This document shows, one piece after another, positions 1-64,000 of a DNA stretch of 64,000 nucleotides. A program made the position numbers and the translations under genes. Within the stretch, counting starts at the first letter, position 1, and each line of letters begins with the position of its first letter. The stretch comes from Planotetraspora phitsanulokensis. Lineage in GTDB: Bacteria > Actinomycetota > Actinomycetes > Streptosporangiales > Streptosporangiaceae. The notes beneath the pieces were generated by a model. That model was given only the letters and a program-made list of their open reading frames with translations, was not told the DNA's origin and searched no databases. The stretch spans positions 124,001-188,000 of the forward strand of contig NZ_BOOP01000007.1 in NCBI RefSeq assembly GCF_016863295.1. Direction: 5' to 3'.

Positions 1-2416
<2,416 letters not shown>

Positions 2417-2486
2417 GAGGAGTCCTTCTCACGGCGCGGGTTCGGTCAGAGTGCGCCTCCGGGCGGCGTTCGCCCGATCTTGGCCC

Positions 2487-2498
2487 GAGAGCGCTCTC
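2487..2498. promoter_or_regulatory. Perfect 12-bp palindrome, probable LacI-family operator
   Basis: GAGAGCGCTCTC is a perfect dyad 70 bp upstream of the GH3 start. Its GAGCGCTC core matches that of the CebR box (TGGGAGCGCTCCCA), which controls cellulose and cello-oligosaccharide genes in actinomycetes. It lies between the GH3 gene and the divergent LuxR gene. Cellobiose-type control is inferred from this resemblance and the neighbour; no LacI gene lies in the window. Confidence 0.5.
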
Positions 2499-2630
2499 CG
2501 GTCAAGGGTCCGTGAATCCGGAGTCAGGATTTCCTGCAAGATCCCCCACGGCCGGGGACGCGATGGCGTGGACCGTTCCCGGGGCCGAACCGTTATGTAT
2601 CAGAGCGGCGGCGGCCTGCTCTTCATTCAC

Positions 2631-4652
2631 ATGGAGGATCCTCGGGACAAGTGGCCGTTCGGCGGGCGCGCGGCCGAGCTCGACCTGATACGCGAAGCCC
2701 TTCACGGCGACCGCCGCGGCATCGTCGTCACCGGCCCGGCCGGCGCCGGGAGGAGCCGCCTGGCGGCCGAATCCGTCGCCGGGCTCCCCCACGCCCGGGT
2801 CACCGGGACGCGCGGCACCGCGCCGCTTCGCTTCGCGGCGTTCGCTCACCTGCTGCCCGGCGCCGCGGCCGACTCGCTCAGCCGGGCCGTGGCGGCGTTG
2901 AGCCCGGTGCGCGTGCTCGTCGTGGACGACGCCCATCTCCTCGACGACGCGTCGGCGGCCCTCGTCCATCACCTGGTGGCGAACCGGCGCGCACGCGTCC
3001 TGCTCACGATGCCGGACGGCGCACACGGCCCCGACGCCGTCCTCGCGCTCCGGCGGCAGCACATGCTCTCCCACCTGCCCGCCGCTCCGCTGCCCGCCGC
3101 TGAGATCGCCCAGATCCTCGCCTCCGTGCTCGGGGACCACGTCGAGGCCCTGACCGCGCTGAGGTTGCGCCGGGTGACCGACGGGAACCTGTGGCTCCTG
3201 CGCGAACTCGTCGCGGCGACGCGTGAGTCGGGCGGACTGCGGCGCGTGAACGGCGTGTGGCGGTGGCGCGGGCCGGTCCCCATGACGGGCCGCCTCAGGG
3301 ACCTGGTCGGGGCCGCCATGGGCGAGGTCGACGACTCCGAGCGGGAGGCGCTCGAGCTCGTCGCGTTCGGCGAGCCGGTGGACGCCACCGCCCCCGGGAC
3401 ACCCGTCGCCCCGCTCGAGCGCCTGGAGGCGAAGGGGCTCGTCGTGACCGACGACGACCTGCTCGTACGGCTGGCCCATCCGCTGTTCGGTCCCGCCGTC
3501 CGCGCGGGCGTCGGGCGTCTGCGCGCGCTCCGGCTCAGCCGTACGGCGCGGCCGCACGCCGACCTGACCGCGGCGTTGTCGGCCCAGTGCGCGGAGCTGA
3601 CCGCGCTCGGCCACTCCGGCGACGTGACGCGGGTCGTCCCCGGCGTGGGCGAACGGCTCACTGAGGAGGACGAGGGCTGGGACGAGCCCGGCATGGCCGA
3701 CTTCTGCGCACGCCGGGCCTGGATCGCCCGCCTGCGCGGCGAGCTCCGGGAAGCGGTGGCCTGGAGCAGCGAGGGGCTGCGGCGCTCCCGCCTGCACGGG
3801 CCGTGCCTGGCGGAGCTGGCCTGCGCCGCCGCTCAGTCCGGTGACCTGCTGACGGCGGAGGACGCGCTGAGCCGGTGGCCGCAGGACCCCGTGCCCGGCT
3901 TCCTCGCCACGCCCGCCTCGTTCCTCACCGCCCGCGCGTGGCTCCTCGCCGCGCGGGGCGAGCAGGACGCCGCGGTGGCGTCCGCGCTGGCGGCCGCCCG
4001 ATCGAGCAGGTCGGGCGCCTGCCTGCCGGACGGGCTGTTCGCACTCGGCGCCTGCCGTTCCGGTGCGGCGGAGCCCGGCAGGTCCGCCGCGCCGTACGGC
4101 ACGGGCCGCCCCGCCGGCCCCGGGTCGGGCGAGTTGTTCGCCCTGCACGACGTCGTACGGCTCGGCGCGCCCGGCCTCGTCGCCGACCGCCTCAAGCGAC
4201 TCGCCCGCACCCTGCCGGGTGACCTCGCCCCTCTGCTCTCCGAGCACGCCGCCGCCCTGGCCGCGGCGGACGGGCCCGCCCTGGACAGGGTGGCCGGGAG
4301 GCTGGCCGGGCTCGGCCTGCTGCTGCACGCCGCCGAGGCGGCGGGCCACGCCGCGAAGGCCCACCACGACGCCCGGTCCGCCGACGCCTCGATCGCCTAC
4401 GCCTCGACGCTGGCCCAGGCCTGCCAGGGCGCCCGCACTCCGGCCCTGCTCGGCCTCGCGACCCCCCGCCTCACGCCGCGGCAGCGGCAGATCGCGGGCC
4501 TCGCGGCGGCCGGGCTCACCAACCGCGAGATCGCCCAGCGGCTGGGGTTGTCCATCCGGACGGTCGCCAACCAGCTGTGCCGGGCGTACGAGAACCTCGG
4601 CAGCAGCGACCGGACCGCGCTGCGGCAGCTGATCAGCCTGGCCTCCGGCTGA
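2631..4652 (+). CDS. LuxR-family transcriptional regulator with N-terminal ATPase domain (LAL/MalT-like)
   Basis: Large one-component regulator of about 673 residues. Residues 30-50 hold a P-loop (TGPAGAGRSRL) in which the usual Lys is Arg. A Walker B-like strand, VRVLVVDDAHLLDD, follows near residue 95. The middle is alpha-helical and TPR-like. The last 60 residues are a clear LuxR helix-turn-helix (LTPRQRQIAGLAAAGLTNRE, then IAQRLGLSIRTVANQL). Such proteins usually sense a small ligand and activate secondary-metabolite or sugar genes. It is divergent from the GH3 gene, a plausible target. An in-frame ATG at 2595 would add 12 residues; neither start has a strong ribosome site. The Lys-to-Arg change could weaken nucleotide hydrolysis. 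Confidence 0.85.
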   Translation: MEDPRDKWPFGGRAAELDLIREALHGDRRGIVVTGPAGAGRSRLAAESVAGLPHARVTGTRGTAPLRFAAFAHLLPGAAADSLSRAVAALSPVRVLVVDDAHLLDDASAALVHHLVANRRARVLLTMPDGAHGPDAVLALRRQHMLSHLPAAPLPAAEIAQILASVLGDHVEALTALRLRRVTDGNLWLLRELVAATRESGGLRRVNGVWRWRGPVPMTGRLRDLVGAAMGEVDDSEREALELVAFGEPVDATAPGTPVAPLERLEAKGLVVTDDDLLVRLAHPLFGPAVRAGVGRLRALRLSRTARPHADLTAALSAQCAELTALGHSGDVTRVVPGVGERLTEEDEGWDEPGMADFCARRAWIARLRGELREAVAWSSEGLRRSRLHGPCLAELACAAAQSGDLLTAEDALSRWPQDPVPGFLATPASFLTARAWLLAARGEQDAAVASALAAARSSRSGACLPDGLFALGACRSGAAEPGRSAAPYGTGRPAGPGSGELFALHDVVRLGAPGLVADRLKRLARTLPGDLAPLLSEHAAALAAADGPALDRVAGRLAGLGLLLHAAEAAGHAAKAHHDARSADASIAYASTLAQACQGARTPALLGLATPRLTPRQRQIAGLAAAGLTNREIAQRLGLSIRTVANQLCRAYENLGSSDRTALRQLISLASG

Positions 4653-4749
4653 TCGTGGCCGATCTCGAAGGGGTCTCGCTCCTCACACGGCGGGTCCCCC
4701 TCGTCGTACGATGACGATCCCGGATGCACCCGACGTAAGGGCGTGCCGC

Positions 4750-5310
4750 GTGGACATCGACTCGACCGGCGCTCTCTTCCAGGCCGCGGCCAAGGGAGAC
4801 GCCACCGCGTGGGAGGCTCTCGTCGGCCGTCTCAGCCCGCTCGTCTGGTCCGTGGTCCGCGCGCACCGGCTGATCGACGCCGACGCCCACGAGGTCTTCC
4901 AGACCACGTGGTTCCGGCTGGCCGACAACCTCACGCGCATCAAGGAGCCGGACAAGGTCGGCTCGTGGCTGGCGCGCACCGCCCGGCACGAGTGCCTCAA
5001 GGTCATCCGCGGCTCCCGCAGGGTCGTCCCGACCAGCGACATCGACGTCCTGTCGCCCGAGGCCGACGAGCACTCCCCCGAGCAGGCCGTCCTCGAAGCC
5101 GAGGAGACCGCGGGTCGGGAGGCCACGCTGCGCGGGGTCTGGCAGGCGTACGAACAGCTCTCCGACAACTGCCGGCGATTGTTGCGGGTTCTGATGGCGT
5201 CGCCTCCGCCGAGCTATGCCGAGATCGCCGCAGGGCTCGGCATGGCGATCGGGAGCATCGGCCCGACACGGGGCCGCTGCCTCGGGCAACTGCGAAGGTT
5301 GCTCGCGTGA
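4750..5310 (+). CDS. ECF-type RNA polymerase sigma factor (sigma-70 family)
   Basis: About 186 residues with the two-domain ECF layout. Region 2 is at roughly residues 8-80 (VFQTTWFRLADNL, KVGSWLARTARHECLKVIRG) and region 4 at 120-180 (SPPPSYAEIAAGLGM and the following recognition helix). It directs core polymerase to a small set of promoters. The GTG at 4750 follows TAAGGG at a suitable distance; an in-frame ATG at 4711 would add 13 residues. The next gene starts 28 bp downstream, the position usually taken by an anti-sigma factor. That neighbour is paralogous to the gene after the S8 protease at 36 kb. Region 4 ends in an unusual GMAIGSIGPTRGRCLGQLRR segment, so promoter choice may be atypical. 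Confidence 0.85.
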   Translation: MDIDSTGALFQAAAKGDATAWEALVGRLSPLVWSVVRAHRLIDADAHEVFQTTWFRLADNLTRIKEPDKVGSWLARTARHECLKVIRGSRRVVPTSDIDVLSPEADEHSPEQAVLEAEETAGREATLRGVWQAYEQLSDNCRRLLRVLMASPPPSYAEIAAGLGMAIGSIGPTRGRCLGQLRRLLA

Positions 5311-5338
5311 TGACGCGGCGAGCCGGAGGGCCGGCGAC

Positions 5339-5773
5339 GTGAACGACGACGAACTGGAGGAGTCGCTGCGGCGCGCCGCGGAACTTCTCGACCCGGTGCC
5401 GGTCTCCCTCGTGGAGGTCGCCGTCGAGGCGTTCCGGTTCCGGACCGTCGACGCCGAGCTGGCGGAGCTGACGTTCGACTCCCTCGCCGGGACGGCGGCC
5501 GTCCGCGGCCCGGCGCAGGCGCGCGTGCTCGGCTTCGGCGGGCCGGAGACCGGTCTCGATCTGGAGATCACCGGGGACGGGCCGTCCCGCCGTGTCGTCG
5601 GCCAGGTGACGCCGGCGGCTCACGCGGTGGTGGAGGTCCGGGGCGGCGACCCGGTGTCCGTCAGCACGGACGCGTTCGGCCGGTTCACCGTGGACCGGGT
5701 CCCGCCCGGTCCACTGAGCTTCCGCTGCCGTGTCGGCGACGCCGTCTTCACGACGGAGTGGGTCACCGTCTGA
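5339..5773 (+). CDS. Small beta-sandwich protein of unknown function, sigma-factor partner (carboxypeptidase-regulatory-like)
   Basis: 144 residues, GTG start with GGAGGG upstream, 28 bp after the sigma gene and probably co-transcribed. The N-terminal third is helical (ELEESLRRAAELLDPVPVSL) and ends in the motif LTFDSLAG. The rest is beta-rich and ends in DAFGRFTVDRVPPGPLSFRC and TEW, like the regulatory beta-sandwich of carboxypeptidases. There is no signal peptide or membrane segment. It shares a DP-x-P-x-SL motif, T[FY]DSLAG, DA[FL]GRF and a DAV-x-x-TEW end with the protein at 36025-36480. Its position suggests an anti-sigma or adaptor role, but no classical zinc anti-sigma motif (HxxxCxxC) is present, so function is inferred from context only. 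Confidence 0.8.
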   Translation: MNDDELEESLRRAAELLDPVPVSLVEVAVEAFRFRTVDAELAELTFDSLAGTAAVRGPAQARVLGFGGPETGLDLEITGDGPSRRVVGQVTPAAHAVVEVRGGDPVSVSTDAFGRFTVDRVPPGPLSFRCRVGDAVFTTEWVTV

Positions 5774-5791
5774 CCGGGCCGAAGACCGAGG

Positions 5792-6562
5792 TCAGGCCTT
5801 GAGCCGGGCCTCCCACAGGGCCACCCACGTCCGCTTGTCCACGGCCCCCGTCGCGTCGAAGCCCTGGCTCGTCTGGAAGCTCCTGACGGCCGCCCTGGTG
5901 TCCGGGCCGAAGTCTCCGTCCACTCCGGCGGGCCCGAGCGAGAACCGGCGGCGGCGGAGCTTCTCCTGGACACGCCGCACGTCGGCGCCCTTCTGCCCCT
6001 GCTTGACCGTGCCGGGGAAGCCGGGGGCGTCTCCCAGCTCGGCCAGGACGGCGGTGACCGAGAGATTCGGCACGGACGGCCTGCCGTCGTACGCCGGACG
6101 GCCGTAACCCACCACGAAGGCGTCCGTCCGCCGGTTCCGCACGCAGGCGTCGCCGATGTTGCCGTCGATCGTCTGGATGTCGCGCGTCGAGCGGACCTTC
6201 TCGACCGTGGCGACATGGTCGATGGCGTCGATCCTCCTGCCGCCCGACCAGTCGAAGAAGACGATGTCGCCGGGGCGGATTCCGGCCGTCCCCGCGTGCC
6301 ACCGGCCGTCGTCCTTGAACCACTGGGCATGGCCCACGGTCCAGGCGAAGTCGCCGACCGCGGCGAGCATGTCCTTGCCGCCCGCGGCCATCGCGCACTG
6401 GGCGATGTACATGTCGCACCACGCGCCCTTGTCCCAGGCGTCCGCGGGCCGCAGGTCCTTCCGTTCGCGGAAGGAGGCCCCGAAGACGGTCCTCATGCTC
6501 GCGGGCTCCCGGTACCCGAGGTACCTGGTCATCTCCTTCAGCAGCTCACTGGGTCTGGGCAT
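5792..6562 (-). CDS. CHAP-domain amidase with C-terminal peptidoglycan-binding domain
   Basis: 256 residues. The first 140 contain a CHAP (NlpC/P60-like) cysteine peptidase fold with Cys49 (DKGAWCDMYIAQCA), His116 (IDHVATVEKV) and Asn135 (TIDGNIGD) as the likely triad. Residues 188-252 form a PF01471-type peptidoglycan-binding domain (GQKGADVRRVQEKL, GVDGDFGPDTRAAVRSFQ). It should cut peptide bonds in peptidoglycan. The ATG at 6562 has GAGGTGG upstream. No signal peptide is visible, so secretion would need another route or lysis, or the true start is different. It overlaps a small acidic reading frame by 17 bp, suggesting coupled translation. Confidence 0.85.
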   Translation of the reverse strand: MPRPSELLKEMTRYLGYREPASMRTVFGASFRERKDLRPADAWDKGAWCDMYIAQCAMAAGGKDMLAAVGDFAWTVGHAQWFKDDGRWHAGTAGIRPGDIVFFDWSGGRRIDAIDHVATVEKVRSTRDIQTIDGNIGDACVRNRRTDAFVVGYGRPAYDGRPSVPNLSVTAVLAELGDAPGFPGTVKQGQKGADVRRVQEKLRRRRFSLGPAGVDGDFGPDTRAAVRSFQTSQGFDATGAVDKRTWVALWEARLKA

Positions 6563-6677
6563 CGCGCGCCACCTCGCGATCCATCTCGTCGTAGTCGGGC
6601 TCCTCGAAGTCCTGGGGCGGATCGTCCGGTGACGGGTCCGGCACAGGTCGCGGCTCGACGGGCAGGTGTTCATCCAT
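6546..6677 (-). CDS. Small acidic Pro/Asp-rich protein overlapping the CHAP gene start (43 aa)
   Basis: Short frame beginning MDEHLPVEPRPVPDPSPDD and ending EVARDAQTQ. It is strongly acidic and proline-rich, with almost no hydrophobic stretch. It runs into the CHAP start with a 17-bp overlap (6546-6562), the usual arrangement for coupled translation. A purine-rich GGGGAC precedes its ATG. It could be a leader peptide or a small partner of the hydrolase. No family is recognised, and the main doubt is whether it is translated at all. Confidence 0.45.
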   Translation of the reverse strand: MDEHLPVEPRPVPDPSPDDPPQDFEEPDYDEMDREVARDAQTQ

Positions 6678-6770
6678 GTCCCCATATGACCGGTCGGTGG
6701 GCGTGCCGGTCATGAGTACCCCCCTACTCCTTCGGGTCCCGCCGACGACGGGACCCGGGGAGCCGGAGAG

Positions 6771-7166
6771 TCAGTGCGCGAAGTCGGCGGCGAGCCCCAT
6801 GCCGCGCAGCAGCGTGGGCCGGTCGTAGTACTCCAGCCACTCGGTCACGTGGCCGTCCTCCACCGACAGCACGCCGACGGCGGGCACCTCGCCGTGATGG
6901 CCCTTCACGTCGAACACGTCCCGCCGTTCGATGAAGACGCGGCCGTCGACGACGCCCATCGTCCTGATCTCCAGAGTGATCCGCTCGAGCCCGTCCGTGA
7001 GCGCGGCCAGCCGCCCGCGGATCGCGTCGCGGCCCACGATGGGATCCTGCATCACGCTGTGGAGCACGCCGTCCGGCGCGAAAAGCTCCACGACCCGCTC
7101 CCAGTCCATGGTGTTCCACGCCTCGACCATGTCGCGGGCCACCTGCAGGCGCGCGGCGTCGTCCAT
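6771..7166 (-). CDS. SnoaL/NTF2-fold protein
   Basis: 131 residues with the cone-shaped NTF2 fold signature: an N-terminal helix ending WNTMDWERVVELFAPDG, followed by strands around VDGRVFIERRDVFDV and a C-terminal VTEWLEYYDRP. This superfamily includes SnoaL cyclases, limonene-epoxide hydrolases and ketosteroid isomerases. In catabolic clusters they often act as isomerases, hydratases or lactonases. The start has a good GGAGGAG ribosome site. It follows the acyl-CoA ligase gene by 29 bp on the same strand and is probably in the same transcript. The reaction cannot be read from the sequence. Confidence 0.85.
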   Translation of the reverse strand: MDDAARLQVARDMVEAWNTMDWERVVELFAPDGVLHSVMQDPIVGRDAIRGRLAALTDGLERITLEIRTMGVVDGRVFIERRDVFDVKGHHGEVPAVGVLSVEDGHVTEWLEYYDRPTLLRGMGLAADFAH

Positions 7167-7195
7167 CTCGTCTCCTCCGCTGTGTGTAGGGGGTG

Positions 7196-8872
7196 TCAGG
7201 CGATCTCACGGCGGAGTTCGCGCTTGAGGATCTTGCCGACGGGGTTGCGCGGCAGGACGGCCCGCACCTCCAGCCGTTCGGGCAGCTTGTAGGAGGCGAT
7301 CCTGGCCGCGCGGAGGTGCTCGAGGAGGTCGTCGAGGGTGACCTCGGCGCCCTCCTTCGGCACGACGACCGCGCAGACCCGCTCGCCGAGAACCTCGTCC
7401 GGATAGCCGACGACGGCGACGTCGGCGATCCCCGGATGGGCCGAGAGCAGTCCCTCGATCTCCGCGGGGGCGATGTTCATGCCGCCGCGGATGATGAGGT
7501 CCTTGGCCCGGTCGACGTACCGGAGGAACTCGCCCTCCTCTCCGTCGATGACGAAGACGTCACCGGTCCTCAGGTAGCCCTGCTCGTCGAACGGATCGGG
7601 CAGGCGCTCGCCCTTCAGGTAGCCGGCGAAGACCGTCGGGCCCTTGAGCCGCAGCTCCCCGGGTCGGCCCGGCTCGGTGACCTCCTCGCCCGTGTCCGGG
7701 TCGACGAGCCTCACCGACACCTGGCGGGAGATCCGCGAACTCCACGTCACCCCCGCCGCTCCGTACCGGGGGAAGTAACGGGCGCGCTGCTCGGGATCGG
7801 GCACGTCGTGCGGGTCGGTCAGCAGCGCGATCCCCTCGTTCGAGCCGAAGAAGTTCACGATGCCGATCCCGTGGACGTCCTGCCAGCCCTTCACCATTGA
7901 GGGCGGGAGCGGCGCGGAGCCGGAGCCGATCAGGCGGAGCGAGGAGATGTCGGCGTGGGCCAGCAGGTCCGCGCGAGCCAGCAGCAGCGACAGGAGCGCG
8001 GGCGGCGCCACCGTGTAGGTCGCGCGCTCCTCCGCGATCTGCGCCAGGAAGGTGGGCAGGTCGAACGGGTGATGCTGGACCAGCACGCCGCCCACCCGCA
8101 GCCACGGCAGGAACATCCCGTTGATGCCCGCCATGTTCACCATGGGGAAGGGATTGAGCAGCACGTCGTCGCCGGTCAGCCGGGGCGCGTCCACCGTCGC
8201 CCAGCTCATCGCCAGCCAGTCGTAGTGAGTGCGCGGCACGCCCTTGGGGGTGCTCTCCGTCCCCGACGTCCAGCAGATGGTGACGCAGTCGTTCGGGTCC
8301 GCCGAGTGCGCGGCCGCGTGGTCCTCCACGAGCCGGCGCGCCTCGTCCGGATCGGTCGCGGCCAGCTCGGCGTCCAGCTCCTCCCCGTACGCGAGGACCG
8401 TCCTCAGGCCGGGCAGGGCGGCGCGGACCTCGTCGGCCGGGCGGCGTTCGCCGAGCCGCGCGACGGTGACGAACCCCGCGAACTCGGCGAGGGCGCCCAG
8501 CTCCGTGACCTCGTGCTCGCGGTACTGCACCGGCAGCGGCGAGACCACGATCCCCAGCCGCCAGCACGCGAGGTAGACGGTGACCAGCTCGACGGTGTTG
8601 GGCAGTTGCACGCCGAGCACGTCGCCCGCGCCGAGCCCGTGCCGCAGGAGGACGGCGGCGAGGCGGTTCACCTCCGACTCGAGCTCCCGCCAGGTGAGCC
8701 GCCGCGGCGGGAGACCGAGCAGGTCGCCCTTGTTGCGCGGGTCGACGAGGGCGAGCCGGTCGGGCTCGGCGCCGACCCGGACACGGAACAGGCCATCCAT
8801 CGTCTCGTCGCTCCACCAGCCCAGGCGGGTGTACTCCTCGACCCGCTCCGGCGCGTGCAGCCCCCGGGTCAC
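7196..8872 (-). CDS. AMP-dependent acyl-CoA synthetase/ligase
   Basis: 558 residues, full length for the ANL superfamily. Motifs in order: ICWTSGTESTPKGVPRTH (phosphate loop), NFFGSNEG, the adenylate-binding YLRTGDVFVIDGEE, the hinge RAKDLIIRGGMNIAPAEIEG, and the catalytic Lys in NPVGKILKRELR. It activates a carboxylic acid through an acyl-adenylate and transfers it to CoA. Overall it resembles cyclohexanecarboxylate/2,3-dihydroxybenzoate-type ligases rather than long-chain FadD. The GTG start lies downstream of GAGGGG. A regulon motif at 8998-9014 and a TTGACG promoter element lie upstream. Substrate is inferred only as a cyclic or aryl-alkanoic acid from the surrounding catabolic genes. Confidence 0.93.
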   Translation of the reverse strand: MTRGLHAPERVEEYTRLGWWSDETMDGLFRVRVGAEPDRLALVDPRNKGDLLGLPPRRLTWRELESEVNRLAAVLLRHGLGAGDVLGVQLPNTVELVTVYLACWRLGIVVSPLPVQYREHEVTELGALAEFAGFVTVARLGERRPADEVRAALPGLRTVLAYGEELDAELAATDPDEARRLVEDHAAAHSADPNDCVTICWTSGTESTPKGVPRTHYDWLAMSWATVDAPRLTGDDVLLNPFPMVNMAGINGMFLPWLRVGGVLVQHHPFDLPTFLAQIAEERATYTVAPPALLSLLLARADLLAHADISSLRLIGSGSAPLPPSMVKGWQDVHGIGIVNFFGSNEGIALLTDPHDVPDPEQRARYFPRYGAAGVTWSSRISRQVSVRLVDPDTGEEVTEPGRPGELRLKGPTVFAGYLKGERLPDPFDEQGYLRTGDVFVIDGEEGEFLRYVDRAKDLIIRGGMNIAPAEIEGLLSAHPGIADVAVVGYPDEVLGERVCAVVVPKEGAEVTLDDLLEHLRAARIASYKLPERLEVRAVLPRNPVGKILKRELRREIA

Positions 8873-8997
8873 CGGTGGCCCCCTCGGGCGCCGCCGCGAA
8901 CCGCGGCCTCCGGGGCTCTGTGCGTTCTGTGCATCCCGACGTCGCTCCCCTGTGAGTTCCGTACGGCTACCGGCACTGTGTTGCCGGTCACAGCGTT

Positions 8998-9014
8998 ACT
9001 ACAGCAGACAGAGT
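8998..9014. promoter_or_regulatory. Cluster operator copy 1 (CTACA-N6-AGAGT)
   Basis: ACTACAGCAGACAGAGT. Read on the minus strand it sits between a TTGACG -35 (9018-9023) and a TAGTAA element about 18 bp on, so it overlaps the spacer and -10 region of the acyl-CoA ligase promoter. The same 17-bp motif recurs at 9075, 19949 and 20007. It lies in the 303-bp gap between the ligase and the divergent SnoaL gene, which holds no other gene. Confidence 0.6.
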
Positions 9015-9074
9015 GATTGCGTCAACGGGCCGCGGCCTGGTCGAAACTCGTCCGCAATCAACCCTGGCCGGGTA

Positions 9075-9091
9075 ACTCTCTTAGTTGTAGC
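9075..9091. promoter_or_regulatory. Cluster operator copy 2 (inverted, ACTCT-N6-TGTAG)
   Basis: ACTCTCTTAGTTGTAGC on the plus strand is the reverse orientation of the same motif, 77 bp from copy 1. Here it would overlap the -10 region of the promoter for the plus-strand operon starting at 9176. Each divergent promoter therefore has its own copy. Confidence 0.6.
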
Positions 9092-9175
9092 GTGATGCCG
9101 GGCCTGTCCCATCGGCCGCTCCCCCGGACGGCGAGACGGCCACACGGTGAGGCGGACACGGTGAGGAGGCCGGGC

Positions 9176-9709
9176 GTGACGGACCGGTTACGGGAGCTGC
9201 TCGACAAGCAGGACATCTACGAGGTGCTGGCGCGCTATCTGCGCGCGGTCGACCGGGGTGACATCGCGGGCGTCGCCGCCTGCTACCTCCCCGGGGCCAC
9301 CGAGGACCACGGCGGCGTGTTCAGCGGCAGCGCGGCGGACTACGTCGCGAGCGTCGCACCCGTGGTGACCCATCCGCGCGGCCGGACCATGCACTGCATG
9401 ACCAACGTGCTGATCGAGCCGGGCGACGATCCCGACACCGCCCAGGCCGAGTCGTACGTGACGACGTTCACGCGGGTGCGCACGCCCGACGGTCCCGGCC
9501 ACTCGTTCGTCGGCGCCCGCATCATCGACAGGTTCGAGCGCCGCGACGGCCGCTGGGGCATCGCGCACCGCACGCTCGTGTGGGAGTGGAGCCACGACGC
9601 GCCCGCCGCCGAGACGTGGATCTTCGGCATGCTCGCCCCGGACCCCGCCGTGCTCGTGCGCGGCGGCAAGCATCCGGACGACCCGGTGTACGGCGGAGCG
9701 GCGAAATGA
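9176..9709 (+). CDS. SnoaL-like (SnoaL_4/NTF2-fold) protein
   Basis: 177 residues. The opening ELLDKQDIYEVLARYLRAVDRGD and later HGGVFSGSAADYV, TMHCMTNVLIEPGDD and SFVGARIIDRFERRDGRWGIAHR are typical of the SnoaL_4 group (PF13577), which includes ring-hydroxylating dioxygenase beta-like and isomerase-like members. GTG at 9176 follows GAGGAGG. The stop overlaps the next gene's ATG (ATGA). It is first in a five-gene operon (9176-13922) divergent from the ligase and likely provides a dehydration, hydration or isomerisation step. The specific reaction is unknown. Confidence 0.87.
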   Translation: MTDRLRELLDKQDIYEVLARYLRAVDRGDIAGVAACYLPGATEDHGGVFSGSAADYVASVAPVVTHPRGRTMHCMTNVLIEPGDDPDTAQAESYVTTFTRVRTPDGPGHSFVGARIIDRFERRDGRWGIAHRTLVWEWSHDAPAAETWIFGMLAPDPAVLVRGGKHPDDPVYGGAAK

Positions 9710-10461
9710 TCGAGCTGGCGGGCCGGGCCGCACTCGTCACCGGCGGGAACAGGGGCATCGGCAGGGCGTTCGTCGAGGAGTTGCTGGCCCGCGGGGCGGC
9801 CAGGGTCTACGCGGGCGCGCGCGACCCCGGCGACGTCGATCCCGCGCTCGTCGACGCCGGTGCCGTTCCGGTCCGGCTCGACGTCACCGACCTCGCCCAG
9901 GTGGCCGCGGCGGCCGGCACCTGCTCCGACGTGTCCGTGCTGATCAACAACGCCGGGCACTTCGCCAATCGGCGCCTGGTGCTGACCGACGACCCGGCGG
10001 CCGCCAGGACCGAGATGGAGGTCAACTTCTTCGGCACGCTCAACATGATCCGCGCGTTCGCACCGGTGCTCGCGGCCAACGGCGGCGGCGCCATCGCCAA
10101 TGTGCTGTCCGTGGCGGGCATGGTGCCGACCCCGTTCATGGGCGGGTACTCGACGTCCAAGGCCGCCGCGCTGTGGCTCGGCACCATCGCCAGGGCCGAG
10201 CTGGAACCGCAGGGCACGCAGGTCACCTCACTGATCGTCGGCTCGGTCGACACCCGGATGGCCGCGCACGTGGACGGGCGCAAGGAGGACCCCCGTGACG
10301 TCGCGCGGGCCGGCCTGCGCGCGGTGGAACGCGGCGAGAACGTCGCCGACACCGACTGGATGGCCGTCGACGCCCGGGCGCGGATGGCCCGCGACCCCGG
10401 CCGCTACGAACGGCAGCTGGCGAAGCTGCTGCACGCGCCGACGTTGAGAACCGGACGATGA
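9706..10461 (+). CDS. Short-chain dehydrogenase/reductase (SDR)
   Basis: 251 residues, classical SDR. TGGNRGIG (cofactor loop) is near residue 13 and INNAGHF near residue 83. The catalytic Ser is in VLSVAGM and the Tyr-Lys pair in YSTSKAA. The cofactor loop is followed by YAGARD, which favours NADP(H). It should interconvert an alcohol and a ketone. Four-base ATGA overlaps on both sides show tight coupling with the SnoaL and VOC genes. Substrate is unknown. Confidence 0.92.
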   Translation: MIELAGRAALVTGGNRGIGRAFVEELLARGAARVYAGARDPGDVDPALVDAGAVPVRLDVTDLAQVAAAAGTCSDVSVLINNAGHFANRRLVLTDDPAAARTEMEVNFFGTLNMIRAFAPVLAANGGGAIANVLSVAGMVPTPFMGGYSTSKAAALWLGTIARAELEPQGTQVTSLIVGSVDTRMAAHVDGRKEDPRDVARAGLRAVERGENVADTDWMAVDARARMARDPGRYERQLAKLLHAPTLRTGR

Positions 10462-11186
10462 GCTCGCCCGAACTCGTCCAGGCGACCGTCGCGGTCCACG
10501 ACCTCGCCGCCGCCGGGATCCGGGAACGGCTCGGGCTCGCCCCGGGCTTCGCCGACCCCGAGCTGGCCGCGTGGGAGATCGCGAACGAGGTGTTCACGCT
10601 CGGCGACACCTACCTGGAAGTCGTCGCCCCCTCCGGCCCCGGGTCCCGCCTGCACCGCTTCCTCGAGGGCGGAGCAGGCGGCTACCTGGTCGCCTTGCGC
10701 GTCCCGGACGCGGCGGCGCTCGCCGAGCGGTGTGCCGCGCTGGGCGTGCGGATCGTGCACCGGCAGGACCTCGCCGGAGCGGCGATCCTCCAGCTTCACC
10801 CCGGCGACCTCGGCGTCCTCGTCGAGGCGGACGAGATGCCGCCCGGGCGCGCCTGGCACTACGACACGTGGGACACGCCGGGCCGCTCACCGGACGCGCG
10901 GGCGGGCGACCTGGTCGCCGTGGACGTGGCCGTCGCCGATCCGGCCGCCATGGCGGTGACGTGGTCCCGCCTGTTCGGACTCCCCGTGGTGGACGAGGCG
11001 GTGGCAGGCGGCACCGCCGGGGGCCGGGCCGTGCGGGCCGGGCGTGGGCTGGTCAGGTTCGTCCCCGCGTCAGGCAGACGCGGCCTGGTCGCGCTGGACC
11101 TGCGCGCGCCCGAGGCCGGCGTGATCGAGACCGCCGGGCTGACCATCCGTCTCGTCCCTCATGAGATCACGGAAGGAGCCGCGTGA
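10458..11186 (+). CDS. VOC-superfamily (glyoxalase/dioxygenase-fold) protein
   Basis: 242 residues with two beta-alpha-beta-beta-beta units typical of VOC proteins: residues 1-100 (VQATVAVHDLAAAGIRERLG, FTLGDTYLEVVAPSG) and 145-235 (VAVDVAVADPAAMAVTWSRL). The first half contains the EVVAP segment common in glyoxalase-like PF13468 members. Metal ligands cannot be assigned with certainty, so it could be a lyase, epimerase or non-catalytic binder. It lies inside a string of ATGA-overlapping genes and so belongs to the same pathway. The start overlaps the SDR stop. Confidence 0.8.
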   Translation: MSSPELVQATVAVHDLAAAGIRERLGLAPGFADPELAAWEIANEVFTLGDTYLEVVAPSGPGSRLHRFLEGGAGGYLVALRVPDAAALAERCAALGVRIVHRQDLAGAAILQLHPGDLGVLVEADEMPPGRAWHYDTWDTPGRSPDARAGDLVAVDVAVADPAAMAVTWSRLFGLPVVDEAVAGGTAGGRAVRAGRGLVRFVPASGRRGLVALDLRAPEAGVIETAGLTIRLVPHEITEGAA

Positions 11187-12328
11187 CCATCCGCGTCGTC
11201 CAGTGGGCCACCGGAGCGATCGGCAAGACCTGCCTGCGGGCCGTGCTCGACTCCCCCGAACTCGAACTCGCCGGGCTCTTCGTCTACGGCGACCGCAAGG
11301 CGGGGCGCGACGCGGGCGACATCGCGCGCCGTCCCCGCACCGGGATCATCGCCACCCGCGACAGGGACGAGATCCTGGCCGTCCCCGCCGACGTGGTCGT
11401 GCACACGCCGCGGCTGCAGGTGCCGTACGAGACGCACGACGCCGACATCCTCGCGCTGCTGCGTTCCGGCAAGAACGTCATCACGACGGCGGGCAACCAC
11501 TTCCCGCGCGCGCACGGCCGGGAGCGCGAGCAGATGTTCCTCGCCGCCTGCGCCGAAGGCGGCACCACGCTGTACGGCGTGGGCATCAGCCCCGGCGTCA
11601 TCGGCGAACGGCTGGCCCTCGCCCTGTCCGGCGTCTGTCTCGACCTGGACCGGATCACCATCGACGAGGTGCTGGACGCCCGCCGGATGCCCGATCCGAA
11701 CTTCGTGTTCGACGTGATGGGCATGGGCTCCGACCCCGCCGCGATCGACCTGCGCGAGGGCGAACTGCCCCGGCTGTACGGCCGGCTCTACACCGAGACG
11801 CTGGCGTTCATGGCCGAGCGGATGGGCCTCTCCGTCGACTCCTACGAGCCCGACCACCGCGTCGAGCCCGCCGTCCGCGACCTGGAGGTGGCGGCGGGGA
11901 CCATCAGGAAGGGCACGGTCGCGGCCACCGAGTGGCGCTGGCACGCGCTGTCCGCCGGCCGGCGCGTTCTCACCCTGTCCATCGTCTGGACCATGGACCC
12001 GGCCATGCCGCGTTACGCCGGGCGCGACCACTGGACGGTGACCGTGACCGGCAGGCCGGGTCTCACCATGACGCTGAACCTGGTCGAGCCCGACGACCCG
12101 CTCAGCAGGACCACCGCCGCGCAGTTCGTCACCGCGGGGCCGGTCATCCGCGCGATCCGCGACGTCGTGGCGGCGCCGCCGGGCGTCTTCGAGCCGCCCG
12201 TCTTCGCGCCGTACACCTTCGCCTCCGACGGAGGCTCCCACGGCGCCTCCGACGGCACCTTTGACGACACCGCCACGAGCCCCACCGAGAAGACCGCCGC
12301 GAACACCACCCCCGAGGGGACATCGTGA
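11183..12328 (+). CDS. DapB-like NAD(P)H-dependent dehydrogenase family protein
   Basis: 381 residues. The N-terminus VVQWATGAIGKTCLRAVLD is a Rossmann dinucleotide-binding loop of the dihydrodipicolinate-reductase/2,4-diaminopentanoate-dehydrogenase type. HTPRLQVPYETHDADIL and GKNVITTAGNHF follow. The last 30 or so residues are low-complexity Gly/Ser/Thr and look like a disordered tail. Family members occur in actinobacterial steroid, terpenoid and aromatic catabolic clusters, where they probably reduce or oxidise C=N or C=C-containing intermediates. GTG start overlaps the VOC stop; the stop overlaps the next GTG. The reaction is not known. Confidence 0.82.
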   Translation: MTIRVVQWATGAIGKTCLRAVLDSPELELAGLFVYGDRKAGRDAGDIARRPRTGIIATRDRDEILAVPADVVVHTPRLQVPYETHDADILALLRSGKNVITTAGNHFPRAHGREREQMFLAACAEGGTTLYGVGISPGVIGERLALALSGVCLDLDRITIDEVLDARRMPDPNFVFDVMGMGSDPAAIDLREGELPRLYGRLYTETLAFMAERMGLSVDSYEPDHRVEPAVRDLEVAAGTIRKGTVAATEWRWHALSAGRRVLTLSIVWTMDPAMPRYAGRDHWTVTVTGRPGLTMTLNLVEPDDPLSRTTAAQFVTAGPVIRAIRDVVAAPPGVFEPPVFAPYTFASDGGSHGASDGTFDDTATSPTEKTAANTTPEGTS

Positions 12329-13922
12329 ACAGCGCACTCAGGACCGGCCCGGACGCCGGCTACGCCCTGCACGCAGACGGCACGCGCGTCGACCGGCTGG
12401 CCGACATCGTGCGCCGCCGCGCGGCGGCCACGCCGGATCTGCCCGCCGTCATCGAGCCCGGCAGGACCATCACCCACGCCGACCTCGACGCGCGTTCCAG
12501 CCGCGTCGCACAGGCCCTGCTCGCCGACGGCGTGCGGGCGACCGGATCGCCTACATCGGCGTCAACGCCGCCTCGTTCCTCGAGGTCCTGTACGGCGCGG
12601 CCAAGATCGGCGCGATCGCCACCGCGGTGAACAACCGGCTCGCCCCGCCGGAGGTGACGCGGATCCTCGCCGACGCGGAGCCCGCCGTGCTCGTGCTGGG
12701 CGCGGGCGACGGGCGTCTCACGTCCACGGCAGTGCCGTCCGTCGTCAGGGTCGTGACGGCCGAGCCCGTCGCGGGCGCGACGCCGTACGAGTCCTGGCTC
12801 GCCGGCCACCCGGCGACCGACCCGGGCGTGCGGCCCGATCCCGACGCGACCGCGGTGATCTTCTACACCTCGGGGACGACGGGACTGCCGAAGGGCATCA
12901 TGCTGAGCGGCCGCAACCTCGGCCGGGCGCTGGCCACCATGCACTACGAGATCGACCTCGACGAGACGTCGGTGGCGATGGCGCCGATCCCCTACTTCCA
13001 CATCTCGGGCTTCGGCCTGGCCCTGATCGCGGCCGTGAACGGGGCGGCCATCCTCCTGGAGCACGCGACCGCGCCCGAGGACCTGCGCGACCTCCTGATC
13101 ACCCGCCGGGTGTCCCACGCGGTCCTGGTTCCGACGCTCATCCAGCGCCTGGTGTCGCTCGACGGCATCACCGGCCACGACTGGTCCGCGCTCAAATACG
13201 TGGTGTACGGCGCCTCGCCGATCCCGCTCCCGGTGATCGTCCGGGCGACCGAGACGATCGGCTGCCGGTTCCTGCAGAGCTACGGCCTGACCGAGTCGAC
13301 GGGCGGCGTGACCGTGCTCAGCGCGGACGACCACCTGCCCGGCCCGGGCCAGGAGCGGCGGCTGCTGTCGGCGGGCAGGCCGATGCACGGCGTGCCGGTC
13401 CGGATCGTCGACCCCGCCGCCCTTCCCGGCGAGATGCGCGACCTGCCGCCCGGCGAACGCGGAGAGGTGCTCATCGGCGGCGGCCAGGTGATGACCGGCT
13501 ACTGGCGCAACCCGGCCGCGACCGAGGCGGCCGTCCTCCCCGGCGGCTGGCTGCGCACCGGTGACGGCGGCTCGTTCGACGATGACGGCTACCTCTACCT
13601 GCACGACCGGCTCAAGGACATGATCGTCAGCGGTGGGGAGAACGTGTACCCGGCCGAGGTGGAGAGCGCGCTCACCGCGCATCCCTCGGTGGCCGAGGTC
13701 GCCGTGATCGGCGTGCCCTCGGAGCAGTGGGGCGAGGTGCCCCATGCCGTGGTCGTGCTCCGGCCGGGCGGCGAGCAGGTGACCGCCGAGGACCTCGTCG
13801 CCTTCGCGCGGAAGCGCCTGGCCCACTTCAAGTGCCCGCGGGGCGTCACGTTCGCCGGGGAACTGCCCCGCAACGCCAGCGGCAAGCTCCTGAAGAACCG
13901 CCTGCGCGAGGCCCACTCCTGA
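12325..13922 (+). CDS. AMP-dependent acyl-CoA synthetase, interrupted by an apparent 1-bp frameshift
   Basis: Second ANL-family ligase. The GTG start at 12325 overlaps the previous stop and gives a good N-terminus (ADIVRRRAAATPDLPAVIE, ITHADLDARSSRVAQALLAD) up to codon 71. The frame then changes at the GGG run 12536-12538. Beyond it the neighbouring frame resumes the family sequence (GDRIAYIGVNAASFLEVLYG). Later motifs are intact: FYTSGTTGLPKGIML, YGLTEST, WLRTGDGG, KDMIVSGGENVYPAEVE and ASGKLLKNRLRE. Restoring one G gives about 532 residues. This is either a sequencing error or a real inactivating mutation; without correction the first frame stops at 12630. Role: CoA activation of a pathway acid. 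Confidence 0.8.
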
Positions 13923-13938
13923 CCCGGGCACGCGGGTC
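13921..13938 (+). terminator. Possible hairpin terminator after the ligase operon
   Basis: GACCCG at 13921-13926 pairs with CGGGTC at 13933-13938, overlapping the stop codon. The stem is short and has no T-run, so termination strength is doubtful. Confidence 0.3.
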
Positions 13939-14021
13939 CCTCGATCACCGGATGTGATCTTCCCTCATACACAGGGTGCACCTGGCGTCCCAGATGTCAC
14001 ATACCGATCGCAAGGAGGTGT

Positions 14022-14043
14022 ACAAGACATAAAGGGATCTTGT
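14022..14043. promoter_or_regulatory. Inverted repeat upstream of the S15 peptidase gene
   Basis: ACAAGA (14022-14027) and TCTTGT (14038-14043) form a perfect 6-bp inverted repeat with a 10-bp centre, 70 bp before the peptidase start. It could be an operator or a leader hairpin. The surrounding 13923-14111 gap has no gene. Confidence 0.3.
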
Positions 14044-14111
14044 CAGGCATTCCACGCAGGGTGAGAGTTGCGCGCGATCGTCCCTTTTTCCGGTAATCCG
14101 GGAGGATTTGC

Positions 14112-16043
14112 GTGCTCGTTTCCCGTCGGCGAGGCGTCTCAGCCGCTCTCGCCCTCTCCGCCGCACTCGCAATGGTCGCGGGGGCCACATCGGCCCACGC
14201 GTCGACACAACCCAGAATCAAGGTCGAGCAAGGAGTGACCCAGCCGGTCTTCTCCTATGCCGACGCGATCCGCGAATACGTCTACGTCGAGTCGAGTGTC
14301 GACAGCGACGGCGACGGCGCGAACGACCGCGTTCGCGTCGACATCATCCGGCCCAAGGAGTCCGACCAGGGGCTCAAGGTTCCCGCGATCATCGACGAGA
14401 GCCCCTACTACGACAACTCGGGCCGGGGCAACGAGGCGGAGCGCAAGACCTACGACGCCGACGGCAACCCGCTCAAGTTCCCCCTGTTCTACGACAACTA
14501 CTTCGTGCCGCGCGGCTACGCCGTGCTCAACGTGGACATGATCGGCACGACCAGGTCCGACGGATGCCCGGACATGGGCGGCAAGGCGGACGTCCTCGGC
14601 GGCAAGGCGGTCATCGACTGGCTGAACGGCCGGGCCAAGGCGTACGACGCCGACGGCGACCCCGTCAAGGCCGGCTGGAGCACCGGCAAGGCCGGGATGA
14701 TCGGCAAGTCGTACGACGGCACGCTCGCCAACGCCGTGGCCGGAACGGGGGTCGAAGGGCTGGCCACCATCGTGCCGATCAACGCCATCAGCTCGTGGTA
14801 CCGGTACCAGCGGATGAACGGCCTCGTATACAACTTCAACTACCCGTCCTATCTCACCAACGTCGTCGACACCGATCCGGACGCCAAGTGCGCGGCCGTG
14901 CGGACGGCGCTGGACGCGGCCGCCGGAGACGACACCGGCAACTACAACGCGTTCTGGCAGGAGCGCGACTACCTGCACGGGACGATCTCCGACGTACGGA
15001 AGGTCCGCGCCAGCGTCTTCGCGGTGCACACGCTCAACGACCTCAACGTCAAGACCGACAACCTCTCCACCTGGTGGGACGCGCTGGGCGACAGGAACGT
15101 CCCGCGCAAGATCTGGCTCGGGCAGTACGAGCACGTGGACCCGTTCGACTATCGCCGCGACGTGTGGGTCGACACGCTGCACCGCTGGTTCGACTACTGG
15201 CTGCAGGGCGTGAAGAACGGCATCATGCACGAGCCGCGTGCCGACATCCAGGCGGGTCCCGACACCTGGATCACGCAGAAGGACTGGCCGGCCCCGCACA
15301 CGGACAAGGTCGCACTGCGCCCGGCCGCCGACGGCACCCTCGGCCTCGCCAAGGCCGACAAGGGCACGACGGCCACGTTCACCGACCTCAGGCAGTCGGA
15401 GAACGCCATGACCGCCGACGTGGGAACCCCCGCGGCCGGACGCGCCGCGTTCACGACCGGCGAGCTCCCCGCCGACCTGCGGATGTCCGGCACCCCCGAG
15501 GTCTCTCTGAAGGTCACGCTCGACAAGCCGACCTCCAACCTCACCGCGCTGCTCGTCGACTTCGGCGAGGAGGCCCGGGTGGACTGGCGGTCCGGAGGCG
15601 GCATCACGACCAACACCGACGAGACCTGTTACGGCGAGAGCACCGAAGCCGACGACGCCTGCTACCGGACGACCACCACGAGGGTGGCGACCCGGCCGCT
15701 GGAGATCGTGGCCCGCGGCTGGATCGACGTGCAGAACCGCGACTCGCTGACGACGTCGTCCCCCCTGCCTGCCGGGGAGTCTGGCACCGTCACGTGGGAC
15801 ACCCTGCCGCAGGACTACACCTTCAAGCAGGGCCACCGGCTGGGCGTGATCCTCGCGGGCACCGACTCCAGCTACGTCCGTGACGCGGCCACCGGGGCCG
15901 CGGTCACGGTCGACCTGTCCAAGAGCAGGATCACGCTGCCGTTGGTGAGCGACAGGCCGGGCGGCCCCGGTTTCGGCGGCAAGCACGGCTGGCACGGCCC
16001 CGCCAGGGTGGACCTGCCGACCCCGCAGGCACGCCTGTTCTGA
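14112..16043 (+). CDS. Secreted X-Pro dipeptidyl-peptidase / CocE-NonD family serine hydrolase (S15)
   Basis: 643 residues. Residues 1-31 are a signal peptide (basic MLVSRRRG, Ala/Leu core, cleavage near AHAS). The alpha/beta-hydrolase domain has the nucleophile elbow GKSYDGT with Ser200, RGYAVLNVDMIGT before it, and the likely catalytic His in GQYEHVDP. The C-terminal 230 residues are a jelly-roll typical of CocE/NonD proteins (TVTWDTLPQDYTFKQGHRLG). It should remove X-Pro dipeptides or hydrolyse esters and amides outside the cell. The GTG start follows GGGAGG at an ideal spacing. It is transcribed alone between a palindromic upstream element and a strong hairpin. Peptidase versus esterase activity is not decided. 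Confidence 0.9.
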   Translation: MLVSRRRGVSAALALSAALAMVAGATSAHASTQPRIKVEQGVTQPVFSYADAIREYVYVESSVDSDGDGANDRVRVDIIRPKESDQGLKVPAIIDESPYYDNSGRGNEAERKTYDADGNPLKFPLFYDNYFVPRGYAVLNVDMIGTTRSDGCPDMGGKADVLGGKAVIDWLNGRAKAYDADGDPVKAGWSTGKAGMIGKSYDGTLANAVAGTGVEGLATIVPINAISSWYRYQRMNGLVYNFNYPSYLTNVVDTDPDAKCAAVRTALDAAAGDDTGNYNAFWQERDYLHGTISDVRKVRASVFAVHTLNDLNVKTDNLSTWWDALGDRNVPRKIWLGQYEHVDPFDYRRDVWVDTLHRWFDYWLQGVKNGIMHEPRADIQAGPDTWITQKDWPAPHTDKVALRPAADGTLGLAKADKGTTATFTDLRQSENAMTADVGTPAAGRAAFTTGELPADLRMSGTPEVSLKVTLDKPTSNLTALLVDFGEEARVDWRSGGGITTNTDETCYGESTEADDACYRTTTTRVATRPLEIVARGWIDVQNRDSLTTSSPLPAGESGTVTWDTLPQDYTFKQGHRLGVILAGTDSSYVRDAATGAAVTVDLSKSRITLPLVSDRPGGPGFGGKHGWHGPARVDLPTPQARLF

Positions 16044-16064
16044 TCCCCTGATCCCGTCTCGACA

Positions 16065-16094
16065 CGGCGGAGCCCGGCCTCCCGGGCTCCGCCG
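16065..16094 (+). terminator. Strong hairpin terminator after the S15 peptidase gene
   Basis: A perfect 13-bp stem (16065-16077 with 16082-16094) and a CCTC loop, 22 bp after the stop codon. There is no U-tract, which is common for actinomycete terminators. It can also stop transcripts from the opposite strand operon that ends at 16128. Confidence 0.75.
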
Positions 16095-16127
16095 TACGGG
16101 CGGGGGCGCCTGGTCCCCGAGCGCCGC

Positions 16128-17144
16128 TCAGGCCGGGCGTTCCACCACGACGTCGGTTCCGCGCAGCGGCGCCGCGCAGGCGTCACAGGTCAGCTGAGCC
16201 TGGAAGGCCCGGCCGCAGCCGCGGTGGGTGTAGACGAGGGCGGGACCCTCCTCCGCCTGGAACCATCGCTGGCCCCAGTCGATCGTGGTGATCACCACGG
16301 GGAAGAAGGCGCGGCCCTTCTCGGTCAGGTGGTAGCCGGGCCAGTCGGCCCGCTCCTCGCTCGGCGTCTGCTCGAAGACGCCGAGGTCGCAGAAGGAGCG
16401 CAGCCGCTCGGCGACGATCGTCGGCGGCGCGCCCAGCCGCTGCTCGAAGTCGCGGAACCGGTGCAGCCCCTGGAACGCCGCACCCAGGATGGCCGCCGAC
16501 CAGCGGTTGCCGATCAGGGCCATGGTCTGGGGGAACATCCCCGCGCCGCCCTCCGACGTGGACCCGGATCGACGGCGGGTCGTCGCGGCCGGGACCGACC
16601 GCTCCCAGGTCCCGCTCGGGCCGAAGCCGCCGGTGACGTCGCGCGGGCGCACCGGCTCCCCGCACGCGGCGCACGCCAGGATGGGCAGGAACTCCTTGCC
16701 GCACGTCCGGTGAATCATGCGCGGCAGCGACTCGACGTGTTCGGGCACCCACGCCGACTCCCAGGCCCAGATGGTCAGCAGCACCGGCCACAGGTCGCGC
16801 CCCCGCTTGGTCAGCCGGTACTCGAACCGCCTGCCCTGGGCCTCGTCACCCACCTTCTCCAGGATGGCCATCGCGGTGAGCGAGGCGAGCCTGCGTGTGA
16901 GCACGGCGTGCGAGATGGGCATCGCCTTGCGCCACTCGCCGTACCTGCGCACCCCCATCAGCGCATACCGGAGGATGAGCAGGTTCCACTCGTCGCCGAC
17001 GAGCCCCAGGGTGAGGCCGACGGCGTTGGCGTGGCCGGCGGGCAGCCGGGTCGGCCGATCCGGTGGATGGACGAGCACGTGCGTCTCCGTCTGTGTGCGG
17101 TCCGGGCCGCCGTCGACGCGCCGCCCCACCCCCTGTGCCGTCAT
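16128..17144 (-). CDS. Tandem HxlR-type winged-helix regulator with two zinc-ribbon-like tails
   Basis: About 338 residues made of two repeated halves. Each half has an HxlR winged helix: VGDEWNLLILRYALMG with ISHAVLTRRLASL, then IGNRWSAAILGAAFQG with PPTIVAERLRSFCDL. Each ends in a Cys-rich motif (HRTCGKEFLPILACAACGE; THRGCGRAFQAQLTCDAC) that could bind zinc. Two fused winged helices should bind one DNA dyad as a pseudo-dimer. The gene is last in the operon thiolase - carotenoid oxygenase - regulator, and is the best candidate to bind the four CTACA-N6-AGAGT sites. The ATG at 17144 follows a G-run; an alternative ATG at 17165 overlaps the upstream stop codon. Confidence 0.82.
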   Translation of the reverse strand: MTAQGVGRRVDGGPDRTQTETHVLVHPPDRPTRLPAGHANAVGLTLGLVGDEWNLLILRYALMGVRRYGEWRKAMPISHAVLTRRLASLTAMAILEKVGDEAQGRRFEYRLTKRGRDLWPVLLTIWAWESAWVPEHVESLPRMIHRTCGKEFLPILACAACGEPVRPRDVTGGFGPSGTWERSVPAATTRRRSGSTSEGGAGMFPQTMALIGNRWSAAILGAAFQGLHRFRDFEQRLGAPPTIVAERLRSFCDLGVFEQTPSEERADWPGYHLTEKGRAFFPVVITTIDWGQRWFQAEEGPALVYTHRGCGRAFQAQLTCDACAAPLRGTDVVVERPA

Positions 17145-17164
17145 CGGAGCCCCCCGCGCCCGCA

Positions 17165-18679
17165 TCAGAGCCGCAGGGCCCGGACCGGTGAGTCGGCCTC
17201 CCGCCAGCCGGGGATGGAGTCCCCCGACGCCCAGGTGGCGTGCGTTCCGCTGGAGACGCGCTCCGGCAGCCTGATCCTCGCCACCGGACCGTCGGCCACC
17301 CGCGCCGCGTCGAAGATCAGACACTCGGATCGATCTTCGTTCATGTCGGTCGTCAGCGTAACAAGGTAGCCGTCGTCCTCGGCGGAGGCGCCCGTGCGCG
17401 GCGCCATCGCGGGCTCGCTGCCGTACACGCCCTCGGGCAGGCGGAAGCGCTCCTCGCCCCCGGTGACGAGGTCGTGCCGGACCAGGCCGTCGAACAGGAA
17501 CCAGCCCCTGGTCCCCGTGGCCGCGTAGGCGTACCGGTAGTTCAGGCCGCCGTAGGCGTTGTTGACCACGCCGAACTCGGTGATCGAGTCGGTCAGGCGC
17601 TCCTCGCGGCACCGCCCGGTCACCAGGTTCAGCCGCCAGCGGTGGAGCGTCGTCCGCATCCGGTCCAGCGCGAGGAAGCGGAACATGCGCTGGTAGTGGC
17701 CGCCCTCGCCGGTGTCCTTCGGCTCGGGGTCGCCCTGGAAGAACCCGTCCAGGACGATCTCGTCGCCCTCCTCGTACGCGTTGACCCAGTGCAGCACGTA
17801 CGTCGGGTCCGCCTCGAACCACCGCACCTGCGAGGAGTCGCCCTTTCGCGGGATGACGCCGAGGCGCGTCGGCAACTCCGGGTGGAAGCGGGCCGCGTAG
17901 ATGCCCCGCGCCATCAGCTCCGGCTCCCAGAACAGCGGGCAGTCGTTGAGGATCGCGTAGTTCTCGGTGAAGGCCATGTCGTGCGGCAGGCGCGGCCCGG
18001 GCAACGGGATGTCCACGTAGTGGCTGAGCCGGTCGTCCGCCCCGACGACGCCGTAGTGCATGTACGGCTCGTCCGTGCCGTAGTTGAAGAACAGCAGTTC
18101 GCCGGTGCGGGGGTCGACCTTGGTGTGCGCGGAGACGCCGCAGTCGTAGGGGAAGCCGCCGCCCCAGTCGGCCTTGCCGAGCGTCTCCAGCGTGAGCGGG
18201 TCGAGCCGGTAGAGGTCGCCGCACTGGTAGAAGCTGGTCAGGGCGACCCCCGCGTGCACGACGACGTCGGTGCTCGAGGCGTCCTTCATCCGGCCGCGCG
18301 CGCCCCAGCCGTCCTCGCGAGGGGACTTCGCGGGCCGCTCGGCGATGCCCGCCCACAGCGGCTTGCCCGCCTCGGCCTCGGCGAGGAGGCCGTCGGTGCG
18401 CACGAACCTGTTGCGGTAGAACGCCTTGCCGTCCCGGAAGCCCACCACGTGGACCATGCCGTCGCCGTCGAACGGGTGGTAGCGCTCCAGCGCGGGGTGC
18501 ACCGGGTTCTCGGTGTTGCGCAGGTAGACGCCGTCGAGGTCGGCGGGGATCTCGCCGACCACCTCCAGGTCGTCGGCGCGCCATTCCGTGGTCTGCGGCC
18601 GCCACGGCCCGGTGCGGTACGGATGATCGTCATCCTCCGGCAGGGTCGACAGGACCCTTCCGACGACGTCGACGTCCAC
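17165..18679 (-). CDS. Carotenoid oxygenase family (RPE65/CCD-type) dioxygenase
   Basis: 504 residues, normal for this non-haem Fe(II) family that cleaves C=C bonds in carotenoids, stilbenes or isoeugenol. The opening LEVVGEIPADLDGVYLRNTENP and HPFDGDGMVHVV are signature segments. The four His iron ligands can be placed in GVSAHTKVDP, RLPHDMAFTE, TYVLHWVNAYEEGDE and SGTHATW. No signal peptide. The GTG start follows GGGAGAAGG. It lies 15 bp after the thiolase stop codon and 20 bp before the regulator gene. Among acyl-CoA and thiolase genes it more likely cleaves an aryl-alkene or isoprenoid for catabolism than makes apocarotenoids. Confidence 0.9.
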   Translation of the reverse strand: MDVDVVGRVLSTLPEDDDHPYRTGPWRPQTTEWRADDLEVVGEIPADLDGVYLRNTENPVHPALERYHPFDGDGMVHVVGFRDGKAFYRNRFVRTDGLLAEAEAGKPLWAGIAERPAKSPREDGWGARGRMKDASSTDVVVHAGVALTSFYQCGDLYRLDPLTLETLGKADWGGGFPYDCGVSAHTKVDPRTGELLFFNYGTDEPYMHYGVVGADDRLSHYVDIPLPGPRLPHDMAFTENYAILNDCPLFWEPELMARGIYAARFHPELPTRLGVIPRKGDSSQVRWFEADPTYVLHWVNAYEEGDEIVLDGFFQGDPEPKDTGEGGHYQRMFRFLALDRMRTTLHRWRLNLVTGRCREERLTDSITEFGVVNNAYGGLNYRYAYAATGTRGWFLFDGLVRHDLVTGGEERFRLPEGVYGSEPAMAPRTGASAEDDGYLVTLTTDMNEDRSECLIFDAARVADGPVARIRLPERVSSGTHATWASGDSIPGWREADSPVRALRL

Positions 18680-18694
18680 GGCCTTCTCCCTCGC

Positions 18695-19918
18695 TCAGTC
18701 GGCGCCGACGACGAAGCTGACCGTCGTCGTCGTGCTGCCGCCGATGTTGAGCGTGCCGAACCGGCGCGCCCCCTCCACCTGGTAGTCCCCCGCCCGGCCG
18801 GTCACCTGACGCGCGGCGTCGAGCACCATCCGGACGCCGGTCGCGCCGACGGGGTGGCCGCCGCCGATGAGCCCGCCGCTCGGGTTCACGGGGATGCGCC
18901 CGCCGATCTCCAGGTCGCCGCTCTCGATCGCCTTCCAGCTCTCGCCCGGGCCCGTGATGCCGAAGTGGTCGATGGCCGCGTACTCCGACATGGTGAAGCA
19001 GTCGTGGGTCTCGATGCCGTCGAGGGCGTCCACGTCCGCGATCCCGGCCCGGGCGAACGCGTCGAGCACCGCCCGCCGCACGTGCGGCAGCACGTACGGA
19101 TCGTTCGCGCTGCGCTCCAGCTTCTGCGCCAGCGGCAGGCCGACCGTGCGGTGACCCCATCCGAGGACCCGGGCGAGCGGCTCGCGCGCGAGGTCGGGTC
19201 TACTCGCCAGGAACCGCTCGCCGACCAGCACGACGCCGGCGCCGCCGTCGGTGATCTGGCTGCAGTCCGTACGGCGGAGCCGTCCTTCGACGATCGGATT
19301 GGCCGTGTCGTCGGCCTGGAAGCTCGCCTCGGTGAAGGTCCAGCCGCGCGTCTGCGCGTTGGGGTTGGCCCGGGCGTTGCGGAAGTTCAGCTCGGCCACC
19401 GCACGCAGGTGGGAGTCGTCGAGGCCGTACCTGCGGTCGTACTCGTCGGCGAGGGCGCTGAACATGTACGGCCACATGAACCGGGCGTCCTCGCCCTCGT
19501 GCGCGACCCAGGCGGCCGCCCCGAGGTGACCGGCGGCTTCGTCACCGGAGACCGTGCGCTCCAGTTCGAGACCGAGCACGAGGGCGCAGTCGTAGCGGCC
19601 GGCCTCGATGTCCGCCATCGCGGCGAGGACGGCGACGCCTCCCGACGCGCAGGCGGCCTCGTGCCGCGCCGCGGGGGTCTCCCAGAGCTCGGGGACGACC
19701 GTCGCCGGCATGCCGCCGAGTTGCCCCTGGCCGGTGAAGAGCTGGCCGAAGGCGTTGCCGACGTGGATCACGTCGACGTCTTCGGGTGCGAGGCGCGCGT
19801 CCTCCAGCGTGCCGCGCACCACCTGACCGGCGAGCTCGTCGAACCCGTCACCGGCTCTGGACCAGTTGCGCGCGTAGTCGGTCTGGAATCCGCCGAGGAT
19901 CCATACGGCTTCCGGCAT
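18695..19918 (-). CDS. Thiolase (SCP-x/acetyl-CoA acetyltransferase-like)
   Basis: 407 residues. The acylated Cys lies in HEAACASGGVAVLAAMADIE, the base His in GLIGGGHPVGATGVRM, and an ETHDCFTMSE motif is typical of the SCP-x-related thiolases that act on branched or steroid-like acyl-CoAs. It should cleave a 3-ketoacyl-CoA to acetyl- or propionyl-CoA. ATG at 19918 follows GGGAGG. It heads the minus-strand operon with the carotenoid oxygenase and tandem HxlR genes, and its promoter contains operator copy 3. Confidence 0.92.
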   Translation of the reverse strand: MPEAVWILGGFQTDYARNWSRAGDGFDELAGQVVRGTLEDARLAPEDVDVIHVGNAFGQLFTGQGQLGGMPATVVPELWETPAARHEAACASGGVAVLAAMADIEAGRYDCALVLGLELERTVSGDEAAGHLGAAAWVAHEGEDARFMWPYMFSALADEYDRRYGLDDSHLRAVAELNFRNARANPNAQTRGWTFTEASFQADDTANPIVEGRLRRTDCSQITDGGAGVVLVGERFLASRPDLAREPLARVLGWGHRTVGLPLAQKLERSANDPYVLPHVRRAVLDAFARAGIADVDALDGIETHDCFTMSEYAAIDHFGITGPGESWKAIESGDLEIGGRIPVNPSGGLIGGGHPVGATGVRMVLDAARQVTGRAGDYQVEGARRFGTLNIGGSTTTTVSFVVGAD

Positions 19919-19948
19919 GGCCGCACCTCCCTGCCCTCTCCCGTTCTT

Positions 19949-19965
19949 ACTACAACAATGAGAGT
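19949..19965. promoter_or_regulatory. Cluster operator copy 3 (CTACA-N6-AGAGT)
   Basis: ACTACAACAATGAGAGT, closest to the consensus of the four copies. On the minus strand it lies between TTGACG (19971-19976) and TAGTAA 17 bp later, the same placement as copy 1 at the ligase promoter. A bound repressor would cover the -10 region of the thiolase operon. Confidence 0.65.
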
Positions 19966-20006
19966 ATCCCGTCAACGAGAGGACCTTGCCGGGCCGGGGT
20001 GCCGAC

Positions 20007-20023
20007 ACTACATTTATGAGAGT
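20007..20023. promoter_or_regulatory. Cluster operator copy 4 (CTACA-N6-AGAGT)
   Basis: ACTACATTTATGAGAGT, 58 bp from copy 3 and 29 bp before the GTG of the divergent thiolase gene. It shares CTACA, the ATG before AGAGT and the spacing with copy 3. Confidence 0.6.
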
Positions 20024-20051
20024 CAGCTTCGGGCGGCAGAGAGGCGCGACC

Positions 20052-21260
20052 GTGTCCGACGTCTACGTGCTGGAGTATGTGCGGACCCCTCGCGGCAAGG
20101 GCTCCCCCCGCGGTTCCCTCCACCACCGCAGCCCCGTCGACCTCGTCGCCACCCTGCAGCAGGCGATCGTCGAGCGCACCGGGCTCGACCCCGCGGCCGT
20201 TGAGGACGTGGTGGTGGGATCGGCCTCCCAGGTCGACGAGCAGGGCGCCAACCTGGCCCGCACCGCGACCCTCCTCGCCGGGTGGGGCGACGGCGTCCCC
20301 GGCGGCACGGTCAACCGTTTCTGCGCCTCCGGCATCGACGCCGTCGCCCAGACCGCCGCGCGGATCCGCTCGGGCGACCTCGGTCTCGCCGTCGCCGGAG
20401 GCGTCGAGAGCGTCTCGCGCGTCCCGATGTTCAGCGACCGCGGCCCGCTGTGGTCGGATCCGGAGACCGTCAAGCGGGTCGGTTCGATCCACATGGGCGT
20501 CGCCGCCGACCTGAACGCGACCCTCGACGGCCGGCGGCGCGACGAGCTCGACGCCTACGCGGTGGAGACCCACGCGAAGGCCGCCGCCGCGTGGGACCGC
20601 GGCGACTACGCCCGCTCGGTCGTCCCGGTGCCGCGCGCCGACGGCACGGTCTTCGACCGCGACGAGCTGATCAGGCCCGGCACCACCGCCGAGACGCTGG
20701 CCACGCTGCCGCCCGCCTTCGAGGAGCTGGGCGCGGCCGGCCAGGACGCCCTCGCGGTCGCCGCTCACCCCGAGGTGGGCGCCATCGACCACCTGCACAC
20801 GGTGGGCACCTCCCCCGCCCTCGCCGACGGGGCGGCGCTCGTCGTCCTGGGCACGGAGGAGCAGGCGCGCCGCCACGGCCTGCGGCCGCGTGCCCGTGTG
20901 GTCGCGTCCGCGACCGCCGCCGTCGACCCCGTCATCATGCTGACGGCGGGTCAGACCGCGGTCGAGAAGGTCATCGCCAGGGCGGGCCTCGAGCCGTCCG
21001 ACATCGACGTGTTCGAGTTCGCCGAGGCGTTCTCCGCGCTCTGCCTGCGGCTGCGCCGCGACCTCGGGCCCGGCCCCGACCGGCTCAACCCGGCCGGAGG
21101 GACGATCGCCATGGGCCACGCCTTCGGCGCCACGGGGACCATCATGGTCGGCGGCTGCGCGGACGCGCTCGACAGGCTCGGCGGCAGGTACGGCGTCGCC
21201 GCCGTCAGCGGGGCGGCCGGACTCGGCGTCGCCGTCCTGATCGAGCGGGTGCCCGCGTGA
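20052..21260 (+). CDS. Thiolase (acetyl-CoA C-acyltransferase family)
   Basis: 402 residues. It has the FadA/AtoB-type start (VLEYVRTPRGKGSPRGSLH), the acylated Cys in VNRFCASGIDAVAQ and a His in MGHAFGATGTIM. The C-terminal catalytic Cys that most thiolases carry in a CxGGG motif is replaced here by VSGAAGLG, so the second acid/base role must be filled differently. Expected reaction: thiolytic cleavage of a 3-oxoacyl-CoA. GTG at 20052 follows GAGAGG; an in-frame ATG at 20016 would add 12 residues. It overlaps the next gene by 4 bp. Confidence 0.9.
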   Translation: MSDVYVLEYVRTPRGKGSPRGSLHHRSPVDLVATLQQAIVERTGLDPAAVEDVVVGSASQVDEQGANLARTATLLAGWGDGVPGGTVNRFCASGIDAVAQTAARIRSGDLGLAVAGGVESVSRVPMFSDRGPLWSDPETVKRVGSIHMGVAADLNATLDGRRRDELDAYAVETHAKAAAAWDRGDYARSVVPVPRADGTVFDRDELIRPGTTAETLATLPPAFEELGAAGQDALAVAAHPEVGAIDHLHTVGTSPALADGAALVVLGTEEQARRHGLRPRARVVASATAAVDPVIMLTAGQTAVEKVIARAGLEPSDIDVFEFAEAFSALCLRLRRDLGPGPDRLNPAGGTIAMGHAFGATGTIMVGGCADALDRLGGRYGVAAVSGAAGLGVAVLIERVPA

Positions 21261-22141
21261 GCTCGCTCGACGGGCGCGTCGTCGTCGTCACCGGCGGAGG
21301 CCGCGGGCTGGGCCGGGCGTTCGCCCTGCACCTGGCGGGTCTCGGGGCGCGGCTGGTGGTCAACAACCGCAACCGGGTGGTCGACGAGAACGGGCTCGGC
21401 CCGGCCGACCACGTGGTCGAGGCGATCCGGTCCGCCGGCGGCGAGGCGGTCGCCGAGCACGGCGACGTGGCCGACCCCGCGACCGCGCGCCGGCTGGTCG
21501 AGCTGGCGACCGGCACCTGGGGACGGATCGACGCCTGCGTGACCAGCGCGGCCGTCAGCGGGCCCGCGATGTTCCACAAGTCCGCGCCGGAGGCGTTCGA
21601 GGCTGTCATCCGGACGAACGTCCTCGGCACCGCCCAGGTCGCCGCGGCGTGCTCGGCCGTCATGCGCGAGCAACGGCACGGCCGCATCGTCATGGTGGCC
21701 TCCACCGCCGGGCTGCACGGCGAGCCCGCCGTGTCCGCGTACGCCGCGAGCAAGGGCGCCGTCATCGCCCTCGGCCGCACCGTCGCCGCGGAGGGCGCGC
21801 CGCGCGGCGTGCACACCAACGTGCTCCTTCCCTACGCCCTGACGCAGATGACCGAGAACGGCATGGCGGGCGAACATCGCAGCCTGATGGACCCCGCGGC
21901 GGTCGCCCCCATGGTGGCGGCGCTGTGCGACCCGTCCTGCGAGCTCAACGGCGAGGTGATCGTCGCGGCGGGGAACGGGCTGCGGGCCGCCGACGCGGTC
22001 GAGTGGGGCACCGTGCCCGCGTCCTTCTCCGGTCCCGAGGATCTGGCCGGACTGCTCGGTCTCAGCCGCGAGGGCCCGGTCCACCGGTACACCAACGCCC
22101 GGGACGGGTTCCTGGACTTCGCCGCGGAGATGACCCGATGA
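21257..22141 (+). CDS. SDR-family hydroxyacyl-CoA dehydrogenase-like protein
   Basis: 294 residues. TGGGRGLGRAFALHLAGLGA, the NNRNRVVDENGLGPADHVVE insertion and a YAASK catalytic pair match the (R)-hydroxyacyl-CoA dehydrogenase domain of type-2 multifunctional beta-oxidation enzymes (HSD17B4-like). The usual NNAG motif is altered to VTSAAV. It extends about 50 residues past the normal SDR end. It should oxidise a 3-hydroxyacyl-CoA to the 3-oxo form used by the thiolase just upstream, whose stop codon overlaps its GTG start. Confidence 0.9.
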   Translation: MSSLDGRVVVVTGGGRGLGRAFALHLAGLGARLVVNNRNRVVDENGLGPADHVVEAIRSAGGEAVAEHGDVADPATARRLVELATGTWGRIDACVTSAAVSGPAMFHKSAPEAFEAVIRTNVLGTAQVAAACSAVMREQRHGRIVMVASTAGLHGEPAVSAYAASKGAVIALGRTVAAEGAPRGVHTNVLLPYALTQMTENGMAGEHRSLMDPAAVAPMVAALCDPSCELNGEVIVAAGNGLRAADAVEWGTVPASFSGPEDLAGLLGLSREGPVHRYTNARDGFLDFAAEMTR

Positions 22142-22947
22142 CGGGACTGCTGATCAACCTGCTCGTGACGGCGGCCGCCGTCGTCGTCACCATGCTGGCC
22201 ACCATGGCGTACGCGCTGCGGACCGGCGCCCAGAGCATCGTCGACACCGTCTGGGGTCTCGGCTTCGTGGTGGTCGCGGCGGTGAGTTTCGTCACGTCGC
22301 AACTGCTCGGGGACGGGCTCGACGCACGCCGGGTGCTCGTGCTGGTCCTGACCGCCCTCTGGGGGGTTCGGCTCGGGACCCACATCCACACGCGGAACCG
22401 GGGCAAGGGCGAGGACCCGCGCTACGCCGCGCTGATGCGCAAGAACACCGGGCCCGTCGTCCCCTATGTGATCAGGACGATCTACTGGCCGCAGGGCGCC
22501 ATCATGTGGGTCGTGTCGCTGCCCGTCCAGGTCGCGATGTACGAGACGGCGCCGCTCGGGGTCGTCACCTGGATAGGCGTCGCCCTCTGGGTCGTCGGCC
22601 TACTCTTCGAGAGCATCGGCGACCTGCAGCTCTCCCGGTTCAGGGCCGACCCCGCCAACCGGGGGAAGGTCATGGACCGCGGTCTGTGGGCGTGGACCCG
22701 CCACCCCAACTACTTCGGAGACGCGACCGTGTGGTGGGGCCTGTCCCTCGTCGCGTGCGCGCACTGGGCCGCCCTGCTCACCGTCGTCTCGCCGCTCCTC
22801 ATGACCCACATGCTGGTCAACCGCAGCGGCAAGGCACTCCTCGAGCGCCGGATGGCCCGTTCGCGCGGCCCCGAGTACGCCGACTACCTGGCCAGGACGA
22901 GCGGGTTCCTCCCCCGCCCGCCTCGCAGGAGCGGCGCTACGCCGTGA
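22138..22947 (+). CDS. DUF1295-family membrane protein (steroid 5-alpha-reductase-like)
   Basis: 269 residues with about six membrane segments (for example TGLLINLLVTAAAVVVTMLA, LGVVTWIGVALWVVGLLFES). The C-terminal signature GLWAWTRHPNYFGDATVWWG is the conserved cofactor-site motif of DUF1295 proteins, related to steroid 5-alpha-reductases and isoprenylcysteine methyltransferases. It probably reduces a C=C bond in a lipophilic intermediate. ATG overlaps the SDR stop codon, so it is the third gene of the thiolase operon. Its 3' end overlaps the convergent gene by 11 bp. Confidence 0.87.
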   Translation: MTGLLINLLVTAAAVVVTMLATMAYALRTGAQSIVDTVWGLGFVVVAAVSFVTSQLLGDGLDARRVLVLVLTALWGVRLGTHIHTRNRGKGEDPRYAALMRKNTGPVVPYVIRTIYWPQGAIMWVVSLPVQVAMYETAPLGVVTWIGVALWVVGLLFESIGDLQLSRFRADPANRGKVMDRGLWAWTRHPNYFGDATVWWGLSLVACAHWAALLTVVSPLLMTHMLVNRSGKALLERRMARSRGPEYADYLARTSGFLPRPPRRSGATP

Positions 22948-23773
22948 CCGCGGGCAGGCGGCGGGCGCGGACCGTCTTGTTGTGGTCCCAGACGAGCGGG
23001 TTGACGTCATCGGCCGGGGTGTCCGCCGGGACTCCGGCGAGCACCTCCCGCCGTGAGACGCGGGCCACCGAGACCCTCTGCCGGTAGTCGCCGAACACCT
23101 GCACCTCGCCGGCGCTCCAGCGACCGGGTTCGTCGCCGCTGCCGAGGTAGGTGTAGTCCATGCCCTTGTACAGGAAGTCACCGACCCTGGCCACGTCGAC
23201 GGCCCACTCACGCAGCACGGCGGGCGATCCCCGGAAGGTCAGCAGGCCGCCGACGCGGTCGATCGCGACTCCGTACGGATCGGCGGCCGGCCGCCAGACG
23301 TGCGGGGAGCCGGGGCGCCACGCGCGCATCTCGGCGACGGCGGGATCGAGGCCCCAGGTGTGCCAGCGGACCGTGCCGTCCGGCGTCGCGGGTGTGGCGA
23401 GCCGGCGGCGAAGCGACGTGGCCGCCCTGGCCGGCAGAGTCGTCAGGTGGGAGGGGACCAGCGCGATCGGGTCGGCCGGCTCCGCGTCGAACGGGTTGGC
23501 ATCGAGATGCGGCGGGCCGATGACGACCAGAGTGCCGGGCCGGCGCTGGTAGGAGAGCCCCCACAGCAGCCTGCCCAGCAACCGGGCTCCGTGGATGTCG
23601 GACAGGATGTGCCAGGTCTCGTGGTACCGGTTCGTGGAGTAGCGGGCTCCGGCGCCGGGCCGCAGGGTGATGACGTTGTAGTCGCGCCCGTCGGCGTGCA
23701 TCACCCGGCGATGAAGCTTGAGCCGGTCAGCGCCGTCTCGGGCCGACGACGGTCTCGGGTTACGCCCCGCCAC
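22937..23773 (-). CDS. Hypothetical protein, no family recognised
   Basis: 278 residues, soluble, no signal peptide or membrane segment. Rich in Arg, Pro and Trp. The central RYHETWHILSDIHGARLLGR and GLSYQRRPGTLVVIGPPHLD look like a compact alpha/beta core, and the C-terminus GEVQVFGDYRQRVSVARVSR is strand-rich. Codon use matches the surroundings, so it is very likely a real gene. The GTG at 23773 gives the full frame; the ATG at 23701 (MHADGRDYNV) is an alternative. It converges on the DUF1295 gene with an 11-bp tail overlap and appears to be monocistronic. Confidence 0.7.
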   Translation of the reverse strand: MAGRNPRPSSARDGADRLKLHRRVMHADGRDYNVITLRPGAGARYSTNRYHETWHILSDIHGARLLGRLLWGLSYQRRPGTLVVIGPPHLDANPFDAEPADPIALVPSHLTTLPARAATSLRRRLATPATPDGTVRWHTWGLDPAVAEMRAWRPGSPHVWRPAADPYGVAIDRVGGLLTFRGSPAVLREWAVDVARVGDFLYKGMDYTYLGSGDEPGRWSAGEVQVFGDYRQRVSVARVSRREVLAGVPADTPADDVNPLVWDHNKTVRARRLPAVTA

Positions 23774-23879
23774 GTTCCACCGTCACTGCTCCCCTGTCCC
23801 GCCGTACGAATCGATCATGGTGTCCATGGAAGCGCCTCACGCGTTCCCGGCACAATCGAATTTCGGGAAGGGTCCCGGG

Positions 23880-24587
23880 TCAGGCGGCCGTTCCGCCGTC
23901 GCCCTCGCCGCAACACGCGACGGCGGGACCGCCGAGCGAGGTGTCCTGCGACGGGATGCCGGGATCTCTGAGCGGGATGGCCGCGGGCGGCACATCCGCG
24001 ACGACGGGGGTCGTGTCCCGCGCGAGGACCGCGGGAACGGATAAGAGGGGGATCGTCCTGATCAGCAGCGCGCCGAAGCCGAACTGGAACGTGGCCTCGC
24101 CCTGGAGGAGGAAGCCGTCGTCCTGCAGCACGTAGACGGCCGCGATGACTCCTCCCACGAGCTGGACCAGCAGGAACACGCTGCCGAACGCGTCGCCGTG
24201 CGCCCACGCGAGGAGCCGTACGGCGAGCGTCAACTGCAGGGCGAACAGCGCCGCCCCCAGCAGCCGGTGCGTCCAGTCGACCGCCCCGCTCAGCGTGTAG
24301 GGGGTGAGAATGATCCCCGCGAGCAGCAGCGCGAACGCGTCGGCCGCGTGCCTCACCTGTCCGGGCGACGGCGAAGCGGCCGCCGAGTCGTGTAAGGCCC
24401 GTCGTGTGAACAACGCCGCAGCGAGGAGTCCGACCGCGTACGGCAGGAACGTCACCCAGTGAACGCCGTAGTAGCTCATTCCGTTGTTCGCCCCGAGGCC
24501 CTCGGGCATCAGCGCGACGCAGAGCAACAACCCAACCAGCAGGCAGACCTGGCCCTTGACCAGGTCACCCATGACCCTGTCCCGCAT
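23880..24587 (-). CDS. Hypothetical integral membrane protein (DUF998-like)
   Basis: 235 residues with six predicted membrane helices, including QVCLLVGLLLCVALMPEG, VTFLPYAVGLLAAALF, FALLLAGIILTPYTL and VFLLVQLVGGVIAAVYVLQ. A cytosolic or outer tail of about 45 residues ends in PAVACCGEGDGG. The overall pattern resembles small DUF998-like actinobacterial membrane proteins; that match is tentative. No catalytic motif is visible. It stands alone, divergent from the LLM monooxygenase gene across a 159-bp gap. Confidence 0.72.
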   Translation of the reverse strand: MRDRVMGDLVKGQVCLLVGLLLCVALMPEGLGANNGMSYYGVHWVTFLPYAVGLLAAALFTRRALHDSAAASPSPGQVRHAADAFALLLAGIILTPYTLSGAVDWTHRLLGAALFALQLTLAVRLLAWAHGDAFGSVFLLVQLVGGVIAAVYVLQDDGFLLQGEATFQFGFGALLIRTIPLLSVPAVLARDTTPVVADVPPAAIPLRDPGIPSQDTSLGGPAVACCGEGDGGTAA

Positions 24588-24719
24588 CGGGCGGTGCGCC
24601 TCCCCTCTCTGCCGGCAGGTGACATCCTCGATGAGGATCAGCGGGCACGTCGAGGGCCCCGCATCACGCTTCTAGCGTTCTCCGAACGGGAATAAGATCC
24701 GCTCGTCTGCGTTTAGGTG

Positions 24720-24733
24720 GTTGAAATTTCAAC
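24720..24733. promoter_or_regulatory. Perfect 14-bp AT-rich palindrome before the LLM/FMN-reductase operon
   Basis: GTTGAAATTTCAAC reads identically on both strands and ends 3 bp before the AAGGAG ribosome site of the LLM gene. It is strikingly AT-rich for this genome. Its symmetry and position point to a repressor operator (MarR-, LysR- or TetR-type) near the transcript start. Confidence 0.65.
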
Positions 24734-24746
24734 AACAAGGAGACTG

Positions 24747-25862
24747 GTGAGCACGATGCAGTTCGGAATCTTCTCCGTCGGCGACGTCACCCCTGACCCG
24801 ACCACGGGCAGGACGCCGAGCGAGCACGAGCGAATCAAGGCGATGGTGGCCATCGCCCTCAAGGCGGAGGAGGTGGGCCTGGACGTCTTCGCGACCGGCG
24901 AGCACCACAACCCGCCCTTCGTCCCGTCCTCACCGACCACCATGCTGGGGTACGTCGCGGCGCGGACCGAACGCCTGATCCTCTCGACGGCGACGACGCT
25001 GATCACCACGAGCGACCCGGTGAAGATCGCCGAAGACTTCGCGATGTTGCAGCACCTGGCCGACGGCCGGGTCGACCTGATGATGGGCCGCGGCAACACC
25101 GGCCCGGTCTATCCCTGGTTCGGCCAGGACATCCGCCAGGGCATCCCGCTCGCGATCGAGAACTACGCCCTTCTCCACCAGTTGTGGCGCAATGACGTGG
25201 TCGACTGGGAGGGACGGTTCCGCACCCCGCTGCAGGGCTTCACCTCGACGCCGCGGCCGCTCGACGGCGTGCCGCCGTTCGTCTGGCACGGCTCGATCCG
25301 CAGCCCGGAGATCGCGGAGCAGGCCGCCTACTACGGCGACGGCTTCTTCCACAACAACATCTTCTGGCCCATGGAGCACACGCAGCAGATGATCCGCCTC
25401 TATCGGCAGCGCTACGCCCACTACGGGCACGGCACCCCGGAGCAGGCCATCGTCGGCCTCGGCGGGCAGGTGTTCATGCGCAAGAACTCGCAGGACGCCG
25501 TGCGCGAGTTCCGGCCCTACTTCGACAACGCCCCCGTCTACGGCCACGGGCCCTCGCTGGAGGACTTCACCGAGCAGACCCCCCTCACGGTGGGAAGCCC
25601 GCAGGAGGTCATCGACAGGACGCTGGCCTTCCGGGAGTATTTCGGCGACTACCAGCGCCAGCTCTTCCTGATGGACCATGCGGGACTGCCCCTCAAGACC
25701 GTGCTGGAGCAGCTCGACCTCCTCGGCGAGGAGGTCGTGCCCGTGCTCCGCAAGGAGTTCGCCGTCGGCCGGCCGAGCAACGTGCCGGACGCCCCCACCC
25801 ACGCGTCCCTCGTCGCCCGGCGCGACGCCGAGGAGAGCGTCCCCGCAGGCGCCGAATCCTGA
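24747..25862 (+). CDS. LLM-class flavin-dependent oxidoreductase, CE1758 family
   Basis: 371 residues with the luciferase-like TIM barrel. It starts MQFGIFSVGDVTPDPTTGRT and contains FATGEHHNPPFVPSSPTTML, RVDLMMGRGNTGPVYPWFGQ and FVWHGSIRSPEIAEQAAYYG. These features and the FMN-reductase gene directly after it identify the CE1758/CE1759 two-component pair. It would use reduced FMN to mono-oxygenate an unknown substrate. GTG at 24747 is 4-5 bp after AAGGAG; the ATG at 24756 is about 13 bp away and less likely. The perfect palindrome upstream probably controls the pair. Confidence 0.9.
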   Translation: MSTMQFGIFSVGDVTPDPTTGRTPSEHERIKAMVAIALKAEEVGLDVFATGEHHNPPFVPSSPTTMLGYVAARTERLILSTATTLITTSDPVKIAEDFAMLQHLADGRVDLMMGRGNTGPVYPWFGQDIRQGIPLAIENYALLHQLWRNDVVDWEGRFRTPLQGFTSTPRPLDGVPPFVWHGSIRSPEIAEQAAYYGDGFFHNNIFWPMEHTQQMIRLYRQRYAHYGHGTPEQAIVGLGGQVFMRKNSQDAVREFRPYFDNAPVYGHGPSLEDFTEQTPLTVGSPQEVIDRTLAFREYFGDYQRQLFLMDHAGLPLKTVLEQLDLLGEEVVPVLRKEFAVGRPSNVPDAPTHASLVARRDAEESVPAGAES

Positions 25863-25879
25863 CCCCTGAAGGAACGAAC

Positions 25880-26509
25880 ATGGAGAAGAACGACAAGCCC
25901 CTGAAGATAGTGGCCGTCTCCGCCGGCCTCAGCCAGCCGTCGTCGACTCGTCTGCTCGCCGACCGGCTGGCCGAGGCGACCCGGCGGCGCCTGGCCGAGG
26001 AGCGAGCGGTCGAGGTCCGTGTCGTGGAGTTGCGCGACCTGGCCACCGACGTCGCGAAGAACATGGTGACCGGGTTCCCCGGACCCGCGTTGCGTGAAGT
26101 GATCGAGGCCGTGACGGAGGCGGACGGCCTGATCGCGGTGACCCCCATCTTCACCGCCTCCTACAGCGGGCTCTTCAAGTCGTTCTTCGACGTGATCGAG
26201 AACGACGCGCTCGCGGGCAAGCCCGTCCTCATCGGGGCCACCGGCGGTACGGCCAGGCATTCGCTCGCCCTCGAGCACGCCCTGCGCCCGATGTTCGTCT
26301 ACCTTCGGGCGCTCGTCATGCCGACGGCCGTGTACGCGGCGTCGGAGGACTGGGGAGGCGGCGGGGACGCCCACACGGACGGCCTCGCCGTCCGGATCGA
26401 CCGCGCGGCCGGGGAACTGGCCGACCTGCTGCTGCACCGGCCCCCGGCGGCCAGGCAGGCGGAAACGGTGGTCCCGTTCGCGGAGCAGCTGGCCGCGCTG
26501 CGCCCCTGA
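25880..26509 (+). CDS. LLM-partnered FMN reductase, CE1759 family
   Basis: 209 residues, flavodoxin-like NAD(P)H:FMN reductase. Recognisable segments are IVAVSAGLSQPSSTRLLADRL (phosphate loop), VTPIFTASYSGLFKSFFDVI and GKPVLIGATGGTARHSLA. It supplies reduced FMN to the LLM monooxygenase encoded 17 bp upstream; the two are almost always co-transcribed. A GAAGGAA ribosome site precedes its ATG. A hairpin follows the stop. Confidence 0.92.
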   Translation: MEKNDKPLKIVAVSAGLSQPSSTRLLADRLAEATRRRLAEERAVEVRVVELRDLATDVAKNMVTGFPGPALREVIEAVTEADGLIAVTPIFTASYSGLFKSFFDVIENDALAGKPVLIGATGGTARHSLALEHALRPMFVYLRALVMPTAVYAASEDWGGGGDAHTDGLAVRIDRAAGELADLLLHRPPAARQAETVVPFAEQLAALRP

Positions 26510-26515
26510 CGGGAT

Positions 26516-26545
26516 GGACCGGGTCGGCTCCACGCGGCCCGGTCC
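26516..26545. terminator. Bidirectional hairpin between convergent FMN-reductase and TetR genes
   Basis: GGACCGGG (26516-26523) pairs perfectly with CCCGGTCC (26538-26545), starting 7 bp after the FMN-reductase stop. It can serve both converging transcripts. A 14-bp direct repeat, TCAGGCCTCGGACG, occurs twice in the same gap (about 26550 and 26602), the second copy covering the TetR stop codon. Confidence 0.6.
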
Positions 26546-26603
26546 CGGCCATCAGGCCTCGGACGATCGGGCGGCTCGGGCCCGCCCCGTCCCACGCCCG
26601 GTC

Positions 26604-27323
26604 TCAGGCCTCGGACGGCGTGCCGAGCAGGGCCAGCCACTGCTGGAGCAGCGCGGTCTCCGCGGAGGTGAGGTCGGCCGGGGGCGTGTCACGCAACTGC
26701 GCGCTGAGAGTGGTCGCGGTCACCGGGACACCGGGCGCTCCGGAGGCCGAGCCCTGCGCCCCGTCGCCGGCTCCCGTGGCCCCGTCGACCGTGATGAACG
26801 CGATGACGGCGTCACGGACCAGCCGGGAGAACTCCGAGTCGGTGTAAATGGCGGGGCGGGAAACCAGGGACAGCGCGACTCCCGCGTTGGCGGACATCAC
26901 CATCTGGGCCGCCACCTCCGGCGAGATCCGGAGCCTGCCCGCCGCCGCGCACCGCTCGAGCACCGCCACCAGCAGCGCGTGCGCCTCGGCGGCGGCGCCC
27001 GGCGGGGCCGACAGGCCCGGCGAGTAGATCAGCCGGTAGTAGTTCGGGTTCTCGACCGCGAACGCCACATGGTTGTCCCAGCCGTCGCGGAGGTCCTGGA
27101 CGGGGTCGGCCGACGGCCGGGCCGCCCGCTTGCTCGCCAGATACTGCTCGAAGCCGTAGTCGACGACCGCGGTCAGCAGTCCCTCCTTGTCGCCGAACTG
27201 CCGGTAGAGCGCCGGCGCTCCGACCCCTGCGGCCTCGCAGACCGCCCGGGTCGAGATGTCCGCCTCCGCCGACTCGGAGAGCAGAGTCGCGGCGGCCTGA
27301 AGTATCCGCGTTTTCACATCCAT
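26604..27323 (-). CDS. TetR-family transcriptional regulator
   Basis: 239 residues. The N-terminal DNA-binding domain is clear (TRILQAAATLLSE, ISTRAVCEAAGVGAPALYRQFGDKEGLL). The C-terminal ligand domain contains DNHVAFAVENPNYYRLIYSPG, as in TetR_C_33-like actinobacterial repressors. No ribosome site precedes the ATG; the coding start is only 2 bp from a TAAC-N3-GTTA dyad. That would suit a leaderless, self-repressed transcript. It ends facing the FMN-reductase gene and begins 15 bp after the ZIP gene's stop codon, so it may also be read through from that operon. Confidence 0.88.
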   Translation of the reverse strand: MDVKTRILQAAATLLSESAEADISTRAVCEAAGVGAPALYRQFGDKEGLLTAVVDYGFEQYLASKRAARPSADPVQDLRDGWDNHVAFAVENPNYYRLIYSPGLSAPPGAAAEAHALLVAVLERCAAAGRLRISPEVAAQMVMSANAGVALSLVSRPAIYTDSEFSRLVRDAVIAFITVDGATGAGDGAQGSASGAPGVPVTATTLSAQLRDTPPADLTSAETALLQQWLALLGTPSEA

Positions 27324-27325
27324 GG

Positions 27326-27336
27326 TAACGATGTTA
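27326..27336. promoter_or_regulatory. Small dyad at the TetR gene start
   Basis: TAACGATGTTA has TAAC/GTTA arms around a 3-bp centre and touches the TetR start codon. TetR repressors often bind TAAC/GTTA-type dyads, so self-regulation is plausible. The arms are only 4 bp. Confidence 0.35.
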
Positions 27337-27338
27337 GC

Positions 27339-28586
27339 TCATTCGGCGCGGCCGTCGAAGACCGCCAGCAACCTGCGGCGCTCGTCTTCGGACAGGTCGG
27401 CGATGTGCCGCTTCTCATCGACGCCGCTCGACGCCATGAGGGAGTCGATCCTTTCCGGCAGATACCCCGGGAGAAGACGGACAATCCGGCCGACGACCAC
27501 ATGCCCGGTGGTCTGGTCGTGCCGTTCGAGCACGTCACCCAGGCTCAGCTTCCCTGACGTCACGGCCTCACGCAGCTCTGTGCGGTTGAGTGGATGGGTG
27601 CCGGTCCCCGCCGTCACCCCGGGAACCCGGTCGAGCAGCCCGGTCCGCACGGCGCCCGGACCACCTGTCAGGGCGGGCGGCGCCGCGTGGGCGTGCGCAA
27701 CGGCCGCGTCGGGCAACCCGGCCAGGGAGTGCCGGAAGAGCGGGGCCGCCTGCTCGGGCTCCCCCTCGCCGTGGAGGCTGTGCGCCGTGACGATGACGAC
27801 CCCCACGGTGGTGGCCGCCATGGCCGCGATCGTGAGCTGACGCCTGGAGAGCCGGCCGTCCCGCTGGTTTCTCGCGGCGAGCTTCATGCCCACCACCGCG
27901 GTGCGGAGCAGCACGCCCATGACCATGCTCAGCAGGATCGGCACGAGCCAGCCGGGCATCGGGGCGACGGTGGCCATCAGCACTCCGATCGCGGGGCTCG
28001 CACAGGCGACCACCAGCCAGGGTGCGACACGCTGTCTGGCCAGATCGAGGAGGGCGGCAAGCGCGAGCCCCTCGCTCGCGGAGTGGATCGTCAGCGCCAC
28101 GATCACGACGGCCGACGCGGTGAGCCCGAGGGTCGCGCCCTCGATCGCACGGTGGAGCGTGAGCGCGGCGGCGGTCCCCATGCCCCCGAACAGCGCCGCG
28201 TCGACCGCCTGCTTCACCCGGCGATGGCGCCCCGGCGCGTGCAGCGCGCCCGGAGCCACGTCGGACGGGCAGGCGCACCCCCTCCGCGTGAAGTACGTGA
28301 TGACGAGGAAGCCGAACGAGCCGGACAACACGAGCGTCCAGAGGGGGACTCCGGCCTCCATGGCCTCCGACCACGCGTCGGGCAGCAGGTCGACCAGTGC
28401 CGTGACCAGCATCATCGCCGAGGCGACCGCCAGCCACAGACTCAACCGCCGGGTGTTGCGCCGGGCCAGCCACGCACCGGCCAGGGTCGCGGCGCAGACC
28501 AGGGCCACCGCGGCCCAGGACTCCTTCCTGCCCGGAATCGCCTCCAGCACCGGCGCGACGGTGCCCACCCAATCCGTTAGCGGCAT
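27339..28586 (-). CDS. ZIP-family metal transporter with a C-terminal actinobacterial IHF-like domain
   Basis: 415 residues. Residues 20-270 form eight membrane helices with the ZIP metal-site motifs HRAIEG (145-150) and HSASEG (168-173), which move Zn2+, Fe2+ or similar ions into the cytosol. A Pro/Ala/His linker follows. Residues 334-411 then closely resemble mycobacterial/streptomycete integration host factor (mIHF/sIHF): SGKLSLGDVLERH, LLPGYLPERIDSLM, SGVDEKRHIADLSEDERRRL, LAVF. That domain is a DNA-binding helix-two-turn-helix fold in IHF. The transporter start (ATG 28586) has AGGAGA at 8 bp and overlaps the small His/Asp-rich gene. Both halves are clear; what the soluble domain does is unknown. 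Confidence 0.85.
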   Translation of the reverse strand: MPLTDWVGTVAPVLEAIPGRKESWAAVALVCAATLAGAWLARRNTRRLSLWLAVASAMMLVTALVDLLPDAWSEAMEAGVPLWTLVLSGSFGFLVITYFTRRGCACPSDVAPGALHAPGRHRRVKQAVDAALFGGMGTAAALTLHRAIEGATLGLTASAVVIVALTIHSASEGLALAALLDLARQRVAPWLVVACASPAIGVLMATVAPMPGWLVPILLSMVMGVLLRTAVVGMKLAARNQRDGRLSRRQLTIAAMAATTVGVVIVTAHSLHGEGEPEQAAPLFRHSLAGLPDAAVAHAHAAPPALTGGPGAVRTGLLDRVPGVTAGTGTHPLNRTELREAVTSGKLSLGDVLERHDQTTGHVVVGRIVRLLPGYLPERIDSLMASSGVDEKRHIADLSEDERRRLLAVFDGRAE

Positions 28587-28780
28587 CGCTGAGATCTCCT
28601 GTCGATCTGCTCGTCGTGCTCGTCCTGTTCGGTCCGACCGGCCTGCCCGTCTCGCCCGGCCTCTTCCTTCCACCCGGCGTGCTCGGCCGGGCGGCCGTGC
28701 CGATCACCGTGCCGATCACTGTGCCGATCACCGTCCCGCTCGCTGTCGCACGGGACGTCCCACTCGGTCGTGGATCTCAT
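28577..28780 (-). CDS. His/Asp-rich 67-residue protein between DivIVA-like and ZIP genes
   Basis: The frame starts MRSTTEWDVPCDSERD and contains DGDRHSDRHGDRHG, then EHAG, QDEHDEQ and a Cys near each end. The three DRH units come from a 12-bp tandem repeat. His, Asp and Glu dominate, as in metal-binding or metallochaperone peptides. Its ATG overlaps the DivIVA-like stop (ATGA) and its stop lies inside the first codons of the ZIP gene, so it is embedded in an operon by overlaps at both ends. No known family is recognised. The alternative is a non-functional spacer frame. Confidence 0.55.
   Translation of the reverse strand: MRSTTEWDVPCDSERDGDRHSDRHGDRHGRPAEHAGWKEEAGRDGQAGRTEQDEHDEQIDRRSQRCR
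28697..28732. repeat. Three 12-bp tandem repeats (GTGCCGATCACC)
   Basis: Three copies of GTGCCGATCAC[C/T] head to tail. On the minus strand they encode repeated Gly/Ser-Asp-Arg-His units of the small His/Asp-rich protein. In-frame expansion of the 12-bp unit would change the number of potential metal ligands. Confidence 0.8.
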
Positions 28781-29517
28781 CCGAGGGCTCGCCCGTTGGC
28801 GCCGGGATGGGACTGCTCGCCCGCCGTGAGGCCGCTCACCAGGGGTGCGGTGTCGCCGTCACGCTCGCCGTCGGCGTCGTCCGAGGCGGCGTGCTGCGCG
28901 AGAATCGGCGGGGCGCCGCAGGGGTCGGGGAGTTCGTCGAGCAGCCCGTGGAGCCGGCCCATCTCGCTGTCCACGATCTCCCGCAGCCGCGTGCCGAGGT
29001 CGGCCACGAAGGCGTGCAGTCCTTCCACCCGCCGCTCGAGGACGTCCCGATGGGACTCCCTCGCCTCCCGCTGCAGCAGGGCCGCCCGGCCCAGCGCGTC
29101 GCTCTCCACCGTCTCGGCCTGCTCCTGCGCCCTGGCCAGGATCGCGTGCGCCTCCTCCTGGGCCATGGCCAAGGTCCGGTCGGCGGCCTCCTGGGCGATC
29201 TCGACGATCCGGACCGCGCTGTCGCCGGGTGACATCACCGCCCGCTGGATGTTCTGCTCCGCCTGGTCCTGCCGGGCCCTGAGCTCCTCGTTGTCCCGCA
29301 GGACGCGGCTCAGGGTGGTCTCGACCTGCCCGAGGAAGCGGTCCACCTCGGCCAGGTCGTATCCCTCACGCAGGCGGACGACCGTGAAGACCTGGTTGCG
29401 CACGGCCGCCGGGCTCAGCAGGCCCCTCGCTCCGTGTGGATCCGAGCCGGCCCGCACGGCCGAGCCGTTCTCGGCCACATCGACCGCGGAGTGACCGTGT
29501 CCATGTCCTTCGCCCAT
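28777..29517 (-). CDS. DivIVA-domain protein with a His-rich N-terminus
   Basis: 246 residues. It begins MGEGHGHGHS, a possible metal-binding tag. Residues 34-85 match the DivIVA/Wag31 membrane-binding region (LSPAAVRNQVFTVVRLREGY, DLAEVDRFLGQVETTLSRVL). A long coiled coil with Glu/Gln/Ala heptads follows (AEQNIQRAV to LGTRLREIVDSEMGRL). The C-terminus is disordered and acidic. DivIVA proteins mark curved membranes at poles and septa. This one is too short and too unusual to be the essential Wag31, and it starts an apparent operon with the His/Asp-rich peptide and the ZIP-IHF transporter. It may position that transporter. ATG at 29517 follows GGTGAGG. Confidence 0.85.
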   Translation of the reverse strand: MGEGHGHGHSAVDVAENGSAVRAGSDPHGARGLLSPAAVRNQVFTVVRLREGYDLAEVDRFLGQVETTLSRVLRDNEELRARQDQAEQNIQRAVMSPGDSAVRIVEIAQEAADRTLAMAQEEAHAILARAQEQAETVESDALGRAALLQREARESHRDVLERRVEGLHAFVADLGTRLREIVDSEMGRLHGLLDELPDPCGAPPILAQHAASDDADGERDGDTAPLVSGLTAGEQSHPGANGRALG

Positions 29518-29996
29518 GACCTACCTCACCGAGCCTTTCGAGATATCCCTGCGCGCACTGCGAGCCGCCGCGGCATGGAGGATCCGCACGGAGGCGATCC
29601 GCTTGGCGATTGCCACGATGTCTCCCTTCGACGGCATCGCCTCCCCCAGCGGGAGCCCGGCGAGTCGGCCCGGTGCTGCGGAGCCGGCCTGCGATGCTTA
29701 CTGAAAGTAGTTCTCCAGTTACTTATCGTTTACACATCTGAGCGATCAATCAATGGTTCTTGGCCCTTCTGAAGGACCATCGGGTGAGACACGGAACGCG
29801 ATCGACCCGCTACGGTGCGCCTTGACAGTGACCGCCACCGGCCTAAACTCGCACGCATGAATAGACGTTCACACGTCATGCGGACGACCTCCCGCTCACG
29901 CCCGGCGCCGCCACCCGCCGCCGCACGAGCGCGCGGAGCCCGCCGGGCGGAGGGGACGGCTCAGATCTCGCGCCGGCCACGACGAGAGGGCCGGGC
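29518..29996. other. 479-bp divergent intergenic region of the metal locus
   Basis: No convincing gene. It separates the DivIVA/ZIP operon (minus) from the CDF exporter (plus). It contains an AT-richer pocket at 29700-29760 and a 19-bp near-palindrome at 29761-29779 (TGGCCCTTC/GAAGGACCA, one mismatch). A good promoter with a TGAA-N6-TTCA dyad lies near the exporter and is listed separately. Short frames here have poor codon use and are ignored. Confidence 0.6.
29822..29871 (+). promoter_or_regulatory. Promoter of the CDF gene with an ArsR/SmtB-like dyad at the expected start site
   Basis: TTGACA (29822-29827), 16 bp, then TAAACT (29844-29849) is a good housekeeping promoter. TGAATAGACGTTCA (29858-29871) lies where transcription should begin. 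Its TGAA-N6-TTCA symmetry resembles metal-responsive ArsR/SmtB operators (CzrA, NmtR, KmtR types). No ArsR gene is in the window, so the binding protein would be encoded elsewhere. Confidence 0.5.
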
Positions 29997-31178
29997 ATGA
30001 TCGACCGTGACAGCCAGCACGAACACGGCCACGGGCATGGGCATGGGCATGGGCATGGTCACGGCCACGGCCACGGCCACGGGCACGGGCACGGGCACAC
30101 GGTGGGCGTCGACGCCGACAGGCGTCTCCTCGGCGCCGCGCTTGCGCTCATCGTCGCCTTCATGGCCGCCGAGGTGGTCGTCGGCCTCGTCGCCCGGTCA
30201 CTCGCGCTGATCTCGGACGCGGGCCACATGCTCACCGACGCCATCGCGATCGTCTTCGCACTGATCGCGATGAGAGTCGCCGCCCGGCCGCCACAGGGCG
30301 GCTTCACCTACGGCCTCAAGCGCGCCGAGATCGTCTCCGCGCAGATCAACGGCATCACGCTGCTCCTGCTGGGGGCGTACTTCGTGGTCGAGGGCGTCCG
30401 GCGGCTGATCGCGCCCGCCGAGGTCGAGGGCGCCTACGTGGTGGCCACAGGCGTGGCCGGGATCGTCGTCAACCTCGCCGCCACGTGGCTGCTCAACCGG
30501 GCCGACCGGAGCAGCCTCAACGTCGAGGGCGCCTTCCAGCACATCCTCAACGACCTGTACGCCTTCATCGCCACCACGGTCGCCGGCGCGGTCGTCTGGC
30601 TCACCGGCTGGGGAAGGGCCGACGCCCTGGCCGCCCTCGTCGTCGCGGCGCTGATGCTGAAGGCGGGCTGGGGCCTGGTCCGCGCGTCCGGGCGGATCTT
30701 CATGGAGGCCGCCCCCGCGGGGTTCGACCCGGCCGAGATCGGCCGCAGGACCGCCGCGCTGGAGCACGTGGCCGAGGTCCACGACCTGCACATCTGGGAG
30801 GTCACCTCGGGATATCCCGCGATGTCGGCGCACATCCTGGTGGCCCCCGGAGCGGACTGTCACAGCGTCCGGCAGGCCGCCGAGCGGCTGGTCCGCGACG
30901 AATGGGGAATCGCGCACACCACCCTCCAGGTGGATCACGCCGCCCCGGAGGTGCTGGCCCTGGGCCGCGCGAAGCCCGGCCACTGCGCCGTTCCCCGGCA
31001 GGCCGGCGCGGCGATCACCACATCTGCTCCTTCCGCACCCGCCCCTTCCGCACTCGACGGCCTCACCGACTCCAGCCATCACGCCCGGCGGCAGGGGCCG
31101 GGCACGAAGCGGACGGCGGCTGACCATCCGAGTCCGCTCCCCGGAGGCAGCCCCTGCCAGGACAAAACTCGGCAATAA
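29997..31178 (+). CDS. Cation diffusion facilitator (CDF) zinc/cobalt exporter with poly-His N-terminus
   Basis: 393 residues. Residues 8-35 contain 14 His in HG repeats, a likely cytosolic metal sensor or store. Six membrane helices carry the CDF metal-site motifs DAGHMLTD (helix 2) and HILNDLYA (helix 5), the HxxxD pattern of Zn2+-selective ZitB/CzcD members. A ferredoxin-like C-terminal domain follows (VAEVHDLHIWEVTSGYPAMS). The last 60 residues are low-complexity with His and Cys. It should pump Zn2+ or Co2+ out in exchange for protons. ATG follows GAGAGGG. Its divergent pairing with a ZIP importer suggests balanced metal control. Confidence 0.95.
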   Translation: MIDRDSQHEHGHGHGHGHGHGHGHGHGHGHGHGHTVGVDADRRLLGAALALIVAFMAAEVVVGLVARSLALISDAGHMLTDAIAIVFALIAMRVAARPPQGGFTYGLKRAEIVSAQINGITLLLLGAYFVVEGVRRLIAPAEVEGAYVVATGVAGIVVNLAATWLLNRADRSSLNVEGAFQHILNDLYAFIATTVAGAVVWLTGWGRADALAALVVAALMLKAGWGLVRASGRIFMEAAPAGFDPAEIGRRTAALEHVAEVHDLHIWEVTSGYPAMSAHILVAPGADCHSVRQAAERLVRDEWGIAHTTLQVDHAAPEVLALGRAKPGHCAVPRQAGAAITTSAPSAPAPSALDGLTDSSHHARRQGPGTKRTAADHPSPLPGGSPCQDKTRQ

Positions 31179-31279
31179 ACCAGTTGCTCCCCATATCAGG
31201 ACTTTCGCCACTTTTTCGGCTGATGCGCCTCTCGCAAAGATGGATGCTGAGGGCAAGTAAACCGAAGGAGGCGATCCCG

Positions 31280-31699
31280 GTGATCACAGCGCGAGAGATC
31301 ATGCATCCTGGGGTCGAATGCGTGGGTGAGCACCAGACGCTCCGAGCCGCCGCTCTGCTCATGCGCGACCTGAACGTGGGCGCCCTTCCGATCTGTGGTG
31401 ACGACGACCGGCTGCACGGCATCCTCACCGATCGGGACATCGTGACCAAGTGCGTCGCGGTCGGCGGCGACCCGGCGACGACGACCGCGGGCCAGCTCGC
31501 GCAGGGCAAGCCCGTCACGATCCCGGCGGACGCGGATGCCGCCCAGGTGCTCCAGACGATGGAGGCCAGCCAGATCCGCCGCCTGCCCGTGATCGACGAC
31601 CACCGGCTCGTCGGCCTGATCACTGAGGCCGATCTGGCCCGCCACCTGCCCGAGGAAGAGGTCGGGCACTTCGTGGAGTCCATCTGCGCGACCCAGTGA
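31280..31699 (+). CDS. Two-CBS-domain protein
   Basis: 139 residues made of two CBS motifs: MITAREIMHPGVECVGEHQT to GILTDRDIVTKCV, and GQLAQGKPVTIPADADAAQV to GLITEADLARHL. CBS pairs bind adenosine nucleotides or S-adenosylmethionine and sense energy state; stand-alone pairs resemble mycobacterial hypoxic-response proteins. GTG at 31280 has a perfect AAGGAGG at 8 bp, which rules out the longer upstream frame from 31184. It may share the CDF transcript, 101 bp away. The target it regulates is unknown. Confidence 0.9.
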   Translation: MITAREIMHPGVECVGEHQTLRAAALLMRDLNVGALPICGDDDRLHGILTDRDIVTKCVAVGGDPATTTAGQLAQGKPVTIPADADAAQVLQTMEASQIRRLPVIDDHRLVGLITEADLARHLPEEEVGHFVESICATQ

Positions 31700-31705
31700 G
31701 CCTCG

Positions 31706-31738
31706 GCCGCCGGGGGGATCACCTCCCCTTCAGGCGGC
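31706..31738. terminator. Bidirectional hairpin between CBS and CHAT genes
   Basis: GCCGCC (31706-31711) pairs with GGCGGC (31733-31738), with an inner GGGG/CCCC pairing. It spans the short gap between the convergent stops at 31699 and 31730 and covers the CHAT stop codon. Confidence 0.5.
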
Positions 31739-34345
31739 TCCGATGGCGGAGAAGGACCATCCCGTGGCCTGGTGGAGCGCGGACGACGGTAGCGCCGCCC
31801 GTGCGTCGCGGAGGGCCTCGGCGAGCCCGTGCCCGTTCTTCAGCGCCCGGTGGAGGGCGACCATGAGCGGGACCACGGCCTCGTCGTGCACGGGGACCGA
31901 GCTGGCCACGATGCCCGCGGTGCCGAGGGGAAGGAGCGCGGCCGCGAGGCCGAGCAGCTCGTCCGCTCCCACCGGTTCGAGCGTGCCCGAGTCGCAGCTC
32001 GACAGGATGATCCGGTAGGGGGCGCTCCTGAGCCGTTCGAGGTCGTGCACGATCAGCGGGCCGTCGTCCATCTGCAACGAGGAGAACATCGGGCTGTCGG
32101 CGCGGAAGGTCCCGTGCGCCGCGATGTGGGCGATGCGGCAGCCGTCGATCTCCTTCAGCACGGCGTCGCCGCCGGCCCCGCCGTTCTCCAGCACGGTCGC
32201 CCCGCCGTACAGGCCCGCCAGGACCGGCACCTCCGCACCGCCGGTCGCGAGCCCGGGACCGCGGACGAGGACCACCCGGTCCCCGCGCGGCTCGATCCGG
32301 CGGGCGCGGAGCCACGTGCTCGCGGACGGCGACACGCTCAGCACGCGCTCCCGCAGTGCGGGCAGCAGTGCCCACGGCACGCCGTGAAGCGGCCCGGGCG
32401 GCACGACGACGACCGGGCCCTCCCCCAGATGTCGTACGGCGGGGCCGAGCAGGAGCTCCTGCAGCCGCAGCCCTGCCTCCTCGAGTAGCGCGACCCGTCC
32501 GCCCCGCCCCTGGTAGGCGAGCCTGCGCAGGGCAGCGCGCACATGCTCGGCCTCGGTCTCCGCGTCGGCGGCCCTCCCCGCCTGGAAGGCGCGGACCCTG
32601 GCGTTCCCGCAGAGCAGGACGTGCAGCCGGCCGTCGAGCGCGACGATCTCGACGAGCCGCCGGTCGCCGAGCTCGGAGAGCAGGGCCGCGACGTCCACCC
32701 GGTGGTCGGGGGCGGTTCCTTCGCTCCGCATCCGCAGGCTGCGCGCGCGGATGTCCCGCTCCAGGCGCTCCTGCTCCCTGCGCAACCACGGCACGGGCCT
32801 GCCGTCCGATCTGGCGGCCTCCACCCGGCTGGAGATCTCGCGGAACGCCGTCAGGTCCCGCTGCAACTCGGGATCGTCCGGCGGCCGTGCGGGCGGGACG
32901 GCGAGCGCGGCGGCGCGCCTGCGCTCGCTCCAGACGAGAAGCCGCCGCGGGTCGTCCGCGGTCGCCCGCTGCGCGAGCGTCGCGAGCTCGGCTCCGCGCG
33001 CGGTCACCCGGGCGCGCAGCTCCGGCGCTCCGAGCGTCATGCGGTGTTCGTCGAGCAGTTCGAGCCCCCGCCTGCAGGCGTCGAGCAGCCCTCGCCTCCG
33101 GCCTGCCGCGGCGGCCAGCAGCGCCTGGGCGACCCAGCCGTCGACTCGCGCGAAGGCCGGTCCCCGCCACCTCGCCTTCGCGGCGACGGAGAGGTGCGTG
33201 CCGGCGTCGGCCCCGCGGCCGAGGGCGGTGGCCGTACGGCCGGCCAGCAGGAACCCCTGGGCGGCCTCCGGCGACCCGAGCGCGGTGAGCCGCTCGGCGA
33301 CGGAGACCGCCTCCCGCAGGAGCGTCTCCGACGCCTGTCCGGCGGCGAGGCGGGCCTGGACGCGCACGAGCCGCGCGTGGACCTCCCACCATTCACGCCG
33401 CTGCGCGGAGAACGAGCGCACCGCGGCGTCGGCCCTGACCGCGGCCTCCTCGGGATCGCCTGAGTCGTTCAGCGCCCGCGCGGCGACGAGCATGAGCTCG
33501 GCTCTCCGGGTGGTCTGGCCGCCCAGCCGGTCGAGCAGTTCCGTCGCCGCGTCCGCCTCCTGGGCCGCCTCCCGCGCGAGCCCGGCCGCGAGCAGCGCCC
33601 CGCAGCGGGAGCCGGCCAGGACGAACGCGGGCGTCCCGAGCGCGGCGTAGCGCCGCGCCGCCTCGTCGAAGTGGCCGAGCGCCGCGGGTAGGTCGCCTGC
33701 GCGGAACGCGGCGAGCCCGCGGTTCTCCACGGCGACGGCCTTGTCGTGCTCCTGATCGGTGGCGTCCCACAGGCGCTCGGCGGCGGCGAAGTCGGCCTGT
33801 GCCCACTCGGCGGCGCCCATGGCCAGGTTGACGGTGGCGCGCAGGGTCAGCGCCCGCGCGCTCCAGATGACATCGCCGGCCCGCTTCAGAATGGGGATGG
33901 CGCGCCGCAGGTCCTCCAGCGCCTCGCGGTGGCGGCCGAGCACCCACAACGCGTACGACCGGCGGAACAGCACGCGGGCGAGCGTGACCCCCGTCCCGCG
34001 CGCCACCCCCTCGTCCAGGGTGCTCAGTCCCCGTCTCGTACGGCCGGCGTGTACGTATGCGGCGCCGAGGGTGGCGAGCACGTCGGCCTCGCGCTCGGCG
34101 GAGCCGGACCTCGCCGCGAGGCGCCGCGCGCGGCGCAGATGGGCGAGCCCGGCCGTGAGATCGCCGAAGTCGCGCTGCCATATGCCGATCACCTGGTGAG
34201 CGACGGAGGCCTCGTACGGCCCCCGCTCGGCGTCGAGCAGCGCGCGTGCCCGTTCGAGGGCCTCCCCCGGTCGCGCGAACACCAGGGGCAGCAGGTCCAG
34301 CGGATCCGGTCCGGACGGTCGCCCCGATGATCTTCCCGCGACCAC
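31730..34345 (-). CDS. CHAT-domain (caspase-like) protease with N-terminal TPR-like repeats
   Basis: 871 residues. Residues 1-480 are helical repeats with TPR character (GLAHLRRARRLAARSGSAER, EALEDLRRAIPILKRAG, AALGHFDEAARRYAALGTP). Residues 590-871 are a CHAT domain, the caspase/separase-related peptidase fold. The likely dyad is His744 in AHIAAHGTFRADSPMFSS and Cys784 in RIILSSCDSGT. CHAT proteases are commonly effectors in bacterial conflict and cell-death systems. No signal peptide. The GTG at 34345 gives the full frame but lacks a strong ribosome site. It is divergent from the S8 protease gene across 128 bp and probably functions with it. Confidence 0.9.
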   Translation of the reverse strand: MVAGRSSGRPSGPDPLDLLPLVFARPGEALERARALLDAERGPYEASVAHQVIGIWQRDFGDLTAGLAHLRRARRLAARSGSAEREADVLATLGAAYVHAGRTRRGLSTLDEGVARGTGVTLARVLFRRSYALWVLGRHREALEDLRRAIPILKRAGDVIWSARALTLRATVNLAMGAAEWAQADFAAAERLWDATDQEHDKAVAVENRGLAAFRAGDLPAALGHFDEAARRYAALGTPAFVLAGSRCGALLAAGLAREAAQEADAATELLDRLGGQTTRRAELMLVAARALNDSGDPEEAAVRADAAVRSFSAQRREWWEVHARLVRVQARLAAGQASETLLREAVSVAERLTALGSPEAAQGFLLAGRTATALGRGADAGTHLSVAAKARWRGPAFARVDGWVAQALLAAAAGRRRGLLDACRRGLELLDEHRMTLGAPELRARVTARGAELATLAQRATADDPRRLLVWSERRRAAALAVPPARPPDDPELQRDLTAFREISSRVEAARSDGRPVPWLRREQERLERDIRARSLRMRSEGTAPDHRVDVAALLSELGDRRLVEIVALDGRLHVLLCGNARVRAFQAGRAADAETEAEHVRAALRRLAYQGRGGRVALLEEAGLRLQELLLGPAVRHLGEGPVVVVPPGPLHGVPWALLPALRERVLSVSPSASTWLRARRIEPRGDRVVLVRGPGLATGGAEVPVLAGLYGGATVLENGGAGGDAVLKEIDGCRIAHIAAHGTFRADSPMFSSLQMDDGPLIVHDLERLRSAPYRIILSSCDSGTLEPVGADELLGLAAALLPLGTAGIVASSVPVHDEAVVPLMVALHRALKNGHGLAEALRDARAALPSSALHQATGWSFSAIGAA

Positions 34346-34473
34346 GGCTCGATGTTAGACATGGAGTGACCGGCACGTCCACCCTCCGTACATGTCGCGG
34401 ATGTATCAGGCCGCCGGTCCGCGGCTCTCGTTCATGACGACCACGACATCCGGCTTCAGCGAGGAGCGGCCCC

Positions 34474-35991
34474 ATGGCGCCGAACAGGTTCAGAGAGCAG
34501 TTCGAGGTGATACGGCGGGCGTTCGCGGACGACCCCGTCGATCCCGTCCAGGTGACGATGAACGAGCCGGAAGGGCTCGTGTACGAGAAGACCCACATCA
34601 TCACGCGAGGCGACGACGTCGAGCAGGTTCTCACCCTGCTGAACGAGAGACTCCCCCGCAGCCGCCGCCGGATGATCCGGAACGCGGCGGATCCGGACAC
34701 ACAGCCGTCCGACACCTATCGCATCCAGGTCGGGGACCCCGCGGAGGAGACCGACGACGACGGCGGCGTGACCGAGGCGCTGAACGAGCTGCGCGCCGAG
34801 CGCAGCGCCCACGGGTCCTCACTGGCCACCATGAACCACGTCGTCAGCATCACCAACGTGAACTGCTGCCCCGCCGACGAGCCCGACACCGTCCGGGCGA
34901 CCGGCGAGGAGGCGCTGAACCCGGGCATCGCCCCCCGGATCGACTCCGAGGAGACCGTCGAGATCCTGGTGATCGACACCGGGCTCGTGAGCGACTACCG
35001 GAAGCACTCGTGGATCGCCGCCGGCACCGGCGAGCCCGCCGTCCCGGATTTCTTCGTCGGCGGCAGGCCGCGGGCCGGCGGGTCGTTGCCGGACATCGAC
35101 GTCGGCGGTGCGTTCAAGCCGCAGGAGACGTCGCCCGACGGGACGCTCCTCCAGTACGTCGGGCACGGCACGTTCATCCTCGGCCTGATCCGGGCCGTGG
35201 CGCCCACGGCGAGTGTGTACGTCCACAACGCGCTCCGGGGCGCCAAGGCGGGGGCCATCCTGGAGAACGACCTGGGCAACGTCCTGTTCGGCGTCATCGC
35301 GGAGCGCGGCTGGCCCGACATCCTCAGCCTGTCCGCCGGCACGGGGACGGCCGACCAGGCGGCGCTCAAGGGCCTCGAGCACTTCATGGAGCGGCTGCGC
35401 CAGACCAGGACCCTGCTGGTCGCCGCGGCCGGGAACGACGGCCTGGACAGGAGGTTCCACCCCGCGGCGTACGCGGGCGACCGTGACTTCCGCGACGCGG
35501 TCGTGTCGGTCGGCGCGCTGCGCAACGACGGGGACGCCAAGGGCGCCTGCTTCACCAACTACGGGCCGTGGGTCCGCGTGTACGCCCCCGGTGAGCGCCT
35601 CACCAGCGCCCTCACGGGGGTCGGCGAAGGCGTGCCGTACGTGTACCAGCACTCGACCTTCGACTGCTGCCGCTATCTCCCGGCCGAGGACGCCTACGAG
35701 GACTGCATCTGTCAGCTCCCCGGCCACACCGGCGTTCTCAGCACCGATCCGCCGGTGGGGAGCCGCACTGAGTTCACCGGCCTCGCGCGGTGGAGCGGCA
35801 CGTCGTTCGCCACGCCCATCGTCGCCGCCATGATCGCCAACCACATGCTCTGGAGCGGCGAGCGCAACCCGAGGGAGGCGGCGAAGGACCTGCTCGCCAC
35901 ACGTCACAGCCACGCGAAGGTGCGCGGGCGGGACGCCCTCGCGCTGATCCCCGAAACCTGGCGCCCCTTCGACTACACCCCCACCTCGTAG
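34474..35991 (+). CDS. S8 subtilisin-like serine protease, apparently cytosolic
   Basis: 505 residues. The triad is Asp168 (EILVIDTGL), His231 (YVGHGTFILG) and Ser444 (WSGTSFATPIVAAM), with oxyanion Asn321 (LVAAAGNDG). The N-terminal 150 residues (EKTHIITRGDDVEQVLTLLN and after) form a possible propeptide or docking domain. There is no signal peptide. A Cys-rich insertion (STFDCCRYLPAEDAYEDCIC) before the Ser motif is unusual. ATG follows GAGGAG. It is divergent from the CHAT protease and followed by the beta-sandwich protein. I infer a regulated intracellular proteolysis module; its substrate is unknown. Confidence 0.93.
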   Translation: MAPNRFREQFEVIRRAFADDPVDPVQVTMNEPEGLVYEKTHIITRGDDVEQVLTLLNERLPRSRRRMIRNAADPDTQPSDTYRIQVGDPAEETDDDGGVTEALNELRAERSAHGSSLATMNHVVSITNVNCCPADEPDTVRATGEEALNPGIAPRIDSEETVEILVIDTGLVSDYRKHSWIAAGTGEPAVPDFFVGGRPRAGGSLPDIDVGGAFKPQETSPDGTLLQYVGHGTFILGLIRAVAPTASVYVHNALRGAKAGAILENDLGNVLFGVIAERGWPDILSLSAGTGTADQAALKGLEHFMERLRQTRTLLVAAAGNDGLDRRFHPAAYAGDRDFRDAVVSVGALRNDGDAKGACFTNYGPWVRVYAPGERLTSALTGVGEGVPYVYQHSTFDCCRYLPAEDAYEDCICQLPGHTGVLSTDPPVGSRTEFTGLARWSGTSFATPIVAAMIANHMLWSGERNPREAAKDLLATRHSHAKVRGRDALALIPETWRPFDYTPTS

Positions 35992-36024
35992 CGGGCCGGA
36001 CGCTTCCGGCGAAGGGAGGGATCC

Positions 36025-36480
36025 GTGGACTCCGACGGCGACCGACTCGAAGGCGCCCTGTCCCGGGCCATGGAGTTCATGGATCCCCTGCCCTCCTCAC
36101 TCATCCCTCCGGCTCTGGCCGCGCACGCGATGCGGGCGGTGGACGACGAGCTCGCCCGGCTGACCTACGACTCACTCGCCGGGCCCCTGCCCGTCAGGAC
36201 GGGAGGCGCGACGCGTCTGCTCGCGTACGAATGCGGGGCGACCACCGTCGAGGTGGAGGTCGTGCACGGGGGCGCCGCCTCCACGATCGTGGGACGGCTC
36301 GTCCCGCCGCGACCCGCCGAGATCACGATCGAGACGCTCCCCGGAACCGGCGGCCCGGTCGCCGTCACCGCCGACGCCCTCGGCCGCTTCATCTGCGGCG
36401 GCGTCACCCGCGGGCCGTTCCGCATCCGGTGCCGCCTGGACGACGCGGTGCTCGTCACCGAGTGGACCGGCGGCTGGTAG
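36025..36480 (+). CDS. Small beta-sandwich protein, paralogue of the sigma-factor partner at 5.3 kb
   Basis: 151 residues, GTG start with GGGAGGG, 33 bp after the S8 protease and likely co-transcribed. A helical N-terminus (LEGALSRAMEFMDPLPSSLI) leads to LTYDSLAG. A beta-rich domain then ends DALGRFICGGVTRGPFRIRC and DAVLVTEW. It matches the 5339-5773 protein along its whole length (DP-x-P-x-SL, T[FY]DSLAG, DA[FL]GRF, RCR, TEW). One copy pairs with a sigma factor and the other with an S8/CHAT protease pair, so the family may link proteolysis to transcription or act as a substrate or adaptor. No enzyme motif is visible. Confidence 0.82.
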   Translation: MDSDGDRLEGALSRAMEFMDPLPSSLIPPALAAHAMRAVDDELARLTYDSLAGPLPVRTGGATRLLAYECGATTVEVEVVHGGAASTIVGRLVPPRPAEITIETLPGTGGPVAVTADALGRFICGGVTRGPFRIRCRLDDAVLVTEWTGGW

Positions 36481-37662
36481 CCCGCGCCCCGCGGTGGCGA
36501 GGAACGGCACGGTGAGGCCGAGCGTCGCCGCCGACCCGGCGAGCGCCGCACCGATCGACACGCGTTGCGCGAGCAGCCCGAGCGGCGGGCCTCCCGTGAG
36601 CTCGCCCGCGGCGTCCGCCTGCGAGAACAGCGAGTACGCCGTCGCACGGCTCGCGGGTTCCGTCAGCCGGGCGAGCCAGGCGGCGCGCGCCGGCTCGGCC
36701 GCCGACCGTGCCATGTTCGCCCCGGCCCACGCGAGGACGGCGACCCAGAACTGGCCGGTCAACGCGAACACGGCCGTCGCCACCACGCCCAGCGCCTGCA
36801 GGACGGCCAGTGCGCGAGCCGTACGCGCCGGGTCGGTCAGGTCGGTCAGTCTGCGGACCAGTTCGGTGACCGCTGCCGCCCCGGCCATCGCCGCGACGGC
36901 CATGACGCCGAACCAGTACGGCGAGGTGCTCCAGGACTGGATGAAGTGGACCTGCCCGAGCCGATCGAAGCCCTCGCTGGCGAAGGCGGCCAACAGGACC
37001 GCGACCAGCATGAACCTCATCGGGCGGCTGCGGCGCGCCGTCGCGACCGCACGACCGGCCTGGTCCCGCATCGACCGCAGCGACCCCCGCCACGCGGCGT
37101 GCCGCGCCTCCGGGCGGAACTCCAGCTCAGGCATCGCCGCGGCGAGGACGACCCCGAGGACCAGCCATACGGCGGCCCCCACGACGAGAGGGACGTTCAG
37201 CCCGAACCCGGCCAGCCAGACCGAGGCCCCGATGCCGGCCACGGTCGCCGCCTGGTCGAGCTGCGCGCCGCGCACGAGAAGCAGGCTCACGCGTCCGGGG
37301 CCCACCTCGTCGACGACCCACGCGTCCTGGGCGCCGTCGACGAACGTCCAGCCGACGCCCAGGACGGCGTTGGCCGCGAGAATCGCCCAGAAATGGGGCG
37401 CCATCCCTTCGATCAGCACGCCGGTCCCGAACAGCAGGTAGCCGACGACGACCGACTGCTTGCGGCTGCGCAGATCGGCCAGCACCCCGGTCGGCACCTG
37501 CGCGAGCAGGCAGACGACCTCCAGCGTCGTGCCGACGAGGACGAGCTGAAGAGGACCGAGACCGGCGACCTGCGCCTGGTACACCAGGTTGAGGGTGAAC
37601 GCGCAGCTGCCGGCGAAGGCCGTCGACCCGCGAATGATCAAATACGTGACGGAGGCACGCAA
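36172..37662 (-). CDS. MFS transporter whose frame runs on antisense to the neighbouring gene
   Basis: Twelve-helix major-facilitator protein. Recognisable parts are AFTLNLVYQAQVAGLGPLQL, the loop VPTGVLADLRSRKQSVVVGY (motif A-like) and FASEGFDRLGQVHFIQSW. It should export a drug or metabolite. The transporter sequence ends naturally near 36490 (VPFLATAGRGLPAAG), but no stop occurs there. The frame continues about 105 codons as Asp/Gly/Arg-rich sequence antisense to the beta-sandwich gene. The original stop seems to be lost, or the tail is real. No ATG is in frame near the first helix; TTG at 37662 with GGAG upstream is the best start. Confidence 0.75.
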   Translation of the reverse strand: MRASVTYLIIRGSTAFAGSCAFTLNLVYQAQVAGLGPLQLVLVGTTLEVVCLLAQVPTGVLADLRSRKQSVVVGYLLFGTGVLIEGMAPHFWAILAANAVLGVGWTFVDGAQDAWVVDEVGPGRVSLLLVRGAQLDQAATVAGIGASVWLAGFGLNVPLVVGAAVWLVLGVVLAAAMPELEFRPEARHAAWRGSLRSMRDQAGRAVATARRSRPMRFMLVAVLLAAFASEGFDRLGQVHFIQSWSTSPYWFGVMAVAAMAGAAAVTELVRRLTDLTDPARTARALAVLQALGVVATAVFALTGQFWVAVLAWAGANMARSAAEPARAAWLARLTEPASRATAYSLFSQADAAGELTGGPPLGLLAQRVSIGAALAGSAATLGLTVPFLATAGRGLPAAGPLGDEHRVVQAAPDAERPAGDAAADEAAEGVGGDGDRAAGSGERLDRDLGGSRRDEPSHDRGGGAPVHDLHLDGGRPAFVREQTRRASRPDGQGPGE

Positions 37663-37834
37663 AACAGGCTCCAATGGGTGGGAAGGATGACTGCCTTCCG
37701 GCGCCCATTCGTTCAGACGACGCCGGAAACCGAATCGCCGTCGCGCACTGTCATCGGTGAGCTCCTCACGTCGCCCGTGTGCGAAAGATAACCGCCCGGC
37801 GTGGGCGGCGGCTAGGGTCCCGATCGTGGAGAGG

Positions 37835-38389
37835 ATGCGCAGGATCTCCGTGGTGGGCAACTCCGGGTCGGGCAAGACGACGCTCGCGCGGCGCCTGGCC
37901 GAGAAACTCGGCGCGCCGCACGTCGAGCTGGACGCGTGGTACCACCAGCCGGGCTGGGAGCCGCTGCCCGACGACGAGTTCCGCCGCCGGGTGGCCGAGC
38001 TCGCCGCGCGCGACACCTGGGTCGTCGACGGCAACTACAGCGCCGTGCGCGATCTGCTCTGGGCCAGGGCCGACACGGTCATCTGGCTCGACCCCCCGCG
38101 CAGGGTCGTCATGTGGCAGGTGGTCACCCGCACTCTGCGGAGGGCCGCCACGAAGGCCGAGCTGTGGAACGGCAACAGGGAGCGCTGGCGCAACCTGACC
38201 ACGCTCGATCCGCACGAGTCCGTCGTGATGTGGGCCTGGACGCGACACCGCGTCTACCAGGACCGGTACGCGCGGGCAGCCGCCTCCGGCGAACACGCCC
38301 ACCTGCGGTTCGTGCGCCTGCGATCGCGCCGCGACGTCCGGCGCCTCCTGGAGGCTCAGCCGGCCTGCGCCGCCTGCAGCCCCGAGTAG
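37835..38389 (+). CDS. Adenylate-kinase-like P-loop ATPase (topology modulation type)
   Basis: 184 residues. Walker A GNSGSGKTTLARRLAEKLG is at residues 8-26, then HVELDAWYHQPGWEPLPDDE and WVVDGNYSAVRDLLWARADT. This matches the small FlaR/'DNA topology modulation' kinase-like family of actinobacteria, whose real substrate is not established. ATG at 37835 has GGAGAGG just upstream. Its 3' end overlaps the convergent ABC-transporter gene by 34 bp. Confidence 0.85.
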   Translation: MRRISVVGNSGSGKTTLARRLAEKLGAPHVELDAWYHQPGWEPLPDDEFRRRVAELAARDTWVVDGNYSAVRDLLWARADTVIWLDPPRRVVMWQVVTRTLRRAATKAELWNGNRERWRNLTTLDPHESVVMWAWTRHRVYQDRYARAAASGEHAHLRFVRLRSRRDVRRLLEAQPACAACSPE

Positions 38390-40107
38390 AGGCCGCCGTC
38401 GCGGAGCAGGTCCTCGTGTGAGCCGATCTCCGCGATCCGGCCGTCCGCCATCACCACGATCCGGTCCGCACCCCGGATGGTGGACAGGCGGTGCGCGACC
38501 ACGAAGACGGTACGGCCGGCCACGAGGCGGCCGAGCGCTTCCTGCACCAGCGCCTCGGAATGCGAGTCGAGCGCGGAGGTCGCCTCGTCCAGGATCAGCA
38601 CCCGGGGGTCGCGGATCAGCGCGCGGGCGATGGCCAGGCGCTGCTTCTGGCCGCCCGACAGCCGGGCGCCCCTCTCGCCGACGACCGTGTCCAGCCCGTC
38701 CGGGAGCCGGTCGATGAACTCCAGCGCGTTGGCGTCGCGCAGGGCCAGCCGTACGGTCTCCTCCGGCACGCCGCGCATGCCGTACGTGACGTTCTCCCTG
38801 ATGCTGCCTTCGAAGAGGATCGACTCCTGGGGCACCACCGACAGGAAACGCCGGTAGGTCCGCAGGTCGAGCGTCTCCATGTCCCTGCCGTCCAGGAGGA
38901 TCGCGCCCGACGTGGGCCGCAGGAAGCCGATGACGAGGTTGAGCACGGTGGACTTGCCCGCGCCCGACGCGCCCACCAGCGCGACCGTCTCGCCGGGCGT
39001 CACAGTGAGGTCGAGTCCCTCGATCGCCGGACGGCCCGGCTCGTAGGAGTACGACACCTCGCGGAACTCGAACCTGCCCGTGACCGCGGAGACCTCCTCC
39101 TTGCCCGCGTTCTGCTCGAGGTCGGGCGCCTGCAGCACCTCGCCGACGGAGCGGACCGCCTCGAGTCCCTTGCCGATCACCGGGGTGAGGCTCATCAGGG
39201 TGGTGACCGCCGTGGTGAGCGTGGCGAAGAAGGTGCTGAGCATGACCACGTCGCCCGGGGTGATCGCCAGCACGCCGTAATAGGCGATCAGCGCCGACCC
39301 GGCGAGGAAGCCGACCCCCAGCACGTTGAGGATGATCCAGGCGAGTGAGCCGAACCTGCCGTTGATCAGGTCGAGACGCAGGCCGGTGCGCAGCACCTTG
39401 CTCAGGGTGCGGTCGACCCGGCGCAGCGCGTCCTGCTCCAGGCCGTGCGCCCGGGTGATCGGGATGAGCGTGGTCATCTCGCTCACGCGTGAGGAGAGCC
39501 GCTCCACCTCCTGGCGGAAGCTCTCGTTGTCGGACCGCATCCGGCCGCGCATGCGCATGACGAGGAACGAGGCCGCCGGGACGACGAGAAGGAAGACCGG
39601 CAGCGCGAGGGGCACCTTGAACGCGATCACCCCCAGGCCGCCGGTGAGCATGGCGAGCGCGCTCAGCCCGCCGTCACTCGCCTGCTGCGCCATCTGCTCG
39701 ACGACCTCGACGTCGCGGATGACCTTGGTCTGCAGCACTCCGGCGCTGACCCTGGAGTGATAGCCGATCGACAGGTCCTGCATGCGACGGCACAGCGCCG
39801 ACCGGACCCGTGTGCCCATCCGGCGGATGGCGCCGTGCATCGTGCGGACGTAGAGCAGGTGCCCGGGATAGTTGAGGACGAGCAGGAACAGCAGCGCGCC
39901 CGTGGTGAGCCACAACTCCGCGACCGGCCGATGCGCCACCAGCACGTCGATGACGTTGGCGGTGATCAGGGGAAGCGTCCAGGTCGGGCTGTGCTTCACC
40001 ATGAACGCGACGACGGCGACGGCGATGCCCCGGCGGTCCTCGGTGAACAGGTAGGCCAGGGTCCGGACCGGATGCTCCCCGCGGTAACGATGATCCAGAG
40101 CCGTCAT
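38356..40107 (-). CDS. ABC transporter, fused permease and ATP-binding protein (exporter type)
   Basis: 583 residues. Residues 15-310 are a six-helix type-I exporter domain. The ATPase domain from about 340 has Walker A GASGAGKSTVLNLV, the Q-loop VVPQESILFEGSIRENV, signature LSGGQKQRLAIARALI, Walker B RVLILDEATSAL and an H-loop in VFVVAHRLSTI. A homodimer would export a lipid, peptide or drug. ATG at 40107 follows AGAGGGG; the frame extends further upstream but without a ribosome site. Only one half-transporter is encoded here, so a homodimer is likely. Confidence 0.92.
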   Translation of the reverse strand: MTALDHRYRGEHPVRTLAYLFTEDRRGIAVAVVAFMVKHSPTWTLPLITANVIDVLVAHRPVAELWLTTGALLFLLVLNYPGHLLYVRTMHGAIRRMGTRVRSALCRRMQDLSIGYHSRVSAGVLQTKVIRDVEVVEQMAQQASDGGLSALAMLTGGLGVIAFKVPLALPVFLLVVPAASFLVMRMRGRMRSDNESFRQEVERLSSRVSEMTTLIPITRAHGLEQDALRRVDRTLSKVLRTGLRLDLINGRFGSLAWIILNVLGVGFLAGSALIAYYGVLAITPGDVVMLSTFFATLTTAVTTLMSLTPVIGKGLEAVRSVGEVLQAPDLEQNAGKEEVSAVTGRFEFREVSYSYEPGRPAIEGLDLTVTPGETVALVGASGAGKSTVLNLVIGFLRPTSGAILLDGRDMETLDLRTYRRFLSVVPQESILFEGSIRENVTYGMRGVPEETVRLALRDANALEFIDRLPDGLDTVVGERGARLSGGQKQRLAIARALIRDPRVLILDEATSALDSHSEALVQEALGRLVAGRTVFVVAHRLSTIRGADRIVVMADGRIAEIGSHEDLLRDGGLYSGLQAAQAG

Positions 40108-40339
40108 GCCCACCCCTCTGTCGATCCCCGAAGATCCTGACATCACCCGGTTAACGGGATATTTCGGGACATTGTGATGATCACCTCACCAGCGGCCCTT
40201 GTGGCGGGAGACCCGGGCGGACTTGAATCCCCGGCGCCGCGCGAGGAGCATCACAATTGCGGATCGCATATTTCATATTTCTCTGGTAGGAATCAAGGGT
40301 TAGAGGAAAACGATCGGCCACTGCCCGGAAGGTGACGTC

Positions 40340-41326
40340 ATGGCCGCACCTGCGGAAACTCCCGTATACGCGACTCCGGTGGACATCGAGACCTACGGTC
40401 CGTACGGCCCGGGGCGGATCGACACCTCCTCGGGATGGAACCGCCCGCGCTACCCCTTCCAGGACCGGATCACCGCCGACGGGTCGAGCGGATTCCCGGC
40501 CGTGCCGGGCCGCTACCACCTCTATGTCGGGTGGTTCTGCCCGTGGGCGCAGCGCACGGCGATCGTCCGCTCGCTCAAGGGCCTCGACGAGGTCGTCTCC
40601 CTCTCCTACGTCGACGACGAGCGGGACGCGCGCGGATGGGCGTTCCGGGAGCGGCGCGGGGCCGACCCGGTGAACGGGTTCCTGTTCCTCCAGCAGGCCT
40701 ACGACGCGACCGAGCCGGGTTATCCGGGCCACCTGTCGGTGCCGGTGCTCTGGGACCGCACGACCGGCAGGATCGTCAGCAACAACTTCCCGGACATCAC
40801 CATCGACCTCGGCACCCAGTTCGAGGAGTGGGGCGACCCCGGTGTCCGGCTCTACCCGGAGGAGCTGCGGCCGCAGATCGACGCGCTGAACGAGGAGATC
40901 TACCGGAAGGTCAACAACGGCACCTACCGGGTCGCCGGGGCGACCACCCAGGAGGACTACGAGGAGTTGCGCCGCACGCTGATCGCGACTCTGGACGAGC
41001 TCGACGCCCGGCTGGCGGACCGCAGGTTCCTGTTCGGGGACCACATCACCGAGTCCGACGTCCGGCTGTGGGTGACGCTCGCCCGGTTCGACCTCGGGTA
41101 CAACGCGCTCGGCAAGATCAGTGAGCGCCCGCTGACGGCCTTCCCCCACCTGTGGGCCTACGCCCGCGACCTCTATCAGCACGACGCGTTCCGGACCACC
41201 ACCGACTTCGACTCCTTCCACTTCACGGGGGCCTCGTTCCTCAACGACGGCCCGGTCCGCATCGAGGTGGAGCCGCGAGAGGCCGACTGGGAGGCTCCGC
41301 ACGGCCGCGAGAAACTCGGCGGCTGA
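40340..41326 (+). CDS. Glutathionyl-hydroquinone reductase-like GST (Xi class, YqjG/ECM4 family)
   Basis: 328 residues. The Xi-class catalytic motif VGWFCPWAQRTAIVRSLKGL has the active Cys. VSNNFPDITIDLGTQF and the helical C-terminal domain (TLDELDARLADRRFLFGDHI, TESDVRLWVTLARFD) follow. Family enzymes reduce thiol-S-conjugated hydroquinones. Actinobacteria use mycothiol, not glutathione, so a mycothiol-dependent reaction is likely but unproven. ATG follows GGAAGG. It is monocistronic with a hairpin after it. The 193-bp upstream gap is AT-rich around 40260-40300, probably the promoter. Confidence 0.92.
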   Translation: MAAPAETPVYATPVDIETYGPYGPGRIDTSSGWNRPRYPFQDRITADGSSGFPAVPGRYHLYVGWFCPWAQRTAIVRSLKGLDEVVSLSYVDDERDARGWAFRERRGADPVNGFLFLQQAYDATEPGYPGHLSVPVLWDRTTGRIVSNNFPDITIDLGTQFEEWGDPGVRLYPEELRPQIDALNEEIYRKVNNGTYRVAGATTQEDYEELRRTLIATLDELDARLADRRFLFGDHITESDVRLWVTLARFDLGYNALGKISERPLTAFPHLWAYARDLYQHDAFRTTTDFDSFHFTGASFLNDGPVRIEVEPREADWEAPHGREKLGG

Positions 41327-41342
41327 GCCGCGCACGGCCGGA

Positions 41343-41372
41343 CACCCGCTCGCGTTCCCGGCGGAGCGGGTG
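41343..41372 (+). terminator. Hairpin terminator after the GST-like gene
   Basis: CACCCGCTC (41343-41351) pairs perfectly with GAGCGGGTG (41364-41372), starting 17 bp after the stop codon. No T-run. Confidence 0.65.
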
Positions 41373-41483
41373 GCCGGACCGGCCCCCGCAGCTCGGCCCG
41401 GCGGGCGAAGGGACACACCAAGCCAGGCCTGCACCTCAGTCGTCGGCCCACTGCCGCTCCGCGGCGGGTCAACGGCCCATGCG

Positions 41484-41957
41484 TCATCCCTTCGACGACT
41501 CGTCTTCGGCCGCGAGGAGCTTCACCATCAAGGCGATGAACTGACGCCGCTGCGCCTTTGTCAGAGGTTTCAGAACTTGCTCCTGAACACCGTCGATGAC
41601 GTTGTCGAGTTCCAGGAGTTGTTCGACTCCAGCCGGGGTGATCGTGACGATGTTACGACGCCTGTGCTCGGGGTCGACAGACCGCTCGACGAGCCGAAGT
41701 GACTCGAGCTCCGACAGCGCCGCCGTGACGTCACTGCGATCGATCCCGGTCCCGCGGCCCAGGTCAGCCTGGCTCGAGGGCCCCCACTCGTCGAGCGCGG
41801 CCAAGAGGCGGTAGTGGTAACTGCGAAGGCCGCGGCCGTATGACTCGAACCCCGCGGCGAGGAGACTCGACGAGCGCGCGAAGGTCCGGCTTATGAGCCA
41901 GGTCGGACGATCCTTGACGCGGGCGGGAGTACGGCTTGGCGGGTGATCCATCGACAT
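41484..41957 (-). CDS. MarR-family transcriptional regulator
   Basis: 157 residues with the MarR winged helix: SYHYRLLAALDEWGPSSQAD, RGTGIDRSDVTAALSELES (recognition helix), then the wing LVERSVDPEHRRRNIVTITP. It represses divergent genes until a phenolic or oxidant ligand binds. Two identical 15-bp operators in opposite orientation lie between it and the divergent gene at 42039, so self-regulation and control of that neighbour are very likely. Codon use is less GC-biased than in the flanks. The ATG at 41957 has no clear ribosome site; the ATG at 41951 is equally possible. Confidence 0.9.
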   Translation of the reverse strand: MSMDHPPSRTPARVKDRPTWLISRTFARSSSLLAAGFESYGRGLRSYHYRLLAALDEWGPSSQADLGRGTGIDRSDVTAALSELESLRLVERSVDPEHRRRNIVTITPAGVEQLLELDNVIDGVQEQVLKPLTKAQRRQFIALMVKLLAAEDESSKG

Positions 41958-41975
41958 GGACAGAGACTACCAATT

Positions 41976-41990
41976 GTTGGCGCGACCAAC
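41976..41990. promoter_or_regulatory. MarR operator, copy 1
   Basis: GTTGGCGCGACCAAC, itself a near-dyad (GTTGG/CCAAC), 18 bp upstream of the marR start. It is the exact reverse complement of copy 2 at 42000-42014; the centres are 24 bp apart. Confidence 0.75.
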
Positions 41991-41999
41991 GTTTGCTAT

Positions 42000-42014
42000 G
42001 TTGGTCGCGCCAAC
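42000..42014. promoter_or_regulatory. MarR operator, copy 2
   Basis: GTTGGTCGCGCCAAC, exact inverted copy of 41976-41990, 24 bp upstream of the divergent start codon. Together they form a larger symmetrical site that could bind two MarR dimers and close both promoters. Confidence 0.75.
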
Positions 42015-42038
42015 ATTTCTTCATCGAGGAGCCCGGTC

Positions 42039-42716
42039 ATGGACGAACCGACCACCAGCGGACCCGAACGGATTCTGGTCATCGGCAGAAGCCCAAGCGT
42101 GATCCTTGACGCCGCCGGCATCCTGCGAAGCAAGGGCTTCCAGGCAGATGCAACAAACCAGTTCGATGAGGTGCTGACGGAGTACGACACCACGAACATC
42201 GATATCGTCGTCTTCGGTGGCATGGTTCCGCCTGACACCAAGCGCCACCTCAGAGACGAGATCTCCAAGGTCAACGGCCACGTCACCTTCGTACAGGGAC
42301 TCGCCGGCATCGCGGGCCTCATCGCCGCCCAGGTTGAGGGCGTCACGTCGACCGCCGGAGACGACAACGGCGTGGCATATGACACGACGAAGAGAACGGT
42401 GCAGCTGACCCTGCGGGGACCGGCCCAGGTGGTCGTCGAGGCTTGGTGGGCCACCTCGTTCACGCCGCCCGAGCCGACGAGCACCTCACTGCGTGTGATC
42501 GATTCCCACTTCGATTCTGGGGAGTACTTCATTCCGCTCCCCGCCGAGGTTCCGCCCGTGGCGTCGTTCCTCACCGTGTCCGTCGGGCCGGCCGTCCGCG
42601 CGTTCACGGTCGGCGCGATGCCAGAGGCAGTAATGCGCATGGTTCCAACCGGCGACCCGACCCAGCGCCCCGCGCTCCCTCCCGTCCGAGCGGTGGCGAC
42701 CCACGGCGACAACTGA
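42039..42716 (+). CDS. Hypothetical protein with receiver-like N-terminal domain, divergent from marR
   Basis: 225 residues. The first 100 (ERILVIGRSPSVILDAAGIL, IDIVVFGGMVPPDTKRHLRD) have the strand-helix rhythm of a response-regulator or Rossmann-like fold but lack the usual Asp-Asp acidic pair. The last 110 are beta-rich and proline-rich. GAGGAG precedes the ATG. Because it shares the double MarR operator it is probably the MarR target. Codon use is less GC-biased than average, and it sits next to a decayed tRNA, hinting at transfer. Function unknown. Confidence 0.75.
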   Translation: MDEPTTSGPERILVIGRSPSVILDAAGILRSKGFQADATNQFDEVLTEYDTTNIDIVVFGGMVPPDTKRHLRDEISKVNGHVTFVQGLAGIAGLIAAQVEGVTSTAGDDNGVAYDTTKRTVQLTLRGPAQVVVEAWWATSFTPPEPTSTSLRVIDSHFDSGEYFIPLPAEVPPVASFLTVSVGPAVRAFTVGAMPEAVMRMVPTGDPTQRPALPPVRAVATHGDN

Positions 42717-42854
42717 CAAGCCGGGCACCACAGCAGTATGTCGACCGGAGTCTTGACGTCGAGACTTCGCGCCGGATGCGTGCCAGATTGAACGGCGATC
42801 AGTGGGGTCTCACGAGGACTCACGGTCCACGGCTGAGGTGCACACCCATTTCCC

Positions 42855-42920
42855 AGCTCACAGGGGGTAGATCAGTAGCGGCTTCCCAAGGTGCCAGTGC
42901 GGGTTGGATTCCCGTCACCG
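42855..42920 (+). pseudogene. Decayed tRNA-Gly(CCC), probable old attachment site
   Basis: The segment reads like the D-arm to acceptor part of an actinobacterial tRNA-Gly(CCC): AGCTCA then GGGTAGA, anticodon loop TTCCCAA (CCC at 42885-42887), T-arm GCGGG-TTGGATT-CCCGT and a CACCGCTC end. The T-loop has TTG instead of the invariant TTC. The anticodon stem has one mismatch, the D-stem is imperfect, and no matching 5' acceptor strand exists. So it is not a working tRNA. tRNA 3' halves are common att sites of integrative elements. It abuts the aldo/keto reductase stop codon at 42915. Confidence 0.55.
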
Positions 42921-43916
42921 CTCGCTGTCCATCGAGCTGAGGATGACGTCGGCGTAGCGGTTGCCGGCCGCCGAGCCGTAGGGAACGGCGCTCTCGATGC
43001 GGGCAAGCGTTTCCGGGGCCAGCGTCAGCGAAAGCGCGCTGAGCGACTCGGCGAGCCGGTCGCGACGGCGTGCGCCCACCAGAGGCACGATGTCGTCGCC
43101 GCGCGAGGCGACCCAGGCGACGGCGACCTGGGCGACCGTGACGCCCATGTCGTCGGCCACCTCCCGCAGCGCCTCGATCAGCCTGAGGTTGGCCTGGAGG
43201 TTCTCACCCTGGAACCGGGGGCTCGTCGCGCGGAAGTCGTACGCGGGGAGCTCACGATCGGGCGCCCAGTGCCCTGACAGCAGACCCCGGGAGAGCACGC
43301 CGTAGGCGGTGACGCCGATGCCGAGTTCCCTGGCCGTCGGCAGGATCTCGGCCTCGATCCCACGGGACACCAGCGAGTACTCGATCTGCAGGTCGCTGAT
43401 CGGGTGGACCGCGGCCGCACGGCGGAGCGTCTGCGCGCCCACCTCCGACAGGCCGATGTGCCTGACCAGGCCGGCCTCCACCATCTCCTTGATCGCGCCG
43501 ATGGTCTCCTCGACGGGGATCTGCGGGTTGACCCGCGTCGGGCGGTAGATGTCGACGTAGTCGGTGTTCAGCCGCCGGAGCGTGAAGGCCAGCCGGTCCT
43601 TCACCGCCACGGCGCTCACGTCGGTGCCACCCTGCCCCCAGCCGCCGGACGGATCACGCCTCTGGCCGAACTTGACGCTGATCGTCACGTCCTCACGCCG
43701 GTACGGCTTGATCGCCTCTCTGATCAGCATCTCGTTGTGGCCGGAGCCGTAGAAGTCGGCCGTGTCGATCAGCGTGATCCCGGCGTCGATCGCGGCGTGG
43801 ATCGTGGCGATGCTCTCCGCTTCGTCGGCCGGGCCGTAAAGGTCGGACATGCCCATCGCGCCGAGGCCGAGCGCGGAGACCACCGGGCCGGTCGCGCCGA
43901 GCTTGCGAGTCTCCAT
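42915..43916 (-). CDS. Aldo/keto reductase
   Basis: 333 residues, full-length AKR barrel. LGLGAMGMSDLYGPADE, the active-site segment DTADFYGSGHNEML (Asp, Tyr), the Lys in VTISVKFGQ, and the cofactor site VPLVGARRRDRLAESL are all present. It reduces aldehydes or ketones with NADPH. A METRKLG start fits the family. It is divergent from an MmyB-type regulator with a 29-bp palindrome between them, a common arrangement in actinomycetes where the regulator controls the AKR. Confidence 0.93.
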   Translation of the reverse strand: METRKLGATGPVVSALGLGAMGMSDLYGPADEAESIATIHAAIDAGITLIDTADFYGSGHNEMLIREAIKPYRREDVTISVKFGQRRDPSGGWGQGGTDVSAVAVKDRLAFTLRRLNTDYVDIYRPTRVNPQIPVEETIGAIKEMVEAGLVRHIGLSEVGAQTLRRAAAVHPISDLQIEYSLVSRGIEAEILPTARELGIGVTAYGVLSRGLLSGHWAPDRELPAYDFRATSPRFQGENLQANLRLIEALREVADDMGVTVAQVAVAWVASRGDDIVPLVGARRRDRLAESLSALSLTLAPETLARIESAVPYGSAAGNRYADVILSSMDSER

Positions 43917-44030
43917 GGGGAAGACCTCACCCTTCGTCAGTCAACCGGGCGCCTCCGCGCCCGGGCCGTCCGCTGAGCGCGGATGACATCCCGATGATGG
44001 GACCCCCGCCGGGAGAGCGGCAGGGCTCGT

Positions 44031-44059
44031 TCATCCAGGGAGAGGCTCTCCCTGGATGA
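44031..44059. promoter_or_regulatory. 29-bp near-perfect palindrome between AKR and MmyB-type regulator
   Basis: Two 14-bp arms (44031-44044 and 44046-44059, core CCAGGGAGAG/CTCTCCCTGG) are perfectly complementary around a single G. It sits 62 bp before the regulator's start, in the divergent promoter region. It is almost certainly an operator, most simply for the adjacent regulator; a cruciform or attenuator role is less likely. Confidence 0.75.
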
Positions 44060-44120
44060 GAAGGCCGGCCGGGCGGCTCGTGCGACATCGGCACTGTCCA
44101 GGTCGCCTTACATTGGACGC

Positions 44121-44957
44121 GTGGACCGGCCGCAACTCGCGGATTTCCTCCGCCGCCGACGCGAATCCCTCCATCCCCGTGAGCTGGGCCTGGCCATGGG
44201 GACGCGCCGCCGTACCCCGGGGCTGCGCCGCGAGGAGGTCGCGATCCTGGTCGGCATGTCCGTCGACTCCTACAGCAGGCTGGAGCAGCAGCGCGGTTCC
44301 CAGCCCTCGGAGCAGATGGTGTCCGCGATCGCCCGGGGCCTTCGCCTCGACCCGGACGAGCGCGATCATCTCTACCGCCTGGCCGGCTACAACGCGCCGT
44401 TCCGGCAGGCGTCCTCCACGCCGGTCCGCGACGCGACGCTGCGCCTCCTCGACCGGCTCCACGACACCCCCGCGCAGGTCGTGACCGACCTCACGGAGAT
44501 CCCCGCGCAGAACCGGATGGCGCGGGCGCTGCTGGGCGACCAGACGGACTTCACCGGCTTCGCCCGGAGCTTCCTGTGGCGCTGGTTCACCGACCCCGCC
44601 GCCCGCCGGATCTACCCCGCCGAGGAGCACGACCACCACAGCCGCGTCCAGGTCGCCGAGTTCCGGGCCGGGCTGGCCCGCCGGGGAGCCGACCCGTACG
44701 CCGAGGACCTCGTCGAGCGGCTCCGCCACGAGAGCAGCGAGTTCGCCGACCTGTGGGACCGGCACGAGGTCACTGTGCGCAGGCTCGACACCAAGCGGAT
44801 CGTGCACCCCGAGCTGGGCCTCATCGAGCTCGAGTGCCAGACCTTCGCGAGCGAGAGCGAGGCCCTGCGGCTCCTGGTGTTCACCGCCGTCGACGGCAGC
44901 CAGGCGGCCGAGCAGTTGCGGGTGCTCGCCGAACGCCTGGCCGCGCAACCCATGTGA
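44121..44957 (+). CDS. XRE-family regulator with MmyB-like ligand-binding domain
   Basis: 278 residues. Residues 5-85 are an HTH of the XRE type (LADFLRRRRESLHP, TPGLRREEVAILVGMSVDSY, SRLEQQRGSQPSEQMV). The C-terminal MmyB-like PAS-related domain (TPAQVVTDLTEIPAQNRMAR, ALLGDQTDFTGF, IELECQTFASESEALRLLVF) binds fatty-acid-like ligands in relatives. It likely controls the divergent aldo/keto reductase through the 29-bp palindrome. The GTG at 44121 fits the standard family start. Confidence 0.92.
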   Translation: MDRPQLADFLRRRRESLHPRELGLAMGTRRRTPGLRREEVAILVGMSVDSYSRLEQQRGSQPSEQMVSAIARGLRLDPDERDHLYRLAGYNAPFRQASSTPVRDATLRLLDRLHDTPAQVVTDLTEIPAQNRMARALLGDQTDFTGFARSFLWRWFTDPAARRIYPAEEHDHHSRVQVAEFRAGLARRGADPYAEDLVERLRHESSEFADLWDRHEVTVRRLDTKRIVHPELGLIELECQTFASESEALRLLVFTAVDGSQAAEQLRVLAERLAAQPM

Positions 44958-44973
44958 ACGGGCACCCGCCGGC

Positions 44974-46815
44974 TCAGGCGGCCGCCGCGGCGACCGCCTC
45001 CTCCTTCTTCGGGCGCGGGCGGTAGGAGACCCACAGCGCCCCGCCGTACATGGCGATGCCGAGCAGGACCATGAAGACGACCACCGGCCATGCCCACGGG
45101 TCGGGTACGTGGAGGGCGAGGAACCAGCTCTTCTCCGTCGTGCCGTTGGCCTTCTGGACCCCGGCCACGATGCCTTGCGGGAAGAGCGGGATCGCGCCGA
45201 GCGACCAGCCGACGGTCGCGATGATCTGGTCGCGCTTCGGCAGGTCGTCGAACTTCTTCCATCTGCCCGACTGCGACTCCGGCCGTTTGCCCGTGCGCAT
45301 CATCTGCAGCAACTCGGGGCCGTGGGATCGCAGCCTGCTCTCGGCCAGCGCGCCCAACCCCCACACGCACAGCGCCCCGGTCACGAGCCCCACCACGACC
45401 CCCGGCCAGCCGTAGGAGGAGGCGACCAGTCCGGCGGGCACGCCGGTGAGCCCGCCCAGCCCGATCACGGCGTAGGCGAGGCCGGTCAGCGAGCCGTCGT
45501 CCTCGGAGGAGCGCAGCGGATTGCCGCCCCGTCGGTGCGGATCGATGCCGGGCACGAGCGCGTAGACCGAGATCAGCGGGACGATGCCCGCCGCGCCGCC
45601 GAGCAGGGCGGCTGTCAGGGCGAGCGGCAGCGGCCACGGGCCGCCTGTGATCGCGGCGCCGGCGACCGTCAGCGCCAGGCCCACCGGGCCGACGGTCAGC
45701 AGCCACGCCCACTGCCTGCCCCGGACCTCGGAGGCCCCCGGCGTCATCAGGGTGAGCCACAGGACCGTGCCGTCCGTGCCGTACAGGTTGGCCGACATCG
45801 CGCCCGCCATGAGGACGAAGACCGCGCCCGTGTACGGCAGCAGGCCGTTCATGCCCATGAAGAGCATGCACGAGGTGAAGAAGACGGCATAGGCCAGGGC
45901 GAAAGTGAGCTGGTGGTTGCGCACCAGGTCGCGGGTCCAGGTGCGCAGCTCCTTGGCCACAACGGCGCCCTGCGGGGATGCGGCCGTCATCGGCCGCCTG
46001 CCGCGGACGGACGGGCGGGCCGCGGAGGTGCGCCGCGTGAGCAGCGCCGCCCACGCGCCCAGCAGCAGCACGATCAGGAGGCACATCGCGGCGAGCGCGG
46101 CCGCCGCGCGCGGCCACTGCCCTTGCGCGGCCGCCTCCACGGCCGCTAGGCCCCAGCCCGACGGCAGGTACCGCAGGATGGCCGACGCCGTGGGCGGAAT
46201 CCCGCCCACCTGCTGGAAGGCGACGAAGAAGACCCACCCCTGACCGAGCGCGGCGAGAATCACGCCGTTGCTGAGCCCCGCTGCGATCGCGCCGACCCGC
46301 GACCGCAGCGCCAGCCCCATAACAGCGGTCGCGACGCGGGACAGCAGGACGAAGACCACCAGCGACAGCAGCACTGCCGGGAGCGCGATCAGCACCGGGA
46401 CCGCCGAGCCGACGCGCACGCCGAAGACCACCAGTGCGGCCAGGGCCACCAGGCTGACCGCCGGGGCGACTCCGATGAAGGACGCGGTGAGCAGCCCGAA
46501 GGCGAGGCGCCGGGGCCGCAGCCCGACAAGGGTGAAGTATTCGGGGCGCAGGGTCTCGTCGCCGCCTCCGATGAAGACCGGCCCGAAGATCCAGCCGAGC
46601 ATCCAGACCGCGTACGCGGCGGCCAGCAGGTCTCCGGTGTGCCACCCCGTGACCGAGCCCGCGTCCGGATCGCCGACGAATGCGACGGCGATGGTGCCAC
46701 CGGCCAGGATGAGGCCGAGCACGGCTCCTGCGACGACGAGGCCGGCCTTCTGGCTGTTCATCGAGTTGCGCAGGACGGCCACCTTCATGGCCGCCATGGT
46801 CAGCGCGACAACCAT
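44974..46815 (-). CDS. ABC-2-type transporter permease
   Basis: 613 residues with about 14 hydrophobic segments in two halves (GLVVAGAVLGLILAGGTIAV, VSLVALAALVVFGVRVGSAV, and later QLTFALAYAVFFTSCMLFMG). A cytosolic loop contains RRPMTAASPQGAVVAKELRT. It is the membrane partner of the ATPase encoded directly upstream. ATG at 46815 follows GAAGGAG and overlaps the ATPase gene by 16 bp, so expression is coupled. Substrate unknown; related pairs export antibiotics or lipids. The C-terminus ends KKEEAVAAAAA. Confidence 0.88.
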   Translation of the reverse strand: MVVALTMAAMKVAVLRNSMNSQKAGLVVAGAVLGLILAGGTIAVAFVGDPDAGSVTGWHTGDLLAAAYAVWMLGWIFGPVFIGGGDETLRPEYFTLVGLRPRRLAFGLLTASFIGVAPAVSLVALAALVVFGVRVGSAVPVLIALPAVLLSLVVFVLLSRVATAVMGLALRSRVGAIAAGLSNGVILAALGQGWVFFVAFQQVGGIPPTASAILRYLPSGWGLAAVEAAAQGQWPRAAAALAAMCLLIVLLLGAWAALLTRRTSAARPSVRGRRPMTAASPQGAVVAKELRTWTRDLVRNHQLTFALAYAVFFTSCMLFMGMNGLLPYTGAVFVLMAGAMSANLYGTDGTVLWLTLMTPGASEVRGRQWAWLLTVGPVGLALTVAGAAITGGPWPLPLALTAALLGGAAGIVPLISVYALVPGIDPHRRGGNPLRSSEDDGSLTGLAYAVIGLGGLTGVPAGLVASSYGWPGVVVGLVTGALCVWGLGALAESRLRSHGPELLQMMRTGKRPESQSGRWKKFDDLPKRDQIIATVGWSLGAIPLFPQGIVAGVQKANGTTEKSWFLALHVPDPWAWPVVVFMVLLGIAMYGGALWVSYRPRPKKEEAVAAAAA

Positions 46816-47555
46816 GTCAGCTCCTTCGCCCCCGCGCCGGACGCGCCGACGAGCTCGACGAAGGCGTCCTCGAGCGAGCCGGAACCCCGGACCTCCTCCA
46901 GCGTGCCGGCGGCGGCGACCCGCCCCTCGTCGATGACCCCGACGTGGTCGCAGAGCTGTTCGACGAGCGCCATGACGTGGCTGGACAACACGACCGATCC
47001 CCCGCCGGCGACGAAACCACGGAGGATCCCCTTGATCGTCGTCGCGGAGACGGGGTCGACGGCCTCGAAGGGCTCGTCCAGCACCAGCAGCCGCGGCGCG
47101 TGCAGCAGCGCGGTCGCCAGCCCGATCTTCTTGCGCATCCCGGTGGAGTACTCGATCACCAGGGTGTTCTCCGCCGAGTCGAGCTCGAGGACCTCCAGCA
47201 GCTCGCCCGCCCGCTCCGCCACCACATCCTTGGACAGGCCGCGCAGCAGGCCCAGGTAGGTCAAAACCTCCCGCCCCGTCAGGCGTTCCGGCATGGCCAG
47301 GCCGTCGGGGAGCACGCCCACGAGCGCCTTCGCCGTGTCCGGGTCGGACCAGACGTCGGCCCCGAAGATCCGGGCACCGCCGCTGTCGGGCCTGAGCAGG
47401 CCGACGGCCATGGCCAGGGTGGTGGTCTTGCCGGCTCCGTTCTGGCCGACCAGCCCGTAGAAGGAGCCCTGGGGGACGGTCAGGTCGACGTGATCGACCG
47501 CGACCTTCTCTCCGAAGGCCTTGGACAGGCCGGCTATCTCGAGCGCTGCGGTCAT
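46800..47555 (-). CDS. ABC transporter ATP-binding protein
   Basis: 251 residues. Walker A VGQNGAGKTTTLAMAVGLL, Q-loop LVGVLPDGLAMPERL, signature YSTGMRKKIGLATALL (STGM in place of LSGGQ), Walker B RLLVLDEPFEAVDPVS, and H-loop VVLSSHVMALV. The STGM-type signature is typical of ABC-2/DrrA-like exporters with two separate subunits. It is first in a two-gene operon with the permease. Confidence 0.93.
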   Translation of the reverse strand: MTAALEIAGLSKAFGEKVAVDHVDLTVPQGSFYGLVGQNGAGKTTTLAMAVGLLRPDSGGARIFGADVWSDPDTAKALVGVLPDGLAMPERLTGREVLTYLGLLRGLSKDVVAERAGELLEVLELDSAENTLVIEYSTGMRKKIGLATALLHAPRLLVLDEPFEAVDPVSATTIKGILRGFVAGGGSVVLSSHVMALVEQLCDHVGVIDEGRVAAAGTLEEVRGSGSLEDAFVELVGASGAGAKELTWLSR

Positions 47556-47691
47556 GACGATCTCCCGGTCGCGGGGGGGATGGGCCGTTTCGCGTGCGAG
47601 GGGTCCAGAAAGCGGACCGAGGAGATTCGATCATGAGAACCGTTGCCACGTCGAGGAAAAAGACCGAATCGTGGCCTCGGGATTAGGGGCG

Positions 47692-47725
47692 GGCCCCGGC
47701 CGTCCGCTGCGGAACGGCCGGGGCC
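47692..47725 (-). terminator. Hairpin terminator after the GH71/99-like gene
   Basis: A perfect 12-bp stem (47692-47703, GGCCCCGGCCGT, with 47714-47725) and 10-base loop, 7 bp past the minus-strand stop codon at 47733. No U-tract. Confidence 0.75.
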
Positions 47726-47732
47726 GGGGAGA

Positions 47733-50129
47733 TCAGGCCGGATACACCTCGAACTCCGAGAACTGCGCCGCCGCCCACCCGGTGTTGCCGGTGACGTTCA
47801 GCCGGACGTACCGCGCGGAGGTCTGCGCGAAGGTGATCGTCACCGTGTTGCCCGTCGCGGGGTTGAACGTGTAGCCCGCGGACCCCGCGATCGTGGAGAA
47901 CGACGAGCCGTTCGTGCTGCCCTGGACGGACAACGTCTGCGTCCGCGTCTGCCACGCCGACTGCGGCGGCAGCTTCAGCACGACCCGCCCGATCGACGCC
48001 GCCGCACCCAGGTCGACCTGCACCCACTGCGGGAACGCGTTGTTGGCGCTTTCCCAGTAACTGTTCGCGTCGCCGTCGACCACGTTCGCCGAGCCGTAGT
48101 TCTGCGTGTGGCTGCTCTCCGAGGTCGCCTTGCCGCGGGCCAGGTTGGTGTTCGCCTGCGCGTCCGTGGTCACGTTGACGGTGTTGGAGGCGGGCGAGGT
48201 GTTGCCCGCGGCGTCCTGCGCGGTCACGGTGAAGCTGTAGGCCGTGCCCGCCGTCAGTCCCGTGACGGTGGCGGACGTGCCGGTGGCGGTGGCCACGACC
48301 GCGCCGCCTCTGCGCACCTGGTAGCCGGTCACGGCCTTGTCGTCCGTCGAGGCCGACCATGACAACGAGACGCTGGTGGCCGTCTTGCCCGTCACCGTGA
48401 GGTTGCCGGGCGCGGTGGGCGCCTGCGTGTCGGAGTCCCCGGCCGTCGTGCCGTACACCTCGAGCTCGGACAGCTGCGCCGCGGACCAGCCGGTGTTGGC
48501 GGTGATGTTGACGCGGACGTAGCGTGCGGAGGTCTGCGCGAAGGTGATCGTCACCGTGTTGCCCGTCGCCGGGTTGAACGTGTAACCCGCCGGCCCCGCG
48601 AGCGTGGAGAACGACGACCCGTTCGCGCTCCCCTGCACCGACAACGTCTGCGTCCGCGTCTGCCACGCCGACTGCGGCGGCAGCTTCAGCACGACCCGGC
48701 CGATCGACGCCGCCGCACCCAGGTCGACCTGCACCCACTGCGGGAACGCGTTGTTCGGGCCCTCCCAGTAACTGTTCGCGTCACCGTCGACCACGTTCGC
48801 CGAGCCGAAGTTCTGGTTGTGGCCGCTCTCCGCCGTCGCCTTGCCGCGAGCCAGGTTGGTGTCCCCTCCGCCGCCTCCGACCACCGGGGGCGTGGGCCGG
48901 ACCGGGGTGAGCGGGATCTGCCCCTTCAGCATCCGGCCGCCGTCGCCGGTGAGCCTGAGGTAGTAGTCCGAGGAGCAGACCGTGCCGTCCTCGTCGAGAC
49001 CCAGGAAACCGGAGTTGACCGGGATCATCGACTGGTTCTCCGCCGTCTTGGCGATCTGGTTGCCCTCGTTGAACTCGTCGAACATCGAGATGTAGATGCC
49101 CTGGGCGCCCACCCTGACCATGTTGTAGAACTGGCGCCACATGAAGTCGCCGTGCGCGCGATGCCGCGCCGTCACCTCTCCCGGCATCACACAGGGCTGG
49201 TAGTCGATGCCGCGGGCGTTGCAGTACGCCTGGTCGGGTGCGTTGAGGTCGTTGTAGAACCTGTCGGAGTCCGCCGCCGTGCTGATCCGTCCCACCATCC
49301 ACGGCGAGAGCATGTTGTAGGCGTTGAACACCTCGATGAAGCCGGGCCGGCAGTCGTTGATCCCGGCTCGCCAGTAGGTCGGCACCCCGCCCATCACGTA
49401 GCAGCCCTGGCTCTTGAACCAGTTGACCACGTCGAGGCACGCGGCAGCGTCCGACGGGTGCTTGGCCTCGTTGAACCCGAACCCCCAGATGCCGACGACG
49501 GGCTTGCCGTTCTGCCTGGCGTACGCGGAGGAGGCCACCATTGCCGACATCTTGTTCGTCCAGTCGGCCTTGATCTCGGGCTGGAAGTTCGTCCAGCCCG
49601 AGACGTCGTACATGATGTAGAACTTGCGGCCGTTCGCCTCGGCCGCGCCTCGGACCTTGACGGCCATCGCGTCGCGGGTCGCGCCCTCGCCGCCGTTCGG
49701 GTTGAAGCGCTGGAGCGCGGCGGTGTCGCAGTTGTTCTCCCGCATCCACCGGAAGTGCGTGTCGACGGTCTGCTGGTCGTACGACGAGAACAACGTCGCG
49801 GGTTGCCCGTTGCCGAGGTTGCCGTATGCGGTCGGGTAGGCATGCGTGAACTCCCGCATGTCCGGCCACGCGACGATGGTGGTGTTGCCCGGCGAGGGCG
49901 GCTGGGAGCCGTTCTGGCTCCAGTGCCACCAGGTGTTGATGGGGGCGCCGTCACCCGGGCAGGCGAACCAGCCCTGGTAGCCGACGGTGATCTTCCCGAC
50001 CACGTCCCCGACGGGACTCGCGGCGTTCGCCGCGCTGGTCATCGCGGAGATCAGTTCGGTACCCGACACCGCGGCGATGGCGGATCCCGGCACCACCGAG
50101 GTGATGAACGTCCGACGGGAGACTGCCAC
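47733..50129 (-). CDS. Tat-secreted glycoside hydrolase 71/99-like enzyme with discoidin-FnIII-discoidin tail
   Basis: 798 residues. The N-terminus MAVSRRTFITSVVPG is a twin-arginine signal. Residues 40-400 are a GH71/GH99-like TIM barrel (VGYQGWFACPGDGAPINTWW, NCDTAALQRFNPNG, KFYIMYDVSGWTNFQPEI). Acidic candidates for catalysis lie in YISMFDEFNEGNQI. Then comes a discoidin (F5/8 type C) domain at about 425-560, a fibronectin-III domain (PTAPGNLTVTGKTATSVSLS) at 568-655 and a second discoidin domain at 660-798. The two discoidins are nearly identical. It should bind and cut an extracellular alpha-linked glycan. GTG start follows AAAGGAAAG. Confidence 0.9.
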   Translation of the reverse strand: MAVSRRTFITSVVPGSAIAAVSGTELISAMTSAANAASPVGDVVGKITVGYQGWFACPGDGAPINTWWHWSQNGSQPPSPGNTTIVAWPDMREFTHAYPTAYGNLGNGQPATLFSSYDQQTVDTHFRWMRENNCDTAALQRFNPNGGEGATRDAMAVKVRGAAEANGRKFYIMYDVSGWTNFQPEIKADWTNKMSAMVASSAYARQNGKPVVGIWGFGFNEAKHPSDAAACLDVVNWFKSQGCYVMGGVPTYWRAGINDCRPGFIEVFNAYNMLSPWMVGRISTAADSDRFYNDLNAPDQAYCNARGIDYQPCVMPGEVTARHRAHGDFMWRQFYNMVRVGAQGIYISMFDEFNEGNQIAKTAENQSMIPVNSGFLGLDEDGTVCSSDYYLRLTGDGGRMLKGQIPLTPVRPTPPVVGGGGGDTNLARGKATAESGHNQNFGSANVVDGDANSYWEGPNNAFPQWVQVDLGAAASIGRVVLKLPPQSAWQTRTQTLSVQGSANGSSFSTLAGPAGYTFNPATGNTVTITFAQTSARYVRVNITANTGWSAAQLSELEVYGTTAGDSDTQAPTAPGNLTVTGKTATSVSLSWSASTDDKAVTGYQVRRGGAVVATATGTSATVTGLTAGTAYSFTVTAQDAAGNTSPASNTVNVTTDAQANTNLARGKATSESSHTQNYGSANVVDGDANSYWESANNAFPQWVQVDLGAAASIGRVVLKLPPQSAWQTRTQTLSVQGSTNGSSFSTIAGSAGYTFNPATGNTVTITFAQTSARYVRLNVTGNTGWAAAQFSEFEVYPA
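47739..48152 (-). repeat. Discoidin repeat unit B (near-identical to 48444-48862)
   Basis: DNA and protein of the C-terminal discoidin domain almost duplicate the first one. Long shared stretches encode FPQWVQVDLGAAASIGRVVL and SAWQTRTQTLSVQGS. This indicates a recent in-gene duplication or gene conversion around the FnIII linker. Limits are approximate. Confidence 0.75.
48444..48862 (-). repeat. Discoidin repeat unit A (near-identical to 47739-48152)
   Basis: First discoidin domain copy. It differs from unit B at scattered positions (for example AESGHNQNFG versus SESSHTQNYG), so the copies are diverging slowly or have been homogenised. Confidence 0.75.
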
Positions 50130-50673
50130 GTGCTTTCCTTTCGTCCGGAACGGCGGTCATGCCTCACCTCCTCTGCAGGCCGTCCGGGGACGCTCCGGGG
50201 GCTCGGGTCGGCGGGTCGGCACGCGGCGGCGCTCGCCGTACCCCCGGAGCGAGAGCAACCGCTTTGCATGCATCTTGACAGGCGTCGATACCGGCTTGCA
50301 ATACTCGGAAATATCCGTGAAATATGGCGTCAGATGTGGGGCAAGAACTTGCGTGAATTGCGGAAAGCGGACCGTTCCAGCAATGCGTCCGGCTAGGCCG
50401 CGTTCTGAAAGATCGCCGCCCTTCGTGATGATCTTCGCGGCGGGGAGATCTGTCAGATGATCAATGGGCCGTGTCTTCTGCCGGCCGCTGCGACGACGGG
50501 CAGGCCCGTCCTGTCCCGCGACAGCAATCCGGAAGATGGCATGACGAACTCTGCGAACCGACGGACCTCGCGCTCCTCTGACCCGGCGCGCGGGGAAGGC
50601 CGGGAAGCAAGGCCGGGAAGCGCTGATCGAGGAACACCTCGACGATGTCACCGGCGCACGGCAGGATCGAGGG
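50130..50673. other. 544-bp intergenic region upstream of the GH71/99-like and YciI genes
   Basis: No convincing gene. The first 150 bp hold the glycosidase control region: on the minus strand a TTGCAA/CAAGAT promoter-like pair with an 18-bp gap (about 50272-50301), then a GCAA-N5-TTGC dyad. The 50400-50560 part has less GC-biased composition and short frames of uncertain meaning. A direct repeat GGCCGGGAAGC lies at about 50600. Nothing else is recognised. Confidence 0.5.
50255..50267. promoter_or_regulatory. LacI-type dyad before the GH71/99-like gene
   Basis: GCAACCGCTTTGC has GCAA/TTGC arms like LacI-family boxes (GCAA-N-CG-N-TTGC) but one extra base in the centre. It lies just downstream of the promoter-like pair, where a sugar-responsive repressor would act. 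Confidence 0.4.
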
Positions 50674-51015
50674 ATGACGCACTTTCTCATCTCCTTCCCC
50701 AGCGCCGCCATGGTGATCTCGGACGAGGATTTTCCTGACGTGGTACGCGACTCCCACGCGGTCATCCAGGAGGCCAAGGATGCCGGCGTGTACGTCTTCG
50801 GCGGCGGGATAGACGAAGACGTCGACCCCGTCCTCGTGGCCGGCGACGGCACGGTGACGGACGGCACCTATCCGCAGACCACGCAGTTGAATGGCGGGTA
50901 CACCATCCTGGACCTGCCCTCCCGCGAGGAGGCGCTGGAGTGGGCGAAGAAGATCGCGGCCTCCTGCCGCTGCTCGCAGGAGGTCCGGGCGTTCCAGTAC
51001 GACCCGCTCACCTGA
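50674..51015 (+). CDS. YciI-family protein
   Basis: 113 residues with the ferredoxin-like YciI (YCII/DGPF) fold: MTHFLISFPSAAMVISDEDF, ATMVISD-type start, KDAGVYVFGGGIDEDVDPVL and GGYTILDLPSREEALEWAKK with the conserved His/Asp region reduced to Asp. Members are small enzymes or sigma-factor-associated proteins; function is usually unknown. GAGGG lies just before the ATG. Directly after its stop the sequence turns into a transposase remnant on the opposite strand. Confidence 0.85.
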   Translation: MTHFLISFPSAAMVISDEDFPDVVRDSHAVIQEAKDAGVYVFGGGIDEDVDPVLVAGDGTVTDGTYPQTTQLNGGYTILDLPSREEALEWAKKIAASCRCSQEVRAFQYDPLT

Positions 51016-51180
51016 CGGCGTACGGCCTTGTAGTCGTCGCGGTTGAACGCCGACGGCCTGCCACCCGTGCGGCCATGGCGCTTGCGGTTGCGGATCTGAT
51101 CGGCCGGCTCGGGAATGGTGCAGGCGATGCCGCGTCTGCACAGGTAGCCCCGGTTGGCCTGGGAGGGATAGGCCTTGTCG
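51013..51180 (-). pseudogene. Remnant of an IS5-type transposase (C-terminal third, no start or stop of its own)
   Basis: The minus strand from 51179 downward reads DKAYPSQANRGYLCRRGIAC, then TIPEPADQIRNRKRHGRTGG and RPSAFNRDDYKAVR. This matches the region before the final Glu of IS5/IS1647-type DDE transposases (pattern DKAYxSxxxRxxLRxRGIxxxIPE...N). Only about 56 codons remain, with no inverted repeats. It abuts the YciI stop on one side and the SDR stop codon on the other, so an IS once inserted here and was mostly deleted. Confidence 0.7.
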
Positions 51181-52197
51181 CTACGGCAGCCCGGCGCCGG
51201 TCAGCTCCGCACTCAGGTCCCACAGCCGGACAGCGGACTCCGGGTCGGCCGCGTGCGGTGCGAGGCCCGCGGGTGGCGGGACCTCCGAGGAATGGTGCGC
51301 GAAGGGGTCCAATGTGCCGGGATCCGGCTCCGCGACCACGGCGATGTTGTTGTCCAGGCAGTAGACGCCGCCCATGCCGTCGAGTCGCGGGCTCACGGCG
51401 CACCACACGCTCGTCGAGGCGCCCTGCCCCACGTTCTTCTTCCCGGCGAACGGGTCGATGACCGGGTTGCCCTCCTCGTCCACGAGGCCCATCGCGCGCA
51501 GGGTGTCCGGGGTGGCGTAGCGGCTGAGGTTGGTCCCGATGATGGCGCCCGGATGGACGGAGAAGGCCCGCACTCCGTGGTCGGCGCCGCGCCGGTCGAG
51601 TTCGCGGGCGAACAGGATGTTGGCGGTCTTCGACTGGCCGTAGCCGAGCATCGGGTGGTACTCGCGGCGCTCGAACGCGGGGTCGTCGAAGACGACCGGG
51701 GACAGGCGGTGCGCGGCGGCCGAGACCGAAACCACCCGTGCCCCCCGGGCCTTGAGAAGGGCGGGCCACAACCGGACCGCGAGCTGGTGGTGGCCAAGGT
51801 GGTTGGTGGCGAACTGCGACTCCTGACCGCGTGAGTCACGGGCGAGCGGGACCGCCATGATTCCCGCGCTGCCGACGAAGATGTGCAGCGGACGGCCGGA
51901 GGCGAGGAATGCCCCGGCGAAGGTGTCCACGGAGGAGGGATCGATCAGGTCGAGCTTCGCGATCTCGACGCCGTCGATTCCCTCCAGCGCGCGGGCGGCC
52001 CTCTCGGGATGGCGCACCGGGACGACGACCTGGGCTCCGGCCTGCCGCAGCACCCGCGTGGTCTCCAGGCCGATGCCGGAGTGACCGCCGGTGACGATCG
52101 CGATCTTGCCGGTCAGGTCGACGCCCTCGATGACGTCCTCCGCGGTGGAAGCGGCGTCGAACGGGCTGTCGGGGATGGGTGTCTGAAGGGTGCTCAT
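51181..52197 (-). CDS. Short-chain dehydrogenase/reductase (WWOX/retinol dehydrogenase-like)
   Basis: 338 residues. TGKIAIVTGGHSGIGLETTR is the cofactor loop, VGSAGIM replaces NNAG, and the catalytic YGQSKTAN follows. It belongs to the long SDR group annotated as 'oxidoreductase' in actinomycetes, ending in the usual RLWDLSAELTG. It lies 78 bp after the epimerase gene on the same strand, and both are probably controlled by the divergent TetR protein. The stop codon touches the IS remnant. Confidence 0.9.
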   Translation of the reverse strand: MSTLQTPIPDSPFDAASTAEDVIEGVDLTGKIAIVTGGHSGIGLETTRVLRQAGAQVVVPVRHPERAARALEGIDGVEIAKLDLIDPSSVDTFAGAFLASGRPLHIFVGSAGIMAVPLARDSRGQESQFATNHLGHHQLAVRLWPALLKARGARVVSVSAAAHRLSPVVFDDPAFERREYHPMLGYGQSKTANILFARELDRRGADHGVRAFSVHPGAIIGTNLSRYATPDTLRAMGLVDEEGNPVIDPFAGKKNVGQGASTSVWCAVSPRLDGMGGVYCLDNNIAVVAEPDPGTLDPFAHHSSEVPPPAGLAPHAADPESAVRLWDLSAELTGAGLP

Positions 52198-52275
52198 TGT
52201 CTCTCCGTGTGTTCGTGCGCGGCCGGCGACGGCCGCGCGGCTCCGCGCTGGGTGCGGAGCGAGGGGCGGGACGCG

Positions 52276-53295
52276 TCACACGACCTGGAGTGCCGCCAGG
52301 CTTCTGGCGCAGTCGACGACGGTCTCGGCGGCGGGTCGTGCCCGCCAGCCCAGCACCCGCTCGGCCTTGCGCGCGGTGTGCAGGTGCCTGCGGCCGAGGT
52401 ACGGCGCGAGCGCGCGGACACCGGGGTCGAAGCGCGCCAGCAGCCGGACCGCGATGTCGGGCAACGCCCTCCTGGGCACCTTGCGGGCGGCCTCCCCCAG
52501 CGTCGCGCGCAACTCCTGGGCGATCTGGGACGCCCAGAGGAACTCGCCGGCCGCGATGAACCGCTGGCCGGCGGCCTCGGGCGAGGTCATGGCGCGCACG
52601 TGGATGTCCGCGAGATCCCGCACGTCGACCACCTCGAAGCCGATCCGGGGCGTCCCGGGCATGCGCCCGCTCAGGAGCCGCTCGATCACCCGCACCGAGC
52701 CCCGGTTGTCCGCGGTGAGCAGCGGGCCGAAGACCGCTCCCGGCAGGATCGTCGTCAGCGTGGTCGGGCCGTCGCAGTCCCGCATGAACCGCCAGGCCGC
52801 CTGCTCGGAGACGGCTTTCGACCTGCGATAGCCGGTCAGAGCCGGATCGCCGGTGTCGGTCCAGCGGGTCTCGTCGCTGACGCTGTCCGGACTGGCGAGA
52901 GGAGGGGTGGCGGCGGCGCACGCGGACGTCATGACCACCCGCTTCACCCCGGCCTCCGTCGCGGCGCGCAGCACGCGCAGCGTTCCGTCCCGTGCGGGGA
53001 CGAGCAGCGCGTCCGGGTCCCCGCCCGCGTCCGCGCCCAGCGGCGACGCGACGTGCAGGACGTGGCCGCAGCCCGCGACCGCCTCCGCCCAGCCCGCGTC
53101 CGACGTCAGGTCCGCGACGGCGAAGCTCAGGCGGCCCTCCGGGTCGACCGCCCTGGAGACGGCGTCCCGCACCGCTTCCCGGCGGGACGCGGAGCGCAGC
53201 GTGGTGCGCACCTCATAGCCCCGACGCAGGAGCTCGACGATGCACCGGCCCGCGACGAATCCCGTGCCACCGGTCACCAGAACGGTCTCAGCCAT
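52276..53295 (-). CDS. NAD-dependent epimerase/dehydratase (dihydroflavonol-4-reductase-like)
   Basis: 339 residues, extended SDR. VLVTGGTGFVAGRCIVELLR gives the GxxGxxG loop. VLHVASPLGADAGGDPDALL and YRRSKAVSEQAAW contain the Tyr-x-x-x-Lys pair. It resembles DFR/cinnamoyl-CoA-reductase-like enzymes that reduce carbonyls of aromatic or aliphatic substrates. It is divergent from the TetR gene with two palindromes between, so it is the likely first gene of the repressed operon. Confidence 0.9.
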   Translation of the reverse strand: MAETVLVTGGTGFVAGRCIVELLRRGYEVRTTLRSASRREAVRDAVSRAVDPEGRLSFAVADLTSDAGWAEAVAGCGHVLHVASPLGADAGGDPDALLVPARDGTLRVLRAATEAGVKRVVMTSACAAATPPLASPDSVSDETRWTDTGDPALTGYRRSKAVSEQAAWRFMRDCDGPTTLTTILPGAVFGPLLTADNRGSVRVIERLLSGRMPGTPRIGFEVVDVRDLADIHVRAMTSPEAAGQRFIAAGEFLWASQIAQELRATLGEAARKVPRRALPDIAVRLLARFDPGVRALAPYLGRRHLHTARKAERVLGWRARPAAETVVDCARSLAALQVV

Positions 53296-53347
53296 GCCCT
53301 CGTCTCCTCTCGATCGCCCCGGCTCGTCCGTGATGTGCTCTACTTGA

Positions 53348-53363
53348 CCGGAGAGGTCTCCGG
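53348..53363. promoter_or_regulatory. TetR operator, copy 1
   Basis: CCGGAGAGGTCTCCGG has 7-bp perfect arms (CCGGAGA/TCTCCGG) around GG. It shares the arm sequence with copy 2; their centres are 32 bp apart. Confidence 0.7.
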
Positions 53364-53376
53364 AACGCTTGCGACC

Positions 53377-53398
53377 GTACCGGAGAGCTCTCCGGTAC
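53377..53398. promoter_or_regulatory. TetR operator, copy 2: 22-bp perfect palindrome
   Basis: A 22-bp sequence identical on both strands (arms GTACCGGAGAG/CTCTCCGGTAC) 34 bp before the TetR start. With copy 1 it can close both the divergent epimerase promoter and the tetR promoter. Confidence 0.8.
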
Positions 53399-53432
53399 GC
53401 AAGCGGTCCCTGATGAGAGGCGGGCGGACACC

Positions 53433-54005
53433 ATGGCCGAGGCGCGGAACGAGCCTGTGCGCGCGGATGCGAGGCAGAACCGCGCCCGCATCATCGAGGT
53501 CGCGCAGAAGGCGTTCACGACCTCGGGCGACGCGTCGCTGAACTCGATCGCCAAGATGGCCGGCGTGGGCCCGGGAACCCTCTACCGGCATTTCCCCACC
53601 CGCGAGACGCTGATCCTCGCCGTCTACCGCCATGAGGTCGAACAGCTCGCCGCCTACGCGCCGGAACTGTTGAAGGAGCATCCTCCACTGGAGGCTCTGC
53701 GGCTGTGGTGTGACCGGCTCGCCTACTACGGCCGGATCAAGCACGGCCTGTCGGACGTGCTGCACGCCCTCACCGACGACGGCCTCGCGGGCGAGAGCTA
53801 CGGCCCGATCATCGGGGCGGTCACGCTGCTGCTGCGCGCCTGCGAGGACGCGGGCGACATCCGGCCGGGCGTCGACCCGGACGACGTGCTCCTGATGCTG
53901 GGCTTCCTGTGGCGGATCAGCCCCGGCGAGGAGGGCGAGGCGCGTGCCGCGCGACTGCTCGATCTGGTCGTCGACGGCCTGCGCACCGGTGCGCCGAACT
54001 CCTGA
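53433..54005 (+). CDS. TetR-family transcriptional regulator
   Basis: 190 residues. The DNA-binding domain is NRARIIEVAQKAFTTSGDAS to MAGVGPGTLYRHFPTRETLI; the ligand domain (HGLSDVLHALTDDGLAGESY, LLMLGFLWRIS) fits the SbtR/TetR_C-type actinobacterial repressors. It is divergent from the epimerase-SDR pair with two strong palindromes between, so it most likely represses them and itself. Confidence 0.92.
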   Translation: MAEARNEPVRADARQNRARIIEVAQKAFTTSGDASLNSIAKMAGVGPGTLYRHFPTRETLILAVYRHEVEQLAAYAPELLKEHPPLEALRLWCDRLAYYGRIKHGLSDVLHALTDDGLAGESYGPIIGAVTLLLRACEDAGDIRPGVDPDDVLLMLGFLWRISPGEEGEARAARLLDLVVDGLRTGAPNS

Positions 54006-54086
54006 GCCGGCGCCGGGAGCACCCGTCACCGCCAGGGGCGCTAAATGTGTTGCCCGGCGATCATCGGATTCGGCACCGTTGCGGTC

Positions 54087-54689
54087 ATGAAAGTCCCCTA
54101 CCGGCAGATTCGTGCCGCATACTCCGAGGAGTCGATCACCGTCTACCAGGCCTACGATCCGGCCATCGCGGGACCCGCAGTCGCCGCGCAGCGGTTCGTC
54201 CCGCCGTTCAAACGGGAGCGGATGACCTGGATCAAGCCGTCCTTCCTCTGGATGATGTACCGCTGCGGCTGGGCCACCAAGGCTGGGCAGGGCCGCGTCC
54301 TGGCGATCGACATCACCCGGGAGGGGTTCGAATGGGCGCTCACCCATTCGTGCCTGAGCCATCCCGGTCACGGCGCGGAACGGGCGGACTGGGCCGCGCG
54401 GCTGCGGCGGTCCCCGGTGCGGATCCAGTGGGACCCCGAACGCGACCCGCACCACAACGCGCTGCCGTACCGGTCCATCCAGATCGGCCTGTCCGGCGAG
54501 GCCGTCGACCGCTATCTGGACGAGTGGACCGTGGCGATCACCGACATCACCGGCCTGGTCCGCAGCGCCCACGCGGTCGTCAGGGACGGCGGCGACCCGG
54601 CGGGCCTGCTTCCCGTCGAGCGGCCGTACCCTGTCGACGCGAACTTCGCGTCGGTCATCGAGGCGACGACGGAGGCGGACCCCGGCTGA
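54087..54689 (+). CDS. DUF4291-family protein
   Basis: 200 residues with the strongly conserved DUF4291 core: ITVYQAYDPAIAGPAVAAQR, FVPPFKRERMTWIKPSFLWM, MYRCGWATKAGQGRVLAIDI, TREGFEWAL, then RVQWDPER-type and LPYRSIQIGLSG segments. Cellular role unknown across the family. It has no signal peptide and is single-copy here. The ATG at 54087 fits the family start; the frame is open further upstream. No operon partner is evident. Confidence 0.9.
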   Translation: MKVPYRQIRAAYSEESITVYQAYDPAIAGPAVAAQRFVPPFKRERMTWIKPSFLWMMYRCGWATKAGQGRVLAIDITREGFEWALTHSCLSHPGHGAERADWAARLRRSPVRIQWDPERDPHHNALPYRSIQIGLSGEAVDRYLDEWTVAITDITGLVRSAHAVVRDGGDPAGLLPVERPYPVDANFASVIEATTEADPG

Positions 54690-54736
54690 GCCGCCCTCGG
54701 CGCGCGAGCGCGGGGAACGGTGAATAGTCTGGCCCG

Positions 54737-55282
54737 ATGGCGACAGTTCACGTGCTGACCGAGGGATACGTCGGAGACCGGGTGGCCGGCACGGTCACCC
54801 TGATCAGAGACGGGTCGGCGACCGTCGTCGTGGACCCCGGAATGGTGGCGAACCGGCGGCTGATCCTCGATCCGATCGAGGCACTCGGCCTGACGCCGGA
54901 GGACGTGACCGACGTGGTGTTCTCCCACCACCATCCCGACCACACGCTCAACGCGGCGCTGTTCCCCGAGGCCCGCTTCCACGACCACTGGGCGATCTAC
55001 CAGGACGACCGCTGGGACGACCGGGACGCCGACGGCTTCGCCCTCTCCGAGTCCGTACGGCTGATGCGCACGCCGGGCCACACGCTGGAGGACATCACCA
55101 CCCTCGTGGAGACCGGCGACGGCCTGGTCGCGCTCACCCACCTGTGGTGGAACGCCGACGGCCCGGCCGAGGATCCGCTCGCGGTGGACGGAGCCCTGCT
55201 CCTCACGTCCCGCGAACGCGTGCTCGGCCTGTCCCCCTCCTTGATCATCCCTGGTCACGGAGCCCCGTTCTCTGTGGGGTGA
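54737..55282 (+). CDS. Metallo-beta-lactamase-fold hydrolase (MBLAC1-like)
   Basis: 181 residues. It has the metal motif FSHHHPDHTLN (HxHxDH), then the ligands in MRTPGHTLEDITT and IIPGHGAP. It is short and resembles the MBLAC1 group, which are RNA or thioester hydrolases. THLWWNADGPAEDPL occupies the position of the usual bridging Asp, where the family often has D or a variant. Expected to be a di-metal hydrolase in the cytosol. Substrate unknown. Confidence 0.88.
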   Translation: MATVHVLTEGYVGDRVAGTVTLIRDGSATVVVDPGMVANRRLILDPIEALGLTPEDVTDVVFSHHHPDHTLNAALFPEARFHDHWAIYQDDRWDDRDADGFALSESVRLMRTPGHTLEDITTLVETGDGLVALTHLWWNADGPAEDPLAVDGALLLTSRERVLGLSPSLIIPGHGAPFSVG

Positions 55283-55363
55283 ACAGGTGGTGCGAGTGGG
55301 TTCGTGTTCGGTGTCCGGGCATGGCATCGTAGGTCCTCATTTGCCGCAGATGAGGAGTTTTGC

Positions 55364-57238
55364 GTGACGCCAGCATCGGAGGGCACGGGTGACCGCCGCA
55401 TGGAGGCCGAGGGCGAGCTGAGCATGGCCCGCCTGGCCCTCGACGACGGTGAACGGCAGCACGCGGCCGAGCACATCGCGAACGCCCTGGTCTGCGACCC
55501 CACGTTCCCCGACGCCCACGAACTGCTGACGGTGCTCACCGGACGCTCGGCGGACCGCCTCGACCTGTTCCCGGTCGAACAGCCGGCCTTCCTCGGCGCG
55601 GTCGTCGCCCGCGCGCACGTCCTCGCGGCGGACGGCGAGCACTCCGAGGCCCTCGACCTGCTCGTGTCGGCCCAGTGCCACCAACCGGCGGGCCGATGGG
55701 CGGACGTCCCCTGGGTGCTCGACACCGCGCTCGCGACCCGGGTGCCGCCGGACGAGTTGTGCGCCCTGGCCGCGCGGCTGCTGCGCGTGCTTCCCGACCC
55801 GGTCCCGTCCGACATGCGACCCGGCGTCCAGCCCTATCTCTCTCTGGTGCGCAACTCGGCCGGTCTGTGGCCGCAACACGCCGGGATCCTGTGGGTCGCG
55901 TCCGTCCTGTCCCGCCGCATGGAGTTGTGGGACGAGGCGCTCGACATGGCTTTGCGGTCGGAGAACGCGGCTCCGTCTCTGCAGGCCTCGGTGGCCGTCG
56001 CCTACGCCTACCGGAGCCTGAAGCGGTGGGCCGAGTCCGAGCGGGCCTTCCTTCGCGCCTTGGAGCACGACCCGGGCAACGCGGCGGTGGAGACCGACAT
56101 CGCGGAACTCCTCGCGACGAGCGGACGGCCCGCCGACGGGCTCGCCTGGGTGGAGCGTGTACTCAAACGCGAGCCGCACCAGGAGAACGCCTTCCCCACG
56201 GCGTGCGGCATGCGCTTCGCACGCGACGGCGACGTGCGCCATCTCGTCGAACTCGCCGACCACCTGCGCGAGCATCCCGACAACGCCCACGCCGAGGGCG
56301 TGCTGACGTCCTGGTCGCAGCGCCGCTTCTGGCTCGGTCCGGTGCCTGCGCCCTCGGAGTCGGTGGTCAACGTGCTGTCCCAGGTGCTGGAGGCGGAGGA
56401 GAAGCCGAGCGGCGGGACGCTGACCGTCTCGGCGCCGGAGCCGCCGAGCGCCCTGCTCGCCTTCGACCACTCACTCCCCGACTTCACGCTGACGATCGGC
56501 GGCGTCCCCGACCCCGACCCCCGGTCTCCGGTTCCGGAGGTGTTCGCCTCGGGCCCGGTCCGCTCGGTCGGCAGAAGGGTGTGGGACTACGACGCGACCG
56601 ATGCCCGGCCGTCGGCCGCCCCGCCGTCCCCCGACGCGGCCCGAGCCCTGCAGGACATCGCGCAGCAGGGCTGGCCCCACCTACTCGCCGCCTACGATCA
56701 GGCGGTTCGCCTGTCGGGACTGGCCCTCGACGACCTCCTGGGCGTTCTCGTCCACCCGCCGGCGCCGCCGGAGGGCGACACGGCCGGCTGGCCGGAGTGG
56801 ATCCGCTCGGTCCAGGCATGGGCCTGCCTCGGCATCGCCCATCACCGGGCGGACCAGCCGTGGGCGGGGTCCGACCGGCGCGAGGTGCTCATCGATCTCG
56901 CGTACGGACCCGAGGACTGGGTGACGGAGGCCGCCCTCCTGGGACTGGTCACGACGGCGTGGGTCGCGCCGGACACCCGTGCGGACGTCGCCGAGGTGGT
57001 CGGGTGGCGCTTCATCGCGGCGATGGAGGCGAGCCGCACGCGCCCCGTCACGATCCTGGAGTCACTGGCCCTGCTGACATTGGCGACGCCGGACATGAAT
57101 CCCGACGTCAGCGCCTTGGCCTCACGAGTCCTCACCCCCGGCGACGACGGCGAGGACGAGACACCGCGTGCGACCGGGGAGATCAAGCCTCGCTGGTGGC
57201 GGCGCGTCGTGCCGCGGCGGCGACGCGGAGGCGCCTGA
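55364..57238 (+). CDS. TPR-repeat protein of unknown function
   Basis: 624 residues. Residues 20-300 are tetratricopeptide-like helix pairs (ARLALDDGERQHAAEHIANA, AVAYAYRSLKRWAESERAFL, RALEHDPGNAAVETDIAELL). A Pro-rich linker leads to a helical domain at 430-590 (LLAAYDQAVRLSGLALDDLL, VQAWACLGIAHHRADQPWAG). The end is very basic (KPRWWRRVVPRRRRGGA) and could touch nucleic acid or membrane. No signal peptide. GTG follows GAGGAG. A hairpin with CCTCAT/ATGAGG arms (55335-55355) overlaps the ribosome site and might limit translation. Confidence 0.8.
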   Translation: MTPASEGTGDRRMEAEGELSMARLALDDGERQHAAEHIANALVCDPTFPDAHELLTVLTGRSADRLDLFPVEQPAFLGAVVARAHVLAADGEHSEALDLLVSAQCHQPAGRWADVPWVLDTALATRVPPDELCALAARLLRVLPDPVPSDMRPGVQPYLSLVRNSAGLWPQHAGILWVASVLSRRMELWDEALDMALRSENAAPSLQASVAVAYAYRSLKRWAESERAFLRALEHDPGNAAVETDIAELLATSGRPADGLAWVERVLKREPHQENAFPTACGMRFARDGDVRHLVELADHLREHPDNAHAEGVLTSWSQRRFWLGPVPAPSESVVNVLSQVLEAEEKPSGGTLTVSAPEPPSALLAFDHSLPDFTLTIGGVPDPDPRSPVPEVFASGPVRSVGRRVWDYDATDARPSAAPPSPDAARALQDIAQQGWPHLLAAYDQAVRLSGLALDDLLGVLVHPPAPPEGDTAGWPEWIRSVQAWACLGIAHHRADQPWAGSDRREVLIDLAYGPEDWVTEAALLGLVTTAWVAPDTRADVAEVVGWRFIAAMEASRTRPVTILESLALLTLATPDMNPDVSALASRVLTPGDDGEDETPRATGEIKPRWWRRVVPRRRRGGA

Positions 57239-57452
57239 CCTCCCGGCCCTGCACAGCGTCACGGAGCCCGGCAAAGTCCGGGTCTGGGAGCGACTTGGTT
57301 CGGGCTGGCCTACATCTTTACGTGCCTGACTGACCGTTTTGAACGGCAGGAAGAGATGGAAGCGCCTATGTCCAAGATCACTCGATGGGTGTGCCCCGCT
57401 ACGCGCTTCGAGCCCAATGTCATAAGGCTCGGGACATCCCTACACTCCCGTC

Positions 57453-58343
57453 ATGACGCGCACCACACCCCCTCCGCCCGTCGACCTCACGACACTCTTC
57501 CCCGGACTGGCCGCTTACGCGCGCACGACCGTACGACTCCACCCACGACCAGGAACGCCCGGAGTCCAAGACAGCCACATCGGGGGCCCACTCTTATGGC
57601 CGGCCGGCGAAGCCTGGCCCACGTGTGGCGAACCCATCATCAACGACGGCCACCTCGAACCATGGCGCCCGGCCTCTCCAATCCCCATGATCGGGGTCGC
57701 CCAGTTCTTCGCCAGAGACATCCCCGAAATCCCCTACCCCGACAGCACCGATCTCCTTCAAGTGCTCTGGTGCCCCGCTAAGCACCAACAAGAAGACCTC
57801 TGGGGCCCCGTGGTCCGCCTCATCTGGCGACGAACAGCGGACCTGGCCACCGTGCCCACCGAAACCCGCGGACCAGGATTCACCACGCCGTACCCATCTT
57901 CAGTGAGCCTCGCCGACGACGACTATCTCCCACGCCCCTGCGTCCTGTATCCCGAACGGGTCACCGAATACCCCTTCTACGAAGAGCTCCCCGAGGACCT
58001 CCAAACAGCCCTCAACGAATGGGACCGGGACTCTGATTATCAGTACCTGCTCTCCATCGCCCCGGGCTGCAAGATCGGCGGATGGGAAACCTGGCACCTC
58101 ACTGACATGTATGAGCTCCCATGCACGACCTGCGGAACCGAAACCGAGCCACTCCTGCAACTCGACACCACCGAATGGGACGGTGGCAGCGGTCCGCGAT
58201 GGCAGCCCCTCGAAGACCGCGACCATGCTCCTGTTGATTGGGAGGACGAGCCCACCTCGCTCGTCCTTGGTCGATGGGGAAGACTCACCGTCTTCCTGTG
58301 CCCGGTGTCCGCCGAACACGGCTTCCGCATGGCTATGCAATGA
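57453..58343 (+). CDS. DUF1963/YwqG-like protein
   Basis: 296 residues. HIGGPLLWPAGEAWPTCGEP near residue 45 and the late GCKIGGWETW, CTTCGTETEPLLQLDTTEWD and GRLTVFLCP match the layout of DUF1963 (YwqG) proteins, which have a Gly-rich first half, a CxxC-like pair and a final beta-rich part. In bacteria they often sit beside toxins as immunity or stress proteins. Codon use is less GC-biased than in the core genes. The gene lies in an accessory-looking stretch, alone on its strand. Confidence 0.75.
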   Translation: MTRTTPPPPVDLTTLFPGLAAYARTTVRLHPRPGTPGVQDSHIGGPLLWPAGEAWPTCGEPIINDGHLEPWRPASPIPMIGVAQFFARDIPEIPYPDSTDLLQVLWCPAKHQQEDLWGPVVRLIWRRTADLATVPTETRGPGFTTPYPSSVSLADDDYLPRPCVLYPERVTEYPFYEELPEDLQTALNEWDRDSDYQYLLSIAPGCKIGGWETWHLTDMYELPCTTCGTETEPLLQLDTTEWDGGSGPRWQPLEDRDHAPVDWEDEPTSLVLGRWGRLTVFLCPVSAEHGFRMAMQ

Positions 58344-58447
58344 CTGAAACTCCAAACCCATACGCCTCCGGCCGGGGCACTCCGGCTCCGGGGTGATCGC
58401 CAAGGGCATGCTCATCGTCACTCGGCCGTAGGTGGTTGAGGTGAGGG

Positions 58448-58545
58448 CCTGATCACCCCGCCCGCCATCGACCCGGGACGAGCCGAGCAGACCAAGACCG
58501 CCCGCTTCCCCTTCGGGCGGGTCGACGGCACACGGGGTGATCAGG
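58448..58545. other. 98-bp nested inverted-repeat element between convergent genes
   Basis: CCTGATCACCCCG (58448-58460) and CGGGGTGATCAGG (58533-58545) form a perfect 13-bp outer stem. An inner hairpin, CCGCCCG/CGGGCGG (58498-58504 and 58514-58520), lies inside. A related CGGGGTGATC also occurs at about 58390. It may act as a two-way terminator for the genes ending at 58343 and 58573, or be the remains of a small mobile element. No coding capacity is recognised. Confidence 0.5.
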
Positions 58546-58572
58546 AAGGTGAGGCATGGGCGTCCGCGCAGG

Positions 58573-59007
58573 CTATGACTCTTGGTCATCATCGGTGAGG
58601 ACTCCAGTGCCCCGATGATTTGCCAGGAAGGAGGCGACCTCTGCGAGATCCGCTCGTTGAGTCCGCGGGCCGTCATTATCTCGCCTTTGGTATGCAGCCA
58701 AAATCTCGCCGATCAATTCATCATCGAGCCGCGGAACGACATATTGCGGCGTGGTACCCCGTAGGAAGAGCAGGGAGAAGACGCGACAAGCCGGGCCAGG
58801 AACATCGTCGCCGAGCTTGTCCAGAACCCTCCCAAGGCGGAGTCGGGGAGCGACCGCCACGAGATCGTCAAGCAGCGGCGCGTCTATGCAGTTCCACCAT
58901 CTCCTGATCTCGTCGTCCGGAACCTCACAATCGATGGCCACCAACGAGATGTCAGAGGTCAAATCCGTCACAAGGTCATCTTGGCCGCTCTTCACCCCTC
59001 GGCACAC
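58573..59007 (-). CDS. Hypothetical protein (144 aa), no family recognised
   Basis: Acidic, soluble, alpha/beta-looking: DISLVAIDCEVPDDEIRRWW, DAPLLDDLVAVAPRLRLGRV, QYVVPRLDDELIGEILAAYQ. Its size and acidity would suit an immunity or stress protein, but this is only a guess. The upstream in-frame stop at about 59052 limits the start to the GTG at 59007 or 58995. Base composition is less GC-rich than the flanks. Confidence 0.55.
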   Translation of the reverse strand: MCRGVKSGQDDLVTDLTSDISLVAIDCEVPDDEIRRWWNCIDAPLLDDLVAVAPRLRLGRVLDKLGDDVPGPACRVFSLLFLRGTTPQYVVPRLDDELIGEILAAYQRRDNDGPRTQRADLAEVASFLANHRGTGVLTDDDQES

Positions 59008-59180
59008 AGCTTCGATCGTCGGGCCATTAGCCAGGGTGACGAGGGGTCAACCACGGTTACTCATGACCGGACCGAAGCCCAGCTCAGCAGCCCAACGAGG
59101 CATGATCCAGACACTTCCCGAGCCGACAACTCGATCCACACCGTCTCCACACTGTCCCCTCTGACGACTACGGTAAGAAC

Positions 59181-59435
59181 GTGGACGAGGCTCAGCTAAG
59201 CGCCGAAACGTGGCGCGAGCGTGTGCGAAGTCGTGGCTCCATCGAACAGGACCGTGAGGCGCTGGCCCGGCTGATCGAGCACGACAGCGACCCGTTCGAG
59301 ATTCAACTCTATGAGCACTTCTCGGACCCGCTGACCCGCTTGGTCGACAAGGCCGAGAGGTCACATGCGGGTCAGTACGACCGCCGCCTACGTCGACTGC
59401 GACAACGCGCCAGGCACTCCAGAGCCGACCAATAG
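59181..59435 (+). CDS. Small hypothetical protein (84 aa)
   Basis: GTG start; VDEAQLSAETWRERVRSRGS then IEHDSDPFEIQLYEHFSDPL and a basic tail (QYDRRLRRLRQRARHSRADQ). Highly charged and helical. No family recognised. It lies between unrelated genes with a weak ribosome site, so translation is not certain. Its helical, charged character is like that of small actinobacterial regulatory proteins. Confidence 0.4.
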   Translation: MDEAQLSAETWRERVRSRGSIEQDREALARLIEHDSDPFEIQLYEHFSDPLTRLVDKAERSHAGQYDRRLRRLRQRARHSRADQ

Positions 59436-59682
59436 GCGTGCGGATATACGCGGGATGATCTCCGTCTTCGGCCGCTCCCCGACGCTCATTCAGCAGATCA
59501 GCGGCCATGCAGAGCTGGAGGAAACTAATCCACTTCTAATCCGACGGTTGGGGTGAATCCCTCGGGTACGCTCCCCAGATCGACACAGATGCCCTCTGCG
59601 CTGGCCTTTCCGCCGCACTGCCCCCGCCGCGCGCAGCCGTAGGCCGCCTTGTCGCTGGTCGTACGACGTCTGGCCGCCCGGG

Positions 59683-60474
59683 CTAATCGCGCCGTTCCTG
59701 GCGGGGCCGCGTCGCGGGGACCATCGTGGCCTGGTAGGCGCGGGCGATGCCGTCGGTGGCGGCAAGAAGCGGGTCGACCAGGCGCGGCAACTCCCGCACG
59801 CGCCTCGACGAGACGACGATCCCGACCGCCGCCACCGGCACGCCGTCCGAGATGATCGGCGCGGCGGCCGAGCACGAGCCGAGCGTCATCTCCTCGTGGG
59901 TGAGCGCGTATCCCCGTGCCCGGATCTGGGCGAGCTCACGCGACAGCCGTCCCGGCTCGGTGACCGTATGCGGGGTGAACCGCTCCAGCGGACGCGACAG
60001 GAACGACGTGACGAACCAGCCGGGCTCGAACGCGAGGAGGGCCTTCCCGACCCCGGTGCAGTGCATCGGCAACCGGCCCCCTGTGCGTGACACGATCGGC
60101 ACCGCGCGCCTGCCGAACACCCGGTCCACGTAGAGGACCTCGACGCCCTCGCGGATGGCCAGATGGACGTTCTCCCCCGTGCTGGCCAACAGCTCCTGCA
60201 ACCAGGGATGCGCCACCGCCTGCAGGGAGTCGGGGGCGAGCTGCCCGAGCTCCCACAACCTGATCCCGATGTGGTAGCTCCCGTCCGCGGTCCGACGGAG
60301 CGCCTGCCACTCCTCGAGCTCTCCGACCAGCCGGTGGACGGTGCTCAGCGCCAACCCGCTGCGGGCCGCGATCTCGCTCAGCGTGAGCCGGGGACGGCCG
60401 GCGTCGAAGGCGTCGAGGATCGCCAGGACCCGTGAGGTGACCGAACGTCCCCGATCACGCGCACCTCCGGCCAT
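59683..60474 (-). CDS. IclR-family regulator of the pob/pca genes
   Basis: 263 residues. The winged helix is SRVLAILDAFDAGRPRLTLS, EIAARSGLALSTVHRLVGEL. The IclR ligand domain contains STGENVHLAIREGVEVLYVD, GRLPMHCTGVGKALLAF and PIISDGVPVAAVGIVVSS. IclR members such as PcaR, PcaU and PobR control protocatechuate and 4-hydroxybenzoate use. It is divergent from pobA with 88 bp between. ATG at 60474 has GGTGAGG upstream; the GTG at 60510 is in frame but has no ribosome site. Confidence 0.9.
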   Translation of the reverse strand: MAGGARDRGRSVTSRVLAILDAFDAGRPRLTLSEIAARSGLALSTVHRLVGELEEWQALRRTADGSYHIGIRLWELGQLAPDSLQAVAHPWLQELLASTGENVHLAIREGVEVLYVDRVFGRRAVPIVSRTGGRLPMHCTGVGKALLAFEPGWFVTSFLSRPLERFTPHTVTEPGRLSRELAQIRARGYALTHEEMTLGSCSAAAPIISDGVPVAAVGIVVSSRRVRELPRLVDPLLAATDGIARAYQATMVPATRPRQERRD

Positions 60475-60504
60475 CCGCCTCACCCCCGAAAATCGTTCGG
60501 TGAT

Positions 60505-60524
60505 TTCCACTCAGTAGAAGTGAA
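60505..60524. promoter_or_regulatory. Imperfect dyad between iclR and pobA
   Basis: TTCCACT and AGTGAA flank a 6-bp centre at 60505-60524 in the short divergent promoter gap, with CACT/AGTG as exact arms. A plausible IclR-type operator for both genes; the arms are short. Confidence 0.35.
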
Positions 60525-60562
60525 GACTACGCTCCGCGGCCCGCGCTCCCGATGCTCGTCTC

Positions 60563-61735
60563 ATGCGAACCAAGGTCGGGATCATCGGAGCCGGGCCAGC
60601 GGGCCTGTTGCTCTCCCACCTGCTCCATCTGCGCGGCATCGACTCGGTGGTGCTGGAACGCCGGTCACGCGCGTACGTGGAGCAGCGGATACGGGCAGGC
60701 GTGCTGGAACAGGGCACGGTGGACACCCTCGTCTCCTCGGGGGTGGGCGAGCGCCTGCTCAGAGAAGGGCTGCCCCACCACGGCATCGAGTTGCGATACG
60801 GCGGCGCGGGTCACCGCGTCGCGTTCGAGAAGCTGGTGCCGGGACGGGCCATCACGGTGTACGGCCAGCAGGAGGTGGTCAAGGACCTCATCGCCGCCCG
60901 GCTCGCGGCCGGCGGCGACCTCCGCTTCGAGGTCGACGACGTGGTCGTGCACGACATCGGCACGGACCGGCCGTACGTGACGTTCGGAGACGAGCGCCTC
61001 GACTGCGACGTGATCGCGGGATGCGACGGCTTCCACGGGGTCTGCCGCCCGTCGATCCCCGAGGGGACGCTGACCGAGTTCCGACGCGACTACCCCTTCG
61101 CCTGGCTGGGCATCCTGGCCCGGGTCGCCCCCTCGGCCGACGAACTCATCTACGCGCGCACCGACCGCGGCTTCGCCCTGCACAGCATGCGCTCCCCCGA
61201 GATCAGCAGGTTCTACCTGCAGGTGGCGGCCGACGACCACATCGACGCGTGGCCGGACGAACGGATCTGGGCGGAGCTCAAGGCCCGCCTGGAGACCGTC
61301 CCCGGCTTCACCCTCGGCACCGGCGAGATCATCGAGAAGGGGATCACGCCGATGCGCAGCTACGTGGCCGAGCCCATGCAGTACGGCAGGCTCTTCCTCG
61401 CGGGGGACGCCGCGCACATCGTGCCGCCCACGGGGGCCAAGGGGCTGAACCTCGCGGTGGCCGACGTGCGGGTGCTGACCGAGGCGCTGGCCGCCTTCTT
61501 CGAGGACGGCTCGACCGCGCTGCTCGACGGATACTCCCGTGCCTGCCTCACCCGGGTGTGGCGGGCCCAGCACTTCTCCTGGTGGATGACCACGCTGCTG
61601 CACATCTTCGACTCCGACGACGAGTACGGCCGGCGGCTGCAGACCTCCTATCTCGACTACGTCACCACCTCGGAGGCCGCCGCCACGACGCTCGCGGAGA
61701 ACTACGTGGGCCTGCCGTACGGGGAGGCGGGATGA
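60563..61735 (+). CDS. pobA: 4-hydroxybenzoate 3-monooxygenase
   Basis: 390 residues, the usual size. FAD-binding GIIGAGPAGLLLSHLLHLRG, the ribityl motif GRLFLAGDAAHIVPPTGAKG with LNLAVADV, and the class A signature DVIAGCDGFHGVCRPSIP are all present. QQRIRAGVLEQGTVD matches PobA (RAGVLEQ). It hydroxylates 4-hydroxybenzoate to protocatechuate with NAD(P)H and O2. It heads the pca operon; a 4-bp overlap follows with a tiny frame, then pcaH 106 bp on. The divergent IclR gene is its likely regulator. Confidence 0.96.
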   Translation: MRTKVGIIGAGPAGLLLSHLLHLRGIDSVVLERRSRAYVEQRIRAGVLEQGTVDTLVSSGVGERLLREGLPHHGIELRYGGAGHRVAFEKLVPGRAITVYGQQEVVKDLIAARLAAGGDLRFEVDDVVVHDIGTDRPYVTFGDERLDCDVIAGCDGFHGVCRPSIPEGTLTEFRRDYPFAWLGILARVAPSADELIYARTDRGFALHSMRSPEISRFYLQVAADDHIDAWPDERIWAELKARLETVPGFTLGTGEIIEKGITPMRSYVAEPMQYGRLFLAGDAAHIVPPTGAKGLNLAVADVRVLTEALAAFFEDGSTALLDGYSRACLTRVWRAQHFSWWMTTLLHIFDSDDEYGRRLQTSYLDYVTTSEAAATTLAENYVGLPYGEAG

Positions 61736-61812
61736 GCAGGCCGGCGGCCGAAACCCCGGCCCGCGTCTGCCTCGGCACCGCCGCGCCGTGCATCGGCATC
61801 GGCGCCCGGTAG
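61732..61812 (+). CDS. Possible 26-residue peptide coupled to pobA
   Basis: ATG overlaps the pobA stop (ATGA) and the frame reads MSRPAAETPARVCLGTAAPC then IGIGAR before a TAG. It has two Cys and no known relatives. The overlap suits translational coupling, yet short frames of this kind arise easily at high GC. It fills most of the pobA-pcaH gap. Confidence 0.3.
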   Translation: MSRPAAETPARVCLGTAAPCIGIGAR

Positions 61813-61841
61813 GAGTCCGCCCTCGTCATCGGAGGAACGTC

Positions 61842-62510
61842 ATGACCCACCCCCCGTATCTGAGCCCCGCGTACCGCAGCACGCTCCTGCGCGCCCCCTC
61901 GCGGCCGCCGCTGCGGCTGAAGGCCGATCCGGACGCGATCGAGCTGACCAGCCCGGTGTTCGGCCATCACGAGGTGGCGGACCGCGAGGCAGACCTCACC
62001 ACACAGCACACCGGCGAGCCCCTGGGCGAGCGCATCATCGTCTCCGGCCGGGTCCTCGACGGTTTGGGCCGCCCGGTCAGGAACACGCTGGTGGAGATCT
62101 GGCAGGCCAACTCGGCCGGTCGCTACGCCCACGACCGCGACCGGCATCCGGCGCCGCTCGATCCCAATTTCACCGGCGCGGGACGATGCCTCACCGACGA
62201 CGAGGGCCGCTACCGCTTCGTCACGGTCAAGCCGGGCGCCTACCCCTGGCGCAACCACCACAACGCCTGGCGTCCGGCGCACATCCACTTCTCCGTCTTC
62301 GGCACCGCGTTCACCCAGCGCCTGGTCACGCAGATGTACTTCCCGGGCGATCCCCTGTTCCCGTTCGACCCCATCTTCCAGTCGATTCCGGACGCCGCGG
62401 CCCGCGAACGGCTGATCGCCGGGTTCGACATGGACACGACAGAGCCGGAATGGGCGCTCGGCTACCGGTTCGACGTGACGCTGGGACGCACCCCCCTGGA
62501 GGACTCATGA
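61842..62510 (+). CDS. pcaH: Protocatechuate 3,4-dioxygenase beta subunit
   Basis: 222 residues. The Fe(III) ligands are Tyr95 (ANSAGRYAHDRD), Tyr134 (KPGAYPWRNHH), His147 and His149 (RPAHIHFSVFG). Their spacing (39, 13, 2) equals that of the well-studied Pseudomonas enzyme. It opens the protocatechuate ring between the hydroxyls to give 3-carboxy-cis,cis-muconate. ATG follows GGAGGAACG. It overlaps pcaG by 4 bp, so the subunits are made together. Confidence 0.96.
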   Translation: MTHPPYLSPAYRSTLLRAPSRPPLRLKADPDAIELTSPVFGHHEVADREADLTTQHTGEPLGERIIVSGRVLDGLGRPVRNTLVEIWQANSAGRYAHDRDRHPAPLDPNFTGAGRCLTDDEGRYRFVTVKPGAYPWRNHHNAWRPAHIHFSVFGTAFTQRLVTQMYFPGDPLFPFDPIFQSIPDAAARERLIAGFDMDTTEPEWALGYRFDVTLGRTPLEDS

Positions 62511-62998
62511 CGACCCCGTCTCAGACGGTCGGCCCCTTCTTCGGCTACGCCCTGCCGTACGCGCAGGGTGGGGAGCTCGTGCCCGAGGACCACCCCGGGG
62601 CGATCACGGTGACCGGCCTGGTGCTCGACGGGGCGGGCGAACCCGTCCCGGACGCGCTGCTGGAGTTGTGGCTCGGCGAGACCGGGACCCGTGGCGCGCT
62701 CGACCGCCGGGGCCCGGGCGGCTCGGGCTTCGGGCGCTGCCCCACCGCGCCGGACGGTTCCTACCGGTTCCGTTCGGCCCGGCCCGCCACGCCGTACCTC
62801 GCGCTGCTCGTCTTCGCCCGGGGCCTGCTCAAGCCGGTGATGACCCGGGTCTACCTCGACGACGCGCCGGACCCGTTGCTGGACTCCCTCGAGCCGGCCG
62901 TCCGGGCGACACTGGTCGCCCGGGCCGAGACGGCGGACACCTACGTTTTCGACGTCCGGCTGCAGGGTGACGGGGAGACGGCCTTCCTTGAGTTCTGA
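62507..62998 (+). CDS. pcaG: Protocatechuate 3,4-dioxygenase alpha subunit
   Basis: 163 residues, somewhat shorter than many alpha subunits (about 200). TPSQTVGPFFGYALPYAQGG is the standard PcaG start. ITVTGLVLDGAGEPVPDALL, the Gly-rich loop and LLVFARGLLKPVMTRVYLDD complete the beta-sandwich; the catalytic iron ligands are in the beta chain. ATG overlaps the pcaH stop. It forms the heterodimer with PcaH. Confidence 0.95.
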   Translation: MTTPSQTVGPFFGYALPYAQGGELVPEDHPGAITVTGLVLDGAGEPVPDALLELWLGETGTRGALDRRGPGGSGFGRCPTAPDGSYRFRSARPATPYLALLVFARGLLKPVMTRVYLDDAPDPLLDSLEPAVRATLVARAETADTYVFDVRLQGDGETAFLEF

Positions 62999-63052
62999 CC
63001 CTCGTCCCATCGGCACGGCACACACCGGCGACAGCCGGCGAACGGGAACCCC

Positions 63053-63808
63053 ATGACACTTCACCACCGTTTCGACGGGCCGTCCGACGCCCCCGTCGTC
63101 GTGCTCGGGCCTTCGCTCGGGACCACCCTCGATCTGTGGGAGCCGCAGCTTCCCGCGCTCACCCGCCGCTGGCGGGTGCTGCGCTACGACCTGCCCGGGC
63201 ACGGCGGCTCCCCCACCGTCACCGGGTTCACCATGGACGACCTCGCCGGGATGGTCCTGGCCGTCCTGGACCGGCATCGCCTGGACGCGGTGGGCTACGC
63301 GGGCGTCTCGCTGGGCGGGGCCATCGGCACCACGCTCGCCCTCACCGCGCCCGGCCGCGTCGGCAGCCTCGTCCTGTGCTGCACCTCCGCTCGCTTCGGC
63401 CCGCCGGAGCCGTGGCACGAGCGGGCCGCCCTCGTGCGGCGCGACGGGATGGAGCCGGTCGCCCGGGCCGCCGGGGCCCGATGGTTCACCCCCGGGTTCG
63501 CGGGAGCCGCGCCGTATCTCGCCATGCTGCGCGGCGCGGATCCGGAGGGGTACGCCGCCTGTTGCGAGGCGCTCGCCGGGTTCGACGCACGGGACCGCCT
63601 CGGCCTGGTCGAGGCCCCGACGCTGGTCATCGCGGGCGCCGAGGACCCCGCGACACCGCCGGACCACGGGCGTGTGCTCGCCGGCGGCATCCCGGGCGCG
63701 GAGCTTCTCGTGGTCTCGGAGGCCGCGCATCTCGCCAACGTCGAACGGCCCGACGTCGTCACCGGCGCCCTCACCGGCCACCTGGCATCCTCCTGGCCGA
63801 TCCCCTGA
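63053..63808 (+). CDS. pcaD: 3-oxoadipate enol-lactonase
   Basis: 251 residues, alpha/beta-hydrolase. Ser86 lies in VGYAGVSLGGAIG, the oxyanion region in VLGPSLGTTLDLWEPQLPAL, the acid in VIAGAEDPATPP and the base His in SEAAHLANVERPD. It hydrolyses the enol-lactone to 3-oxoadipate. Normally pcaB precedes it; here only 54 bp separate it from pcaG, so the cycloisomerase gene is missing from this position. It is separate from pcaC, not the fused PcaL found in some actinomycetes. Confidence 0.93.
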   Translation: MTLHHRFDGPSDAPVVVLGPSLGTTLDLWEPQLPALTRRWRVLRYDLPGHGGSPTVTGFTMDDLAGMVLAVLDRHRLDAVGYAGVSLGGAIGTTLALTAPGRVGSLVLCCTSARFGPPEPWHERAALVRRDGMEPVARAAGARWFTPGFAGAAPYLAMLRGADPEGYAACCEALAGFDARDRLGLVEAPTLVIAGAEDPATPPDHGRVLAGGIPGAELLVVSEAAHLANVERPDVVTGALTGHLASSWPIP

Positions 63809-63838
63809 GCCCCACTTCACATCCCCCTGGAGAACCCC

Positions 63839-64000
63839 ATGAGCTCACAAGCCGAAGGCCCCACCGACGGCGGCACTCTCCCCCACTCCCCGCATGAGCC
63901 GTACGACGAAGGGCTGAAGGTGCGGCGCGAGGTGCTGGGCGACGCCCACGTCGACCGGGCGCTGGCCGGCACGACCGGCTTCACCGCCGACTTCCAGAAT
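63839..64000 (+). CDS. pcaC: 4-carboxymuconolactone decarboxylase (cut by the window end)
   Basis: Only the first 54 codons are in the window: a Gly/Ser/His-rich leader, then YDEGLKVRREVLGDAHVDRA and LAGTTGFTADFQN, the standard CMD start (GMxVRRxVLGDxHVDRA with Asn/Phe-Thr after). It decarboxylates 4-carboxymuconolactone to the enol-lactone used by PcaD. ATG follows GGAG and lies 30 bp after pcaD. The 23-residue N-terminal extension is unusual but harmless. Confidence 0.92.
   Translation, partial: MSSQAEGPTDGGTLPHSPHEPYDEGLKVRREVLGDAHVDRALAGTTGFTADFQN

Follow-up and report, generated by a model that had tools for sequence, protein, structure and literature searches.

A split actinobacterial gene module that may place an ECF sigma factor under protease control

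Known protease-sigma systems and the Planotetraspora locus

Release of a sigma factor by a caspase-like protease is already known from CRISPR systems. In Type III-E CRISPR, Csx30 was shown to inhibit a sigma factor and to have a small, flexible loop at which Csx29 cleaves it (Strecker et al. 2022, PMC10028731). In CalpL-CalpT-CalpS, a type III CRISPR Lon system, a protease cuts the anti-sigma factor holding an ECF sigma factor (PMC11417357). Proposed conflict systems of the EACC2-caspase type combine a caspase domain with a TPR protein and the gene for an ECF sigma factor (Kaur et al. 2021, PMC8195603).

The window, by which we mean the whole stretch of 64,000 nucleotides analysed from contig NZ_BOOP01000007.1 of Planotetraspora phitsanulokensis, carries two members, P0001 and P0002, of an actinobacterial protein family that we call sand. 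It holds a split copy of a gene module. A regulator, a sigma factor and P0001 are encoded in one half, and a CHAT protease, an S8 protease and P0002 in the other, about 26 kb away.

2596..2622, + strand: promoter-like TGTATCA-N15-GCTCT; its end lies 8 nt upstream of the ATG at 2631
2631..4652, + strand: LuxR-type regulator with an AAA ATPase-like domain (LAL), heading the row that leads into the sigma gene
4711..5310, + strand: ECF-like sigma-70 factor (PF04542, TIGR02937); a later start at 4750 is possible
5339..5773, + strand: P0001, sand-family protein, predicted as two helices, strand, loop and beta-sandwich
5504..5506, + strand: codon of P0001 Arg56, the near-invariant loop Arg
31730..34345, - strand: TPR-CHAT caspase-like protease (PF12770); the start may be 34282
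31994..31996, - strand: codon of CHAT Cys784, presumed catalytic
32114..32116, - strand: codon of CHAT His744, presumed catalytic
34402..34428, + strand: promoter-like TGTATCA-N15-GCTCT; its end lies 45 nt upstream of the S8 start
34474..35991, + strand: S8 subtilase (PF00082) with an N-terminal prodomain-like region; Asp168, His231, Asn321, Ser444
36025..36480, + strand: P0002, sand-family paralogue directly 3' of the S8 gene
36196..36198, + strand: codon of P0002 loop Arg58

We read the window as a split instance of a module, recurrent in actinobacteria, that controls transcription through proteases; sand would hold the sigma factor inactive until sand itself is cut. From gene content and sequence comparison, we give this reading a probability of about one half.

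The closest analogue, alike in logic, appears to be Csx29-Csx30-CASP-sigma, where the genes of a TPR-CHAT protease and an ECF-type sigma factor likewise stand together with that of a third protein (PMC10028731). The hub proteins differ in size: sand proteins have 144-151 amino acids, whereas residues up to 565 are named for Csx30 in that paper. The sand module also usually adds an S8 protease, unlike Csx29-Csx30-CASP-sigma. The best PDB sequence matches of the window CHAT protein were weak (E 0.034, residues 722-819) and fell on chains named 'CHAT domain protein' (8d9f, 7x8a and others), which we take to be Csx29. The sand profile matched no chain named Csx30 at E 10 in a library that may hold no Csx30 chain. 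In a CRISPR-linked SAVED-CHAT to PCaspase cascade, a CHAT protease reportedly switches on a second protease, whose targets are a sigma factor and the inhibitor of that factor. This is the logic proposed below for CHAT and S8, with the second protease there said to be a caspase. CalpL-CalpT-CalpS shares the cut of an ECF sigma inhibitor that we propose but is triggered by cyclic oligoadenylate and relies on a Lon-type protease with a SAVED domain; the available part of PMC11417357 mentions neither CHAT nor S8. EACC2-caspase systems use another adaptor (EACC2) and another TPR protein (DUF1822), and a word search of the available text of PMC8195603 returned 'subtilisin' 0 times and 'CHAT' just within longer words or names that begin with these letters. 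Our literature searches found no paper on the set of sigma, sand, CHAT and S8; the sigma group may be catalogued in the ECF reclassification (Casas-Pastor 2021).

Sand paralogues and their neighbours in the window

The ORFs of P0001 and P0002, both with a GTG start in our reading of the window, encode true paralogues by sequence comparison, as an earlier note on this DNA had claimed. They share 41% identity over 144 columns (BLASTP E 1e-33), a value that rules out likeness by chance, and all the motifs that had been listed are present: DPVPVSL/DPLPSSL, LTFDSLAG/LTYDSLAG, DAFGRF/DALGRF, RCR and TEW. The description of the two proteins as otherwise unrecognised holds at curated cut-offs, which no named family in Pfam, NCBIfam or PADLOC reached; at E 1, NCBIfam and PADLOC gave zero matches. 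Below the cut-offs, P0001 matched CarboxypepD_reg (PF13620) at 23 bits (cut-off 32.3), for which no P0002 match was listed, and P0002 had one senseless match, to GSK-3_bind (14.1 bits, cut-off 25). When one minus-strand frame was read per gene, it was open for P0001 and had two stops for P0002. The plus strand is taken as coding because its frame is conserved in homologues. Antisense open frames are common across this G+C-rich window. Outside the window, the genome carries two more sand genes, one in each of two complete modules (contig C31, L003/L181; contig C20, L213).

A structural model and weak Ig/FN3-like matches suggest that sand consists of two N-terminal helices followed by a beta-sandwich. 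The whole protein had no match at E 0.001 to PDB or viral folds. For the alignment, stretches of 400 nt or less were dropped, leaving 154 sand rows, 128 after an 85% cut and 126 in A2 (L172 and L179 out). The loop Arg is kept in 125 of these 126 rows and in 8/8 remoter members, which were fitted to the profile. It is a candidate cleavage or binding site, and may serve binding or folding instead of cleavage. In the cleaved loop of Csx30 no single residue was essential (PMC10028731); by this precedent, a CHAT site would not be expected to stand out through a conserved Arg. Other sand loops often carry Arg as well (23 to 89 of the 126 rows).

The earlier note had placed P0001 after an ECF sigma gene and P0002 after a subtilase gene divergent from a CHAT gene, and both placements are correct. 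The sigma factor has region 2 (PF04542, 39.1 bits, cut-off 24, E 7e-10) and TIGR02937 (59.6 bits, cut-off 42.9, E 3e-16) above cut-off, as expected of an ECF factor, with region 4 absent among the Pfam matches. In the LAL regulator, GerE scored above its cut-off (E 2e-9) and AAA_16 and AAA_30 below theirs. The CHAT protein combines PF12770 (104.3 bits, cut-off 24, E 1e-29) with a His-Cys dyad, and its TPR_12 match (30.0 bits) is barely under the cut-off of 30.1. The subtilase combines PF00082 (57.1 bits, cut-off 21.8, E 2e-15) with an Asp-His-Ser triad and is not a type VII mycosin (TIGR03921, 47.7 bits, cut-off 278.75). The CHAT His and Cys were each present in 120/120 aligned domains, and the subtilase Asp in 117/118, His in 118/118 and Ser in 118/118, after domains under 90 bits (CHAT, S8) or 120 bits (sigma) were dropped. 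For S8, a 75% cut reduced 103 full genes to 77, of which 65 entered A3; the CHAT rows numbered 32 after a 55% cut and 31 in A4. In PADLOC, the S8 protein matched PDLC03014 'subtilase' (30.7 bits) and IetS (15 bits over 22 residues), and the sigma and CHAT proteins, like P0001 and P0002, matched no component. A conserved Arg was sought at the S8 prodomain boundary; none was seen in the consensus.

The module across Actinomycetota

The earlier note had proposed a survey of gene neighbourhoods around this family, with a lack of association counting against its model. We ran the survey, and the family proved to be strongly linked to sigma, CHAT and S8 genes. Among 154 sand genes from three overlapping sets, 138 had a sigma gene within 1.5 kb, upstream on the same strand in 135 cases; within 8 kb, S8 was found for 117 and CHAT for 118, with all three partners at 96 and none at 4. 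These counts are not independent, for the sets share species and many rows come from congeners. Some neighbourhoods are also truncated where a contig ends. In a phylum sample of 35 sand genes, sigma accompanied 31, S8 23, CHAT 24, all three 22 and none 3. Clustering of predicted genes at 151 loci gave a joined sand/sigma cluster (147), TPR-CHAT (123) and S8 (103), the next cluster reaching 22. The family HMMs took their seeds from this genome, the window included, and were then extended with the loci that later entered the counts. All 64 named loci are from Actinomycetota; they came from a scan of two short patterns, which may miss congeners of the window, and other phyla may carry the module.

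Could the association reflect shared inheritance of a gene cluster among relatives, with no joint function? The congeneric rows and overlapping sets would fit, but we regard this as very improbable: the complete set occurs in about a dozen gene orders and orientations, split modules mostly retain both halves, and co-occurrence of sand and CHAT spans many families of the phylum. Seven genomes had a sigma-sand pair standing alone and away from any contig end; of these, five carried a CHAT/S8 pair elsewhere, one had CHAT and S8 on separate contigs, and one yielded neither. The genes of P0001 and P0002 likewise look like halves of one split module and not two separate uses of the family.

Class I anti-sigma factors are encoded directly 3' of their ECF sigma gene. 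Sand resembles them in this respect, with the sigma gene as immediate upstream same-strand neighbour of 133/151 sand genes and overlapping 72 of them, by gene calls from a home-made caller. It differs from them in the predicted two helices and beta-sandwich and in having no anti-sigma match in Pfam. A sigma-sand fusion considered in L033 was set aside, for its sigma part reads in two frames and the joined ORF is no evidence. The same locus has CHAT and S8 in a single 741-aa ORF with the TPR part in broken frames, which is suggestive at most.

In 12/154 cases sand sits with S8 and has no sigma gene within 1.5 kb, 11 of them also with CHAT; for this reason, sigma binding may not be its sole job. 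Sand might even be mainly a protease partner or inhibitor (an adaptor, or an inhibitor of CHAT or S8), the sigma gene regulating its supply only. P0002, which starts 34 nt 3' of the S8 gene with no sigma gene beside it, fits this idea, as do its counterparts in congeners and four Acrocarpospora species, and beta-sandwich proteins can act as protease inhibitors. We consider it quite unlikely, since sigma and sand genes overlap or almost touch in most loci, the usual arrangement for an anti-sigma gene. Loci without S8 also retain sand, though CHAT remains there. Nine such sigma-sand-CHAT loci were found, all in one family; four of their genomes yielded no S8 of this type at E 1e-20 and four only weak ones (80-92 bits). 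By gene content, S8 does not look obligatory and sigma-sand-CHAT looks like the core. Because S8 was not found in some lineages, a cascade that must pass from CHAT to S8 is improbable as a general rule.

In 296 sampled Actinomycetota genomes, sand (E 1e-6) was found in 42, module-type CHAT (E 1e-30) in 42 and both in 40 (Fisher 1e-44; Fisher values here and below ignore phylogeny). This overlap is partly circular, as the sand and CHAT profiles used (A2 and A4) include rows taken from some of the 296 genomes, and the training rows of A4 were CHATs that lie close to sand. Six genomes first listed without sand provide a cleaner, held-out check: the loci fetched with the CHAT profile carried sigma, sand, TPR and S8 in 6/6. 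Absences are soft, because only 13 (sand) or 8 (CHAT) candidates were scored per genome; G083 was listed without sand, yet its locus L215 shows one (E 6e-14). Two genomes, G327 and G294, had sand and no module-type CHAT in this search. Sand-bearing filamentous genera include Planotetraspora, Nonomuraea, Kribbella and Streptomyces. Of four same-genus genomes searched, one (G001) had no sand match, as had 17/60 relatives.

Promoter-like sites and the proposed switch

The pattern TGTATCA-N15-GCTC occurs at three sites in the 9.17-Mb genome and its reversed pattern at 0. Two of the three lie in the window, one per half. Since each half carries this rare site, a single sigma factor may drive both; the regulator start at 2631 is perhaps leaderless. 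The third site, in a place unlike an intergenic one and opposite a 527-aa ORF, was taken as chance. Across loci, with L181 and L187-L193 left out, the site lay upstream of 17/105 S8 genes, 15/143 sigma genes, 12/1770 unlabelled genes, 0/144 sand genes and 0/127 TPR-CHAT genes (Fisher 6e-21). The strict site preceded module genes in just 32/144 loci, and 25/86 listed sites precede other or unassigned ORFs. LAL homologues lie 3' of the same type of site near L018, L019, L026, L112 and L114. At C31 and C20, the two complete modules of the window's genome, neither the strict nor the loose pattern found a site. By eye, the C31 region shows TGTATCA with CTCC 14 nt on, which is outside the search pattern.

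The sites before S8 operons could also mean that the proteases are ordinary regulon members. Sigma would then act only upstream of them, sand steering it uncut as a co-activator or ligand sensor, and CHAT and S8 would be sigma-switched effectors, for example of cell suicide. The loop Arg, compared with Csx30, could have another role here too. We judge this unlikely: sand accompanies CHAT and S8 with no sigma gene within 1.5 kb in 11 cases, and the sharing of sand and CHAT by 40 of the 42 genomes with each is tighter than one target among many would predict.

Under the protease-controlled reading, sand would be produced together with sigma, bind it and hold it inactive. The TPR part would pick up a signal and so turn on the CHAT protease. 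Either alone or after activating the S8 zymogen, CHAT would cut the exposed loop of sand, close to or at the conserved Arg, which is Arg56 in P0001. The N-terminal helices would part from the beta-sandwich, and the freed sigma would transcribe the protease operon and its own operon from the TGTATCA-N15-GCTC sites, a positive feedback, and raise the LuxR-type regulator as downstream output. P0002, co-expressed with the proteases, might be a second inhibitor, a decoy substrate or a brake.

The fullest form of this scheme is possible but doubtful. It would have a CRISPR-independent cascade from TPR-CHAT to a cytosolic subtilase zymogen cut a soluble anti-sigma protein, of a new class built on a beta-sandwich, at its conserved Arg loop and so release an ECF sigma factor. 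There would be positive feedback through a dedicated TGTATCA-N15-GCTC promoter and, in Planotetraspora, a duplicated inhibitor, one copy with sigma and one with the proteases. Of the sigma-protease model in the earlier note, the functional link stands, supported by the survey and by the promoter-like sites tying the window halves; two separate uses of the family gave way to one split module, and S8 is not a constant part. Inhibition of sigma by sand, its cleavage by either protease and a conflict signal as the trigger are putative elements of that model. If the protease-controlled reading is true, sigma release by a caspase-like protease would be a general actinobacterial signalling route, carried by about one in seven sampled genomes (42/296), and the sand family would consist of soluble regulators of sigma factors. 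The switch is directly testable through the site motif and the loop Arg.

Among plasmid records, the search turned up a single one, from Nonomuraea gerenzanensis, which actually measures 11.85 Mb; one stretch of it carries CHAT, TPR, S8, sigma and sand where the distributed gene table is blank.

The module around the sand family

The window encodes two members, P0001 and P0002, of a family with two N-terminal helices and a beta-sandwich, here called sand. The earlier note had regarded them as paralogs, and both ORFs were found with all the motifs it had named, at 41% identity over 144 columns. Profile searches also recovered the neighbors it had proposed: an ECF-like sigma gene before P0001, and a subtilase (S8) gene before P0002 with a TPR-CHAT protease gene divergent from the subtilase. 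Features of the window are as follows.

2596-2622: promoter-like site, TGTATCA-N15-GCTCT; its end is 8 nt upstream of the start of a LuxR-type ATPase gene, which is followed by sigma and P0001
2631-4652: LuxR-type ATPase gene
4711-5310: sigma gene
5339-5773 (+): P0001, sand gene
31730-34345 (-): TPR-CHAT protease gene
34402-34428: promoter-like site, TGTATCA-N15-GCTCT, ending 45 nt before S8
34474-35991 (+): S8 subtilase gene
36025-36480 (+): P0002, sand gene

A search with an alignment of the first three sand members found 64 loci in named genomes, all of them Actinomycetota. Matches were present in 43 of 60 relatives (G001, one of four same-genus genomes, had none), and in a phylum sample of 296 genomes this first search gave 32 with a match. 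We then used the window genome to seed profiles for sand, sigma, S8, CHAT and TPR and scanned the flanks of 154 sand genes with them: 67 from the 64-locus set, 35 from the phylum sample without the host genome G000, and 52 from the relatives, sets that overlap in species. The earlier note had asked for such a neighborhood survey, and it found sand associated with sigma (within 1.5 kb of 138/154), S8 (within 8 kb of 117/154) and CHAT (within 8 kb of 118/154). All three were near 96 sand genes and none of them near four. When the predicted genes of 151 loci were clustered, the joined sand/sigma cluster was represented in 147, TPR-CHAT in 123 and S8 in 103, the next cluster reaching 22. The complete set comes in about a dozen arrangements of gene order and orientation, evidence against the simple inheritance of a single block. 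We concluded that the module of sigma, sand, TPR-CHAT and S8 is real and recurrent.

With wider profiles on the same 296 genomes (cut-off E 1e-6 for sand and 1e-30 for module-type CHAT), each of the two was found in 42 genomes and both in 40 (Fisher 1e-44, a value that takes no account of phylogeny and comes from profiles trained in part on the genomes tested). Sand lacked a module-type CHAT in G294 and G327; CHAT lacked a listed sand in G067 and G083, and a closer look at G083 revealed one (L215). A search of 100 genomes for CHAT of any kind gave 43 matches, distributed over 22 genomes: all 10 with sand in the first search and 12 of the 90 others. A cleaner check than this 296-genome overlap came from six CHAT loci (L214-L219) of a family without sand in the first search: sigma, sand, TPR, CHAT and S8 were present in each.

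In L020, two sand genes flank one sigma gene, and L024 and L062 each carry two modules back to back, suggesting local duplication. In Pseudonocardia sp. CNS-139 (L033:13684-15906), a single 741-aa ORF holds both CHAT and S8; TPR and sigma parts nearby are frame-broken.

A putative protease-released sigma switch

The sand gene lay directly behind sigma in 133 of 151 loci, and the two overlapped in 72 by our own gene calls, which suggests an anti-sigma role for sand. Its constant company with CHAT suggests protease input. We give a protease-released sigma switch about an even chance (roughly 0.5) of being the mechanism of the module.

The presumed catalytic His and Cys of CHAT were present in all 120 domains, and the S8 triad was conserved at Asp (117/118), His (118/118) and Ser (118/118); from these residues, both proteases look active. 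In the S8 model (pLDDT 88.0), residues 35-125, ahead of the subtilase domain, form a strand-helix-strand-helix-strand region. Among the best PDB matches of S8 are the prodomain-bearing chains 1v6c, PCSK9 and unprocessed pro-subtilisin E, aligned over 448-494 columns with gaps at an rmsd of 7-10 Å. By eye, its N-terminus bears no likeness to a signal peptide. S8 may be a cytosolic zymogen.

The sand model (mean pLDDT 91.7), which matched no PDB chain at E 0.001, has helices at 3-17 and 22-37 and a strand at 39-47, followed by the beta-sandwich. Residues 48-61 have no secondary structure, and the mean pLDDT of 51-60 is 74. This loop is 9 to 22 residues long, depending on the member. Arg occupies the Arg56 position in 125 of 126 rows, all 126 loops contain Arg against 72% expected from composition, and 117 carry a hydrophobic-Arg-small triplet; five other sand loops had Arg in 23 to 89 of the 126. 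The loop Arg is also present in all eight of the more remote members that were fitted to the profile. Cleavage at this position would separate the helices from the bulk of the sandwich, and several proteases of clan CD cut after Arg. The loop Arg is a candidate cleavage site, and it remains a candidate because in Csx30 none of the residues in the cleaved loop is essential (PMC10028731).

The earlier note knew of no description of such a switch, and a literature search likewise found none for this gene set, one key classification being outside its coverage. The closest proven system is Csx29-Csx30-CASP-sigma (PMC10028731); in the PDB, the sand profile hit no chain bearing the name Csx30. CalpL-CalpT-CalpS has the logic proposed for the module but uses a Lon protease (PMC11417357). 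The systems of Kaur et al. 2021 have caspase-ECF sigma neighborhoods but adaptors other than sand (PMC8195603), and the 2020 paper of Kaur et al. (PMC7159879) contains 'CHAT' and 'sigma factor' 0 times each. The module would act like Csx29-Csx30-CASP-sigma and CalpL-CalpT-CalpS, a likeness of logic rather than an established membership. If the mechanism holds, the module joins the protease-released sigma switches in a form for which we found no description.

Shared promoter-like sites

Where CHAT and S8 genes diverge, 28 of 62 non-redundant intergenic regions contained TGTATCA in one direction or the other; in one shuffle, the most frequent 7-mer, which was G+C-rich, was present in 20. GTATC-N16-GCTC occurred in 17 of the 62, and any such pair in three shuffles in at most 6. 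The window has two TGTATCA-N15-GCTCT sites, with 0 expected, and G000 has three, the third opposite a 527-aa ORF; the reversed pattern had 0. Across 144 loci, the strict site was upstream of 17/105 S8 and 15/143 sigma genes, 0/144 sand, 0/127 TPR-CHAT and 12/1770 unlabelled genes (S8 and sigma vs unlabelled, Fisher 6e-21), and it preceded module genes in only 32 of the 144 loci. The 86 looser sites preceded S8 (29), sigma (15), sand (4), homologs of the LuxR-type gene (13, of which nine were distinct and the others repeated window or congener sites) and other ORFs (25). We infer that the module sigma reads a TGTATCA-N15-GCTC-type site, and the motif suggests feedback.

Split modules and the two sand genes

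G000 (9.17 Mb), which its best matches place nearest to Planotetraspora, has four sand members: the two in the window and one in each of two complete modules, on contigs C31 (CHAT-TPR, S8, sigma, sand) and C20 (S8, sigma, sand, TPR-CHAT). In the sand tree, P0001 and P0002 share a supported clade of 21 rows, with the C31 member in the other part. Outside the genus, the best matches of the window sigma and P0001 were in a group of intact modules such as those of Sphaerisporangium (L016), Streptosporangium (L017), Streptosporangiaceae NEAU-GS5 (L018) and Streptomyces (L019, L026), and those of CHAT, TPR, S8 and P0002, taken separately, were in the same group. Congeners are split as in the window (L013-L015, L021, L034, L188-L193). 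The simplest reading is that one ancestral module was split and its sand gene duplicated.

Besides Planotetraspora, seven genomes have lone sigma-sand pairs away from contig ends (G058, G139, G170, G210, G312, G327, G337), and an Acidimicrobiia assembly has one of the same kind (L025). A CHAT/S8 pair lies elsewhere in five of the seven (L197, L198, L199, L201, L204). Two of the seven, G210 and G337, carry in addition a complete but more remote module (L200, L202), which leaves the partner of their lone pair uncertain. In G312, TPR-CHAT sits at the end of one contig (L205), with S8 on a different one; in G327, a profile search found neither CHAT nor S8 of the module type. Splitting thus seems tolerated, with both halves mostly kept. 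The absence of S8 from nine loci of one family counts against a fixed four-gene unit. Four of their genomes (G010, G014, G022, G033) had no module-type S8 at E 1e-20, four others had weak S8 only (80-92 bits), and G036 had two, at its other modules.

Among congeners, P0002 is 74-77% and P0001 86-87% identical, the protease-side copy changing faster. The S8 of Planotetraspora kaengkrachanensis (L193; also L034) is 50% identical to that of the window while TPR-CHAT is 94%, as if this protease alone had been replaced or had changed very fast; in two other congener loci S8 is 89-91% identical. A gene for a CHAP and peptidoglycan-binding protein (5792-6685, -) converges on P0001, with no sign of module membership. 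Beside the C31 module, the gene at L003:2001-2720 (-) looks papain-like by eye and had no Pfam match at E 0.01; a gene of this appearance also occurs at L041, L181 and L187, and it is kept next to the module in congener loci.
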